In this document: positions 1-41,344 of the stretch, piece after piece
How positions within the stretch are numbered: position 1 is the first letter of the stretch
Layout: each line of letters opens with the position of its first letter
IMG/VR virus record: IMGVR_UViG_3300048996_000093
Location: 1 to 41,344 of that record
DNA: 41,344 nt
Reading direction: 5' to 3' (one strand)
Source of the DNA: a virus
Made by a program: the position numbers and the translations under genes
The notes under the pieces: generated by a model
What the model was told of the DNA's origin: nothing
Seen by the model: the letters and a program-made list of their open reading frames with translations, nothing else
Databases searched by the model: none

Positions 1-54
1 TGTATCTACAGCCGCCCACCACCGCCTGCCCCGCCCCGAAGGAGAACCCGCCCC

Positions 55-612
55 GTGTCCCTGTCCGAGCCGTACCAGCAGACCCCCGCCACCCCGGCCG
101 GGCAGCACACCGACGCCCGGCAGGCCGCCGCCGCCTTCCTCGCCGACATCGAAGACATCGAGCAGGACATGCGGCAGACCCAGGCGGACATCGCCGCCGA
201 ACAGACCCCCCGCATCCCCACCTCCCACCGCGACACCAGCCCCCTGCCCGCCATCGGGACCACGCAGCCCGTCACCCAGCCCGGACGGCCACCCATGAGC
301 CAACGGGCCACCGACGCCAGCACCCTCATGCTGACCGGCAGCATCGCCTACGCCATCGTCGGAGGAACCACCGCAGGCGTCATGGCGGTATCCGAGTACG
401 CCGACCCCACCGTGTGCGGCATCGTCTTCGCAGCCCCCGCCCTGTTCGCCCTCGCCGTCGCCCGAGTCTTCAAGCGCGCGGCAGACGCCAGCGCAGCCGC
501 ACCCCCGCAGATCACCCAGTACTACAGCGGCGACGTCCACCAGGACCACACCCAGATCACCACCAGCACCCGCGGCGTCATCGCCTACAGCCGCAACAAC
601 CTCCCCAACTAG
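55..612 (+). CDS. Predicted membrane protein of unknown function
   Basis: A 185-residue protein starting at GTG 55, preceded by a GGAGAA ribosome-binding site. The N-terminal half (about residues 1-95) is polar, rich in Gln, Pro and Ala, and probably helical. Two hydrophobic stretches follow at about residues 98-118 and 122-140 and should be membrane helices; a short tail ends in polar Asn/Arg residues. It sits 17 bp upstream of a second membrane protein with a nuclease domain, so the two are probably co-transcribed and may act together at the membrane. I do not recognise the family. Coding looks solid from the consistent G/C third codon positions. Confidence 0.7.
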   Translation: MSLSEPYQQTPATPAGQHTDARQAAAAFLADIEDIEQDMRQTQADIAAEQTPRIPTSHRDTSPLPAIGTTQPVTQPGRPPMSQRATDASTLMLTGSIAYAIVGGTTAGVMAVSEYADPTVCGIVFAAPALFALAVARVFKRAADASAAAPPQITQYYSGDVHQDHTQITTSTRGVIAYSRNNLPN

Positions 613-629
613 CCAACCCCGGAGCCCTC

Positions 630-1343
630 ATGGCCACCAGCCAGTCCGTCCGCCGCACTCGCATACGCAAGAGCAGGCCGCCCGTCCGACGACGAAACCG
701 AAGGACCGCCCGCCGCCGAGCCTTACCCGTCCTCCACTGGGGCTGGTACGCCACCGGCGGGATCACCGTTCTCGCCGCGGCCAAGACGTGGCCCGTCCCG
801 ACGGGCGCCGCCATAACCCTCCTGGCCGTGGTAGCCATCGTCTCCGTCGTCCGCCCCCGCCGCCTGGCCGGACTGTTCTCCCGTATCGCAGGAGTCCGCT
901 ACTGCATCAACCGCCGACGTCGTGTTCTGCCCGAGGACCGTGTCCTGCCGCTGGCGACCTTCGAACGGATGCGACCGGACGTGTTCGAGCGGGCCATCGC
1001 CGAACTTGCCCGCAAGAACAAGACCGAAGTGCAGTCCGCGTCCGCCCAGGGCGGAGCCAACGACCGCGGCCTGGACGTCCTGGTCCAGCTCAACGACGGG
1101 CGCCGCATCCTCATCCAGTGCAAGCGCTACACCGGCAAGAAAAAGGTCACCTCCGACGACGTGCAAAAGGTCAACGGGACATGGCAGGCCGTCCACCGCT
1201 GCGACCTCGCCGTCATCGTCACTACCTCCAGCTTCACCCGCAGCGCGGTAGAGACGAATCTCCTGTTCAACCCGCGGATCCGCCTCATCGACGGTGTGGG
1301 CTTGGTCCAGTGGGCCAACGGCGGCACACCGCCCTGGCGATGA
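630..1343 (+). CDS. Membrane-anchored Mrr-like restriction endonuclease
   Basis: A 237-residue protein. I chose ATG 630 because it has GGAG just upstream and lies after the stop of the preceding gene; a longer in-frame start would overlap that gene by about 200 bp. Residues 1-31 are strongly basic, about 36-76 contain two hydrophobic helices, and residues 105-230 look like an Mrr_cat domain of the PD-(D/E)xK fold: a possible Glu near 120, GLDVLVQL with Asp149, then LIQCKRY with Gln163 and Lys165. Mrr-type enzymes cleave modified or foreign DNA. Tethering at the membrane suggests action against DNA entering the cell, for example a superinfecting phage, which is inference. It is followed by a strong hairpin, so it ends its transcription unit. 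Confidence 0.78.
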   Translation: MATSQSVRRTRIRKSRPPVRRRNRRTARRRALPVLHWGWYATGGITVLAAAKTWPVPTGAAITLLAVVAIVSVVRPRRLAGLFSRIAGVRYCINRRRRVLPEDRVLPLATFERMRPDVFERAIAELARKNKTEVQSASAQGGANDRGLDVLVQLNDGRRILIQCKRYTGKKKVTSDDVQKVNGTWQAVHRCDLAVIVTTSSFTRSAVETNLLFNPRIRLIDGVGLVQWANGGTPPWR

Positions 1344-1522
1344 CGGGGGAAGGCGCCTCGGACAAACCCGCGAACGTGCCCCACCATGAACATGCACGGC
1401 CCGGGAACCAGCACCGAGAAGCGTCCCCGCGCCCCTCGGGAATCCGGGACCCGGGCTGTGCCAGAACCACCCCGCGAAGACCGCTCGGGATGGGCGCCAA
1501 CCCCCAAGCCCGGCCCCCGAGC

Positions 1523-1564
1523 TACGAACGGCCCCGCCATCCCACCTCGGCGGGGCCGTTCGTA
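1523..1564. terminator. Perfect 16-bp hairpin, bidirectional terminator
   Basis: Arms at 1523-1538 and 1549-1564 are exact reverse complements around a 10-nt loop. There is no T-run, which is usual for actinobacterial terminators. It closes the Mrr-like transcript and insulates the packaging genes. The rest of the 318-bp gap 1344-1661 holds no convincing gene; a cos or pac site could lie here because it directly precedes the small terminase, but nothing seen proves it. Confidence 0.8.
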
Positions 1565-1581
1565 TGCCTGCACGCCGAGCC

Positions 1582-1633
1582 GGGGGAAGGAAACCGACCA
1601 TTTCGGGGATGATCAGAGCAGGCGCGGGGCCTG
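1582..1633 (+). promoter_or_regulatory. Late control element, copy 1 (before terminase)
   Basis: Contains AGGCGCGGGGCCTG at 1620-1633, identical to copies at 4411 and 6348. It is preceded by GATGATCA and, about 33 nt upstream, by GGGGGAA, which resembles the GGGAAC/GGGGCAAC box of the other copies. It is the weakest of the four at the upstream boxes. The small terminase start codon follows 28 nt downstream. Probable promoter plus conserved 5' leader of the packaging transcript. Confidence 0.5.
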
Positions 1634-1661
1634 ACCACCACATGCGGGAGCCCCGACCGCC

Positions 1662-2276
1662 ATGCCACCCTCCAAAGCCCAGCAAGCCCTCACCGCCGAA
1701 CGCCGCGCCAAACTGCTGCAACTGCGCCTCGCCGGGATCTCCTTCCACGACGAACGCATCCTCGCCCTCGGGTACGAATCCCGCGGCCACGCCTCCAAAG
1801 ACCTCATCCGCGCCCTCAAGCAGCACCGCGCTGACGAAGCCGCCGCGGTCGACGTCTACCGGCAGCAGGAGAACGAACGCCTCGACGGCGAGCTCAGCCG
1901 CCTCGAGACCCTGGAAGCTGCAGCCCACAAGGTCCTCTCCAACCACCACATCGTCGTCAACAACGGCCGCGTCATCCTCCACCCCGACACCGACCAGCCC
2001 ATGGAGGACGACGCCCCCGTACTCCAGGCCATCGACCGGCTCATCAAGATCGAAGACGCCCGTCGCCGCAACGGCGAACGCCGCGCCAAACTCAACGGCC
2101 TCGACATGCCCGTGCAGACCGAACTGTCCGGCCCTGGCGGGGGAGGCGTCCCCATCGGACCGGTCGGCATTGCCGAGCTCCGCAACCTGATCCAGACCGC
2201 GGGCGACCCAGACGACCCGGCCGACAGCATCGAGGAGCAGGACGAGGACGCGGATGACGACCGCGACAACGCCTGA
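1662..2276 (+). CDS. Terminase small subunit (probable)
   Basis: A 204-residue protein starting at ATG 1662 with GGGAG upstream. The N-terminal 60 residues look like a helix-turn-helix DNA-binding region; a long charged helical segment follows (about 60-140), and the C-terminus is acidic, rich in Asp and Glu. The role comes mostly from position: it directly precedes and overlaps the large terminase by 23 bp, the usual place for the DNA-recognition subunit that selects the packaging site. No strong family signature was recognised by eye. A short Gly-rich linker lies near residues 155-165. Confidence 0.65.
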   Translation: MPPSKAQQALTAERRAKLLQLRLAGISFHDERILALGYESRGHASKDLIRALKQHRADEAAAVDVYRQQENERLDGELSRLETLEAAAHKVLSNHHIVVNNGRVILHPDTDQPMEDDAPVLQAIDRLIKIEDARRRNGERRAKLNGLDMPVQTELSGPGGGGVPIGPVGIAELRNLIQTAGDPDDPADSIEEQDEDADDDRDNA

Positions 2277-3867
2277 CGAGAACGTTCTGGGTGACGACGG
2301 CGTCGCAGACGAGGCCGCCGAACTCCTCGAGCTGGTCGCCGACTACCGTCGCCTGAACCGCGCCCAGCGCCGGCGCATCGCCCTGCAGGCCAGCCCCGAC
2401 GTCCGCACCGTGCTCGCCGGTGTCGAGCGGGACATGGCCCTGGAACGCTCCCCGGGGTCCATGTCGGCGATCCTCACTGACGGCAAGGAGATGCAGGCCC
2501 GCCACCTGGACCTGATCGACCGAGTGTTCCGGGACATCGCCCGCGGCCACTCGCGCAAGGTCCTCATCACCATGCCTCCACGTCACGGGAAATCGCGGCG
2601 TGCCGCACGGTGGGCGCCACTCTGGTTCCTGGCCCGGCACCCCGACCGCCGCGTGATGATCGCCTCCTACAGTGCGGACCTCGCCGACGACCACGGCCGG
2701 TGGATCCGCGACGCCATCAACACCTACGGCTCCCAGCTCGGCATCGCCCTGCACTCCGGGTCCAAGGCCGCCAACCGCTTCGACCTCGGCCATCCGGAGA
2801 CCGGCGAGCGCCTCGAGGGCGGCCTGGTCACCGCCGGCGTCGGAGGAGGCCTGACCGGCAAGGGCGCCCACCTCGCCATCGTCGACGACCCGATCAAAGA
2901 CGCGGCGGACGCCGAATCGCCGACCATGCGCCGCAGGCTGTGGGACTGGTGGACCTCCGTCCTCAACACCCGCGTGGAACCCGGCGGGTCGATCATCGTC
3001 ATCCAGACCAGGTGGCATGAGCAGGACCTCGCCGGACGCATCCTCGCCGGGGAAGACGCCGAGGACTGGACGATCCTCGACCTGCCCGCCCTGTGCGACT
3101 CCGAAGACGACCCCCTGGGACGGGAGATCGGTGCAGCGCTGTGGCCGCGCCGCTACGCCCGCAAAGCCCTCGCGAAGATCCGCCGCGCGGTCGGGGAACG
3201 CGTCTGGTGGTCGCTGTACATGCAAAAGCCCCGCCCCCTGGAGGGCGGTGTATGGAAGTGGCCGTGGATCATCGACAACCGTCTCACCGCCATGGCGTTC
3301 CGCGGCGTCGACCTGTCCCGCGTCGTGGTATCCGTCGACACCGCTGGCGGCGAGGGCGACACCCACGACGAAACCGGCATCACCGGAGCCGGACGCACCA
3401 CGGCGGGCGACATGTACGTCCTCGCTGATCGGTCTGCCAACATGGGCGCCGACACCTGGGGCCACGTAGCCTGCCGCCTCGCCATCGAACTCAACGCAGA
3501 TGCCTTCGTCATCGAGGACAACTTCGGCGGCGACCAAGCGTCCCAGATCATCCGGCAGGCGTGGGCGGACCTCCAGCGATCCGGCGAGGCGAAAGGCATG
3601 CTGATGCCCGCTCACATCCCGGTCCACGCCAAGAAGGGCAAGCAGCTGCGCGCCGAACCGATCGCCCAGCTCTACGCCCAGGGACTCGTACACCACGTGG
3701 GAGAGTTCCCGCGCCTAGAGGGGCAGATGGTCACCTGGATCCCAGGAATGGACTCCCCAGACCGCATGGACGCCGCCGTCCACGCGCTCACCGAGCTCGC
3801 CGACCCGGCTGCGGCCGCCGTGGGCACGTCCAATTACAGCGACCAGCGATTGGCGGGCCGCCGATGA
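2254..3867 (+). CDS. terL: Terminase large subunit
   Basis: A 537-residue packaging motor and nuclease. The ATPase part has Walker A PPRHGKS at residues 109-114 (Lys113) and Walker B LAIVDD at 207-212. The C-terminal RNase H-like nuclease begins with VVVSVDTAGGEGD, where Asp362 is the likely first metal ligand, followed by VIEDNFGGD (Glu421/Asp422) and a last acidic residue in RMDAAVHAL near residue 507. It cuts concatemeric DNA and drives it into the prohead through the portal. The ATG lies inside the end of the small-subunit gene, so translation is probably coupled. Length is normal for the family. Confidence 0.93.
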   Translation: MTTATTPDENVLGDDGVADEAAELLELVADYRRLNRAQRRRIALQASPDVRTVLAGVERDMALERSPGSMSAILTDGKEMQARHLDLIDRVFRDIARGHSRKVLITMPPRHGKSRRAARWAPLWFLARHPDRRVMIASYSADLADDHGRWIRDAINTYGSQLGIALHSGSKAANRFDLGHPETGERLEGGLVTAGVGGGLTGKGAHLAIVDDPIKDAADAESPTMRRRLWDWWTSVLNTRVEPGGSIIVIQTRWHEQDLAGRILAGEDAEDWTILDLPALCDSEDDPLGREIGAALWPRRYARKALAKIRRAVGERVWWSLYMQKPRPLEGGVWKWPWIIDNRLTAMAFRGVDLSRVVVSVDTAGGEGDTHDETGITGAGRTTAGDMYVLADRSANMGADTWGHVACRLAIELNADAFVIEDNFGGDQASQIIRQAWADLQRSGEAKGMLMPAHIPVHAKKGKQLRAEPIAQLYAQGLVHHVGEFPRLEGQMVTWIPGMDSPDRMDAAVHALTELADPAAAAVGTSNYSDQRLAGRR

Positions 3868-3875
3868 AACCACCG

Positions 3876-3904
3876 TGCGAATCTGTCAGATTGCGAATCT
3901 GTCA
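3876..3904. repeat. Tandem direct repeat of TGCGAATCTGTCA
   Basis: Two exact 13-bp copies at 3876-3888 and 3892-3904 with a 16-bp period, 8 bp after the large terminase stop. AT content is higher than the surroundings. A protein-binding site (operator or packaging signal) is possible; the sequence itself does not tell which. Confidence 0.6.
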
Positions 3905-4007
3905 CTGAAATTGGTGGCGTGAGCGTCAAAGTAGAGACTCCGCAAAACCAAATCCCTACAGTGGCGGTTGGAACAGCGTGGACACGAGATTTGCAAGCCC
4001 ACGCACA

Positions 4008-4040
4008 GCGGCGGCCCGGCCTGGAGGGCCGGACCGCCGC
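4008..4040. terminator. GC-rich hairpin terminator after terminase
   Basis: Arms 4008-4021 and 4027-4040 form a 14-bp stem with one mismatch and a 5-nt loop. It would stop the terminase transcript and also a minus-strand transcript coming from 4301-4074, so it is probably bidirectional. The gap 3868-4441 (574 bp) otherwise holds the tandem repeat, a possible minus-strand gene and the portal promoter element. Confidence 0.7.
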
Positions 4041-4073
4041 AACACAGTGATCAGCCGTCGTGCTGGCAGCCGG

Positions 4074-4301
4074 TCATCGGTAGAGGAACTCGAGCAACTC
4101 CAGCTCTAACTGGAGGAGCGCCACTACCAACGACCAGAACAGCCAGTCCGGCGGCTCTTCATTTGGATCCACGGATCGTTCTCCTGATGCTGTCGTCTTC
4201 CGGCTGGCTTGCCGGGGAACCGCTTGCCGGCCCTCGAGGAGCCGACAGGCCACGCAGGTGAACACGCCGTGGGGATCGACTGTATGGCCGACCGAGGGCA
4301 A
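4074..4301 (-). CDS. Possible small membrane protein (moron candidate)
   Basis: A possible 75-residue protein read from a TTG at 4301 with GGAGG four bases upstream. Codon third positions are mostly G/C from the start to the middle of the frame and poorer upstream, which is why I start here. It has a CVAC motif near residue 15 and a hydrophobic segment near the C-terminus (about residues 52-72, Trp/Leu/Val-rich). It points away from the portal promoter and ends at the 4008-4040 hairpin, so it would be a self-contained unit inserted between terminase and portal. No family recognised; it may be non-coding. Confidence 0.33.
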   Translation of the reverse strand: MPSVGHTVDPHGVFTCVACRLLEGRQAVPRQASRKTTASGERSVDPNEEPPDWLFWSLVVALLQLELELLEFLYR

Positions 4302-4373
4302 CTCACCTCCGCTCCCCTGAAGTTCAACCCATAGAGGGAACCATGCGCCGACCGGGCAGGAATGACTTGCGCT

Positions 4374-4424
4374 GGGAACCTTTTCTGCTTGCCCCTCTAC
4401 TCTGATCACTAGGCGCGGGGCCTG
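4374..4424 (+). promoter_or_regulatory. Late control element, copy 2 (before portal)
   Basis: GGGAACC at 4374-4380, then TCTAC at 4396, then TGATCACT and AGGCGCGGGGCCTG at 4411-4424. AAC to TCTA spacing is 16 nt and AAC to AGGCG is 34 nt, the same as in copy 4. The AAC-containing -35 is reminiscent of ECF-type sigma factor promoters; this is inference. The portal GTG start follows 17 nt after the element, with GGGAAGGA as ribosome-binding site. Confidence 0.6.
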
Positions 4425-4441
4425 AAGCGGGAAGGATCGCT

Positions 4442-6325
4442 GTGGGCCTCAAGAACGTCCTGGTCGACGGCTGGAGCTGGCTGAACTTCAAGCCCTTGTT
4501 CAGCGACCAGCTGGGCATGCCACACCGCCGTGCCTTCCCCGAGGCGTACGCCACGTGGGTCCCGGACGCTGATGCGCGCCGCCTGGCCGCCTACAAGCTG
4601 CTCGCCGCCTACGACAACAACCAGGCCGGCGAGCTCGCCGAACTCCGCGACGGCGAAGCAGCCCGTGAGCGGCGGGAGTTCGGGGACCCGTCCATGTTCG
4701 TCGACACGCTCGTCTCCCACGTGCTGGGCCGCGACCAGCAGATCACCGTGCCGGGTGCCGAGAAGTCCGGCACCGAAGACGCGGACGGCAATGCGGCGAT
4801 GGCCGAACGCATCCAGGACCTGTTGCGCGAGTGGGCGGATGAGGAACTCCTGCCGATGCGCCTCCTGCAGGGGGAGCGGAAGGCCGTCGGGCTGGGGGAC
4901 GGCGTGTATCTCCTGTACTGGGACGGCGACAAGCAGCGTGCCCGCATCCAGGCCTTCGACCCCGGCCTCTACTTCCCCGTCATCGACGAAGACTCCGACG
5001 GGTCGGACTTCCCCGACCGGGTGCACTTCGCGTGGGAGCTGCTCGAGGACCCCAAGCGCGGTCTGAAGAAGCGGTTGCGGCGCATCACCTACGAGCTGGA
5101 CTGGATCGGCCCGGCCACCGCCAACGGCGTGGACCGTGAGGGGCGCGCCGTGCGGGCCGCCGTCCTTTCCGAGCCGACCGACGAGGCGCCCGCGCAGCCC
5201 GTCCTGGGCCGCGGCGACCAGCTCGATGCGAACGGCTCCATCACCCGCATGTACGCGTGGAGTGAGCAGCCCTCCTACAAGACCTGCTACCTCACCGACG
5301 CCACCTGGGAACTCGGCGACCTCAAGGGCCCCGTCGACGTCGACTCACTGCCCATGGACAAGGCACGCTTCGCCACCAACGACCAGGGCGAAATCCTGCA
5401 CCGCCTGGACCTGTACCAGGACTATGTGGCGGTCGTGCACGTCCCCAACACGGTGCCGTCCGCCGGCGAACACTGGGGGCAGTCCTCCCTGGCGAAGCCG
5501 CTGCAGGTGTTCGATGAACTCGCCGGCGCGGACACGGATGCGGCGCGCGCCTCGGCGACGACCGGCCAGCCGATGATCGCCATCTCCGGTGTCGCCGATC
5601 CGCGCCAGCAGTACCAGGTCGGGCCCGGCGTCGTCTTCATCCTGGGGGAGAACGGCCGCATCACCGCCGTCGACACCAGCCCCGCCCTGGCCGAGCTGCG
5701 CGAGCACCGCCACGACCTCGCGGAGCGGGCCGCGAACACCGCTCGGCTGCCCGCCGTGTCGCTGGGCACCATGGACCCCTCCAAGGTGCCCTCCGGGTAC
5801 GCGCTCGAACTGTCCCTGGGCCCGCTGGACTCCCTGATCTCCGGGATGCGCCTGGCGCGCGACCACGCCGACCGGCTCATCCCCAAATTTGTGCAGCGGC
5901 TGTTCCTGGCCGGGCAGCATCCCGACTGGGCGGGTATCACCCCGCTGCCCGCGAAGATCCAGCGCGGCCCGTACACGCCGACCGACAAGGCCGCCGTCCT
6001 CACCGAGGTCACCACCGCCTACCAGGCGAAGGTCCTCTCCCTGGAGACGGCCCTGCGGATGCTGCAGGACGCGGGATGGCCCATTGACGACGCGGAGAAG
6101 GAGATCGAGCTGATCCAGTCCCGTGCGTTCGAGGACGCCCGGCTGCTGGCCGACGCCCTCGGCAACGTCGATGAGGTCGCCGACTTCCTGGGCCGCGAAG
6201 CCCCTGAAGAGCCCGACCCGCCCGCCGTGCAGCTCCCCGGCGATCAGCCGCTCGAGGACCCGACCGCGCTGCCGCCGAACGCCGACCCGCAGCAGGTGCG
6301 GGGGAGCGGGGGCAACACTCCGTGA
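4442..6325 (+). CDS. Portal protein (SPP1 gp6-like)
   Basis: A 627-residue protein starting at GTG 4442. It would form the dodecameric channel at one capsid vertex through which DNA enters and to which the tail connectors attach. Length, position right after the terminase and the overall alpha/beta pattern with a long helical C-terminal half fit the SPP1 gp6-like portal family common in actinophages. The last 45 residues are Pro- and Asp-rich and probably disordered. The final codons contain the upstream box of the next late control element, so portal coding and regulation overlap. Confidence 0.85.
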   Translation: MGLKNVLVDGWSWLNFKPLFSDQLGMPHRRAFPEAYATWVPDADARRLAAYKLLAAYDNNQAGELAELRDGEAARERREFGDPSMFVDTLVSHVLGRDQQITVPGAEKSGTEDADGNAAMAERIQDLLREWADEELLPMRLLQGERKAVGLGDGVYLLYWDGDKQRARIQAFDPGLYFPVIDEDSDGSDFPDRVHFAWELLEDPKRGLKKRLRRITYELDWIGPATANGVDREGRAVRAAVLSEPTDEAPAQPVLGRGDQLDANGSITRMYAWSEQPSYKTCYLTDATWELGDLKGPVDVDSLPMDKARFATNDQGEILHRLDLYQDYVAVVHVPNTVPSAGEHWGQSSLAKPLQVFDELAGADTDAARASATTGQPMIAISGVADPRQQYQVGPGVVFILGENGRITAVDTSPALAELREHRHDLAERAANTARLPAVSLGTMDPSKVPSGYALELSLGPLDSLISGMRLARDHADRLIPKFVQRLFLAGQHPDWAGITPLPAKIQRGPYTPTDKAAVLTEVTTAYQAKVLSLETALRMLQDAGWPIDDAEKEIELIQSRAFEDARLLADALGNVDEVADFLGREAPEEPDPPAVQLPGDQPLEDPTALPPNADPQQVRGSGGNTP

Positions 6326-6361
6326 TTCGTGTGCTGAACTTGGATCTAGGCGCGGGGCCTG
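6304..6361 (+). promoter_or_regulatory. Late control element, copy 3 (before scaffold)
   Basis: GAGCGGGGGCAACAC at 6304-6318 is identical to the box at 24670-24684. In both sites the distance to AGGCG is 44 nt (6348 here). AGGCGCGGGGCCTG (6348-6361) is identical to copies 1 and 2. The TCTA box is replaced by GCTG. The upstream half lies in the end of the portal gene. Confidence 0.55.
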
Positions 6362-6387
6362 GACAGTCCATGGGAGGACTACCGCTC

Positions 6388-7275
6388 ATGCGTCGCCCCG
6401 CGCAGCACCACCCCCGTATCGCCGCCGCCCGCACGGACACCGGTTGGGTCCACCCCTACACCGGCCTGCCGGGCATCGCGGTGTTCTACAACGACGGCGG
6501 ACAGCCCCCCGCCGCGCCTGCGCCCACCCCGGCCGACATAGCGGCCCGCGCGGGACAACAGCCCCCTGCCGTGCCCGCAGTGCAGCCGCCCGCGCCGGTC
6601 CTGCCCGGCGACCCCGCCAGCGGCAGCGACGAGGAGAAGGTCACCTTCACCCAGCGCCGCCTCAACGTCATCATGAAGGACGAGAAGGAAGAGGGACGCC
6701 GCGCCGCCTACCGCTCCATCGCGGAAGCCGCCGGCGTCGACCCCGACTCCTTCGACCCGGCCAAGTTTGGCGACATGGTCAAGCAGGCCGAGGCGGCCCG
6801 CCAGCAGCAGCTGTCCGACGAGCAGCGGCGCACCGAGGAACTAGCCCGGCAGGCCCAGGCCGTCCAGGCCGACCAGGCCAAGGTGGAGACGGAGCGCGCC
6901 GCCATCGCCGTCGAACGCCGTACCCTCGCCCGCGAGCAGGCCCTCACCCGCCTCGGCGCCCTCGACATCCTCGACGAACAGGGCCAGGTCACCGCCCCGA
7001 ACCTGCAGGACGCGCTCGCCATGCTGGAGCGGGACCTGCGCGAGACACCCGACGCGGACACGGCGGCCCTCACGGCCGCCGCGGACGCGCTGAAGAAGCG
7101 CCGCCCGGAACTCTTCGGCACCCCGGCCGCCCCCCAGACTCTGCCGCCCGCACCCTCCGGCGCACCCGCGGCGGGCAACGCACCGCGCCAGCCCGCACCC
7201 GGCAAGGACACCGTCAAGGCCGAAGCACGGGCCATGGCCGAACGGATGGGACTGCGCGCCCGCCCCGCCGCCTGA
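6388..7275 (+). CDS. Scaffold-like capsid assembly protein
   Basis: A 295-residue protein. ATG 6388 is chosen because GGAGG lies 10 nt upstream and the conserved AGGCGCGGGGCCTG leader ends before it; a GTG at 6322 would put that leader inside the coding region. Residues about 25-80 are Pro/Ala-rich and disordered, 80-215 are a charged coiled coil with many Glu, Arg and Gln, and the tail is Pro/Ala-rich ending in a basic helix. Composition and position between portal and capsid fit an internal scaffolding protein that shapes the prohead and is later lost. No protease was recognised nearby. Confidence 0.72.
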   Translation: MRRPAQHHPRIAAARTDTGWVHPYTGLPGIAVFYNDGGQPPAAPAPTPADIAARAGQQPPAVPAVQPPAPVLPGDPASGSDEEKVTFTQRRLNVIMKDEKEEGRRAAYRSIAEAAGVDPDSFDPAKFGDMVKQAEAARQQQLSDEQRRTEELARQAQAVQADQAKVETERAAIAVERRTLAREQALTRLGALDILDEQGQVTAPNLQDALAMLERDLRETPDADTAALTAAADALKKRRPELFGTPAAPQTLPPAPSGAPAAGNAPRQPAPGKDTVKAEARAMAERMGLRARPAA

Positions 7276-7380
7276 CCAACAGACCAGCACCACCGAGGGA
7301 CCACGCCCTGACCCCCGTGGACGGCCCCCCATCTGGGGCCCTCACCACACATTCCGCGTACTCCGCGAAAGGGGCACGGC

Positions 7381-8115
7381 GTGGACATCCAGCCGTACAC
7401 CAGCACCGAGACGCTTGCCGTCGGCCGTCCCTGGCTGATGAGCACGCTCGGCATCGAGACCAACCAGACCATCACCCTCGACCTCACGGCGTTCTCCGAG
7501 ACGCTGCACTGGACCGAGGCCTCCGCCTACCAGCCCGAGCGGAAGCTCAAGTCGGGTATCCCGCTGGGCAAGAACACCGCCACCGGCCTGTTCGAGCCGT
7601 ACGCGGCCGTCACCAACGAGGTCCAGACCCTGACGGTGACGGGCGGCCCCACCGGCGGCACGTTCACCATCACCTGGTCCGGGCAGACCACCGCAGCCCT
7701 GGCCTACAACGCGACCGCCGCGCAGGTGCAGGCGGCGCTGGTGGCGCTGTCCAACATCGCCGTCGGGGACGTCGTCGTCACCGGCAACGCGGGCGGCCCC
7801 TGGACACTCACCTGGGGCGGCAGCCAGCTCGGCGAGGACGTCGCCGCACCCACCACCACCGAGACGTTCACCGGCGGCACCACACCGGACATCACCATCG
7901 CCACCACCACCGCGGGCGGCGCCGCCACCGGATCCGACGGCTCGCAGATCCTCGCCGGGTTCCTGTTCACCGAGGTGTCCTTCTACCCCGGCTCCACCAA
8001 GTGCGCCGCGCCGCTCATGGTCCACGGGCAGATCGACCCGGCGAAGCTGCCGGTCGCCTTCGACCCGACGGATGCACCGGCCGGCTCCAACACCCAGTTC
8101 GTCTACAAGGTCTGA
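7381..8115 (+). CDS. Head decoration protein with inserted Ig-like domain
   Basis: A 244-residue protein starting at GTG 7381 with GAAAGGGG upstream. Residues 1-75 and about 183-244 resemble lambda gpD-type decoration proteins (IPLGKNTATGLFEPY, then SDGSQILAGFLF), which cement the capsid surface. Between them, residues 80-182 form a Thr/Gly-rich beta domain with TVTGGPTGGTFTITW and YNATAAQVQAAL, a repeat type seen in some phage capsid and surface proteins. The insert probably projects from the capsid and may bind carbohydrate or host surface (inference). It lies 13 bp before the capsid gene. Confidence 0.75.
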   Translation: MDIQPYTSTETLAVGRPWLMSTLGIETNQTITLDLTAFSETLHWTEASAYQPERKLKSGIPLGKNTATGLFEPYAAVTNEVQTLTVTGGPTGGTFTITWSGQTTAALAYNATAAQVQAALVALSNIAVGDVVVTGNAGGPWTLTWGGSQLGEDVAAPTTTETFTGGTTPDITIATTTAGGAATGSDGSQILAGFLFTEVSFYPGSTKCAAPLMVHGQIDPAKLPVAFDPTDAPAGSNTQFVYKV

Positions 8116-8128
8116 GAGGGGACCACCC

Positions 8129-9193
8129 ATGCCTAACGACATGCTTGAGGCCCTCCTCCGGGACATCACGCCGACGGCCATCAACGCCTTCGTGCGCGAG
8201 ATCCAGACCCCGGCGGACTACCTCCTCACCCAGTCCGTGATCCCCGAGCGCACGGTCGACTCCGTGAAGTGGGAGTCGCGCTCCACCAGCCGCAGGGTCG
8301 CCGCGGCGACGTACCGCGCCTGGGACGCTCAGACCGCGGTCGCCACCCGCGAGGTCACCGAGCTTGCCCGTGAGGGAAAGCTCCTGCCCCTGGGCCAGAA
8401 GTACATCGTCGGGGAACTCGAGACGATCCTGCAGAACGTCTCCCGCGGCATGAAGGGCGACGCCCTCGTCACCGCGATCTACCAGGATGTTGCCGCGCAC
8501 GTCCTGTCCGTCAAGCACCGCATGGAGCTCGCCGCAGGCGACCTCCTCACCGACGGAAAGTTCACCCTGACCAACGAGAACGGCCTCTCCGTCGAGGCCG
8601 ACCACCAGGTGCCTGCGGCGAACATGCCGAGCGCGCCGACCGCGTGGACCGACCCCACCGCCGACATGCTCGGTGACGAGATGCGCTGGATCGAGGTACT
8701 GCGCTCCTCCGGCGCCCCGATGCCCGAGCGAGCCGTGACGTCCTACAAGGGCATGTCGCTGGCCATGGCCAACGACTCCTACCGGGCCGCGTACTACGGC
8801 AGTGTGAACTCCGCATCCACCATCCCCACCGCGGTCCTCGCGCCGAACGAGGTGAACGTCGTGCGGGCCCGCTACGGGTTGCCGCCGATCATCCCCTACG
8901 ACGTGAAGATCCCGCTGGCGGACGGCACCAACCCCCGCGTGCTGCCCGAGAACAAGTTCTTCCTGCTGCCGCCCAACCCGGCGCAGTGGGCAGAGACCCA
9001 GTACGGGCTGACCGCGGAGGGACTGGCCCTGTCGACCGGCTCCAACCCGGCCATCGAGCTGGAAGAGGCGCCGGGCATCATCTGCACCCGCGGCTACGAC
9101 GACGACCCGGTCCGCGTATGGACCAAGGTCGCCGCCGCCGCGATGCCGGTGATGTACACCCCGGACATCCACATCGCTGCGACGGTGTGGTGA
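8129..9193 (+). CDS. Major capsid protein (lambda gpE-like)
   Basis: A 354-residue protein from ATG 8129, preceded by GAGAGGGGA; an upstream in-frame ATG falls inside the decoration gene and is less likely. Size, order (scaffold, decoration, capsid) and motifs such as RRVAAATYRAWDAQT and the C-terminal YDDDPVRVWTKVAAAAMP fit the phage major capsid protein E family of the HK97 fold. It would build the icosahedral shell around the scaffold. Confidence 0.88.
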   Translation: MPNDMLEALLRDITPTAINAFVREIQTPADYLLTQSVIPERTVDSVKWESRSTSRRVAAATYRAWDAQTAVATREVTELAREGKLLPLGQKYIVGELETILQNVSRGMKGDALVTAIYQDVAAHVLSVKHRMELAAGDLLTDGKFTLTNENGLSVEADHQVPAANMPSAPTAWTDPTADMLGDEMRWIEVLRSSGAPMPERAVTSYKGMSLAMANDSYRAAYYGSVNSASTIPTAVLAPNEVNVVRARYGLPPIIPYDVKIPLADGTNPRVLPENKFFLLPPNPAQWAETQYGLTAEGLALSTGSNPAIELEEAPGIICTRGYDDDPVRVWTKVAAAAMPVMYTPDIHIAATVW

Positions 9194-9196
9194 GCC

Positions 9197-9541
9197 ATGG
9201 CTCAGCTCGCGAGCACGGTGTACGTCAAGGACCCCAAGACTCATCAGACGGTGGAACTGGCGGCGGGCTCCAGCCCGGAGAACCGTCTGGCCGCCCTGGT
9301 GACCAACCCGGCCGCCTGGGTCGACGGGAAGCTTCCCCGCCTGCCCAAGGCGCAGACCGAGGAGCAGGGCGGGCAGCAAAGCCTTACCGGCGACGGCCCG
9401 GACGGCGACTCTGGCGACGCCTCGGCCACCACCTCCGACGGCGCTGACCCCGCCACCCCCGAACCGGCCGCGAAGAAGACCGCGGCCCGCAAGCCGGCCC
9501 GGGGCCGGACCGCCGCTGACGAGGGCACCAGCGGCGACTAG
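9197..9541 (+). CDS. Small capsid-linked protein, unknown role
   Basis: A 114-residue protein starting 3 bp after the capsid stop, so translation is coupled. The first 55 residues look folded (VYVKDPKTHQTVELAAG); the rest is Gln/Asp/Ala-rich and ends in a Lys/Ala/Arg-rich tail, likely disordered. Similar small proteins follow the capsid gene in many actinophages; the function is not known to me. A hairpin 6 bp downstream should reduce read-through. Confidence 0.65.
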   Translation: MAQLASTVYVKDPKTHQTVELAAGSSPENRLAALVTNPAAWVDGKLPRLPKAQTEEQGGQQSLTGDGPDGDSGDASATTSDGADPATPEPAAKKTAARKPARGRTAADEGTSGD

Positions 9542-9547
9542 AAGCGC

Positions 9548-9595
9548 GTGCGGGCCCGCCTTTTGTGGTGGGGGCGCCACCCGGCGGGCCCGCAC
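9548..9595 (+). terminator. Hairpin after capsid genes
   Basis: Exact 13-bp arms at 9548-9560 and 9583-9595 with a 22-nt loop that can itself pair GTGG with CCAC. It probably lowers transcription of the connector genes relative to capsid protein. Confidence 0.7.
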
Positions 9596-9634
9596 CCGCA
9601 CCCCTTCCCACCTTCGACTCCCACGGAGGCCCCA

Positions 9635-9928
9635 GTGGCTCTCACGCACACGTACACCAAGACCTTCGAACTGCTCGATGCATGGGCGGAGACCACCCCA
9701 TGGGACTGCCGCCTGCGCGACACCGGATGCATCTCCTCCACGCACGATCACGCCCCGATGGCCAACCAGCCGTGCGCCATCCCAGCCTGCAGAGAGGCCC
9801 TGGTCGCGGGCGAGGTCTGCTACGCCGTGACGAGCCTCGAACGGCTTCCCAACGGTCATGAGCCGTGGGTTTGCTGGCGCCACGTACGCCCGAACGGCGG
9901 CCCCATCGGCACCGGCAAGCGGAGCTGA
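9635..9928 (+). CDS. Cysteine-rich small protein in connector region
   Basis: A 97-residue protein from GTG 9635 with GGAGG five bases upstream. It has five or more Cys and several His (RDTGC, CAIPAC, EVCYAV, WVCWRH), suggesting a zinc-binding fold. It stands first after the capsid terminator and 3 bp before the next gene. Role unknown; position suggests head completion or an accessory function. Confidence 0.65.
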   Translation: MALTHTYTKTFELLDAWAETTPWDCRLRDTGCISSTHDHAPMANQPCAIPACREALVAGEVCYAVTSLERLPNGHEPWVCWRHVRPNGGPIGTGKRS

Positions 9929-9931
9929 GCC

Positions 9932-10279
9932 ATGGACGCCGCCGTCAAAGCTTGGCTCCTCTCCCAGGTCGGAGAGACCACCGACGCCGCACTCCTGGCC
10001 GACTACGAGGCCCGCTACACCCGCCTGGGCACAGCCCGCTCCGTGGCCATCGAAGTCATCAGCGGACGCCTCGCCACGCTGCGCGCCCAGCCCTCCACCA
10101 TCAACGTGTCCTCCGTCATCGCCGTCGGCTACGCGGAAAACATCAGGGCCTACGAACGTCAGCTCGCACTACTCGAGTCGGGCGAGCCACCCGCACCCGA
10201 TGACCCCGACACCCCGGACAACAACGACACGGACAACACCCTGGGCCTGCTGTACCTGATCGAACGGCCCCGCCGATGA
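9932..10279 (+). CDS. Putative head-tail connector protein
   Basis: A 115-residue, mainly helical protein with an acidic Pro/Asp/Asn tail (residues about 85-105). It overlaps the MuF-like gene by 4 bp (ATGA). By position it may be the adaptor that docks below the portal, but no sequence signature proves this. Confidence 0.55.
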   Translation: MDAAVKAWLLSQVGETTDAALLADYEARYTRLGTARSVAIEVISGRLATLRAQPSTINVSSVIAVGYAENIRAYERQLALLESGEPPAPDDPDTPDNNDTDNTLGLLYLIERPRR

Positions 10280-11112
10280 CCACCCCGGTCCGCCGCGGCC
10301 GTACCCTGCGCGCCCGGCTCCTCGCCTACATCACCGGCGGCGTCAACAGCCTCCGCTCCGCATGGGCCATCCTCATCGCCGCGCAGACTCGCCTCCTCAA
10401 CGCGCTGGGCATGGTCGCGCCCAGCCGCAACGGCATCCCCAGCCGGTTGCGCGCCGCGATCGGCGCCTTCAACGGCTCCCTCGCCGCCTTCAACCGGGCC
10501 GCCGGGGCCTGGGTCGAACGGTGGGCCGCGACAGACCTCCCCCTCATCTACCGGGAGGGAGCCTGGAACACACTGGACCACGCCGACCGCCGCCGCGATC
10601 TGTTCCAGTGGACCGACCGCCACCGCGCCGCCATCACCGCCGCATCGGCGCAGTACTACGCGGACTTCACCGCCCGCGTGCAGGAGGCCATCCGTCGCGC
10701 GCAGGCCTTCGTGCGTGCCGTCCAGGACGTCGCCCGCGACACCACTGGCCGCCTCAGCCTCAAAGCGCTGCGCGCGGCACATCCCCTGGACACGGTCATT
10801 TACGCCAACAACCACCGTCACCCCGTCGACGCGTGGGCCCGCTCGGCGATCACCTGGCAGGCCGTGACCACCGCCAATACGGCCGCCGCCCGCACGGCGT
10901 TGGACGAACTGGGCACGGAGTGGGTGGAGGTCCGTGATGGCGCCGATTGCGGATGGACTTCCCACGATGATCCTGTGCGGGCCCACCTGACGCTTCGCAC
11001 CGTGCAGGACGCCCTCGCCCACCCCACCGCACACCCGAACTGCCAGCGCGAACTTTTGCCGCGCATGGACCTGATCGGCCGTACCGACATCTTCTCCGGA
11101 GCCGCCCTGTGA
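10276..11112 (+). CDS. MuF-like minor head protein
   Basis: A 278-residue protein. The first 200 residues are helical and Ala/Arg-rich. The C-terminal part has the MuF signature: VEVRDGADCGWTSHDDP with Cys and His, then HPTAHPNCQRELLP. MuF-domain proteins are minor capsid or ejected proteins, often linked to DNA ejection. It is placed after the capsid gene instead of right after the portal, where MuF genes usually lie. It overlaps the next gene by 4 bp. Confidence 0.78.
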   Translation: MTTPVRRGRTLRARLLAYITGGVNSLRSAWAILIAAQTRLLNALGMVAPSRNGIPSRLRAAIGAFNGSLAAFNRAAGAWVERWAATDLPLIYREGAWNTLDHADRRRDLFQWTDRHRAAITAASAQYYADFTARVQEAIRRAQAFVRAVQDVARDTTGRLSLKALRAAHPLDTVIYANNHRHPVDAWARSAITWQAVTTANTAAARTALDELGTEWVEVRDGADCGWTSHDDPVRAHLTLRTVQDALAHPTAHPNCQRELLPRMDLIGRTDIFSGAAL

Positions 11113-11501
11113 CCGAGCAGCCTTCCGAGCCGCAGGCGCACGGTGTACGGATCATCGCGCAGCCCGGCAGCGCCGACATCAGTATCGACGGCACGAGCCT
11201 GCCGCGCGGGCAGGTCACCGGCTACACCCTGCAGCACTCCATCCAAGAGGCGCTGCCCACCCTGCTGCTCCACACCCGTCACCCCGACGCTGTCGTCTGG
11301 GACGGCTTGGCCCGGGTCGCTATCGGTGTCAGCCAGTCTCCGGCAGACCTGATCGCCGACTTCCTCGCCGAAATCGACCCCGTCCTCTTGGACCAGGAAG
11401 CCCTCAACCGCTCCGACTACGGGGGCGGGCCGGGAGCCACCGCGGTCGCGATGCTCGCCACGCTCACCGACTGGGCGCGCGGCGCGAAGGCGGGCACCTG
11501 A
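11109..11501 (+). CDS. Conserved-position phage protein, unknown function
   Basis: A 130-residue protein starting at GTG 11109 inside the end of the MuF-like gene. It begins with a polar leader, then a beta-rich part (VRIIAQPGSADISIDG) and a helical C-terminus. Single-base overlap with the next gene (11501) indicates tight coupling. It may be a connector component; I cannot assign a family. Confidence 0.6.
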   Translation: MTEQPSEPQAHGVRIIAQPGSADISIDGTSLPRGQVTGYTLQHSIQEALPTLLLHTRHPDAVVWDGLARVAIGVSQSPADLIADFLAEIDPVLLDQEALNRSDYGGGPGATAVAMLATLTDWARGAKAGT

Positions 11502-11950
11502 TGGCGGGCATCGACCTGTCCGGCATCGTCACCGTCGTGGAGGGCTTGGTGCTCCTGGACACGGTGCGTATCTCCCGCCCTGGCACCGGAGCACCCGTGT
11601 TCAACCAGGAGACGGGGGAGTACACCGCGCCCGAGGCGGAGACCGTGTACGAGGGGCCCGGCGCGGTGCAGCAGGCCGGCACCCCGGGCGGCGTGTCCTC
11701 GCTGCCGGTGGCGAACCTCCCCTGGTCGGATGAGACCCGCTCCCGCTACCGGGCGTTCACACCGTTGGCGGCGCCGGTCGCCGAACGCGACATGCTCATC
11801 ACGGTGGTCGCCGTCCACGAGAACGGCGGGGACGTGTCCCTGATCGGACGTCAGTGGCGGGCCCAGGATCCCGGCATCGTCGGCACCCTGGGCGTCGTCC
11901 GCATTACCGGCCTGGACCAGGTGCAGCAGGCGCAGGAAGGCGGCGGCTGA
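11501..11950 (+). CDS. Head-closure (stopper)-like protein
   Basis: A 149-residue beta-rich protein. The pattern VRISRPGTGAPVFNQETGEY, then a YEGPGAVQ strand and SRYRAFTPLAAP, is typical of the small head-closure proteins annotated as DUF6093 in actinophages, equivalent in role to SPP1 gp16 stoppers that seal the filled head and receive the tail. It shares one base with each neighbour. The name of the family is from memory and was not searched. Confidence 0.62.
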   Translation: MAGIDLSGIVTVVEGLVLLDTVRISRPGTGAPVFNQETGEYTAPEAETVYEGPGAVQQAGTPGGVSSLPVANLPWSDETRSRYRAFTPLAAPVAERDMLITVVAVHENGGDVSLIGRQWRAQDPGIVGTLGVVRITGLDQVQQAQEGGG

Positions 11951-12345
11951 TGGACCTCGACGACCTCGCCGGACGCCTCGAGCGGTCGGCGGACCGGGTG
12001 GGCACGGAGACGAACCGCACCGTGCAGCAGCAGGGCCGCCTCCTGCGGGCGCTCATCATGGAGCGGGCATCCGGACGTCCCGGCCCCAACGTGATCACCG
12101 GTGACTACCGCGGCTCGTGGAAGCCGGAGCCGTTCGGTGTGCCCGATGGCGGGGGAGTAGAGGTCGGCACCACCCAGCCGCAGGGGAAGCGTCTGGAGTT
12201 CGGGTTCTACGACATGACGGACAGTCTGGGCCGTCACTTTTTTCAGGTGCCCCGCCCGCACGTGGAGCCGTCGGTCAACGAACTGTCCGACGGCTTCGAG
12301 GACGCGTTCAAGGCGGCCTGCGACCGGATCTTCGGAGGCGCCTGA
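11950..12345 (+). CDS. HK97 gp10-like tail component
   Basis: A 131-residue protein starting at ATG 11950 (TGATG overlap with the gene before). An N-terminal helix carries the LERSADRVGTET pattern, followed by basic and beta segments (NVITGDYRGSW) and FYDMTDSLGRHFFQVPRPH. This fits the HK97 gp10 family of small proteins between the head stopper and tail terminator. An upstream in-frame ATG would overlap the previous gene and is rejected. Confidence 0.65.
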   Translation: MDLDDLAGRLERSADRVGTETNRTVQQQGRLLRALIMERASGRPGPNVITGDYRGSWKPEPFGVPDGGGVEVGTTQPQGKRLEFGFYDMTDSLGRHFFQVPRPHVEPSVNELSDGFEDAFKAACDRIFGGA

Positions 12346-12815
12346 TGATCGAACGGCAGATGGTCACCAAAGCCTTCGGCGCCCTGCTGGCCACCGTCAC
12401 CGGCAAGCCGGTGGGCTACGGGAAAGTCCCGATCAACCCGGCCACCGGACGGCCCTACCCGCCGCCCTACACGCTGCTCTACTCCCTGGATCACAGCAGC
12501 AGCGACGGCACCCTCGCCGACACCGGGTCGGCCGCCATCTCCACCTATCAGGCGACATGCGTCTCCGGGCCCGCCCCCGGCCAGGCCGACAGCGCCGGAA
12601 CGGTCGAACAGGCCGAGTGGCTCGCCGACAAGGCCCGCACCGGCGTCATGGCCCGCCCCGCCGACGGCACCGGATACACCAACCCGATCACCATCCCCGG
12701 CATCAACTGCTTCCACCGCGAGGCATCCGATGCGGGGGCAACACCCGACGAGAACGATGCCATCATCACTTCAGTGATCCGTTTCCGGCTCTCCCTCCAG
12801 GAGAGCGGCGCCTGA
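12345..12815 (+). CDS. Tail terminator-like protein (by position)
   Basis: A 156-residue protein from ATG 12345, overlapping the previous stop. It contains YGKVPINPATGRPYPPPY and several beta strands ending in IRFRLSLQ. The slot between gp10-like protein and tail tube is that of the tail terminator, which caps the tube at its final length. The call is mostly positional. Confidence 0.55.
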   Translation: MIERQMVTKAFGALLATVTGKPVGYGKVPINPATGRPYPPPYTLLYSLDHSSSDGTLADTGSAAISTYQATCVSGPAPGQADSAGTVEQAEWLADKARTGVMARPADGTGYTNPITIPGINCFHREASDAGATPDENDAIITSVIRFRLSLQESGA

Positions 12816-12906
12816 CCCCTGGTCAGGCAGTATCACCGCACCGCGGCGGGACCCCACGCGGACGCCACCCCCAGCAGGTGGCCGCCACACACCACCACGT
12901 GTAGCA

Positions 12907-12944
12907 GGGGCCCCACTTGAGCAGGCCCCGACCGCAAAGGGGCC
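12907..12944 (+). promoter_or_regulatory. Alternative hairpins over tail-tube ribosome-binding site
   Basis: Three 6-bp blocks lie in order: GGGGCC (12907-12912), GGCCCC (12924-12929), GGGGCC (12939-12944). The middle block can pair with either flank. Pairing with the third hides AAAGGGG, the ribosome-binding site of the gene at 12952; pairing with the first frees it. Possible translational control of tail-tube dosage. The short stems make it uncertain. Confidence 0.35.
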
Positions 12945-12951
12945 ACATCTC

Positions 12952-13425
12952 ATGGCACGGTTCAACCGCAAGGGCACCACGAAGATCAAGTTCCTGCCGA
13001 TCGTCGCGTCCACGGCACTCTTGCCGACTCGTGCGGAGATCACCGCAGGTAATGACCTGACCCAGGGCATCCACACCATCGACGGGTGGAGCACCGAAAA
13101 CCAGGCCATCCCCACACCCGACATGGGGTCCACCTTCGTCTCGAAGATCGACGGAGACGACGAGGCCGCCGACTCCAGCCTGGGCTTCTACGAGGACAAC
13201 ACCCTCGACGATATCGAGACCGACCTCGCCAAGGGCACCACCGGCTTCATGTGCATCTTCTCCAAGGGCGATGTCGGTGCCGGCAAGGGCCTGGACGTGT
13301 TCCCCGTGAAGGTCGCCTCCAACACCAAGCAGTACACGGCGGACAGCGAGGCCGCGAAGATCCTGGTGCAGTTCGTCATCACCGATCGCCCGGCCACGAA
13401 CCAGACCGTTCCGGCTGCCGTCTGA
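12952..13425 (+). CDS. Major tail (tube) protein
   Basis: A 157-residue protein with a basic start (ARFNRKGTTKIKFLP) and alternating strands; LPTRAEITAGNDLTQGI and ITDRPATNQTVP are typical of the short actinophage tail tube proteins. Its hexameric rings stack into the tail tube around the tape measure. A 136-bp leader with possible switching hairpins precedes it, and a hairpin follows, both common around this highly expressed gene. Confidence 0.8.
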   Translation: MARFNRKGTTKIKFLPIVASTALLPTRAEITAGNDLTQGIHTIDGWSTENQAIPTPDMGSTFVSKIDGDDEAADSSLGFYEDNTLDDIETDLAKGTTGFMCIFSKGDVGAGKGLDVFPVKVASNTKQYTADSEAAKILVQFVITDRPATNQTVPAAV

Positions 13426-13476
13426 GCCGTCCGGCCACCCACCCCCTCATGCCCCCGGCCGGGCCCCGGCGAATCT

Positions 13477-13510
13477 GGGAAGGGCGCCTTGCGCCCGGTC
13501 GGGCCTTCCC
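13477..13510 (+). terminator. Hairpin after tail-tube gene
   Basis: Inner stem GGGCGC-CTT-GCGCCC (13482-13496) lies within an outer pairing GGGAAGG (13477-13483) with CCTTCCC (13504-13510); inner and outer pairings overlap at two bases, so only one forms fully at a time. Probable attenuator lowering expression of the chaperone and tape measure genes. Confidence 0.5.
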
Positions 13511-13522
13511 ACGGAGACCCAC

Positions 13523-14053
13523 ATGACGAGCACCACCACCAGCTGGGCCGAGAAGAAGAAGCGCCTGGACGCCCTGAAGCGGCCCGAGCAGCCCTTCACC
13601 ATCTGCGAGGACCCTGCGGTCCGCGAGCGCCGCAACCGCGCCAAGGCCGCCCACCAGAAGGCTGTCGACGCCCTGGCGGACCTGCCGGTCGAGGCCGAAG
13701 AAGAACGTCCTCTCTTCGAGTCGCGTGTGAAGACGACCAAGACGGAACTGACCGCCGCACAAAAGGCCTTCGACGCGGTGTCGGTGACGTTGACGTTCAC
13801 CGCACTGGAACGCGCCGCACTGGATGAGCTGATGGCCAAACACCCGGCCAACGAGGAGCAGGAAGCCGACGGCGAAGAGTTCGCCATGGACACCTTCGCC
13901 CCGGCGCTCGTATCGGCCGCCTCCGTGGACGGCATGCCCGTCGACGCCGCCCAGCAGTACCTCAACACCTGGTCCACCGCCGACGCCCGCGCTCTGTTCA
14001 ACGCGGCCTGGTCCGTGCAGCACCAGCAGCGGACCGACCTGGGAAAAGGCTGA
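13523..14053 (+). CDS. Tail assembly chaperone, short form (gpG-like)
   Basis: A 176-residue mostly helical, charged protein from ATG 13523. It lies between tail tube and tape measure, where the two overlapping tail chaperones of long-tailed phages are found. The 0-frame ends CTG GGA AAA GGC TGA, directly after a canonical slippery heptamer at 14041-14047. The short form is the major product; both forms coat the tape measure during tail assembly and are absent from the virion. Confidence 0.85.
   Translation: MTSTTTSWAEKKKRLDALKRPEQPFTICEDPAVRERRNRAKAAHQKAVDALADLPVEAEEERPLFESRVKTTKTELTAAQKAFDAVSVTLTFTALERAALDELMAKHPANEEQEADGEEFAMDTFAPALVSAASVDGMPVDAAQQYLNTWSTADARALFNAAWSVQHQQRTDLGKG
14041..14047 (+). 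other. -1 ribosomal frameshift site GGGAAAA
   Basis: The 0-frame reads G GGA AAA here, the ideal X XXY YYZ form, two codons before the stop at 14051-14053. The downstream frame open to 14418 is offset by -1. This matches the gpG/gpGT programmed frameshift. Confidence 0.85.
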
Positions 14054-14418
14054 TCGATGACCCCAAGCTGCGCGCCGAACTCGAGCTGTGCCACGCCTAC
14101 CGCATCCCCCACAGCCAGTTCCGCGGACACGGCGATGGCACCTGGAGCGACCTCGACCGGCGCAAAGCCCTCGCCTACGACGCCTACCGCCGCCAGGTGT
14201 GCGACCACTGCGGCACCCGGGCCACCGAGTGGGACGAGAACGTCGGCGGCGACGAGGACGCTTACCGGGCCATCACCCACCGCTGCGTCGGCTGCCAGAT
14301 CCTCGCCGACAAGCAGAAGACGGTCCCCGACGGCGACGACGGGCACGGCGTGAAGGTCGCCCTGATCCCCACCAGCGTGCATGCGGCCCTCGAAGTCGCC
14401 CGCACCCACGACCACTAG
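14047..14418 (+). CDS. Tail assembly chaperone, frameshift extension (gpT-like)
   Basis: Read only after a -1 shift at 14041-14047. It adds 123 residues to residue 175 of the short form, giving a fusion of about 298 residues. The junction reads LGK then RLIDDPKLRAE. The extension has two zinc-type pairs, CDHC and CVGC, about 35 residues apart, so it likely carries a zinc ribbon. There is no good start codon with a ribosome-binding site at the beginning of this frame, which supports frameshifting over independent translation. Confidence 0.82.
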   Translation, partial: RLIDDPKLRAELELCHAYRIPHSQFRGHGDGTWSDLDRRKALAYDAYRRQVCDHCGTRATEWDENVGGDEDAYRAITHRCVGCQILADKQKTVPDGDDGHGVKVALIPTSVHAALEVARTHDH

Positions 14419-14436
14419 CCGGAAGGGAGGCCACGC

Positions 14437-17400
14437 GTGTCCCAGTGGAACCTGAGCGTTCGCCTGACGGGGCAGGGCTCGAACCTGTCGAGCATGCTGC
14501 GCTCCACCGCCGGGGACGCCCGCACCGCCTCCCGCGCCGTCAACACCCTGCGCAGCGACATCCGCAGGCTGCGCGCCGAAGCCTCCCGCCCCATCCGTCT
14601 GCGCCTGGCAGTGGACGGCACCCACCTGCGGCGCGACGTGCAGCGCGCAGTATCCGGTGCGGGCCGCCAGGCCATCACCATCCCGCTCGGCGTGGACGGC
14701 ACCCGCCTGCGCGCCCAGGTCCGCAACGCCCTGCGCACCGCCTCCGCCGGATCAGGCATCCAGATCCCGCTGCGGGTCGACGCCAACGGTCTGCGGGCCG
14801 AGGTGCGCCGCGCACTGTCCGGCGCCTCCGGACAAGCCCTGAGCGTCGACCTGCGCCTGGGCGACGCCATGCAGTTGCGGCGCGACGTGCAGGCGGCCGT
14901 GCGCTGGGCCGCACAAGGCCACCGCATCACCATCCCCATCGGGCTGGCCGACCCCATGCAGCTGCGCCGCGACGTGGCCGCGGCCGTCCGCTGGGCGTCG
15001 ATGAACCACACCATCCGCATCCCTGTCGTGCCGGACACCAGTGCCCTGCGCAACATCCCCACCCCCAGCCTGAGCGGCGGGTCCGGCGGCGGAGGCGCGA
15101 ACTTCGGCCTGGCTGGGTTCATCCCCTTCGCTACCGCCGCGATCCCGCTCGCCGCTGGGCTGGCGTCCACCCTGGCTCCCGTCGCGGGGATGTTCACAGC
15201 GGCGGCCGGCGGCGCCGCAGCATTCGGGATCGCGCTGGCCGGGCAGATCGGCCCCCTGTCGGAGGCGGCCGAGGCGGAGAAGGCCTACCAGGACGCCATT
15301 GCCGAGCACGGACGGTCCTCCACGGAGGCCGCCGAGGCTTCCCTGGCCTATCAGCGGAAGCTGTCCGCGCTGCCGCCCGAGACGCAGAAGGCAGCTGTTG
15401 CGCTGTCCACGCTGAAGACGGAGTTCGGCGACTGGTCGGACGAGATGTCCGACTTCACGATGGAGCCCGTCGCCAAGGGCTTCACCATCATGCAGAAACT
15501 GCTGCCCTCGCTCTCCCCGGAAGTAGAGTCGTTCTCAGGCCAGTTGGACCGCCTGATGAACGTGGCGGGCGGGGCGATCTCCACGCCCGGCTTCGACGCC
15601 TTCTCTGGCAAGGTCGCCGATCTCACCGATCAGAAGCTCGACAGCTTCACCGACCAGGTCATCCACCTGCTCCGGGTCGCGTCCGAGGGCGATGCGGGCG
15701 GCGGCGCGTTGGGTCAGATCCTCGACTACGTGCGACAGAACGGGCCCGCCGCCCGCGATGCGCTGGACGCAGTCGGGCAAGCCGTCGGAGTGGTGGCCGA
15801 AGGCGCCGCCGACGCCGGGCCGGGCATGCTGACCCTGGTCACCGCCGTGGCGCGGCTGGCCGGAGCTCTGCCGCCCGAGCTGGTCGGCCTCCTGATCCAG
15901 ATCGCCGCAGGAATCAAGTTGGTCCAGCTGGCCGCGGCAGGGTCGGCGGCAGCCGCAGGTGCCCTGACCCGGGTGAGCCTCGCCATTCAGACCATGGGCG
16001 CGCGTGCCGTGGGCGCAGGCGGTGGCCTGCGGGGCGTGGGGGCGGCGATCGGCGGACTGTCCTCCGGCGCCAAGGCTGGCCTGGCCGCGGCCGGAATCAT
16101 CGCGATCGGGCTTGCTCTCCATGAACTGTCCGATCAGAAACCGGTGATCGCAGTCAACGCCCTGTCGACCAGCCTCAACACGCTGGTGTCCACGGGCAAA
16201 GTCACCGGCGCGCTCAAGACCAACATGGACGAGATGTCCGAGAGCATCGCGATGGTCTCCAAGACGGCATCCGACAACAAGCTATTGAAGCTGACCAGCG
16301 ACTTCGGATCGTGGATCGGCATAGCTGACGGCCCCGGAATCTCCGACGCGATCAAGAACGTTGAGGCGTGGGACCAGGTCATGGCCGACAACGTCCGCAA
16401 CGGCCACCCCAAGGAAGCCGCCGCCCAGTTCGACCTGCTGCGCCGCGCCTGGAAAGCAGGCGGCGGCGACATGGGGCAGTTCAAGCAGCACACAGACGGC
16501 TACCGCAACGCCCTGGCCGACATGAAGTTCGAGCAGGACGCCACCAAGGAGTCGATGGGCACGTTCGGGCAGGCCGCCCTGGACGCCGGCACCAAGCTCG
16601 CAGCGCAGAAGGCCGACGCCGACGCCCTGCGGCAAAGCCTCATCGCCCTGAACGAAACCAACCGAGCCGCACACGACGCCGAAACACAGTTCGAGGCAAG
16701 CCTGGATGCACTGAGCGAGTCGTTCAAGAAGAACGGCGCCACCCTCAACGCGCACACCGAGGCCGGCCGCGCCAACCGCACGGCCATGTCCGCGGCGGCC
16801 AAGTCCCAGGACGAACTCATCGCCTCCGGGCTCGCGGCGGGGAACTCGTTCGACTCGATGGTCGGCAAGTCCGAGTCGCTCCGTACGTCGATGATGAAGC
16901 TCGCGACGGACGCGTTCGACGGCAACACCGCGAAGGCCCGGACCTACGTCAACACGCTCCTTGGGACCCCCAAGGAAGTAAAAACCCTGATCAAGGTTGA
17001 GCGTGAGAACGCCATCAGTGGCCTTCAGGAAGTTCGATCTGCGATCCAGGCCACCCCCGGCGCGAAGAGCGTCAAGGTCTCCACGCTGAACGCGGCCGCG
17101 ATCGCCGCCCTCGAGAAGGTCGGATACAAGACCAGGACACTGCCCAACGGACAAACCGAGGTCTACACCGCCAACGGGCAGGCCATTGGCAGCATCGGCG
17201 CGGTCAGTACCGCCCTGAACAATCTGAACGGCAAGACCGCAAACACGTACACGGTGCACACCACCGTCTACAAGATCAAGGGGCGTCCGGGCGGCCCCCC
17301 GTCCGGCTCGTACATGGGCTCCACCGCAGGACGCTCCGCCGACGGCAACCTCTACGGCCCGGCCCGGGTGCAGCGGTTCGCCGAGGGCGGCATGGGTGAG

Positions 17401-18720
17401 CAGCATGTCGCGCAGATCGCCCAGCCCACCTACCGCATGTGGGCCGAACCCGAGACGGGCGGCGAGGCGTACATCCCCTTCGCGCCCTCCAAGCGGCCAC
17501 GGAGCCGTGCGATCGCCGAGGAGACCGTGCGCCGCCTGGGCGGTGACCCCCAGACCATCCAGTGGAACGCGGAAGGCTCCGTCACCGACTGGCGCTATGA
17601 CCCCCAGTCCGGGTCCCTGTACTCGCCCTCCGACGCCGGGTCGGCCGGCAACAAGACGCGGAAGGTGAAGACCAAGGTCAAGGGCAAGTGGGTGACCAAG
17701 GAGGTCGAGTATTTCGACATCGGCGCCGTGGAGAAGAAGCTCAAGTCGGCGGCGAAGGCCACCCAGGCGTGGAACAAGGACTTGGAGCGGGTGGCCGACC
17801 GGGTCGGTGGGGACGTCGCCGAAGCCCTGGCCTCCATGGGCAAGGAAGGTCAGAAGTTGGCCGACAAAATGGCCAACGGCTCCACCAAGTACATCAACCA
17901 GATGGCCAAGGCGCTGCGTGACCTGCAGAAGACCGCCAAGGCCAGCCTCACGGACTACACCCGGCAGTTGGGCTCCGCGAACAAGTTGAACAAGGAGTTC
18001 AGCGACGACCTCGCAACGCTGGCCGCGCGCGGATACGGGGACCTCGCCAAGCAGCTGGCGGCGCAGAACGACAAGGCGGCGCAGGAACTGGCCGCAGCCG
18101 CGGTGAAGGACAAGGGCAAGGCGTCGGCGGCAAACAAGGCCGCGAAGACCGCCAACAACGCGCTCACCAGCGACCAGGTCGAGCAACTCGTCTCGATCAT
18201 CGCGGCCATCACCAAGCCCACCACCGGCATCCACGACGTCGCCGCGAGCACCGGACTCGGCGAGGACGAGATCGTCGCCACCGCCACCAAGGCCTCCAGC
18301 CAGATCAAGAACGCGTTGGGCTCCCGCTCGAGCCGCTTCCTTGCCGACCTGGCCAAGGCGCAGAAGGGCCTCGCCTTCGCCAACGGCGGTATCCGCCCCG
18401 GCATCTACTCCACCGCCAACGGCGCCGTCACCTTCGCCGAACCCTCCACCGGCGGGGAGGCGTACATCCCCCTCGGACAGGACAAGCGCCGCCACGCCAT
18501 GCCCGTCCTGTCCGACGTCGCCGGGCGCTTCGGGATGGGTTTGCGCGACGCCTCCGAGGGCCGGGTCATCATCATCCGCCAGCCCGGCCCGCTGGTCGGC
18601 AACCAGACGTGGCACGTCACCTCCGGCGGCTCCGCCGCCGACACCGCGCGGCAGATCGACGCGGACAACGGATACCAGCTGCGGCGCCTGGCGCGCGGCG
18701 GAGTGGGAGCACGCGGATGA
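14437..18720 (+). CDS. Tape measure protein
   Basis: A 1427-residue protein from GTG 14437 with GGGAGG upstream. It sets tail length and enters the host with the DNA. Residues about 55-205 hold five or six diverged repeats of about 28 residues (VDGTHLRRDVQRAV, VDGTRLRAQVRNAL and others). Hydrophobic segments lie around 223-268 and in 460-570. Long helical regions follow. TGGEAYIP occurs twice, near residues 1007 and 1338, each after a Phe-Ala-(Asn/Glu)-Gly-Gly turn, so a domain has been duplicated; a Lys/Ala-rich coiled coil lies between the copies. No muramidase or transglycosylase motif was recognised. Confidence 0.92.
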   Translation: MSQWNLSVRLTGQGSNLSSMLRSTAGDARTASRAVNTLRSDIRRLRAEASRPIRLRLAVDGTHLRRDVQRAVSGAGRQAITIPLGVDGTRLRAQVRNALRTASAGSGIQIPLRVDANGLRAEVRRALSGASGQALSVDLRLGDAMQLRRDVQAAVRWAAQGHRITIPIGLADPMQLRRDVAAAVRWASMNHTIRIPVVPDTSALRNIPTPSLSGGSGGGGANFGLAGFIPFATAAIPLAAGLASTLAPVAGMFTAAAGGAAAFGIALAGQIGPLSEAAEAEKAYQDAIAEHGRSSTEAAEASLAYQRKLSALPPETQKAAVALSTLKTEFGDWSDEMSDFTMEPVAKGFTIMQKLLPSLSPEVESFSGQLDRLMNVAGGAISTPGFDAFSGKVADLTDQKLDSFTDQVIHLLRVASEGDAGGGALGQILDYVRQNGPAARDALDAVGQAVGVVAEGAADAGPGMLTLVTAVARLAGALPPELVGLLIQIAAGIKLVQLAAAGSAAAAGALTRVSLAIQTMGARAVGAGGGLRGVGAAIGGLSSGAKAGLAAAGIIAIGLALHELSDQKPVIAVNALSTSLNTLVSTGKVTGALKTNMDEMSESIAMVSKTASDNKLLKLTSDFGSWIGIADGPGISDAIKNVEAWDQVMADNVRNGHPKEAAAQFDLLRRAWKAGGGDMGQFKQHTDGYRNALADMKFEQDATKESMGTFGQAALDAGTKLAAQKADADALRQSLIALNETNRAAHDAETQFEASLDALSESFKKNGATLNAHTEAGRANRTAMSAAAKSQDELIASGLAAGNSFDSMVGKSESLRTSMMKLATDAFDGNTAKARTYVNTLLGTPKEVKTLIKVERENAISGLQEVRSAIQATPGAKSVKVSTLNAAAIAALEKVGYKTRTLPNGQTEVYTANGQAIGSIGAVSTALNNLNGKTANTYTVHTTVYKIKGRPGGPPSGSYMGSTAGRSADGNLYGPARVQRFAEGGMGEQHVAQIAQPTYRMWAEPETGGEAYIPFAPSKRPRSRAIAEETVRRLGGDPQTIQWNAEGSVTDWRYDPQSGSLYSPSDAGSAGNKTRKVKTKVKGKWVTKEVEYFDIGAVEKKLKSAAKATQAWNKDLERVADRVGGDVAEALASMGKEGQKLADKMANGSTKYINQMAKALRDLQKTAKASLTDYTRQLGSANKLNKEFSDDLATLAARGYGDLAKQLAAQNDKAAQELAAAAVKDKGKASAANKAAKTANNALTSDQVEQLVSIIAAITKPTTGIHDVAASTGLGEDEIVATATKASSQIKNALGSRSSRFLADLAKAQKGLAFANGGIRPGIYSTANGAVTFAEPSTGGEAYIPLGQDKRRHAMPVLSDVAGRFGMGLRDASEGRVIIIRQPGPLVGNQTWHVTSGGSAADTARQIDADNGYQLRRLARGGVGARG
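14599..15051 (+). repeat. Coding repeats in tape measure N-terminus
   Basis: Five full units and one partial unit of about 84 bp encode the strand-helix pattern of a beta strand ending in VDGT or LGDAM, then LRRDVQ-type helix. Units 4 and 5 are closest: MQLRRDVQAAVRWA versus MQLRRDVAAAVRWA. Repeats are diverged at DNA level. Confidence 0.75.
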
Positions 18721-19613
18721 GTACTCCCGTCGAACTCGTCGACTATCAGCACCAGCTGGGCCCGGTGCTGATCGGGCGCGGCACGTCCATCACCATCCGC
18801 GCCATTGAGGGCCTGGGGCAGGTCGCCCCGCGTACTACGGATGTAGAGCCGCCCGGCGAGGACGGACTGTGGCTGGGCCCCGACTACTACGGCGGCCGCA
18901 CCGTGCGCATCGACGCGGCGGTGAAGAACCCCGGGAACTCCAGCGCGGTCCTGGACACCCTGGCGCTGCTGCAGGACGCCTCCGACACCGCTGCGGTGCG
19001 CGGGCAGGCGGGCACCACCCTGGCGCTGCGCTTGAAGTTCCCAGGTCGGCCGACCCGGGTCGTGCACGGACGGCTGCGCAAGTTTGAGCCGGACCTGGTC
19101 ACGTTGAAGCACGGCTATGCGCCCGTCGACCTCGAGTTCCAGACCGCCGACCACCTCTACTACGACGACGAATCCCAGTCCACGTCGATGCCGCTCGGCT
19201 CGCTGACCGAGGGCGGGATGACCTTCCCGCTGCAGTTTCCCTTCACCATCGCCGGTGATCCCTCGGCGATCGGCCGTCCCGGCTACCTCGAGGTCGGTGG
19301 GACACGGGAGACGTGGCCGGTGATCCGGGTGTCCGGGCCGTGCGCGAATCCCACCATCACGCACGTCACGACCGGCCGGTCGCTGACGGTGCTGACGACG
19401 CTCGCCGCAGGGGAGTGGGTGGAGATCGACACCCGGCCGGGCTGGCGGACCGTGCTGCGCGAGAACGGAGGCGGCGCCCCCCTCGCCCCCGCCTCTCGCA
19501 TCGACCAGTTCGTCCTGACCCCCGGGCTGAACGAGATCCGGTGGACCGCCACCGACAACACCCTCACGTCCACGCTGGCCGTCACCTGGTGGCCCGCCTA
19601 CAAGGCCCTGTAG
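18717..19613 (+). CDS. Distal tail protein (Dit-like)
   Basis: A 298-residue protein from ATG 18717, overlapping the tape measure stop by 4 bp. LGPVLIGRGTSITIRAIEG at the N-terminus, an RTVRIDAAVKN strand, GYAPVDLEFQTADHLYY in the middle and a C-terminal galectin-like beta part (VLTPGLNEIRWTATDN) fit the siphovirus distal tail family. It forms the hub joining tail tube and tip. Confidence 0.8.
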   Translation: MSTPVELVDYQHQLGPVLIGRGTSITIRAIEGLGQVAPRTTDVEPPGEDGLWLGPDYYGGRTVRIDAAVKNPGNSSAVLDTLALLQDASDTAAVRGQAGTTLALRLKFPGRPTRVVHGRLRKFEPDLVTLKHGYAPVDLEFQTADHLYYDDESQSTSMPLGSLTEGGMTFPLQFPFTIAGDPSAIGRPGYLEVGGTRETWPVIRVSGPCANPTITHVTTGRSLTVLTTLAAGEWVEIDTRPGWRTVLRENGGGAPLAPASRIDQFVLTPGLNEIRWTATDNTLTSTLAVTWWPAYKAL

Positions 19614-19624
19614 GAGGCCGCACG

Positions 19625-20575
19625 ATGGCACTGAACGGCATCCCGATCGCCACCACCGGCGGGGAGCACACGGCCCAGCAGTTCCGCATGATGATCAAAG
19701 ACTTGGCGCGGGACAATCAGGGCGTCACCACCGGCCTCGACCTGAAGGTGTCGGCCCTGTCGACGCCGGGCGCCGGAGTGCAGGTCTCCGACGGGTCCGC
19801 GGTCATCGCCGGGAAGGTCTCCACGGTCCAGGGCTACTACTCCGCCTACAACATCGGCTCCGACACCGTCGCCATCGCCGCGACGGGCGGCTCCCCGCGC
19901 TCGGACATGCTGGTGATGCGGGTGGAGGATCCCGACTACGAGGGCACCCGCGACCCGGCCACCGACGACATCGTCTTCTGGGAAGTCGTCCCCAACGTCA
20001 GCTCCAGCGCGACGACCGTGCCCTCCGGCTACAGTGCGATCCCGCTGGCCCGCATCGACATCCCCGCCTCCACCGCCACCATCACCAGCGCCATGGTCAA
20101 GGACCTGCGGAAGGTCGCCACACCGCGCCGCGAGCGGATCCTCTACCCGTACTACCCGGCCGACCCGCTGGTGGAAATCTCCGGCACCTCGGAGACGTGG
20201 AAGACGCACCCCAACCTGACGATGGCCACCATTGCGATCCCCAACTGGGCGGCCACCGCGAAGGTCGTCTTCTCCGTGTCGAACCTGCGTCTCGCCGACG
20301 GGAACGTCTGGGGCGGCTTCCGCTTCATGCTCGGCACCGAAGAGGCCGCGCAGTGGGTCGGTATCGACGACAACCAGGGCTCGGCGGCCCGCCGCACCTA
20401 CGTGGAAATGGTCGAGACGATCGACCTGACCACGACCGCCGGCGCGGCGATGCGCGGCACGAACCAGGCGTTCAAGTCCCGCATGCGGACCCGTTCCTCC
20501 AACGCCGGGAAGATCGGCGTGGACGCAGTGTCGACGTTCAAGATCGACGTGGAGTTCCTTGAGGGCGCGCTGTAG
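19625..20575 (+). CDS. Minor tail protein
   Basis: A 316-residue protein from ATG 19625 with AGGAGG upstream; the longer frame upstream overlaps Dit coding and is rejected. The N-terminal 150 residues (DGSAVIAGKVSTVQGYYSAYN) resemble the receptor-side minor tail proteins found next to Dit in Streptomyces phages; the C-terminal half is a beta sandwich. It may be part of the tail tip or attach a fibre. Its stop codon directly abuts the next ATG. Confidence 0.65.
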   Translation: MALNGIPIATTGGEHTAQQFRMMIKDLARDNQGVTTGLDLKVSALSTPGAGVQVSDGSAVIAGKVSTVQGYYSAYNIGSDTVAIAATGGSPRSDMLVMRVEDPDYEGTRDPATDDIVFWEVVPNVSSSATTVPSGYSAIPLARIDIPASTATITSAMVKDLRKVATPRRERILYPYYPADPLVEISGTSETWKTHPNLTMATIAIPNWAATAKVVFSVSNLRLADGNVWGGFRFMLGTEEAAQWVGIDDNQGSAARRTYVEMVETIDLTTTAGAAMRGTNQAFKSRMRTRSSNAGKIGVDAVSTFKIDVEFLEGAL

Positions 20576-21667
20576 ATGGGCCGCTGGCGCTACTTCACCC
20601 AGGATCCCCTGACCGGGGAAGTGCTGCACTCGGCGCTGCCCCTGTCGGGGGTGGAGTTCGGCAACGAGTTGAACGGGCCGGGGAGCTTTTCGGCGACGCT
20701 TGCTCCGCGCTGGGCTGCCGCGAACATCGACGCGCTCATGCCAGGCCTGCTCATCTACGCCGAAGCGGATGGGTTCCTGCGCTGGGGCGGCCTCATCTGG
20801 GACACCACCCCCGAAGGCGGCGTCGTCAAGCTGGAGGCGGCCGGCTGGTCCTCCTACCTGATCAAACGCCACGACCACCACGGCGAGCTCCGCGGGAGGG
20901 CTCCGTACACGAACCAGGACCCGTGCGTCATCATCCGCGACATCTGGGCGTACGCGCAGGAGCAGCCCGACGGCAACCTCGGCGTCGTCGTGGACGCCAC
21001 CTCCTCGTCCGCGAAGGCGGGCACCCTCGAGGAGCCCTGGCACTCCTACTGGTACGAAGCCCCGCAGCTCGCCGACATGGTCGACGACCTGGTCTCCGAG
21101 ACGGGCGCCCCGCAGTACACCAACGCCTGCAACTACCAGGCCAACGGAACCATCCGCCGCCGCCTCGTCCTGGGCTACCCGCGCCTGGGCGCACGCCGTA
21201 AGGACATCTCCTTCACGTCGGGCGTCAACGTGGTCTCCGCCCCGCCGGTGGGCTACTCCGGCGACGACTACGCCAACGTCATCATTGCCACCGGGTCGGG
21301 GGAGGGCACCGCACGCCGCTTCGCCGTCGACCCCGTACGTGACGGGCGGCTGCGCATGGAGTCCGTGCTGGCGCTGCCCACTGTGAACGGCAACGACGTC
21401 CTCGGGCGGCGGGCCGCCGCAGAGCGGAAGCGCCGTCAGATCATGGGCGACGTCACCCAGATCACCGTCCGGGACCATCCCACCGCGCCCCTCGGCTCCT
21501 GGCAGATCGGTGACGACGTGACCGTGGCCGTACACACGCAGTGGGTGTCCTTCACCGGCTGGGCGCGCATCACCGCCGACTCCTACAAGCCCGGCGACAA
21601 CCCCGACCAGGCCACCCTCACCCTGGCGCGCGCCGACTCCTTCCACTACGGCTCGGAGGCATCCTGA
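20576..21667 (+). CDS. Tail-tip hub protein (gp44/Tal-like)
   Basis: A 363-residue protein. LSGVEFGNELNGPGSFSATL, ADGFLRWGGLIWDTTP and the C-terminal DDVTVAVHTQW with RITADSYKPGD are characteristic of the tail-associated hub proteins that follow Dit in actinophages and form the baseplate base. It is immediately adjacent to the gene before and 2 bp from the fibre gene. Confidence 0.75.
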   Translation: MGRWRYFTQDPLTGEVLHSALPLSGVEFGNELNGPGSFSATLAPRWAAANIDALMPGLLIYAEADGFLRWGGLIWDTTPEGGVVKLEAAGWSSYLIKRHDHHGELRGRAPYTNQDPCVIIRDIWAYAQEQPDGNLGVVVDATSSSAKAGTLEEPWHSYWYEAPQLADMVDDLVSETGAPQYTNACNYQANGTIRRRLVLGYPRLGARRKDISFTSGVNVVSAPPVGYSGDDYANVIIATGSGEGTARRFAVDPVRDGRLRMESVLALPTVNGNDVLGRRAAAERKRRQIMGDVTQITVRDHPTAPLGSWQIGDDVTVAVHTQWVSFTGWARITADSYKPGDNPDQATLTLARADSFHYGSEAS

Positions 21668-21669
21668 CC

Positions 21670-24354
21670 ATGGCCAACTCCCTGCCAGGCGAAATCGTCC
21701 GCCTGCAGCGCCAGCTCGCGCAGGTCGAGAAGGGTTCCCGTGTCGCGCACGGCGCATCGGTCGAAGACGCTGCGATCCTCGTCAACGACGGGGCCGGCAG
21801 CATCCGCACCATCGTCGGCCTCCAAGGCGACGGCACGGTCGGCGTCCAGGCCGTCAACGGCCCGCCCCCGCCCGAACCGTCCGCGCCCATCGTGGCGTCC
21901 GTCATCGGCGGGGTAAGCGCCGCCTGGGACGGCCTCTTCGCCAACGGCGCGATCATCCCCATGGACTGGAACCGCGTCGAAGTCCACGCCTCCATCCTCG
22001 CCGTCTACGAGCCAATCCCAGCAACGCTCGTTACGACGATCGAAACGGCGCAGGGCGGCACCGTCATCGTCCCGTGCGACACCCCCGTCTACGTGCGCCT
22101 GGTGGCCCGCACCGCCTCCGGCACCCCGTCCGTCGCCTCCGCCACGGTGGGCCCGCTCGGCCCGTCCCCGGTCGTCGCCAACGACATCCTCGACGGCATC
22201 GTCACCACGGTGAAGCTCGCGGACGACGCAGTGACGTCAGCGAAGGTCGCCGCCGCCGCGATCGACGCGGACGCCCTGGCCAACTCGGCTGTCACCGCAG
22301 CGAAGATCGGCGCGAACGCCGTCATCCTCGGGAAGATCGCGTCCGGGGCCGTCAACCTCAACACCCTCACCGGGCCGCTGTCCGACCTGGCAACCCAGCG
22401 CTACGCCGACTACTTCCGCGACCCCACCATCTGGGCCAAGCTGTCCGGCTCCGGCACCTTCCTCATCAACCCGGACGCCACCGGCACCCCGTCCGGCGGG
22501 GGCATCCTCACCGCGACCGGAGACACCCAACTCGCCGGTACCACCCTCATCCCGCAGGACACCGACACCCTGTACCGCGTCATGATCCGGGTACGGGCCA
22601 CCGCGCAGGACCCCTCCGGGCCAGCCACCATCTACGTCGGCCTGGTGGGCGTCGCCGACGACGGCACGACCCTGGTCAACCGCGCGGGCGCCAACGCGAC
22701 GTCCATGCACTACTACTGCTGCACCAACGGCGGCAGCGTCGCCACCGCCGACGGGTGGAAGGTGTACGTCGGCTACGTGCAGGGCCACTCCGGCGTCGGG
22801 GTGACCGCACCGGCCGGCCCGAACACCGACCCCCGCGCGCCCGGCACCACCCACGCCGATGTCCGCTACCTGCGCCCCACCGCCTGGCTGAACTTCGGCA
22901 AAACCACCGCCGCCGTGATGGAGGTGGAGGCGTTCACGGTGGACCCGCTGCGCACCGGCGTCGTGAACTCCACCAACCTCGTCACCGGATCGGTGACCGC
23001 GGCCGCCATCGCCACGGACGCGGTCACGGCCGGGAAGGTGGCGGCAGACGCCATCACGGCACGCGAGATCACGGCAGGCTCCATCAACACCGCCGAACTC
23101 GCCGCGGGAGCGGTGACGGCAACGACGATCGCCGCCGACGCCGTCACGGCAGGGAAGATCGCAGCGTCGCAGATCGCGGCGGTGCACATGACGGCCAGCT
23201 CGATTGAAACGGCGTCGATCGCAGCAGAGGCCGTCAACGCCGGGAAGATCGCAGCGGGGGCAGTCACCACCGCGAAGCTCGATGCGCTCGCGGTGACCGC
23301 CGACAAGATCGCAGCCAACGCGATCGTGGCCGGGAAGATCCAGGCCGGGGCCGTGGACGCCGCAGCGATCGCGGCAGACGCCATCACCGGCAAGACGATC
23401 ACCGGCGGCACCATCACCGGCTCGCTGCTGCAGACCGCGACCTCCGGGGAACGTGTCACGATCAACGAGTCGGGCGCCAACAAGCTGCTCGTCTACAACA
23501 GTGCCGGCGTCGCCATCGGTGAACTCTCCGACCGCGGGCTGATTCTGGAAGGCGACTCCGGCGCCCTGCTCTACATGGACCCCGACGGCCCTTACCCCAA
23601 CATCCGCCTGACGAACGCCGCGAAGACCAACCCAGCCGTCATCAACGTCGTGGAGATCCCCACCGGGGCCGCCAACCTCGGCCTGAACAGCGGCGGCTTC
23701 ACCGGCAGTGGCTTCACCGACATGAAGTGGCGGACGTTCTTCGGTCAGGACTTCTGGGTCGCTGAACGCATTCGCGACTCCGCCAACGCCACCGCCGTCG
23801 GCGGCCGCATCTTCTTGGACGACGACTCCGCCTCCATCGGCTACATCGACACCACCCTCAGCACGATTTCCGACGTCGTCATCACCGCAGGGCAGGTCAA
23901 GGCGAGCGCCAAGGTCGTGGTGCAGCCCTTCGTCGGTGACACCAGCAGCACTCTCTTCGTGCAGCCCGGCCCCGGCCACACCGGCTACATGATCCGCTGC
24001 TGGGACCCGGACGCTTCCCAGTACAAATTCACCGTCGACCAGGCAGGAAACACCCTGGTCAAGGGGACGTTGACGGCCGGGAACATTGTCACGGGCAGTG
24101 TCACGATCACGCCGTCGGCCGCGCATACCCCCACCAGCACCCTCATCTCGTTCGCGTGCACCGGCACCACATTCCGCGGCTACGCGTCCGCCAACACCAC
24201 CGTGCCCGGCTCCCGGATCAACGCCTCACCGACCCCCGGCTCCGGCGTCACCGGCGTCTCCATGTCCTCCGTGACCGCCACCAGCGCACTGGTGTGGGTC
24301 ACCCGTGAAAACACGACCGCGACGATCGTCAACTGGATGGTGGTTGGATCATGA
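21670..24354 (+). CDS. Tail fibre / receptor-binding protein with low-complexity repeats
   Basis: An 894-residue protein from ATG 21670; an in-frame ATG at 21541 is inside the previous gene. An N-terminal attachment part (LPGEIVRLQRQLAQVEKG) is followed by a fibronectin-like region. Ala/Thr-rich repeats such as AAKIGANAV appear first around residues 168-230 and densely around 434-587 (AADAVTAGKIAAS and variants). Between them is a beta-rich region with a WKVYVGYVQGHSGVGV motif, possibly a carbohydrate-binding domain. The last 300 residues look like a receptor-binding beta head. The repeats probably form a trimeric shaft. Confidence 0.8.
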   Translation: MANSLPGEIVRLQRQLAQVEKGSRVAHGASVEDAAILVNDGAGSIRTIVGLQGDGTVGVQAVNGPPPPEPSAPIVASVIGGVSAAWDGLFANGAIIPMDWNRVEVHASILAVYEPIPATLVTTIETAQGGTVIVPCDTPVYVRLVARTASGTPSVASATVGPLGPSPVVANDILDGIVTTVKLADDAVTSAKVAAAAIDADALANSAVTAAKIGANAVILGKIASGAVNLNTLTGPLSDLATQRYADYFRDPTIWAKLSGSGTFLINPDATGTPSGGGILTATGDTQLAGTTLIPQDTDTLYRVMIRVRATAQDPSGPATIYVGLVGVADDGTTLVNRAGANATSMHYYCCTNGGSVATADGWKVYVGYVQGHSGVGVTAPAGPNTDPRAPGTTHADVRYLRPTAWLNFGKTTAAVMEVEAFTVDPLRTGVVNSTNLVTGSVTAAAIATDAVTAGKVAADAITAREITAGSINTAELAAGAVTATTIAADAVTAGKIAASQIAAVHMTASSIETASIAAEAVNAGKIAAGAVTTAKLDALAVTADKIAANAIVAGKIQAGAVDAAAIAADAITGKTITGGTITGSLLQTATSGERVTINESGANKLLVYNSAGVAIGELSDRGLILEGDSGALLYMDPDGPYPNIRLTNAAKTNPAVINVVEIPTGAANLGLNSGGFTGSGFTDMKWRTFFGQDFWVAERIRDSANATAVGGRIFLDDDSASIGYIDTTLSTISDVVITAGQVKASAKVVVQPFVGDTSSTLFVQPGPGHTGYMIRCWDPDASQYKFTVDQAGNTLVKGTLTAGNIVTGSVTITPSAAHTPTSTLISFACTGTTFRGYASANTTVPGSRINASPTPGSGVTGVSMSSVTATSALVWVTRENTTATIVNWMVVGS
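22970..23430 (+). repeat. Short coding repeats of fibre shaft
   Basis: About a dozen diverged units of 10-12 residues around GKIAA or TTIAADAV, alternating Ala/Val/Ile with small polar residues. The DNA shows repeated GACGCCGTCACGGC-like and GGGAAGATCGCAGC-like blocks, which could allow recombination and length change. Confidence 0.7.
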
Positions 24355-24662
24355 GTGAAGAGCAGCAGCCCGCACAGACCGACAGCACCGACCCTGAGCC
24401 CGAGCCGGAACCCGAGCCCACTCCGCCCGTACCGGTCGGAGACACCCTCACCTGGGAGCCGCAGACCTGGTACTCCATCACCTACGCCTGCCGCACCGTC
24501 GGATGCCGCTACGAGAACCACGTCGGATCGGCTCCGATGTTCTACTCCAACAACGGTGACCCCAAGTACATCCGGGTCAACTGCTCCTCGGACGACGGCT
24601 GCGGCAAGGACTCCGTGATCCTCACCGCCGACAAGCTCGACCCGCAGCCCATCCAGGAATGA
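24351..24662 (+). CDS. Small cysteine-containing protein after the fibre gene
   Basis: A 103-residue protein overlapping the fibre stop by 4 bp. Residues 10-30 are Pro/Glu repeats and disordered. The rest has four Cys in two groups, CRTVGC and CSSDDGC, consistent with a zinc site. It may be a fibre chaperone or tip accessory by position; not recognised. Confidence 0.62.
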   Translation: MSEEQQPAQTDSTDPEPEPEPEPTPPVPVGDTLTWEPQTWYSITYACRTVGCRYENHVGSAPMFYSNNGDPKYIRVNCSSDDGCGKDSVILTADKLDPQPIQE

Positions 24663-24669
24663 GCCGCGT

Positions 24670-24718
24670 GAGCGGGGGCAACACCTTCCCCGCCACGCTC
24701 TAACCTGATCACGAGGCG
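24670..24718 (+). promoter_or_regulatory. Late control element, copy 4 (lysis operon)
   Basis: GAGCGGGGGCAACAC at 24670-24684, TCTAAC at 24699, CTGATCAC and AGGCG at 24714. Spacings equal those of copies 2 and 3 (AAC to AGGCG 34 nt; AAC to TCTA 16 nt). The downstream AGGCG lacks the CGGGGCCTG extension, but GGGCGCGGGG occurs later in the leader at 24787. It precedes the protease-endolysin-holin group by about 100 nt. Confidence 0.6.
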
Positions 24719-24750
24719 ACCCTCCGCCCCTGCCCCACTCCCCGAGGGAC

Positions 24751-24766
24751 GACCACCACGGTGGTC
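24751..24766. promoter_or_regulatory. Inverted repeat in lysis operon leader
   Basis: GACCACC-AC-GGTGGTC, 7-bp exact arms with a 2-bp centre, inside the untranslated leader between the late element and the GTG at 24817. More likely an operator than an RNA hairpin, because the spacer is too short for a loop without opening the stem. Confidence 0.45.
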
Positions 24767-24816
24767 CGCAGCAGAACGTCAGCTCTGGGCGCGGGGAGTG
24801 CAAGGAGCACGGGCGA

Positions 24817-25638
24817 GTGCCCGAGACCACGGTCCGCACATACGAGGTACACCCGGCTCTAGGCCGCCACCTCGTGCTTGATCCGCGCAGCCTTGCCTAC
24901 CGGCGCCGCTACGACGGACAGCCCCTGCGCGCCACCGCATGGGAACCGCGGATACCCGTCCTCGACCAACAGAACCTGATCGGGCAGGGCATCCACCTCT
25001 CCAAGGCTTACGGCCTCGAGCAGGACCTGGACGCGCTGGCCTCCTGCACCGGCAACGCCGCCACCGCCCTCCTGTCCAACCTGTTGACCAAGGAGCAAGC
25101 TCACCGGGCAGGCCTGGACATCGACGACGCGGTCGCCGCCGAACGGTTCGCGATCGACCTGTACGCGCAGGCCACCGCGTGCGACCAGTGGCACGACATG
25201 GCCTGGCCTGACCAGGACTGCGGCTCCTCTGGCCTCGGCATCGCCAAAGCCCTCAAGGCGCGCGGCCTTATCGACCAGTACGCGCACGCCACCACCGCCG
25301 AAGAACTCTGCACCCTCCTGCAGACCGGGCCCGTCCTGATGGGCATGCCCTGGCACTCCGCGTTCTCCGAGCCGGACGGCGAAGCGTTCATCGACTCCGG
25401 CGACTGGCAGGCCTCTCCGCTCGAGGGCGGCCACGAAGTGTGCGTCACCGCGCTCGAGGCCATCGCGACCGCCGACGGCGCTCTCCTGCCGAAGCACTGC
25501 GTACTGCGCATCCGTAATTCGTGGGGCCGCTCCTGGGGTGAACACGGTGATGCCCGCCTGTTCCTCACCACCTACCTCGCGCTGCGCGACCAGATCGACC
25601 TCATCCAGCCCCGCCTCGATCCAGGGAAACGCCGATGA
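24817..25638 (+). CDS. Papain-like (C1-type) cysteine protease
   Basis: A 273-residue protein from GTG 24817 with AAGGAG upstream. Papain-fold catalytic features are in order: Gln51/52 in DQQNLIG (oxyanion hole), Cys77 in ASCTGNAATA (nucleophile), His206 in EGGHEV and Asn234 in RNSWGRSWGEHG. No signal peptide is visible. It is the first gene of the lysis group and overlaps the endolysin by 4 bp (ATGA), so it is probably made with it. A role in lysis, in cutting host envelope or secreted proteins, or in virion maturation is possible; the sequence does not decide. Confidence 0.8.
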   Translation: MPETTVRTYEVHPALGRHLVLDPRSLAYRRRYDGQPLRATAWEPRIPVLDQQNLIGQGIHLSKAYGLEQDLDALASCTGNAATALLSNLLTKEQAHRAGLDIDDAVAAERFAIDLYAQATACDQWHDMAWPDQDCGSSGLGIAKALKARGLIDQYAHATTAEELCTLLQTGPVLMGMPWHSAFSEPDGEAFIDSGDWQASPLEGGHEVCVTALEAIATADGALLPKHCVLRIRNSWGRSWGEHGDARLFLTTYLALRDQIDLIQPRLDPGKRR

Positions 25639-26831
25639 CCACCTTCCACGTCGCCGTCGACCACCTCGACGACGCCAGCCCCGAGCCCACCACCACCTAC
25701 CTGGGCACCGTCGACCAGGCCCACGTCGATGAGGTCCGCGCCATCGCCGCCCTCGACGACAGCCCCCGCTCTGTTCGCGAGCATCCGCGGCTCGAGGGCG
25801 CCTTCGTGGTGTTCCGCGATGACGGTGACCTGGACGTGTACGTCCCGACGGACGCCGCCGAATACCGGGTGTACGAGCCCGACCCGGCCGCCAAGACGCC
25901 CACCGACGCCAGCGCGGAGGACGCCGAAGGTATCGACCTGCCGCGCGGTGCCGCCGGTCCCGCGTACATCACCGGCGTCACGCGTTTCGGCGGGCAGTCC
26001 ATCGGCGGCGCCATGGACACCCCCGGCAATCCGCCCCGTACGACCTGGCACACCACCGAAAGCCCCGCCGGGGCCTCCTACTTCACATCGATCGCCCTCT
26101 ACCTGATCCGGGTGGGCGCCGAACCGCAGGTCATCTACGACCCCGTCAGTGACAAGCTCGGCCAGTTCGGGCCGCTCACGCAGTCCGGACGCGCCCTGCA
26201 GAACGACGGAGCCCGGCGCACGAACCGTGAGGGCAAGGTCAACATTCAGGTCGAGGTCCTCGGCCGTGCAGCCGCCCCGTGGACCAAGGGGTTCGACCCG
26301 GACAAGAAGCCGAACTTCCGCAAGCTGCTCGCCGCGATGCGCGCACACGGCATCCCCGACGTGTGGCCCGCAGGCAAGCCCGCCGCCACCGCGGCCGCCG
26401 TCGCCAAGGCCGGACGCTCCCGCACCACGTGGCAGGGCAAGGGCGGCCACTTCTCCCACGGCCAAGTTCCTGGCAATTCACACTGGGACCCGGGGGCGAT
26501 CGACACCACGATCGTGCCGGGCAAGGCCTCCTCGAGCACGAAGCCGCCCACCACGTCGAAGCCCGCCTACGAGCCATTCCCCGGCACCGCGTTCTTCCAT
26601 GGCGGACGCCACTCCACAGTGATCACCGCCATGGGGAGGCGCCTGGTCGCCGAAGGCTGCGGGAGGTACAGGTCCGGGCCGGGCCCGAACTGGACGAACA
26701 CCGACAAGGCGAGTTTCGCCGCCTGGCAGCGCAAGTACTCCAAGGCCAACGGCCTGGGTTGGTCGGAGAAGGACTGCGACGGCTACCCCGGCAAAACCTC
26801 GTGGGACGCCCTCAAGGTTCCCAACTCCTGA
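25635..26831 (+). CDS. Endolysin: amidase with C-terminal wall-binding domain
   Basis: A 398-residue protein. The first 100 residues form a separate polar domain of unknown role. An amidase-2-like domain spans about 108-295: TTWHTTES with His139 as likely zinc ligand and GHFSHGQVPGNSHWDPG with His275, His283 and Asp285 near the second zinc site and active site. It would cut the amide bond between muramic acid and the stem peptide. A Thr/Pro/Ser linker (298-310) leads to a C-terminal domain (about 312-395; FHGGRHS, KASFAAWQRKYSKANG) of the peptidoglycan-binding type common in Streptomyces phage endolysins. No signal peptide, so it needs a holin. Confidence 0.85.
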   Translation: MTTFHVAVDHLDDASPEPTTTYLGTVDQAHVDEVRAIAALDDSPRSVREHPRLEGAFVVFRDDGDLDVYVPTDAAEYRVYEPDPAAKTPTDASAEDAEGIDLPRGAAGPAYITGVTRFGGQSIGGAMDTPGNPPRTTWHTTESPAGASYFTSIALYLIRVGAEPQVIYDPVSDKLGQFGPLTQSGRALQNDGARRTNREGKVNIQVEVLGRAAAPWTKGFDPDKKPNFRKLLAAMRAHGIPDVWPAGKPAATAAAVAKAGRSRTTWQGKGGHFSHGQVPGNSHWDPGAIDTTIVPGKASSSTKPPTTSKPAYEPFPGTAFFHGGRHSTVITAMGRRLVAEGCGRYRSGPGPNWTNTDKASFAAWQRKYSKANGLGWSEKDCDGYPGKTSWDALKVPNS

Positions 26832-26869
26832 TGCCTTCCTGCACGTCCCCATCCAGCAAAGGACTGATC

Positions 26870-27190
26870 ATGCAGCCCACCCTCGACACCGCGTATTGGC
26901 TCGGACTGACCATCAGCGTCGTCCTGCCTGTCCTTGTCGGCCTGGTCACCACCCGCGTCACCAGCGCGGGCACCAAGGCCGTCCTGCTCCTGGCCCTCAC
27001 CGCGCTGAACGGTTTCCTCGTGGAACTCGCGGGACCGCACGAAGACGGATACAGCGTCGGCTCCGCAGTACTGCTGTGGGCCCTCAGCTTCGGCACCGGC
27101 GTGCTGACGCACTTCGGCCTGTGGAAGCCGACCGGAGTGACCGGCAAGGCCCAGGACGTCGGCGCGAAGTCCAGCGTGCGAAGCGCCTGA
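26870..27190 (+). CDS. Holin (probable)
   Basis: A 106-residue protein from ATG 26870 with AAAGGA upstream. It has three hydrophobic helices at about residues 9-28, 35-53 and 62-82, a short N-terminus and a polar, positively charged tail. Size, topology and position right after the endolysin fit a three-helix holin that forms membrane holes for endolysin release. The long in-frame upstream extension lies inside the endolysin gene and is not used. Confidence 0.75.
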   Translation: MQPTLDTAYWLGLTISVVLPVLVGLVTTRVTSAGTKAVLLLALTALNGFLVELAGPHEDGYSVGSAVLLWALSFGTGVLTHFGLWKPTGVTGKAQDVGAKSSVRSA

Positions 27191-27194
27191 TCCG

Positions 27195-27644
27195 ATGACG
27201 ACATGCCGCGCGGCCCGGTGGCTGAGTGCGCATCTGGGCCGCCGCGGCAAGTTCCTGCTCATCGCGGGCATCGGGAAGACGTGCTACGGCTTCAGTTTCC
27301 TGTTCGACCCGCCCAAGCCCGCCGGTCTGGAGCTGTTGACCGATCTGTGCGATCTGAGGCACTGGTCGTGGCTTTGGATCATCTGCGGGCTCACCACCAT
27401 CATGTCCGCGTTCTTGAAGATCGGCCGTGACCGGCTCGGCTTCTTCACGGCGCTTGTTCCCCCCACTGTGTGGGCTTTGGCCTACGGTGCCGCTGTCATC
27501 AGCGGCTCATACTCCCGCGGCGCCTACGTCGCCATCTGGTATCTGACCTCGCACGTCGGGGTCATTCTGTGGGCGTCCACGGTGCCCGAGCATTCGGTCC
27601 CCCCACCAACGCCGCGGTACGCCCGGAAAGACGAGGGCGCATGA
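27195..27644 (+). CDS. Four-helix membrane protein, second lysis-region holin candidate
   Basis: A 149-residue protein starting 4 bp after the holin stop. Four membrane helices are visible (about residues 18-38, 57-76, 80-103, 108-128), followed by a Pro-rich cytoplasmic tail. No clear ribosome-binding site, so translation likely depends on the upstream gene. It could be an antiholin or a second holin; neither is proven. Confidence 0.65.
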   Translation: MTTCRAARWLSAHLGRRGKFLLIAGIGKTCYGFSFLFDPPKPAGLELLTDLCDLRHWSWLWIICGLTTIMSAFLKIGRDRLGFFTALVPPTVWALAYGAAVISGSYSRGAYVAIWYLTSHVGVILWASTVPEHSVPPPTPRYARKDEGA

Positions 27645-28003
27645 ACGTCACCGAGTGGATCGGTCTGTTGACGGCCGCCGGGAGCATCCTCGGCGGTGGC
27701 GGGTTCTTCGTGGCCCGCGCCACGGTCAAGGCCACCAAGGCGACGGCCCGCGCCAACGAGACGATCGCCACGATCCAGGCGAACCCGCAGGCCAAGGCCG
27801 GGGAGTTCGCTGTTCTTCAGGCGACGGTGGAGCGGGTGGATGCGGAGAACGGCCAGTTGCGGCAGCGCCAGTCCCGGCTCGAGTCGCTACTGCGGGCGTT
27901 CGCCTCCACCACGGACCGGTGGGCGCGCCAGATGCACCACGCTGGCATCGAGCCCGAGCCTCCCCACCCCCTGGTCGATGAGTACAACCGGACGGGAGTC
28001 TGA
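27641..28003 (+). CDS. Single-span coiled-coil membrane protein (spanin/holin accessory-like)
   Basis: A 120-residue protein from ATG 27641 (4-bp overlap). One hydrophobic helix lies at residues 5-26, followed by an Ala/Thr helix and a coiled coil at about 55-95 (VERVDAENGQLRQRQSRLESLL). This N-in single-span plus coiled coil form is common for the third gene of actinophage lysis cassettes. Exact role unknown. Confidence 0.65.
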   Translation: MNVTEWIGLLTAAGSILGGGGFFVARATVKATKATARANETIATIQANPQAKAGEFAVLQATVERVDAENGQLRQRQSRLESLLRAFASTTDRWARQMHHAGIEPEPPHPLVDEYNRTGV

Positions 28004-28005
28004 CC

Positions 28006-29634
28006 ATGACGACGGTGAACGGGACCCTCCTTGGCGGCGGCAGTGCGCTGCGGGTGGAAATGAAGGCCGTCCTGGTCGACGTCACCGGGCAGCCCGCGGT
28101 CGGCTATGTCCCCTCCCTCGAGGGCGAACTGGTCCGGCCGACGGCTATCCAGGCAGGGGAGGACGGCGCCTGGTCGGCGGACCTCACTCCGAACTCTTTG
28201 ATCGAGTCGGTGGCGGGGGACACGCTGTGGGCGGTGCAGGAGGGCCGCACGAAGACTGGCTCGCCGATCGTCACTCACGTCCTGGTCCCGGACACCGGCA
28301 CGTACTGGGTGGGGGACATCCGCGTCGATCTGTCGGACACGCAGAGCGGGCAGGGGACCGTCGTCTACGTGCCCGGCCTGAAGGGCGACCAGGGCGACAC
28401 AGGCCCCGTCGGCCCGGCGGGACCTGCGGGGCCAGGAGGTGGGGGAGGCGGGGCAGTCGACTCCGTCAACGGCGAGACCGGCGCGGTGTCCCTCAACGCT
28501 GCTGACGTCGAGGCCGACCCGGCAGGGGCAGCGGCCACCGCGCAGTCGGCCGCGATCTCGGCAGCGGCTACCGATGCCACGAACAAGGTCGCCGCGCACG
28601 CCGCCGACACCACGAGCGTCCATGGCATCACGGACACCACCGCGTTGGAGACCACTACCGGCGCGCAGGCCAAGGTCGACACCGCGGTCGGCGCCGAGGT
28701 GCAGCGCGCTGACGCCGCCTACGATCCGGCAGGAGCAGCCGCGACCGCGCAGACCGCGGCAGCCTCCGACGCGACGTCGAAGGTCGCCGCCCACGCCGGC
28801 GCGAGCGACCCGCACGGCGACCGGTCTGTCGCAGCCGCGGCCCTCTCCGGCCACGCATCGGCGACCGATCCGCACGGGGATCGCGGGTACGCCGACGGGA
28901 AGCTGGCCAAGACGGCGAACCTGTCCGACCTCCCCGACGCGGCCACCGCCCGCACCAGCCTGGGCCTGGGTACGGCTGCCACGCGCAGCGTCGGCACGGG
29001 CGGCGGGAGCGTCGCCGCGGGCGACGACAGCCGTATCAGCGGCGCCCTGCCAACCACGGGCGGCGCCATCAGCGGCAACCTGGCCGTCGCAGGCCACGCG
29101 CTGGGCCAGGACACGCCGGCCGCCCACGGCATCGCCGCCTGGTGCTACGACCCGGCGCTGGCGGTCAACAGCACGCAGATGTCCAACGGCACGATGTACC
29201 TCACGCGCGTCAACATCGCTGCCAACGCGACCGTCACAAAGCTCTACTGGTGGGTTGGAGGTGAGGGGGCCTCGCCCGTCTCCGGCCAAAACCAGATCGG
29301 CCTGTACCGGTCGGATGGTGTGCTGCTGGCTGCCACGACCGTGGATTCCGCTATCTCATCGGCCACGCTGAAGACCACCGTCATCCCGGCCCAGGCGTTG
29401 ACGGCGGGATCCTTCTACTGGGTGGCGATGCTGTTCAACGCGTCGTCTCCGCCGTCGTTGACGCGCGGTTCCGGCTGGACCGGGGCCGACACGGCCGCCA
29501 ACTTGGGCCTGACGGCGGCGGCGTCCCGGTTCGCGACGAACGGGTCCGGCCGGACTGCGCTGCCGTCCTCGATCGTGCCGGGGTCGAATGTGGGGACGGA
29601 TTTCGCCGGGCCGTGGGCTGCGGTGGGTGTTTGA
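28006..29634 (+). CDS. Collagen-like tail fibre protein located after the lysis genes
   Basis: A 542-residue protein starting 2 bp after the previous stop. The first 110 residues look like a beta domain that could attach to the tail (VLVDVTGQPAVGYVPSLEG). A short collagen-like stretch of Gly-X-Y triplets lies near residues 125-148 (GLKGDQGDTGPVGPAGPAG). Next comes an Ala-rich shaft with repeated DPAGAAATAQ and ASDPHGDRS/ATDPHGDRG units. The last 170 residues form a beta head with MYLTRVNIAANATVTKLYWW, likely for receptor or sugar binding. It is probably a side fibre encoded apart from the main tail genes. Confidence 0.75.
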   Translation: MTTVNGTLLGGGSALRVEMKAVLVDVTGQPAVGYVPSLEGELVRPTAIQAGEDGAWSADLTPNSLIESVAGDTLWAVQEGRTKTGSPIVTHVLVPDTGTYWVGDIRVDLSDTQSGQGTVVYVPGLKGDQGDTGPVGPAGPAGPGGGGGGAVDSVNGETGAVSLNAADVEADPAGAAATAQSAAISAAATDATNKVAAHAADTTSVHGITDTTALETTTGAQAKVDTAVGAEVQRADAAYDPAGAAATAQTAAASDATSKVAAHAGASDPHGDRSVAAAALSGHASATDPHGDRGYADGKLAKTANLSDLPDAATARTSLGLGTAATRSVGTGGGSVAAGDDSRISGALPTTGGAISGNLAVAGHALGQDTPAAHGIAAWCYDPALAVNSTQMSNGTMYLTRVNIAANATVTKLYWWVGGEGASPVSGQNQIGLYRSDGVLLAATTVDSAISSATLKTTVIPAQALTAGSFYWVAMLFNASSPPSLTRGSGWTGADTAANLGLTAAASRFATNGSGRTALPSSIVPGSNVGTDFAGPWAAVGV

Positions 29635-29743
29635 CGGGCCTGGTCGTCGGCCTGGTGGAGACCTCGCCGGGCGTGCGTGTCCTCCCAAAACTGAAACCAA
29701 ATAACGTGATCATGCTCCGCTTTTGGCTCCGCTGGGCTGAGGC

Positions 29744-29766
29744 GGTCCGAACGTACGATGGACCCC
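29744..29766 (+). promoter_or_regulatory. Possible promoter/operator before 29758-30066
   Basis: GGTCC (29744-29748) and GGACC (29760-29764) form an inverted repeat around TACGAT (29754-29759), a plausible -10. No good -35 was found. If transcription starts 7-8 nt after the -10, the message would begin at or next to ATG 29767 and be leaderless. The 120-bp gap before it has an AT-rich patch at 29690-29715. Confidence 0.3.
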
Positions 29767-30066
29767 ATGCCGTACAACTTCCCCGCCGACCTCATTGAGG
29801 CCTCTCGCACCAGCAAAAAGCTAAGAGAACAGCTGGACGCTCTGCCCGTGGATGAGCTGGTCCTCGCGGACGGCACGCCGCTGCAGCGGAAGCTCCGTGC
29901 GGTGAAGGCGTACAGCGAGGAGGAGCGGGCCGAGGTGGAGAAGATGCGTGCGGCCCGGCTGGCTGCGGCGGAGCTGGTGGTCACGCATCGGTTTTGGGAG
30001 AGCGTGCCAGCCGAGGAGCAGATGATGGCCCGCTCCGCGCTGAAGCACCACGGCGAGTCTGCCTGA
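29758..30066 (+). CDS. Small helical protein, unknown function
   Basis: A 102-residue protein, or 99 residues if the second in-frame ATG at 29767 is used; neither has a ribosome-binding site. It is almost fully helical and charged (SKKLREQLDALPVDELVLADG, SEEERAEVEKMRAARL). It is separated from the fibre gene by about 120 bp with its own possible promoter, so it may be expressed outside the lytic programme. Not recognised. Confidence 0.6.
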   Translation: MDPMPYNFPADLIEASRTSKKLREQLDALPVDELVLADGTPLQRKLRAVKAYSEEERAEVEKMRAARLAAAELVVTHRFWESVPAEEQMMARSALKHHGESA

Positions 30067-30173
30067 ACGGCCGATTGTCAGTGGCTCGCCGTAGCCTTGG
30101 TGACAGTTCGGACTGCTGGGGTGCCCCATGGCCTCCGATCCCCGCCGGCGGTCCCTTCCCATGGAGGCCCTCG

Positions 30174-30449
30174 ATGGCCAAGCGCAGCAAGGTCAAGCTG
30201 GAGATTGACGACAAGGCCCTGAAGAAGGTTGCCGCGAAGGCGGCGAAGGATCTGGCGGCGAAGTTGACGCGCGAGTTGAACGCGCTCACGTCCCGGTATG
30301 AGGGGAAGCCGCTGGACGAGGTGAAGACGGCCGTACAGAGCACGTGGGCCCGGCACACCGGTAAGGGCGGCAGCATCACGGACCCGCAACTGACGCACTT
30401 CGCGGAGCAGATCCGGGCGGGTGGTCGTGTCGAGGTGAAGGCCGACTAG
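30174..30449 (+). CDS. Small basic protein, unknown function
   Basis: A 91-residue protein from ATG 30174 with GGAGG six bases upstream. It is Lys/Ala-rich and helical in the first half (DDKALKKVAAKAAKDLAAKL), with the end (DPQLTHFAEQIRAGGRVEV) suggesting a small alpha/beta fold. It ends at a strong bidirectional hairpin facing the minus-strand operon. It could bind nucleic acid given its charge; this is a guess. Confidence 0.62.
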   Translation: MAKRSKVKLEIDDKALKKVAAKAAKDLAAKLTRELNALTSRYEGKPLDEVKTAVQSTWARHTGKGGSITDPQLTHFAEQIRAGGRVEVKAD

Positions 30450-30457
30450 CCTGCATG

Positions 30458-30494
30458 ACGGTGCCCCGGCCACTTTCACTGGTCGGGGCACCGT
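30458..30494. terminator. Bidirectional terminator between convergent genes
   Basis: Arms 30458-30472 and 30480-30494 form 15 bp with one G-U pair and a 7-nt loop. It separates the plus-strand gene ending at 30449 from the minus-strand operon ending at 30504. Confidence 0.82.
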
Positions 30495-30503
30495 TGCGTG
30501 CGG

Positions 30504-30878
30504 CTACTTCGCGGTGGCGCCGTCGTGCCTGACGGTCATCGCGTCCGGTGAGTGCCGCAGTGCCGCCAGTTGGTTGGCCGCCTCAGCAGCGTTGGTCGTG
30601 ACTCGAATGCGAAGGTCTTTCGGCGCGCCGGTCGTGTGCTTGAACTGGACGGCCGCCAGTTGCTCACCACTGTCGAGGTTCGTGGCCACCGATCGGAACT
30701 GCTCGTCGCGAATGCCGCTGGCGGTCCGGTCGACCCACTCCGGTGCCACGTTGGAAAGCCACAGCGTCCAGTCGCCGCCGTAGTTCCCGATGTGCCACGG
30801 GTGGACCTGCACGTCGCCCTCGAAGAACGGCCTCTCGTCCTGCGTGATCTGCACCCGGATCGTCTGGGCTTCAACCAT
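30504..30878 (-). CDS. Accessory operon gene 3, unknown function
   Basis: A 124-residue protein. ATG at 30878 is preferred over one 15 bp upstream because GAGGA lies 8 nt before it. The protein is beta-rich at the start (TIRVQITQDERPFFEGDVQV), with Trp-rich segments in the middle, and ends in a helical and basic part. No family recognised. It is the last gene of the minus-strand operon; its leader copies the leader of the gene before it. Confidence 0.62.
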   Translation of the reverse strand: MVEAQTIRVQITQDERPFFEGDVQVHPWHIGNYGGDWTLWLSNVAPEWVDRTASGIRDEQFRSVATNLDSGEQLAAVQFKHTTGAPKDLRIRVTTNAAEAANQLAALRHSPDAMTVRHDGATAK

Positions 30879-30902
30879 GGTCGGTGTCCTCATTTCTCGG
30901 TG
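30876..30902. repeat. Repeated gene-junction sequence, copy A
   Basis: 27 bp that match 31422-31448 at 24 positions. On the minus strand both contain CACCGAGAA, a TGA, GAGGACAC and the ATG of the next gene. Here the first part is not coding; in copy B it encodes the last residues (TEK, stop) of the regulator gene. Confidence 0.75.
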
Positions 30903-30908
30903 ACGGGG

Positions 30909-31424
30909 TCAGAACGCGGTGCGCCAGGCACGCATCAGGTCGCGATGCGTCCTCTCGGATACGGAGTCCCCCGCCATGGCTGCCGTGATTGCGCAGACGT
31001 ATGCGTTGTACGCCTCTTCGAAGTGGTCGCTCTTCCGCCATGTGTGATCACAGGCCGCATCCGACGCCTCGCTCGCAACGGTCCAGTCGGAAAGCCCGGT
31101 CCCGAGCGCCGCGTTGTTCGCCTCCTCCACGTCGAGTTCCCAGTTCGGGCCCAGAGAGCAGCCAGCGATCTTCTCCGCCTCCTCGTAGGTGAGGTTGGCG
31201 GCCTGCCGGATGACGGTGATCACATCCTGCCAGTTCCGGCCGAGCAGCCGGGCGAGGTCGCCGTCGGTGCAATTCTCCGGGTCGAGCACGCGGGCATGCT
31301 GGGCCAGGATCTCGTCGACTCGATCGTCCGGGTTGTCGATCCCCTGGAGGCGGGACCGCAGGTAGGCGTGGTGAGCTTCTGTTCGGATGTCCCGCGTGTT
31401 CGGGTCGCTCAGCTCGTAGCTCAT
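30909..31424 (-). CDS. Accessory operon gene 2, unknown function
   Basis: A 171-residue protein. ATG at 31424 is preferred because GAGGA lies 8 nt upstream; a GTG 15 bp earlier overlaps the preceding stop. It is acidic, helical, and rich in Asp/Glu/Ala with Trp and His scattered (NWQDVITVIRQAANL, NWELDVEEANNAALGTG, CDHTWRKSDHFEEAYNAYV). No recognised domain. By analogy with regulator-led phage accessory operons it could be a toxin or exclusion factor, but nothing in its sequence shows that. Confidence 0.65.
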   Translation of the reverse strand: MSYELSDPNTRDIRTEAHHAYLRSRLQGIDNPDDRVDEILAQHARVLDPENCTDGDLARLLGRNWQDVITVIRQAANLTYEEAEKIAGCSLGPNWELDVEEANNAALGTGLSDWTVASEASDAACDHTWRKSDHFEEAYNAYVCAITAAMAGDSVSERTHRDLMRAWRTAF

Positions 31425-31448
31425 GGCCAGTGTCCTCACTTCTCGGTG
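31422..31448. repeat. Repeated gene-junction sequence, copy B
   Basis: Partner of 30876-30902. It spans the 3' end of the regulator gene and the start of accessory gene 2. Confidence 0.75.
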
Positions 31449-32080
31449 GTGTCGTAGATGGCGCGGGTCTGGGAGGTGCGGGTGAGGAGACCTGTGGTGG
31501 CGATCCTGCGCAGGACGGCCCGGGCGCGCTTGTCGTCCACGCCGTGCCCCGCCAGCCCGAGGGTGGTGACCGTTCGGGCGGCGTCCCAGGTTCCGCCCTC
31601 CTCTTCGATGGCCTTGGTGACGATCTGCTGGTGTGTCATCCGAATGCGGGTGTCTCGGATGGTCTCCGCCAGCTTTTCAGCTGCCTTGCGCAGCCGGTCT
31701 GTCTGCTCGGGCGAGAAGGTGCCTTCGATGAGCTGCTGCTCGATGCTCCTGCCGACTTCCTTCAACCGGTCGACGTCGGGCAGGACCTCCGGATCTGCGG
31801 GGATCACCATGTGCGGGTACGCGGCGTTGAGGGCTGCGATGACGCGGCGCCGGGCCTCGCCGATACTGACGCCTTCGGGTAGCCCGGGCCAGGCGGCGTC
31901 GACAGCGGCGTCAATGGCCGCGTCGGGGATGCTGGTGGCTTTCATGCCTGCGGGGACGATGGATGCCAGGCGGCGTCCGCGTCGGGTGATGTGGGTGACG
32001 GCGCCTTCGTAGTGGGCGTCGTCGACCAAGTCTCCGATCTGCGCGCGTACTTCCTCAATGCCGAGCTCGTTCTCTTCCAT
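31436..32080 (-). CDS. Phd/YefM-like N-terminus with winged-helix-like C-terminus: regulator
   Basis: A 214-residue protein. Residues 1-46 follow the Phd/YefM antitoxin pattern: GIEEVRAQIGDLVDDAHYEG, then VTHITRRGRRLASIVPA. The middle (about 60-145) is helical. Residues 148-210 resemble a winged helix (MTHQQIVTKAI, KRARAVLRRIATTGLLTRT). It is much longer than a simple antitoxin (about 80-90 residues). It leads the minus-strand operon. The ATG has no ribosome-binding site, lies 2 bp from an 18-bp palindrome and could be leaderless. It is probably an autoregulator; a toxin-antitoxin role for the operon is inference. Confidence 0.65.
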   Translation of the reverse strand: MEENELGIEEVRAQIGDLVDDAHYEGAVTHITRRGRRLASIVPAGMKATSIPDAAIDAAVDAAWPGLPEGVSIGEARRRVIAALNAAYPHMVIPADPEVLPDVDRLKEVGRSIEQQLIEGTFSPEQTDRLRKAAEKLAETIRDTRIRMTHQQIVTKAIEEEGGTWDAARTVTTLGLAGHGVDDKRARAVLRRIATTGLLTRTSQTRAIYDTTEK

Positions 32081-32082
32081 AC

Positions 32083-32100
32083 GCGAACCTTAAGGTTCGC
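32083..32100. promoter_or_regulatory. 18-bp perfect palindrome, operator of accessory operon
   Basis: GCGAACCTTAAGGTTCGC is its own reverse complement. On the minus strand it contains TAAGGT six bases before the ATG at 32080, a good place for a -10 of a leaderless transcript. Binding by the Phd-like regulator would block its own promoter. Confidence 0.7.
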
Positions 32101-32175
32101 AAGGTGTGGAGCGCTAGAGGTTTGGCGAAACCGGCTCCGACGGCCCGACCCGCTCGACCGGAGGATCGCTCCCTG

Positions 32176-32210
32176 ACACGCGCATAACGTGTGTTAAGAA
32201 CGACTAGAAT
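32176..32210 (+). promoter_or_regulatory. Integration operon promoter and operator
   Basis: TAGAAT at 32205-32210 is a strong -10 and ends 6 nt before the ATG at 32217, so the message may be leaderless. No clear -35. Upstream, ACACG-N7-CGTGT (32176-32192) is an inverted repeat over the -35 region, so an activator or repressor site is likely. Confidence 0.5.
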
Positions 32211-32216
32211 CGGATC

Positions 32217-32441
32217 ATGGATGCTGAAGTCAGGGACCTCTACGCACCACTGATTGGGCGTGTCACGTCGGTCGGCTGCGACATGACGACGGACGAGGCC
32301 ACCGAGATGCTGGACGCTCTGCTCCACGGACTGGCCGAGCGGCAGCGCGCAGTAAACTTCGACTCGTACGAAGAGGATGTCGACGGGGCCCTGTTGGCGC
32401 GGGACCACCTGGCAGACATGATCGATCCGGCGACACCATGA
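32217..32441 (+). CDS. Small acidic protein before integrase
   Basis: A 74-residue acidic helical protein (VGCDMTTDEATEMLDALLHGL). It overlaps the integrase start by 4 bp (ATGA), so translation is coupled. There is no ribosome-binding site before its ATG and a TAGAAT box lies 6 nt upstream. It lacks the basic character of a typical excisionase. It may be an integrase partner or just a leader cistron. Confidence 0.6.
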   Translation: MDAEVRDLYAPLIGRVTSVGCDMTTDEATEMLDALLHGLAERQRAVNFDSYEEDVDGALLARDHLADMIDPATP

Positions 32442-33550
32442 CCGACCAGCACGACGGCGTTGCGGCCAGACCTCGCGCGGAGCTGGCCCGGCCAGGCTCC
32501 GCTGACCAAGCACTGTTCTGGCTCCGTGACGTGCTGGGCACCGTCGCTCCGCGCGACCCGCGCACCCGGCGCCTGGGGGAACGGCGCTACCGTCTGGAGC
32601 TCCTCGCCGAGACCTGCGACCGCCAGACGTTCAGCCTGGTGGCCTCCTGGCTCGGCTCCGAAGCCGTCCCGGCCGTCACTTCCAAGCGCGCGTACGCGGA
32701 TGATCTGCGCCTGTGGGCTGCTGTGGCGCGGGAGTTGGGCGGGCATGAGCGGTTCTTCGTCGGCGCCATCACCCCCGACATCATCGAGACGTGGACCAAG
32801 GTCCAGAAGGCGCAGGAGAAGGCGCCTCGGACCATCAACCGCCGCTTGTCCGTCCTGACCGCACTCGCCGAGTACGCCAAGTGGAAAACCAAAGACCCCT
32901 CCATCGCCTCCCCGGTCACCAAGCACGACCGGCCCAAGGTCGACCCGCGCGACGAGACCACGGCCACCCCGGTACTGGAGGTGCCGGAGTTCCAGCGAGT
33001 CGTGGACGGCGCCGACACCGCCCGCCAGGCCCTGGTACCCGTCCTCATCTACACGCTCGCCGGCCGGGTCACCGAATGCTGCGAGGCAGGCCTGCACCAT
33101 CTCAAAGTCCTTGACGGGCAACGCACGTTGGACCTGCGGCGCAAGGGCGGCAAGGGCCGCGTATGGCCGCTGCCGTCACGCTTGTCTGCCCTCATTGATG
33201 TCGCCACCGAGGGACGCACCGAGGGCCCGCTTCTTCTGGACGACCAGGACCGGCCGATGGACCGGCACGCGGTCGACCGGCACCTCACGCGGCTGGGACT
33301 GCAGGCGGGCGTACTGGCGGGCCGGGACCTGACCCCCCATGTGCTGCGCGCCTCCAAGCTCACCCACATGCACGACGCGGGCACCCCGGTGGAGGAAATC
33401 CAGGAGTATGCCGACCACGCAGCGATCGAAACGACGCTGCGCTACATCCGGCGCCGCAAGTCCTCTGCGCTCAAGGCGAAGCACGCCGCGGCCGCCGTCG
33501 CCGTGTACGACCATCTGGTAGACCGCTTCATCCCAAGGAGTGCCGAGTGA
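32438..33550 (+). CDS. int: Tyrosine integrase
   Basis: A 370-residue site-specific recombinase for phage integration and excision. Catalytic residues are visible: Arg210 (AGRVTECCEAGLHHL), Lys236 or Lys239 in RKGGKGRVWPL, His301 and Arg304 (HVLRASKLTHMHDAG), His327 (DHAAIETTLRYI) and nucleophile Tyr336. Residues about 75-155 look like the core-binding domain. No attP could be identified. It shares a transcript with a small protein upstream and two proteins downstream (33547 and 34194), with 4-bp overlaps at both ends. Confidence 0.9.
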   Translation: MTDQHDGVAARPRAELARPGSADQALFWLRDVLGTVAPRDPRTRRLGERRYRLELLAETCDRQTFSLVASWLGSEAVPAVTSKRAYADDLRLWAAVARELGGHERFFVGAITPDIIETWTKVQKAQEKAPRTINRRLSVLTALAEYAKWKTKDPSIASPVTKHDRPKVDPRDETTATPVLEVPEFQRVVDGADTARQALVPVLIYTLAGRVTECCEAGLHHLKVLDGQRTLDLRRKGGKGRVWPLPSRLSALIDVATEGRTEGPLLLDDQDRPMDRHAVDRHLTRLGLQAGVLAGRDLTPHVLRASKLTHMHDAGTPVEEIQEYADHAAIETTLRYIRRRKSSALKAKHAAAAVAVYDHLVDRFIPRSAE

Positions 33551-34191
33551 CGACCAGCCACCAACGCGGCGCCCACGCCGTCCTGGACCGCATCCTCACG
33601 CGTGAGCCCACCGCGGCTGCGCTCGTCCGTACGCGCAACCGGCTCGCCCGCGGCGGGCACTTCAGCGTCGGGTTCGTGGACGCGGTCGGCCAGTTGCACC
33701 GTAAGGCGCCGGGCCGTTGGCCTGTGCACCAGGTCGCCGCTTTCCTCAACGTCCATGCTGAGGTGGGTGCCGGCGAGTACGCCATCGCGCAGGTCGAAGT
33801 CGGCGCCACCCCGCGCCCTGATGCCGATCGGGACGGCAATGCGGCAGCCTTGGCGGACCTTCCCTGGCCGTTCGCCGCCCACCTGGACATGGGGCAGAAC
33901 GCCGCCGACGAGGACGGCACCCTCACCTGGGCCCAGGACATCGTCGTCACGCGGTCGTCTGGCGTTCCCTTCACCGCGGGATGCCGTAGGCCAGAGTCCC
34001 TGACGATCCCAACCATCGTGCAACCGTTCCAGATTCCGCTGGAGGTGGGCACCACCCTGCCCAGCAGGACGTTGCTCCACCTGGAAGAGGACGGCGGCGT
34101 GGCCCGCTGGGCATACGGCAGCACGGACCTGTACGTCCTGCTGAACCTGCGGCACCCGCTGCTGGCCCGTCGGCCGCACGAAGAGGAGTAG
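33547..34191 (+). CDS. Unknown protein in integration operon
   Basis: A 214-residue protein from GTG 33547, overlapping the integrase stop. The first 60 residues are helical and basic (TREPTAAALVRTRNRLARGG); the rest is beta-rich with LPWPFAAHLDMGQNAAD and FQIPLEVGTTL. No family recognised. Its tight packing between an active-looking and a degenerate recombinase suggests that the three work together. 2 bp separate it from the next gene. Confidence 0.68.
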   Translation: MTTSHQRGAHAVLDRILTREPTAAALVRTRNRLARGGHFSVGFVDAVGQLHRKAPGRWPVHQVAAFLNVHAEVGAGEYAIAQVEVGATPRPDADRDGNAAALADLPWPFAAHLDMGQNAADEDGTLTWAQDIVVTRSSGVPFTAGCRRPESLTIPTIVQPFQIPLEVGTTLPSRTLLHLEEDGGVARWAYGSTDLYVLLNLRHPLLARRPHEEE

Positions 34192-34193
34192 CC

Positions 34194-35330
34194 GTGCCCG
34201 TGCAGAAGTACAAGGCGTCGTCGGTGCGGCATCTAGCTGTGCGGGTGGAGCGCATCGCGCCGCGGGATGCGGGCGCCTGGGAGGCGCGGGAGAAGGTGGC
34301 GGGTGCGGCCGGCCTGCCGATCCAGGTGTCGCAGGAGCGGGCCCGGCAGGTGTGGATGGTGGTGGGGATGTTCGACCGTGCGGTGGGCCGGGAGGAGATG
34401 CCCGTCCGCTCGGTCCGGTCGGTGGAGCAGCTGTTCACGTGGGCGTCGCTGCGCCCGTTCTGGCAGCTCGCTGTCGGCGGGGAGTTGCGGTCGTACGCCA
34501 AGGACGTCGGGAAGCCGCTGCCGCTCGCCTCACAGCGCATCGTGCGGGATGTGCTGCGGATGCTGGCCGAGCTGGTGGTGCCGGACAAGAAGGTGCGGCT
34601 GCCGGAGCTGGACCAGGCGGAGCTGAAGGCGACCGTGGCGCCGGTGCAGTTGACGGCTGTGTATCGGGAGCTGGTCGACCTGGCGGGGCGGGGTCCGTTG
34701 TCGGCGGGTGGGGCGGCGATCCATCCGGATGAGCGGACGCGGCTGTTGGCGATGGTCGCGGTGGTGTTGGATGCGGGGCCGCGGTCGGGTGAGCTGGCGG
34801 CGATGCAGCTGGCGGATGTGGGGGCGGGTGAGGAGTGGGTGGCGGTGACGCGGCATCCGCAGAACCGGGCCGGATCGGGGGTGCGGCAGGCGGATGTCGC
34901 GGCCGCGCTGGGGGTGGCACCGTCCACGGTCGCGTACGCCCTGTCGGAGCGGGAGGAGTTGCGCAGGAAGCTCTCGGAGCAGACCCGGCAGGAGGTGCTG
35001 GCGGAGGTCGCGCGGGCGGACACGGCACCACGGGTGGAGCGGTATGCGCTGCGCGAGGGCACCCGGGTCGCGGTGCGCCGCTGGCTGGCACGGCGGGCGG
35101 AGTTGGTGGACCCGCTGACCGGGGGCAAGTACGCGCTGTGGGTGACGGTCCACGCCTCGAAGGCAGGCCCGCCCGGCATTTCGATCCTCCCCCAAGGGCT
35201 ACGGCAGTCCTTCACCCGCGGCATGACCGCCCTGAACTTCGTGATGGCCGGCCAGCACGGGTGGGAGCCGATGCCCACCACCCTGGAGCAGCTGCGCAGG
35301 TCGGTGCAGGCCGAGCCTCTGCCGGACTAG
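34194..35330 (+). CDS. Degenerate tyrosine-recombinase-like protein with embedded helix-turn-helix
   Basis: A 378-residue protein from GTG 34194. GPRSGELAAMQL (Arg197) matches the first catalytic box of tyrosine recombinases. A helix-turn-helix follows at about 229-257 (DVAAALGVAPSTVAYAL), an unusual place. Near the end, ILPQGLRQSFTRGM keeps Arg337 but has Gln334 where the catalytic His of HxxR is expected. AGQHGWEPMPTTLEQL keeps a His (355) but has no Tyr at the nucleophile position. It is probably not a stand-alone recombinase; it may bind integrase or att DNA. Codons here favour G-ending forms more than the neighbours, suggesting another origin. Confidence 0.65.
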   Translation: MPVQKYKASSVRHLAVRVERIAPRDAGAWEAREKVAGAAGLPIQVSQERARQVWMVVGMFDRAVGREEMPVRSVRSVEQLFTWASLRPFWQLAVGGELRSYAKDVGKPLPLASQRIVRDVLRMLAELVVPDKKVRLPELDQAELKATVAPVQLTAVYRELVDLAGRGPLSAGGAAIHPDERTRLLAMVAVVLDAGPRSGELAAMQLADVGAGEEWVAVTRHPQNRAGSGVRQADVAAALGVAPSTVAYALSEREELRRKLSEQTRQEVLAEVARADTAPRVERYALREGTRVAVRRWLARRAELVDPLTGGKYALWVTVHASKAGPPGISILPQGLRQSFTRGMTALNFVMAGQHGWEPMPTTLEQLRRSVQAEPLPD

Positions 35331-35398
35331 CAGCGCGCGCGTACGCCGCGACCGGGCCGTACGGTCGATGGTGGGCGCCCTGACAGGCGGCGTACCTT

Positions 35399-35434
35399 GC
35401 GGCCCCGCGGCCGTTCGCACGTGCGCGGGGCCGC
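35399..35434. terminator. Hairpin between convergent genes
   Basis: Exact 11-bp arms at 35399-35409 and 35424-35434 with a 14-nt loop. It separates the integration operon from the minus-strand endonuclease gene and should act in both directions. Confidence 0.75.
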
Positions 35435-35442
35435 CCCCGCTT

Positions 35443-36294
35443 TCAGGTGCCGGGTATCGGGTCCTGGTCGACGTGGTGGTCGCGGCCAGCACGGTCGTCT
35501 CTAGCCAGGTACTTGACGGCCGCTCGGAGACGCGCAGCAGTATCACCGAGATGCCCAACACCCGAGTTGCACGGGCCGCACAGAAAGCCACGAAGCTTGC
35601 CCGTCTCGTGGCAGTGGTCCAACGACAGTCGGGCATAGCGGTCGCCTCGGTACGCCTCTTCCGGGGTTCGCTTGCATATCTCGCAGCGGTTGTCGCTTGG
35701 GTAGCGCTCGACGACCTCGGTCCAAGGGATATTCAACTTCCTGGCGTAGCGTCGCAGGCCAGCGTAGGACGTCGTTGCCTGGCTACTCGGCCGGTTTCTC
35801 TGCTCGTTCTTTGCTCGCAGACGCGCTTGGGCGGCGTCGCACTTCCGGCAGCGAGACCTCCACTTGGCGGCGCCGCCTGCGGACTTTCTGAGGTTGAACG
35901 CGTCGAGAGGAAGCGTGCGATGACACAGGCAGCATCGTTTCTCGATCGGCTCTTGGGCGAGCACGGCGACCTTATGGCAGTCGGCGCACAGACCGCTTTT
36001 GTCTTTCTTCGTGCCACCGCAGGAAGGGCAGGTGGTCCGGCGGCGGCTGTAGGCGTAGTGGTTTGCGCACAGTCCACGAGATCTACGCGGACTGTCACAG
36101 TCGCCAGCAAGGCACGGCCCGTCGCGCGTGATGTTGCGCTTCTCGCTGGCGGCGAGTTCCTTGAGGTGTAGCTGGTAGTGCAGCGGGCAGAGACGTTGCG
36201 CCCTGCCCTTGGACTGGATCATCTGAGAGCACTGATCGGCACTGCATATGCGTTCGTGGAAGCTGAGTCCATGGTCTCTCAATGAAGATCCCAT
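35443..36294 (-). CDS. Endonuclease VII-type HNH protein with many zinc knuckles
   Basis: A 283-residue protein. The C-terminal 90 residues match the recombination endonuclease VII family: NRCEICKRTPEE, LSLDHCHETGKLRGFLCGPC and NSGVGHLGD, with His in DHCH as the catalytic base and Cys pairs holding zinc. The N-terminal 160 residues add about eight further Cys pairs (CSADQC, CLAGDC, CPSC, CADC, CCLC, CRKC), probably several small zinc-binding units for DNA contact. It could resolve branched DNA or be a homing-type nuclease. It stands alone in reverse orientation, and the DNA is visibly less GC-rich than its surroundings, which fits recent entry. Confidence 0.78.
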   Translation of the reverse strand: MGSSLRDHGLSFHERICSADQCSQMIQSKGRAQRLCPLHYQLHLKELAASEKRNITRDGPCLAGDCDSPRRSRGLCANHYAYSRRRTTCPSCGGTKKDKSGLCADCHKVAVLAQEPIEKRCCLCHRTLPLDAFNLRKSAGGAAKWRSRCRKCDAAQARLRAKNEQRNRPSSQATTSYAGLRRYARKLNIPWTEVVERYPSDNRCEICKRTPEEAYRGDRYARLSLDHCHETGKLRGFLCGPCNSGVGHLGDTAARLRAAVKYLARDDRAGRDHHVDQDPIPGT

Positions 36295-36405
36295 CAGAGG
36301 GTTCCGTAGCTGGGCCGGGCATCGGAGGTCACCGCGGCTCCCAGAAGGGGTAGCGGTGTGACCAGAAGGTTTTGTAAGCTGCGCTTTGCGTGATCTGTAT
36401 GAGGC

Positions 36406-36439
36406 AAGGCCACCAACTCGGTTTCCGGGTGGTGGCCTT
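36406..36439. terminator. Hairpin after the WYL-like gene
   Basis: AAGGCCACCA (36406-36415) pairs exactly with 36430-36439 across a 14-nt loop. It lies just past the stop of the minus-strand gene ending at 36454. The 159-bp gap to the endonuclease gene must also hold that gene's promoter, which I could not identify. Confidence 0.65.
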
Positions 36440-36453
36440 CCGCGTTTCTGGGA

Positions 36454-36852
36454 TCAAGCGGCCAGGCGTACGCGCGGCCGATAGTCGGCATCGTCCTTGT
36501 CGCGGGCCAGCTCGTAGAAGTAGAGGGCCTGGGCGTCGTCGGCGGGGGCCGGGGCGGGCCGCTCGTAGGTGGTGGGCTCGGGGCGGGTGAGGACGTAGGC
36601 CATGCGGTGCACGGTGTACGCCTGGAGGCCTTCGAGGTGGAACTGGCGCTCGGCGTTGCGGAGTCGGCACATGGCGATGAGGACGATGCCGCCGTCGGCC
36701 GTGGTGCGGATCTCGTGCAGTTCCACGGTGCGTACGGTCGGCTCGGTCTCGCCCGGCTTGAGGTACGTGATGCTGACGGCGTGCTTACGGTCGAGGGCGC
36801 GGTACAGGTCGGCGAGGGTCTTGGTGGTGGTCTGCCGGTTGGTGATCCGCAT
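36454..36852 (-). CDS. WYL-like domain protein, probable regulator
   Basis: A 132-residue protein. ATG 36852 is chosen because GAGGGGG precedes it and a -10/-35 pair lies further upstream; the longer open frame crosses that promoter. Residues 12-90 resemble a stand-alone WYL domain: LYRALDRKHAVSITYLKPG, RTVELHEIRTTADG, and RQFHLEGLQAYTV. WYL domains bind ligands, often nucleic acids, and regulate phage and defence genes. There is no attached helix-turn-helix. The C-terminal 40 residues are Pro-rich, then acidic and basic. It is divergent from the early operon and shares its operator. Confidence 0.62.
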   Translation of the reverse strand: MRITNRQTTTKTLADLYRALDRKHAVSITYLKPGETEPTVRTVELHEIRTTADGGIVLIAMCRLRNAERQFHLEGLQAYTVHRMAYVLTRPEPTTYERPAPAPADDAQALYFYELARDKDDADYRPRVRLAA

Positions 36853-36881
36853 TGTGTGCCCCCTCGTTCGGTGTGGTTCCC

Positions 36882-36928
36882 ACCGTAGACCCAGAATCAT
36901 TGCAATGCAATGACTAGAGCTGTACTGT
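36882..36928. promoter_or_regulatory. Overlapping divergent promoters with palindromic operator
   Basis: CATTGCA-A-TGCAATG at 36898-36912 is a palindrome. Plus strand: -35 TTGCAA (36900-36905), 17 nt, -10 TACTGT (36923-36928). Minus strand: -35 TTGCAT (36910-36905), 17 nt, -10 TACGGT (36887-36882). Both -35 boxes lie in the palindrome, so one bound protein would control both directions at once. Confidence 0.75.
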
Positions 36929-37004
36929 TGAGGTTGTTGGGGCACCCACCCAGCCGCCACAGCCGACCGGCATGGCGTAGCAATGCTGAATGGAGGAGGA
37001 TGGC

Positions 37005-37586
37005 GTGGCCAACGCCCCCACCACGCGCCCGCCGAACCGCCCCTGGTCCGACCGGCGCCCGCCGAGAGGACCAGCGACCGTGCCCGCATCCAGGGACGAC
37101 CAGAAGCGCATCGCCAACCTGAAGAAGGCGTCCGCGCATCTGCGCTCCACCGGCGCCCCCGAAGAGCTCGCCGACACCGTGGACTTCGTCCTGACCGACG
37201 AGGGTGCACGGTTCCTCAACCGCATGCGGTGGGGGTCGGTCGCGGACGGCAACCCGAACCTGGCGATGAGCGTCACCCCGGAACTGCGCGCCCGGTTGAA
37301 GGCGCTGGCCTCGGAGAACGGGAAGAAGCTGGACCAGATCGTCCAGGAAGGCTTCGCCCGGTACATCGACGGCAGTTGGGTGCCCCCGCAGCCCGTGAAG
37401 GCCAAGAGCGGCGCCGGCGTGGAGAAGGTGAACCTGAACATCCGTACCGACGCCGGGCAGCGCACGCAGTTGGCGCAGCTGAAGCCCGCACGGTCTGCGG
37501 AGCTCGGGTTCAAGGTCGCTGATGCGTGGATTGCTCTGGCCTGGCTGCTGGAGGAGTTCGGTATCGACACGGAGGAACTGCTCTAG
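37005..37586 (+). CDS. Tandem ribbon-helix-helix-like DNA-binding protein
   Basis: A 193-residue protein. GTG 37005 is chosen because GGAGGAGG lies six bases upstream; an ATG at 36990 would put this site inside the gene. The first 30 residues are Pro/Arg-rich. Residues 84-122 (NLAMSVTPELRARLKALASE) and 140-186 (KVNLNIRTDAGQRTQLAQL) each look like a strand followed by two helices, as in Arc/CopG-type ribbon-helix-helix domains. Two in one chain would bind as a pseudo-dimer. As first gene of the early operon, directly after the divergent promoters, it is a good candidate for a regulator of that switch. Confidence 0.6.
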   Translation: MANAPTTRPPNRPWSDRRPPRGPATVPASRDDQKRIANLKKASAHLRSTGAPEELADTVDFVLTDEGARFLNRMRWGSVADGNPNLAMSVTPELRARLKALASENGKKLDQIVQEGFARYIDGSWVPPQPVKAKSGAGVEKVNLNIRTDAGQRTQLAQLKPARSAELGFKVADAWIALAWLLEEFGIDTEELL

Positions 37587-37593
37587 CCCCGCC

Positions 37594-37623
37594 GGTGCAG
37601 GCGCCGGCCCGGGCGCCGACACC
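37594..37623 (+). other. Possible hairpin between early genes
   Basis: GGTG and GGCGCC (37594-37605) can pair with GGCGCC and CACC (37612-37623), with a 2x2 internal loop and a 6-nt loop. It may be a weak attenuator or mRNA stabiliser. Confidence 0.35.
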
Positions 37624-37662
37624 GGGCTGGCCCGCACCCTCGCATAACCCATAGGAGCCCTC

Positions 37663-38538
37663 ATGGCGCTCGCGCCTGAGGCCCCCGCCACCAGCATCAC
37701 GGCGGAGGGCCCCACCTCGCACACCCAAAACCAGGGCGAAGGCCTCGCGAAGCTGCGTATCCCCTTCCCTGCCGAGCAGATCAGCCCGCTCCCGAAAATC
37801 ATCTGCGGTGAGTGCTCCCGCTCCCGCACGAAGGTCTGTGAGAATCCGCGGCACTCGAAGTCGAAGTGCAAGGACTGCGGGAACTACATCACTCAGGCCC
37901 ACATGCACCTGGACTACGTCGGCCACGCGGAGTTGACGAACCGTCTCTTGGAGGCGGACCCGCTGTGGGACTGGGAGCCGCTGGCCTTGGATCAGCGGGG
38001 GCTGCCGCAGTTCGACTCGGACGGCGGGCTGTGGATCCGGCTGACGGTCTGCGGGCATACGCGGCTCGGTTACGGCGACGCGCAGGGCAAGAGCGGCCCG
38101 AACGCCGTGAAGGAGGCGATCGGTGACGCGCTGCGGAACGCCGCGATGCGGTTCGGTGCGGCCCTGGACCTGTGGGCGAGGTCGGATCTGAACGCGGCAC
38201 AGAGCGAGCACCCGAAGTCGGCGGAGGACGAAGGACGCGCCTCGCCGACGGGCGGCCAGCCTGCGCCCGAACACTCGCGGGCAGACCCTCAGCCCGCTTC
38301 CAAGGCCTCTGCTGACGATGACCCGCTGGGCCGACTGGTCGCGCAGTACCAGGACCCGGCGGTGTGGGGAAACAAGGTCGCGCTGCTGCAGATCCGTCTG
38401 GACGGCAAGAAGCACGGCGTGTCCGACCGCAGCGTTCAGGACCCGGATGGTTCGTGGACCACGTTCGACGCGCTGCTCGAATCGCGCATTGCCCAACTGA
38501 AGGCCCCGCAGGGCGACGCCGAGAAGAGCGCCGCCTGA
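37663..38538 (+). CDS. Rad52-type single-strand annealing protein
   Basis: A 291-residue protein from ATG 37663 with AGGAG upstream. The core at residues 80-172 matches Rad52-like phage annealing proteins: DYVGHAELTNRLLEADPLWDW, GHTRLGYGDAQGKSGPNAV and EAIGDALRNAAMRFGAALDLW. It would bind single-stranded DNA and anneal homologous strands in replication and recombination. Residues 48-72 carry Cys48, Cys51, Cys59, Cys69 and Cys72, a likely zinc site just before the core. The C-terminal 100 residues are disordered then helical, perhaps for SSB contact. No partner exonuclease is in the window. Confidence 0.78.
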   Translation: MALAPEAPATSITAEGPTSHTQNQGEGLAKLRIPFPAEQISPLPKIICGECSRSRTKVCENPRHSKSKCKDCGNYITQAHMHLDYVGHAELTNRLLEADPLWDWEPLALDQRGLPQFDSDGGLWIRLTVCGHTRLGYGDAQGKSGPNAVKEAIGDALRNAAMRFGAALDLWARSDLNAAQSEHPKSAEDEGRASPTGGQPAPEHSRADPQPASKASADDDPLGRLVAQYQDPAVWGNKVALLQIRLDGKKHGVSDRSVQDPDGSWTTFDALLESRIAQLKAPQGDAEKSAA

Positions 38539-39008
38539 TGGAGCTCACATCAGAGGTACAGCAGCGTGTCGAGGAGCTGCTGCGTACCGGGCTGAGCGAC
38601 GTGGCCGTGCAGCGGGCCACGGGGGTGCACCGCTCTACCGTGGCCCGCTACCGCAAGCGGTGGGGCATCGCCGGATACCTGATCACCGAGGACAGTCCGG
38701 CCTGCCGTCACGGGCATCCCTTCCCTGAGAACGCGACTCGCGCGTATGACGGATGGCTGCGCTGCACGGCCTGCGCGCGGGAGCGGTTTCGCTCCTATGC
38801 GGCTGCCGCCTACGTGCCCGAGCAACCGGATGAGATCGCCATCGAGCGTGCCGTGTGCGGTGAGCCGCCCGCCAGGCTCACCTCCCGCGAGCGGGCCGCC
38901 GCCGTCAGAGCCCTGGCCGCGCGCAGGCATCCGGCGCCGGTCATCGCCGACCGGGTGGGCTGCCACGTCCGCACCGTGTACCGCATCAAGCAGCAGCAGG
39001 GGGCCTGA
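38538..39008 (+). CDS. Double helix-turn-helix zinc-knuckle protein
   Basis: A 156-residue protein from ATG 38538 (TGATG overlap). Residues 8-42 (VAVQRATGVHRSTVARYRKRW) and 114-150 (VIADRVGCHVRTVYRIKQQ) are both helix-turn-helix regions. Between them CRHGH at 56-60 and CTAC at 76-79 form a zinc knuckle of the kind CxxGH...DGxxxCxxC. It is a DNA-binding protein of unknown target, co-transcribed with the annealing protein. Confidence 0.68.
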   Translation: MELTSEVQQRVEELLRTGLSDVAVQRATGVHRSTVARYRKRWGIAGYLITEDSPACRHGHPFPENATRAYDGWLRCTACARERFRSYAAAAYVPEQPDEIAIERAVCGEPPARLTSRERAAAVRALAARRHPAPVIADRVGCHVRTVYRIKQQQGA

Positions 39009-39862
39009 TGTACCAGAACGCCACCGAGGAACAGATCGCCGCCGTCCTGCGTGCCGGGGGCTCCGTGTCTGCGGTCTCCCGCGAGCTGCGGGCGGACAAG
39101 GCCCGCATCCGCCGCATCAGGGATGAGCTGGGCCTGGCCACCTTCGTACCGGCAGAGCGGTCCCGCTCCCTGGAAGAGAAGTGGGCCGCATCCACGCGGC
39201 CCGTCGGGGACGGACACCTGGAATGGACCGGGGAGCGGGGCAGCACCAGCGGCACCCCCGTCATGCGGCACCGGGAGCAGAACTACAGCCCGGCCGCCGT
39301 CGCCTTCCGGATCCGTACCGGACGAGACGCGGACGGCCAGACGTTCGCCGAGTGCGGCATGAGCCACTGTGTCGCCCCGGACCATGTTAGGGACGAGACC
39401 GAGCGGGCAGCGGACCGCGCCGCGAAGCGCTCTGGGGCCGAGCCCGACGCCTGCCGGTATGGCCACTCCCGGGCCGTGCACGGCCGCTACGAGGCGGACG
39501 GCACTGCGTACTGCCAGCGCTGCAAATGGCTGTCCAAGAACCCCGAGCACGACGACCGGATCCGCCCGGCACGCCCGCAGTCGGCCCAGGAGGCCTTCGG
39601 CCAGCTGGCCCAGGCAACCGGTGATGGTCACGTCCTGTGGACGGGCCCCACCCACCGCGGCACGCCGGGCCTGCCCTGGCAGGGCACGACCCTCTCGCCC
39701 CTGCGGATGGCTTTCCGTCTGCACCACGGCCGCGAGCCCGAAGGCATCGTGCGCTCCGCCTGCACGGTGCCGTACTGCGTCGCCGGGCCCTGCCTCCAAG
39801 ACCGGCCCATGCGGATCAAGACCGATCGGCTGTTCAAGTCCATCTTCGGCACGGCGGCGTAG
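39008..39862 (+). CDS. Helix-turn-helix protein with two degenerate HNH-like modules
   Basis: A 284-residue protein from ATG 39008. Residues 8-43 look like a helix-turn-helix. Module A (68-127) has LEWTG, SPAAVAFRIRTGR, CGMSHCVAPDH; module B (207-264) has VLWTG, SPLRMAFRLHHGREPEG, CTVPYCVAG. Both follow the HNH pattern WTG...AxRxxYxxxxGxxPxG...C..xxCxxPxH of phage homing-type nucleases, but the central catalytic His region is altered and module B has lost the final His. Between them lies a zinc knuckle (CRYGH, CQRC) like the one in the neighbour upstream. Probably a DNA-binding protein that came from duplicated nucleases. Confidence 0.62.
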   Translation: MYQNATEEQIAAVLRAGGSVSAVSRELRADKARIRRIRDELGLATFVPAERSRSLEEKWAASTRPVGDGHLEWTGERGSTSGTPVMRHREQNYSPAAVAFRIRTGRDADGQTFAECGMSHCVAPDHVRDETERAADRAAKRSGAEPDACRYGHSRAVHGRYEADGTAYCQRCKWLSKNPEHDDRIRPARPQSAQEAFGQLAQATGDGHVLWTGPTHRGTPGLPWQGTTLSPLRMAFRLHHGREPEGIVRSACTVPYCVAGPCLQDRPMRIKTDRLFKSIFGTAA

Positions 39863-39950
39863 AGCCGACCAGCCCCCCCGTCCGCCCCACCGGACCCCGA
39901 TCCCCCTCTCTGCCACCCGGAGCTTTGCCATGCCCGATCGGAGGACCGCC

Positions 39951-40256
39951 ATGCCCGACCTGCTCATCAACTTCGCCTGCCCGCTGATCGTTTCCGCCGC
40001 CTTCGTGTACGCCGGGACCGTCAACGTCCGGCACCGGTGGCGCCAGCAGCGCGGCCTCCCGCTCCGGCACCGCACGCCGCTCACCGACGCCCGCCGACGG
40101 CTGATGGAAGAGATCGAGGCCGACAAGCGGGCACGTGAGCAGGCCCGTAAGGACGCCGAGTGGATCGAGACGCAAGCCGGCCAGGTCCTCGCCGACGCCG
40201 ACGAACGCTTCGCCTCGCTGTACGAGCAGCCCACCAGCGAGCACGCCGACAACTGA
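39951..40256 (+). CDS. Small membrane-anchored coiled-coil protein
   Basis: A 101-residue protein; ATG 39951 is chosen because GGAGGA lies 6-7 nt upstream, although an in-frame ATG at 39930 exists. One hydrophobic helix at residues 5-27 is followed by a basic stretch and a long charged coiled coil (EEIEADKRAREQARKDAEWI). No family recognised. Confidence 0.6.
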   Translation: MPDLLINFACPLIVSAAFVYAGTVNVRHRWRQQRGLPLRHRTPLTDARRRLMEEIEADKRAREQARKDAEWIETQAGQVLADADERFASLYEQPTSEHADN

Positions 40257-40287
40257 CAGTCCGCCGATCCGGAAGGAGGTGAGGGCC

Positions 40288-40572
40288 ATGCCCGTCCGTG
40301 CCGTATCTGTCGCCCTGGCCCTCACCGTCCTCGCCCTGGCCGCAGCCGCCGCGCACCGCCACCGGGCCGTGCGCCGCGCCCTGGCCTTCGAGCAGACGGC
40401 CCGCCGTATCACCGATGCCGCCTGGCACCGCGACATCGCCGCTTTCGAAGCCCGGCTGCACGGGCTGCTCGCCGCACAGCACTCCACGGCCGGAGTCCTC
40501 ACCGAAGCCGATCAGGTCCTGGACACCGCGCTCGCACACCACCGCAACAACCCGGAAGGGGGCCCCAGATGA
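40288..40572 (+). CDS. Small membrane protein, unknown function
   Basis: A 94-residue protein from ATG 40288 behind a near-perfect AAGGAGGTGA ribosome-binding site, so it is well translated. A hydrophobic N-terminal helix (residues 5-22, Ala/Leu/Val) precedes a basic, helical domain. Similar layout to the gene before it: one span plus a helical cytoplasmic part. It overlaps the WhiB-like gene by 4 bp. Confidence 0.6.
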   Translation: MPVRAVSVALALTVLALAAAAAHRHRAVRRALAFEQTARRITDAAWHRDIAAFEARLHGLLAAQHSTAGVLTEADQVLDTALAHHRNNPEGGPR

Positions 40573-41344
40573 CCGCCACCCTCAGCCTGACCGTCACCGG
40601 CGCACCGGCGGCCGCATGGCAGCGCCTGACCGACCACCGCCACTACGCCTACCGAGGTTGCGCCCCCGACCCCGACAACCCGACCAGGATCACCGGCAAC
40701 CCCGAACTGTCGAACGGCGTGTTCACCGCGCCCGACGTCGACGGAGGCGAACCCCAGCTGGAGCGCACCGCCCGCGAGGACGCCGCGATCGAGGTGTGCA
40801 TCGAGTGCCCGGTGATGATGCTCTGCCACACGTACGCCAACACCGTCGACCGTGACGGGCACCTCGCCGAGCCGTACGGGATCTTCGGCGGGGAGCGGGC
40901 CCTGGACCGTCACAAGCGCCTCGTCGCCAAGCGGCACCAGGTGGTGGCCGCAGCGCCCGACGCACGCTTCGACACCCCGCAGAAACGCGCCGTCCTCAAA
41001 GCCCTCGCCGCGCACACGGATCCCTACGCCATCGCTGATGCCGCCGACATGGACATACGCACCGCGAACTGGCAGCGCTCCAACTTGGTGACCTTGCTGG
41101 GGCTCAAGCGCACCGCGACGCGCAACGAGCTCCTGGACGCGGCGGCCGAACGCGGCCTGCTGGACGGTGTGCCCGTCACCCGGGACGACGGCACCACCCC
41201 CGCGACCGTCACCGGCATCCGTATCCCCGCCACCGACAAGCCGCCGCACGCGCAGCCGGCCCCGACGCCGCTCGCGGACACGGCCGCTGCCACAGATGCA
41301 GACGTGGAAGAGCCCCGTACCCCCGCCCACCCGGTACGCATCCG
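40569..41344 (+). CDS. WhiB-like Fe-S protein with long C-terminal extension (partial)
   Basis: The frame is open from ATG 40569 to the window end (258 codons, no stop). Cys31, Cys77, Cys80 and Cys86 match the WhiB pattern (C...CxxCxxxxxC) that holds a [4Fe-4S] cluster, followed by YGIFGGE (103-109), the turn that contacts the main sigma factor. Basic residues follow (RHKRLVAKRHQ). Unlike ordinary WhiB proteins (about 80-130 residues) it continues with a helix-turn-helix-like part (about 138-180: AIADAADMDIRTANWQRSN) and a Pro/Ala/Thr tail. It is a likely redirector of host transcription in the early phase. Confidence 0.78.
   Translation, partial: MTATLSLTVTGAPAAAWQRLTDHRHYAYRGCAPDPDNPTRITGNPELSNGVFTAPDVDGGEPQLERTAREDAAIEVCIECPVMMLCHTYANTVDRDGHLAEPYGIFGGERALDRHKRLVAKRHQVVAAAPDARFDTPQKRAVLKALAAHTDPYAIADAADMDIRTANWQRSNLVTLLGLKRTATRNELLDAAAERGLLDGVPVTRDDGTTPATVTGIRIPATDKPPHAQPAPTPLADTAAATDADVEEPRTPAHPVRI

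Follow-up and report, generated by a model that had tools for sequence, protein, structure and literature searches.

The late-gene block and its four sites

The IMG/VR virus record analysed here (the window) runs to 41,344 bases, and sequence comparison shows this 41-kb fragment to be a relative of the Streptomyces phage-plasmid ZL12. The portals share 65% identity, and ZL12 (90,435 bp) is the sole close relative, as well as the sole isolated one, found in the phage collection searched. Genes of the window could be assigned to a small terminase (weakly), a large terminase, portal, scaffold, major head protein, tape measure, peptidase and endolysin. Sites built around a repeated element occur in this late block, all on the same strand, before the terminase, portal, scaffold and peptidase/endolysin genes, and alignment placed them in four classes: T (terminase), P (portal), S (scaffold) and L (peptidase/lysis). 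Their parts, and a regulator gene discussed below, are:

1582..1589, + strand: box of site T, GGGGGAAG, 5' of the putative small-terminase gene and 18 nt before the hexamer in the -10 position, as in relatives
1608..1613, + strand: hexamer in the -10 position of site T, GATGAT (28 of the 31 relatives whose box was scored have GATCAT)
1620..1633, + strand: leader element of site T, AGGCGCGGGGCCTG; gene start at 1662
4374..4379, + strand: box of site P, GGGAAC, 5' of the portal gene
4398..4403, + strand: -10 of site P, TACTCT (TANNNT in every one of 27 portal leaders from an unselected set)
4411..4424, + strand: leader element of site P, AGGCGCGGGGCCTG; portal start GTG at 4442
6308..6316, + strand: box of site S, GGGGGCAAC, 5' of the scaffold gene and overlapping the 3' end of the portal gene
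6335..6340, + strand: hexamer in the -10 position of site S, TGAACT (T..NCT in relatives, TANACT in chromosomal prophages)
6348..6361, + strand: leader element of site S, AGGCGCGGGGCCTG; scaffold start probably ATG at 6388
24674..24682, + strand: box of site L, GGGGGCAAC, 5' of the protease/endolysin genes
24701..24706, + strand: -10 of site L, TAACCT
24711..24821, + strand: structured leader RNA of site L (covariation; model R1; no Rfam match)
24714-24729, 24720-24724 with 24744-24748, and 24751-24766: parts of the L leader, namely P1, CCCTC opposite GAGGG, and P3
24788..24796, + strand: second copy of the GGCGCGGGG core, within the L leader and near the protease ribosome-binding site
24817..25638, + strand: peptidase-like gene under predicted control of site L (PHROG peptidase family; alignment A1)
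40569..41342, + strand: WhiB-like transcription regulator gene, a candidate activator, running to the right end of the window

A previous, sequence-only reading of this DNA had reported the 14-mer AGGCGCGGGGCCTG as exact at 1620, 4411 and 6348, and it occurs nowhere else in the window; the three copies compare with 0.01 expected, and none of 100 dinucleotide shuffles reached three. It had also reported GAGCGGGGGCAACAC at 6304 and 24670, each 44 nt 5' of AGGCG, and GGGAACC at 4374. Both were confirmed, the former at those two positions only within the window, and AAC lies 34 nt from AGGCG at three sites. The first site, for which that reading gave no box, has one as well, 33 nt before AGGCG. 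Two of its proposals held in part. TCTAC (4396) and TCTAA (24699) lie where they were described, but when the sites are phased on the box, the hexamer least variable among relatives is not TCTA at 16 nt; it starts 18 nt after the box. The site at 24714, taken to be related to the other three, has the promoter in common with them but not the leader, as its AGGCG opens a different structured leader of about 110 nt. Scanning for the motif with three mismatches returned 27 matches against 25 expected, and was uninformative at this G+C content (69%).

Two stretches beside these sites may be mentioned. About 500 bp between the large terminase and portal genes (3868-4373) are apparently non-coding and carry the repeated GCGAATCTGTCA. 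Directly 5' of site T lies a strong inverted repeat, GAACGGCCCCGCC...GGCGGGGCCGTTC (1519-1563), which looks like a terminator insulating the late block.

Conservation of the module across relatives and hosts

Portal searches yielded 43, later 80, viral loci and nine genome loci; these relatives are phylogenetically non-independent, and the window itself is incomplete. About 100 relatives carry the same module 5' of small-terminase, portal and scaffold genes, in the order GGGG(G/C)AAC-like box, 18 nt, -10 hexamer, 5–9 nt, GGCG(C/T)GGGG. The sites keep their position, order and strand in dozens of relatives, in which the flanking intergenic DNA is otherwise poorly conserved. In 60 of 68 portal sites, 18 nt separate the box from the hexamer, TANNNT having been a filter both here and in the leader-hairpin counts given below, so that neither tests it independently. 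At T, P and S alike a hexamer peculiar to the class recurs 18 nt past the box: TACCCT, TACTCT or TACGCT in class P and T..NCT in class S. Copies scattered through coding sequence, which had been named in advance as evidence against a control function, are not seen in 13 large relatives. Boxed sites in these genomes are essentially confined to positions 5' of late genes, and the few degenerate core or looser-box matches elsewhere are chance-like, without the full arrangement.

All boxed sites found in viral contigs sit in ZL12 relatives. IMG/VR scans by AGGCGCGGGGCCTG alone, or by GATC plus core, gave mostly chance matches, the real ones being box or -10 matches in ZL12 relatives only. A relative was present in 30 of the 395 Streptomyces-family genomes searched, several of these relatives lying inside long chromosomal contigs. 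A composite of box and leader gave two matches in 150 Streptomyces genomes (one T-type phage site and one apparent chance match), as did the reversed control, while a composite of -10 and leader, searched in 41 genomes, gave 12 matches, of which at least seven are phage-like; its reversed control gave about 40. In these composite scans the module was not found in Streptomyces chromosomes outside phage sites. The earlier claim of phage-family-specific late control sites, each with a -35-like box, a -10 and a start or leader, is supported at this level by conservation across relatives.

The box is the less widely shared part. Among unselected whole-genome relatives GGCG(C/T)GGGG is present in 27 of 30 portal leaders, mostly without a box, and TANNNT lies 5–10 nt before the core in all 27. 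More distant chromosomal prophages likewise keep TANNNT and GGCGYGGGG before the portal gene and lack the box; at the scaffold gene, chromosomal prophages carry TANACT-GATCA-GGCGCGGGGGCG. Since boxless relatives keep both elements, we conclude that a principal-sigma-like -10 plus leader probably formed the ancestral core, the box being a clade-specific gain. In the window's clade P and L have TANNNT, but it occupies the -10 position in none of 33 T sites and in two of 35 S sites, so one common sigma factor is not proven. If recruitment is supplied by the box, the T and S hexamers of the boxed clade would be expected to drift away from TANNNT. Two T-type sites are present in one relative (L127:3331 and L127:6870), which suggests that further genes can acquire the module.

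A structured leader before the lysis genes

The leader of about 110 nt that follows site L is present at 44 of 46 peptidase (protease) loci. It comprises P1 (GGGYG/CRCCC), whose loop ACCCUC could pair with an invariant GAGGG; P3, which covaries; and a CCCCG/CGGGG helix in which the core copy takes part. This copy lies about 74 nt past the inferred start. P1 and P3 together have 21 double-changed cells in 23 sequences; none of 500 shuffles reached their covariation score, and slid controls collapse. On this covariation the L leader is a conserved structured RNA whose helices P1 and P3 are kept by compensatory changes. The putative CCCUC/GAGGG pairing never varies; the leader probably forms a pseudoknot, and may sequester the protease ribosome-binding site.

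A search of Rfam returned no match to the L leader at or above the gathering score of any family. The model built from it (R1) finds one strong copy in 12 of 14 records, the window included, always before the peptidase gene; a thirteenth record gives a weak partial match and one chromosomal prophage a shortened form. In 61 Streptomyces genomes R1 found a single copy, in a genome that also carries other sites of the family.

How the sites may be read

The reading preferred here, to which a probability of about 0.6 can be attached, is that these are late promoters at which the host principal sigma factor recognises the -10, an activator binds the box, and the leader acts after initiation, with a folded leader in the case of L. 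Each site would start a late transcription unit. The -10, a TANNNT at P and L and a weaker match at T and S, would be read by host RNA polymerase carrying the principal sigma factor, and transcription is predicted to start on or close to the A of AGGCG. In place of an ordinary -35, the box would offer a contact to an activator, for which a phage WhiB-like protein is the most plausible candidate, and because of this the sites should be silent until that regulator is made. The leader would form the first nucleotides of the late mRNAs and act on elongation, stability or translation, and in the lysis unit the same promoter would give rise to the longer folded leader, probably controlling access to the protease ribosome-binding site. 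Streptomyces coelicolor promoters have the -10 consensus TANNNT, the -35 consensus NTGACC and a usual leader length of 30–39 nt (PMC4895711). HrdB-type promoters of this kind, in which the -10 stands some 7 nt ahead of the start, share with the sites TANNNT at P, L and in the wider family, and a similar leader length. They differ in the -35, NTGACC being replaced by GGGG(G/C)AAC in the window's clade and by no clear -35 in the rest, in the lack of TANNNT at T and S in that clade, and in the conserved, presumably transcribed element that the sites add.

The sequence-only reading had remarked that the window holds no sigma factor but left the WhiB-like gene unmentioned. Its product scores 23.4 bits with the Pfam Whib model, just under the cut-off of 23.6, and matches PHROG WhiB families, and the four cysteines of the family are visible in the sequence. 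It also has a C-terminal helix-turn-helix-like part, and most large relatives carry two WhiB-like genes. WhiB-type proteins work with the principal sigma factor at sites with a poor -35. Promoters activated by them, or by sigma appropriation, resemble the present sites in that the -10 is of the primary-sigma type while the -35 departs from the consensus and depends on a regulator, but here the evidence is co-occurrence only. All 12 large boxed relatives have WhiB-like genes, as does one of 20 boxless prophage regions, an association confounded by phage type, and suggestive only, because the prophages were scanned over about 40 kb and the two groups differ in lifestyle.

An extension of the preferred reading, less likely than not, is that the late genes form an RNA-level regulon. 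GGCGYGGGG, as a transcribed motif of all late leaders, would be read after initiation by a common factor, a pseudoknotted lysis leader would delay translation of protease and endolysin, and timing would be set by the box activator together with the leader code.

An alternative is that the sites are read by a sigma-E-type ECF factor of the host, or by a phage sigma factor that has escaped recognition, through a -35 GGGAAC, 16 nt and a -10 CGTA. Late expression would then be coupled to envelope stress or to a sigma factor of the phage's own. Sigma-E targets of S. coelicolor have the -35 GGAAC or GGGAAC and the -10 CGTC, as in GGGAACGTTCCTCACTCCGCCAT-CGTCTA (PMC6767563). The GGGAAC and GGCAAC boxes contain or resemble this -35, as the comparison with ECF promoters in the sequence-only reading had implied; box and hexamer are rigidly phased, and CGTA starts 16 nt past AAC in P and many L sites. 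In other respects the likeness breaks down. CGTC is not found 16–17 nt past the -35; P and L have CGTA or CTCTA there, T and S have different sequences, so that two of the four classes have neither CGTC nor CGTA. Boxless relatives of the wider family keep TANNNT, the composite element is absent from host chromosomes, and the conserved leader has no counterpart in sigma-E promoters. A search for Sigma70_r2 in 20 viral and phage records including ZL12 matched none, though a very divergent sigma factor could escape it, and the search for a phage sigma factor gave only weak region-4-like helix-turn-helix matches. ZL12 gene 7c (L173:3856-4245), annotated as an RNA polymerase sigma-H factor, has no Pfam match and is probably misannotated. 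An ECF sigma factor may be involved but does not have to be invoked, and we regard this explanation as unlikely.

As a DNA operator, the leader element GGCGYGGGG would be bound across the start by a phage or host protein that represses or activates the late promoters. Consistent with this, a near-palindromic 13-mer overlaps the inferred start, the element is restricted to the phage family, and a WYL-domain regulator is conserved there. After TANNNT, however, the element occurs 49 times in sense orientation and once in antisense, and the outer positions of the symmetry are not kept. An RNA role is favoured because the distance from core to -10 varies between 5 and 9 nt at portal sites and because the core recurs deep in the L leader; the operator is an unlikely explanation. 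A short hairpin, AGGC-GCGGG-GCCT, could form in the leader. Its G-C core is invariant, while its outer pair is A-T, C-G or sometimes G-C, but also T-T and many mismatches; in the TANNNT-filtered set 80.5% of outer pairs are paired, and 6 of 500 shuffles were as high, which lends the hairpin weak support.

The start-associated sequences (SAS) of mycobacteriophages, to which the leader had also been likened, lie 3–7 bp before the start codon and contain the ribosome-binding AGGAG (PMC3203893). The leader shares with the SAS/ESAS of cluster K mycobacteriophages the character of a short, non-palindromic phage repeat with symmetric outer bases, found in one orientation at gene starts and rare in hosts (PMC3203893). 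The likeness fails on position and content: in the window the leader lies 31–42 nt from the start codon, the ribosome-binding sequence is separate, and late genes follow it, whereas SAS belong to the non-structural half (PMC3203893).

It could also be supposed that the leader is a clamp, preventing translation of the mRNA that carries it by pairing with the region of the ribosome-binding site or the start codon. Single-sequence folds do pair the core with near-start sequence at T, P and S of the window, and duplexes between leader and start are unusually strong at S sites, of which 19 of 33 rank within the top 5% of control gene starts. Compared with other gene starts, T is only moderately above and P hardly so; the paired segments do not covary, and the partner at S is coding sequence that may be kept for the protein. 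Such pairing is not supported as a general rule, and the clamp is decidedly unlikely. That the repeats merely mark module boundaries kept by inter-phage recombination, as their recurrence at gene-block borders in a mosaic phage family might suggest, is very improbable, because rigid phasing, compensatory changes in the L leader and class-specific -10 hexamers call for functional constraint, and a coding sequence runs into one of the sites.

Little is known about how actinobacterial phages control their late genes, and an open-access search found no literature on late promoters of Streptomyces phages and phiC31. Under the preferred reading of activated principal-sigma promoters, the sites would constitute a compact late regulon across Streptomyces phage-plasmids and chromosomal prophages, with a candidate WhiB-like activator. 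The covarying leader RNA before the lysis genes is newly recognised, and shared leaders together with a folded lysis RNA point to an undescribed timing of virus assembly and cell bursting. If true, this reading would explain how temperate elements keep their structural and lysis genes silent, and would supply inducible parts for Streptomyces. The WYL-domain regulator mentioned above is encoded in the window at 36454-36852 (- strand), is conserved in 13 of 14 records and is a candidate lysogeny or immunity regulator.
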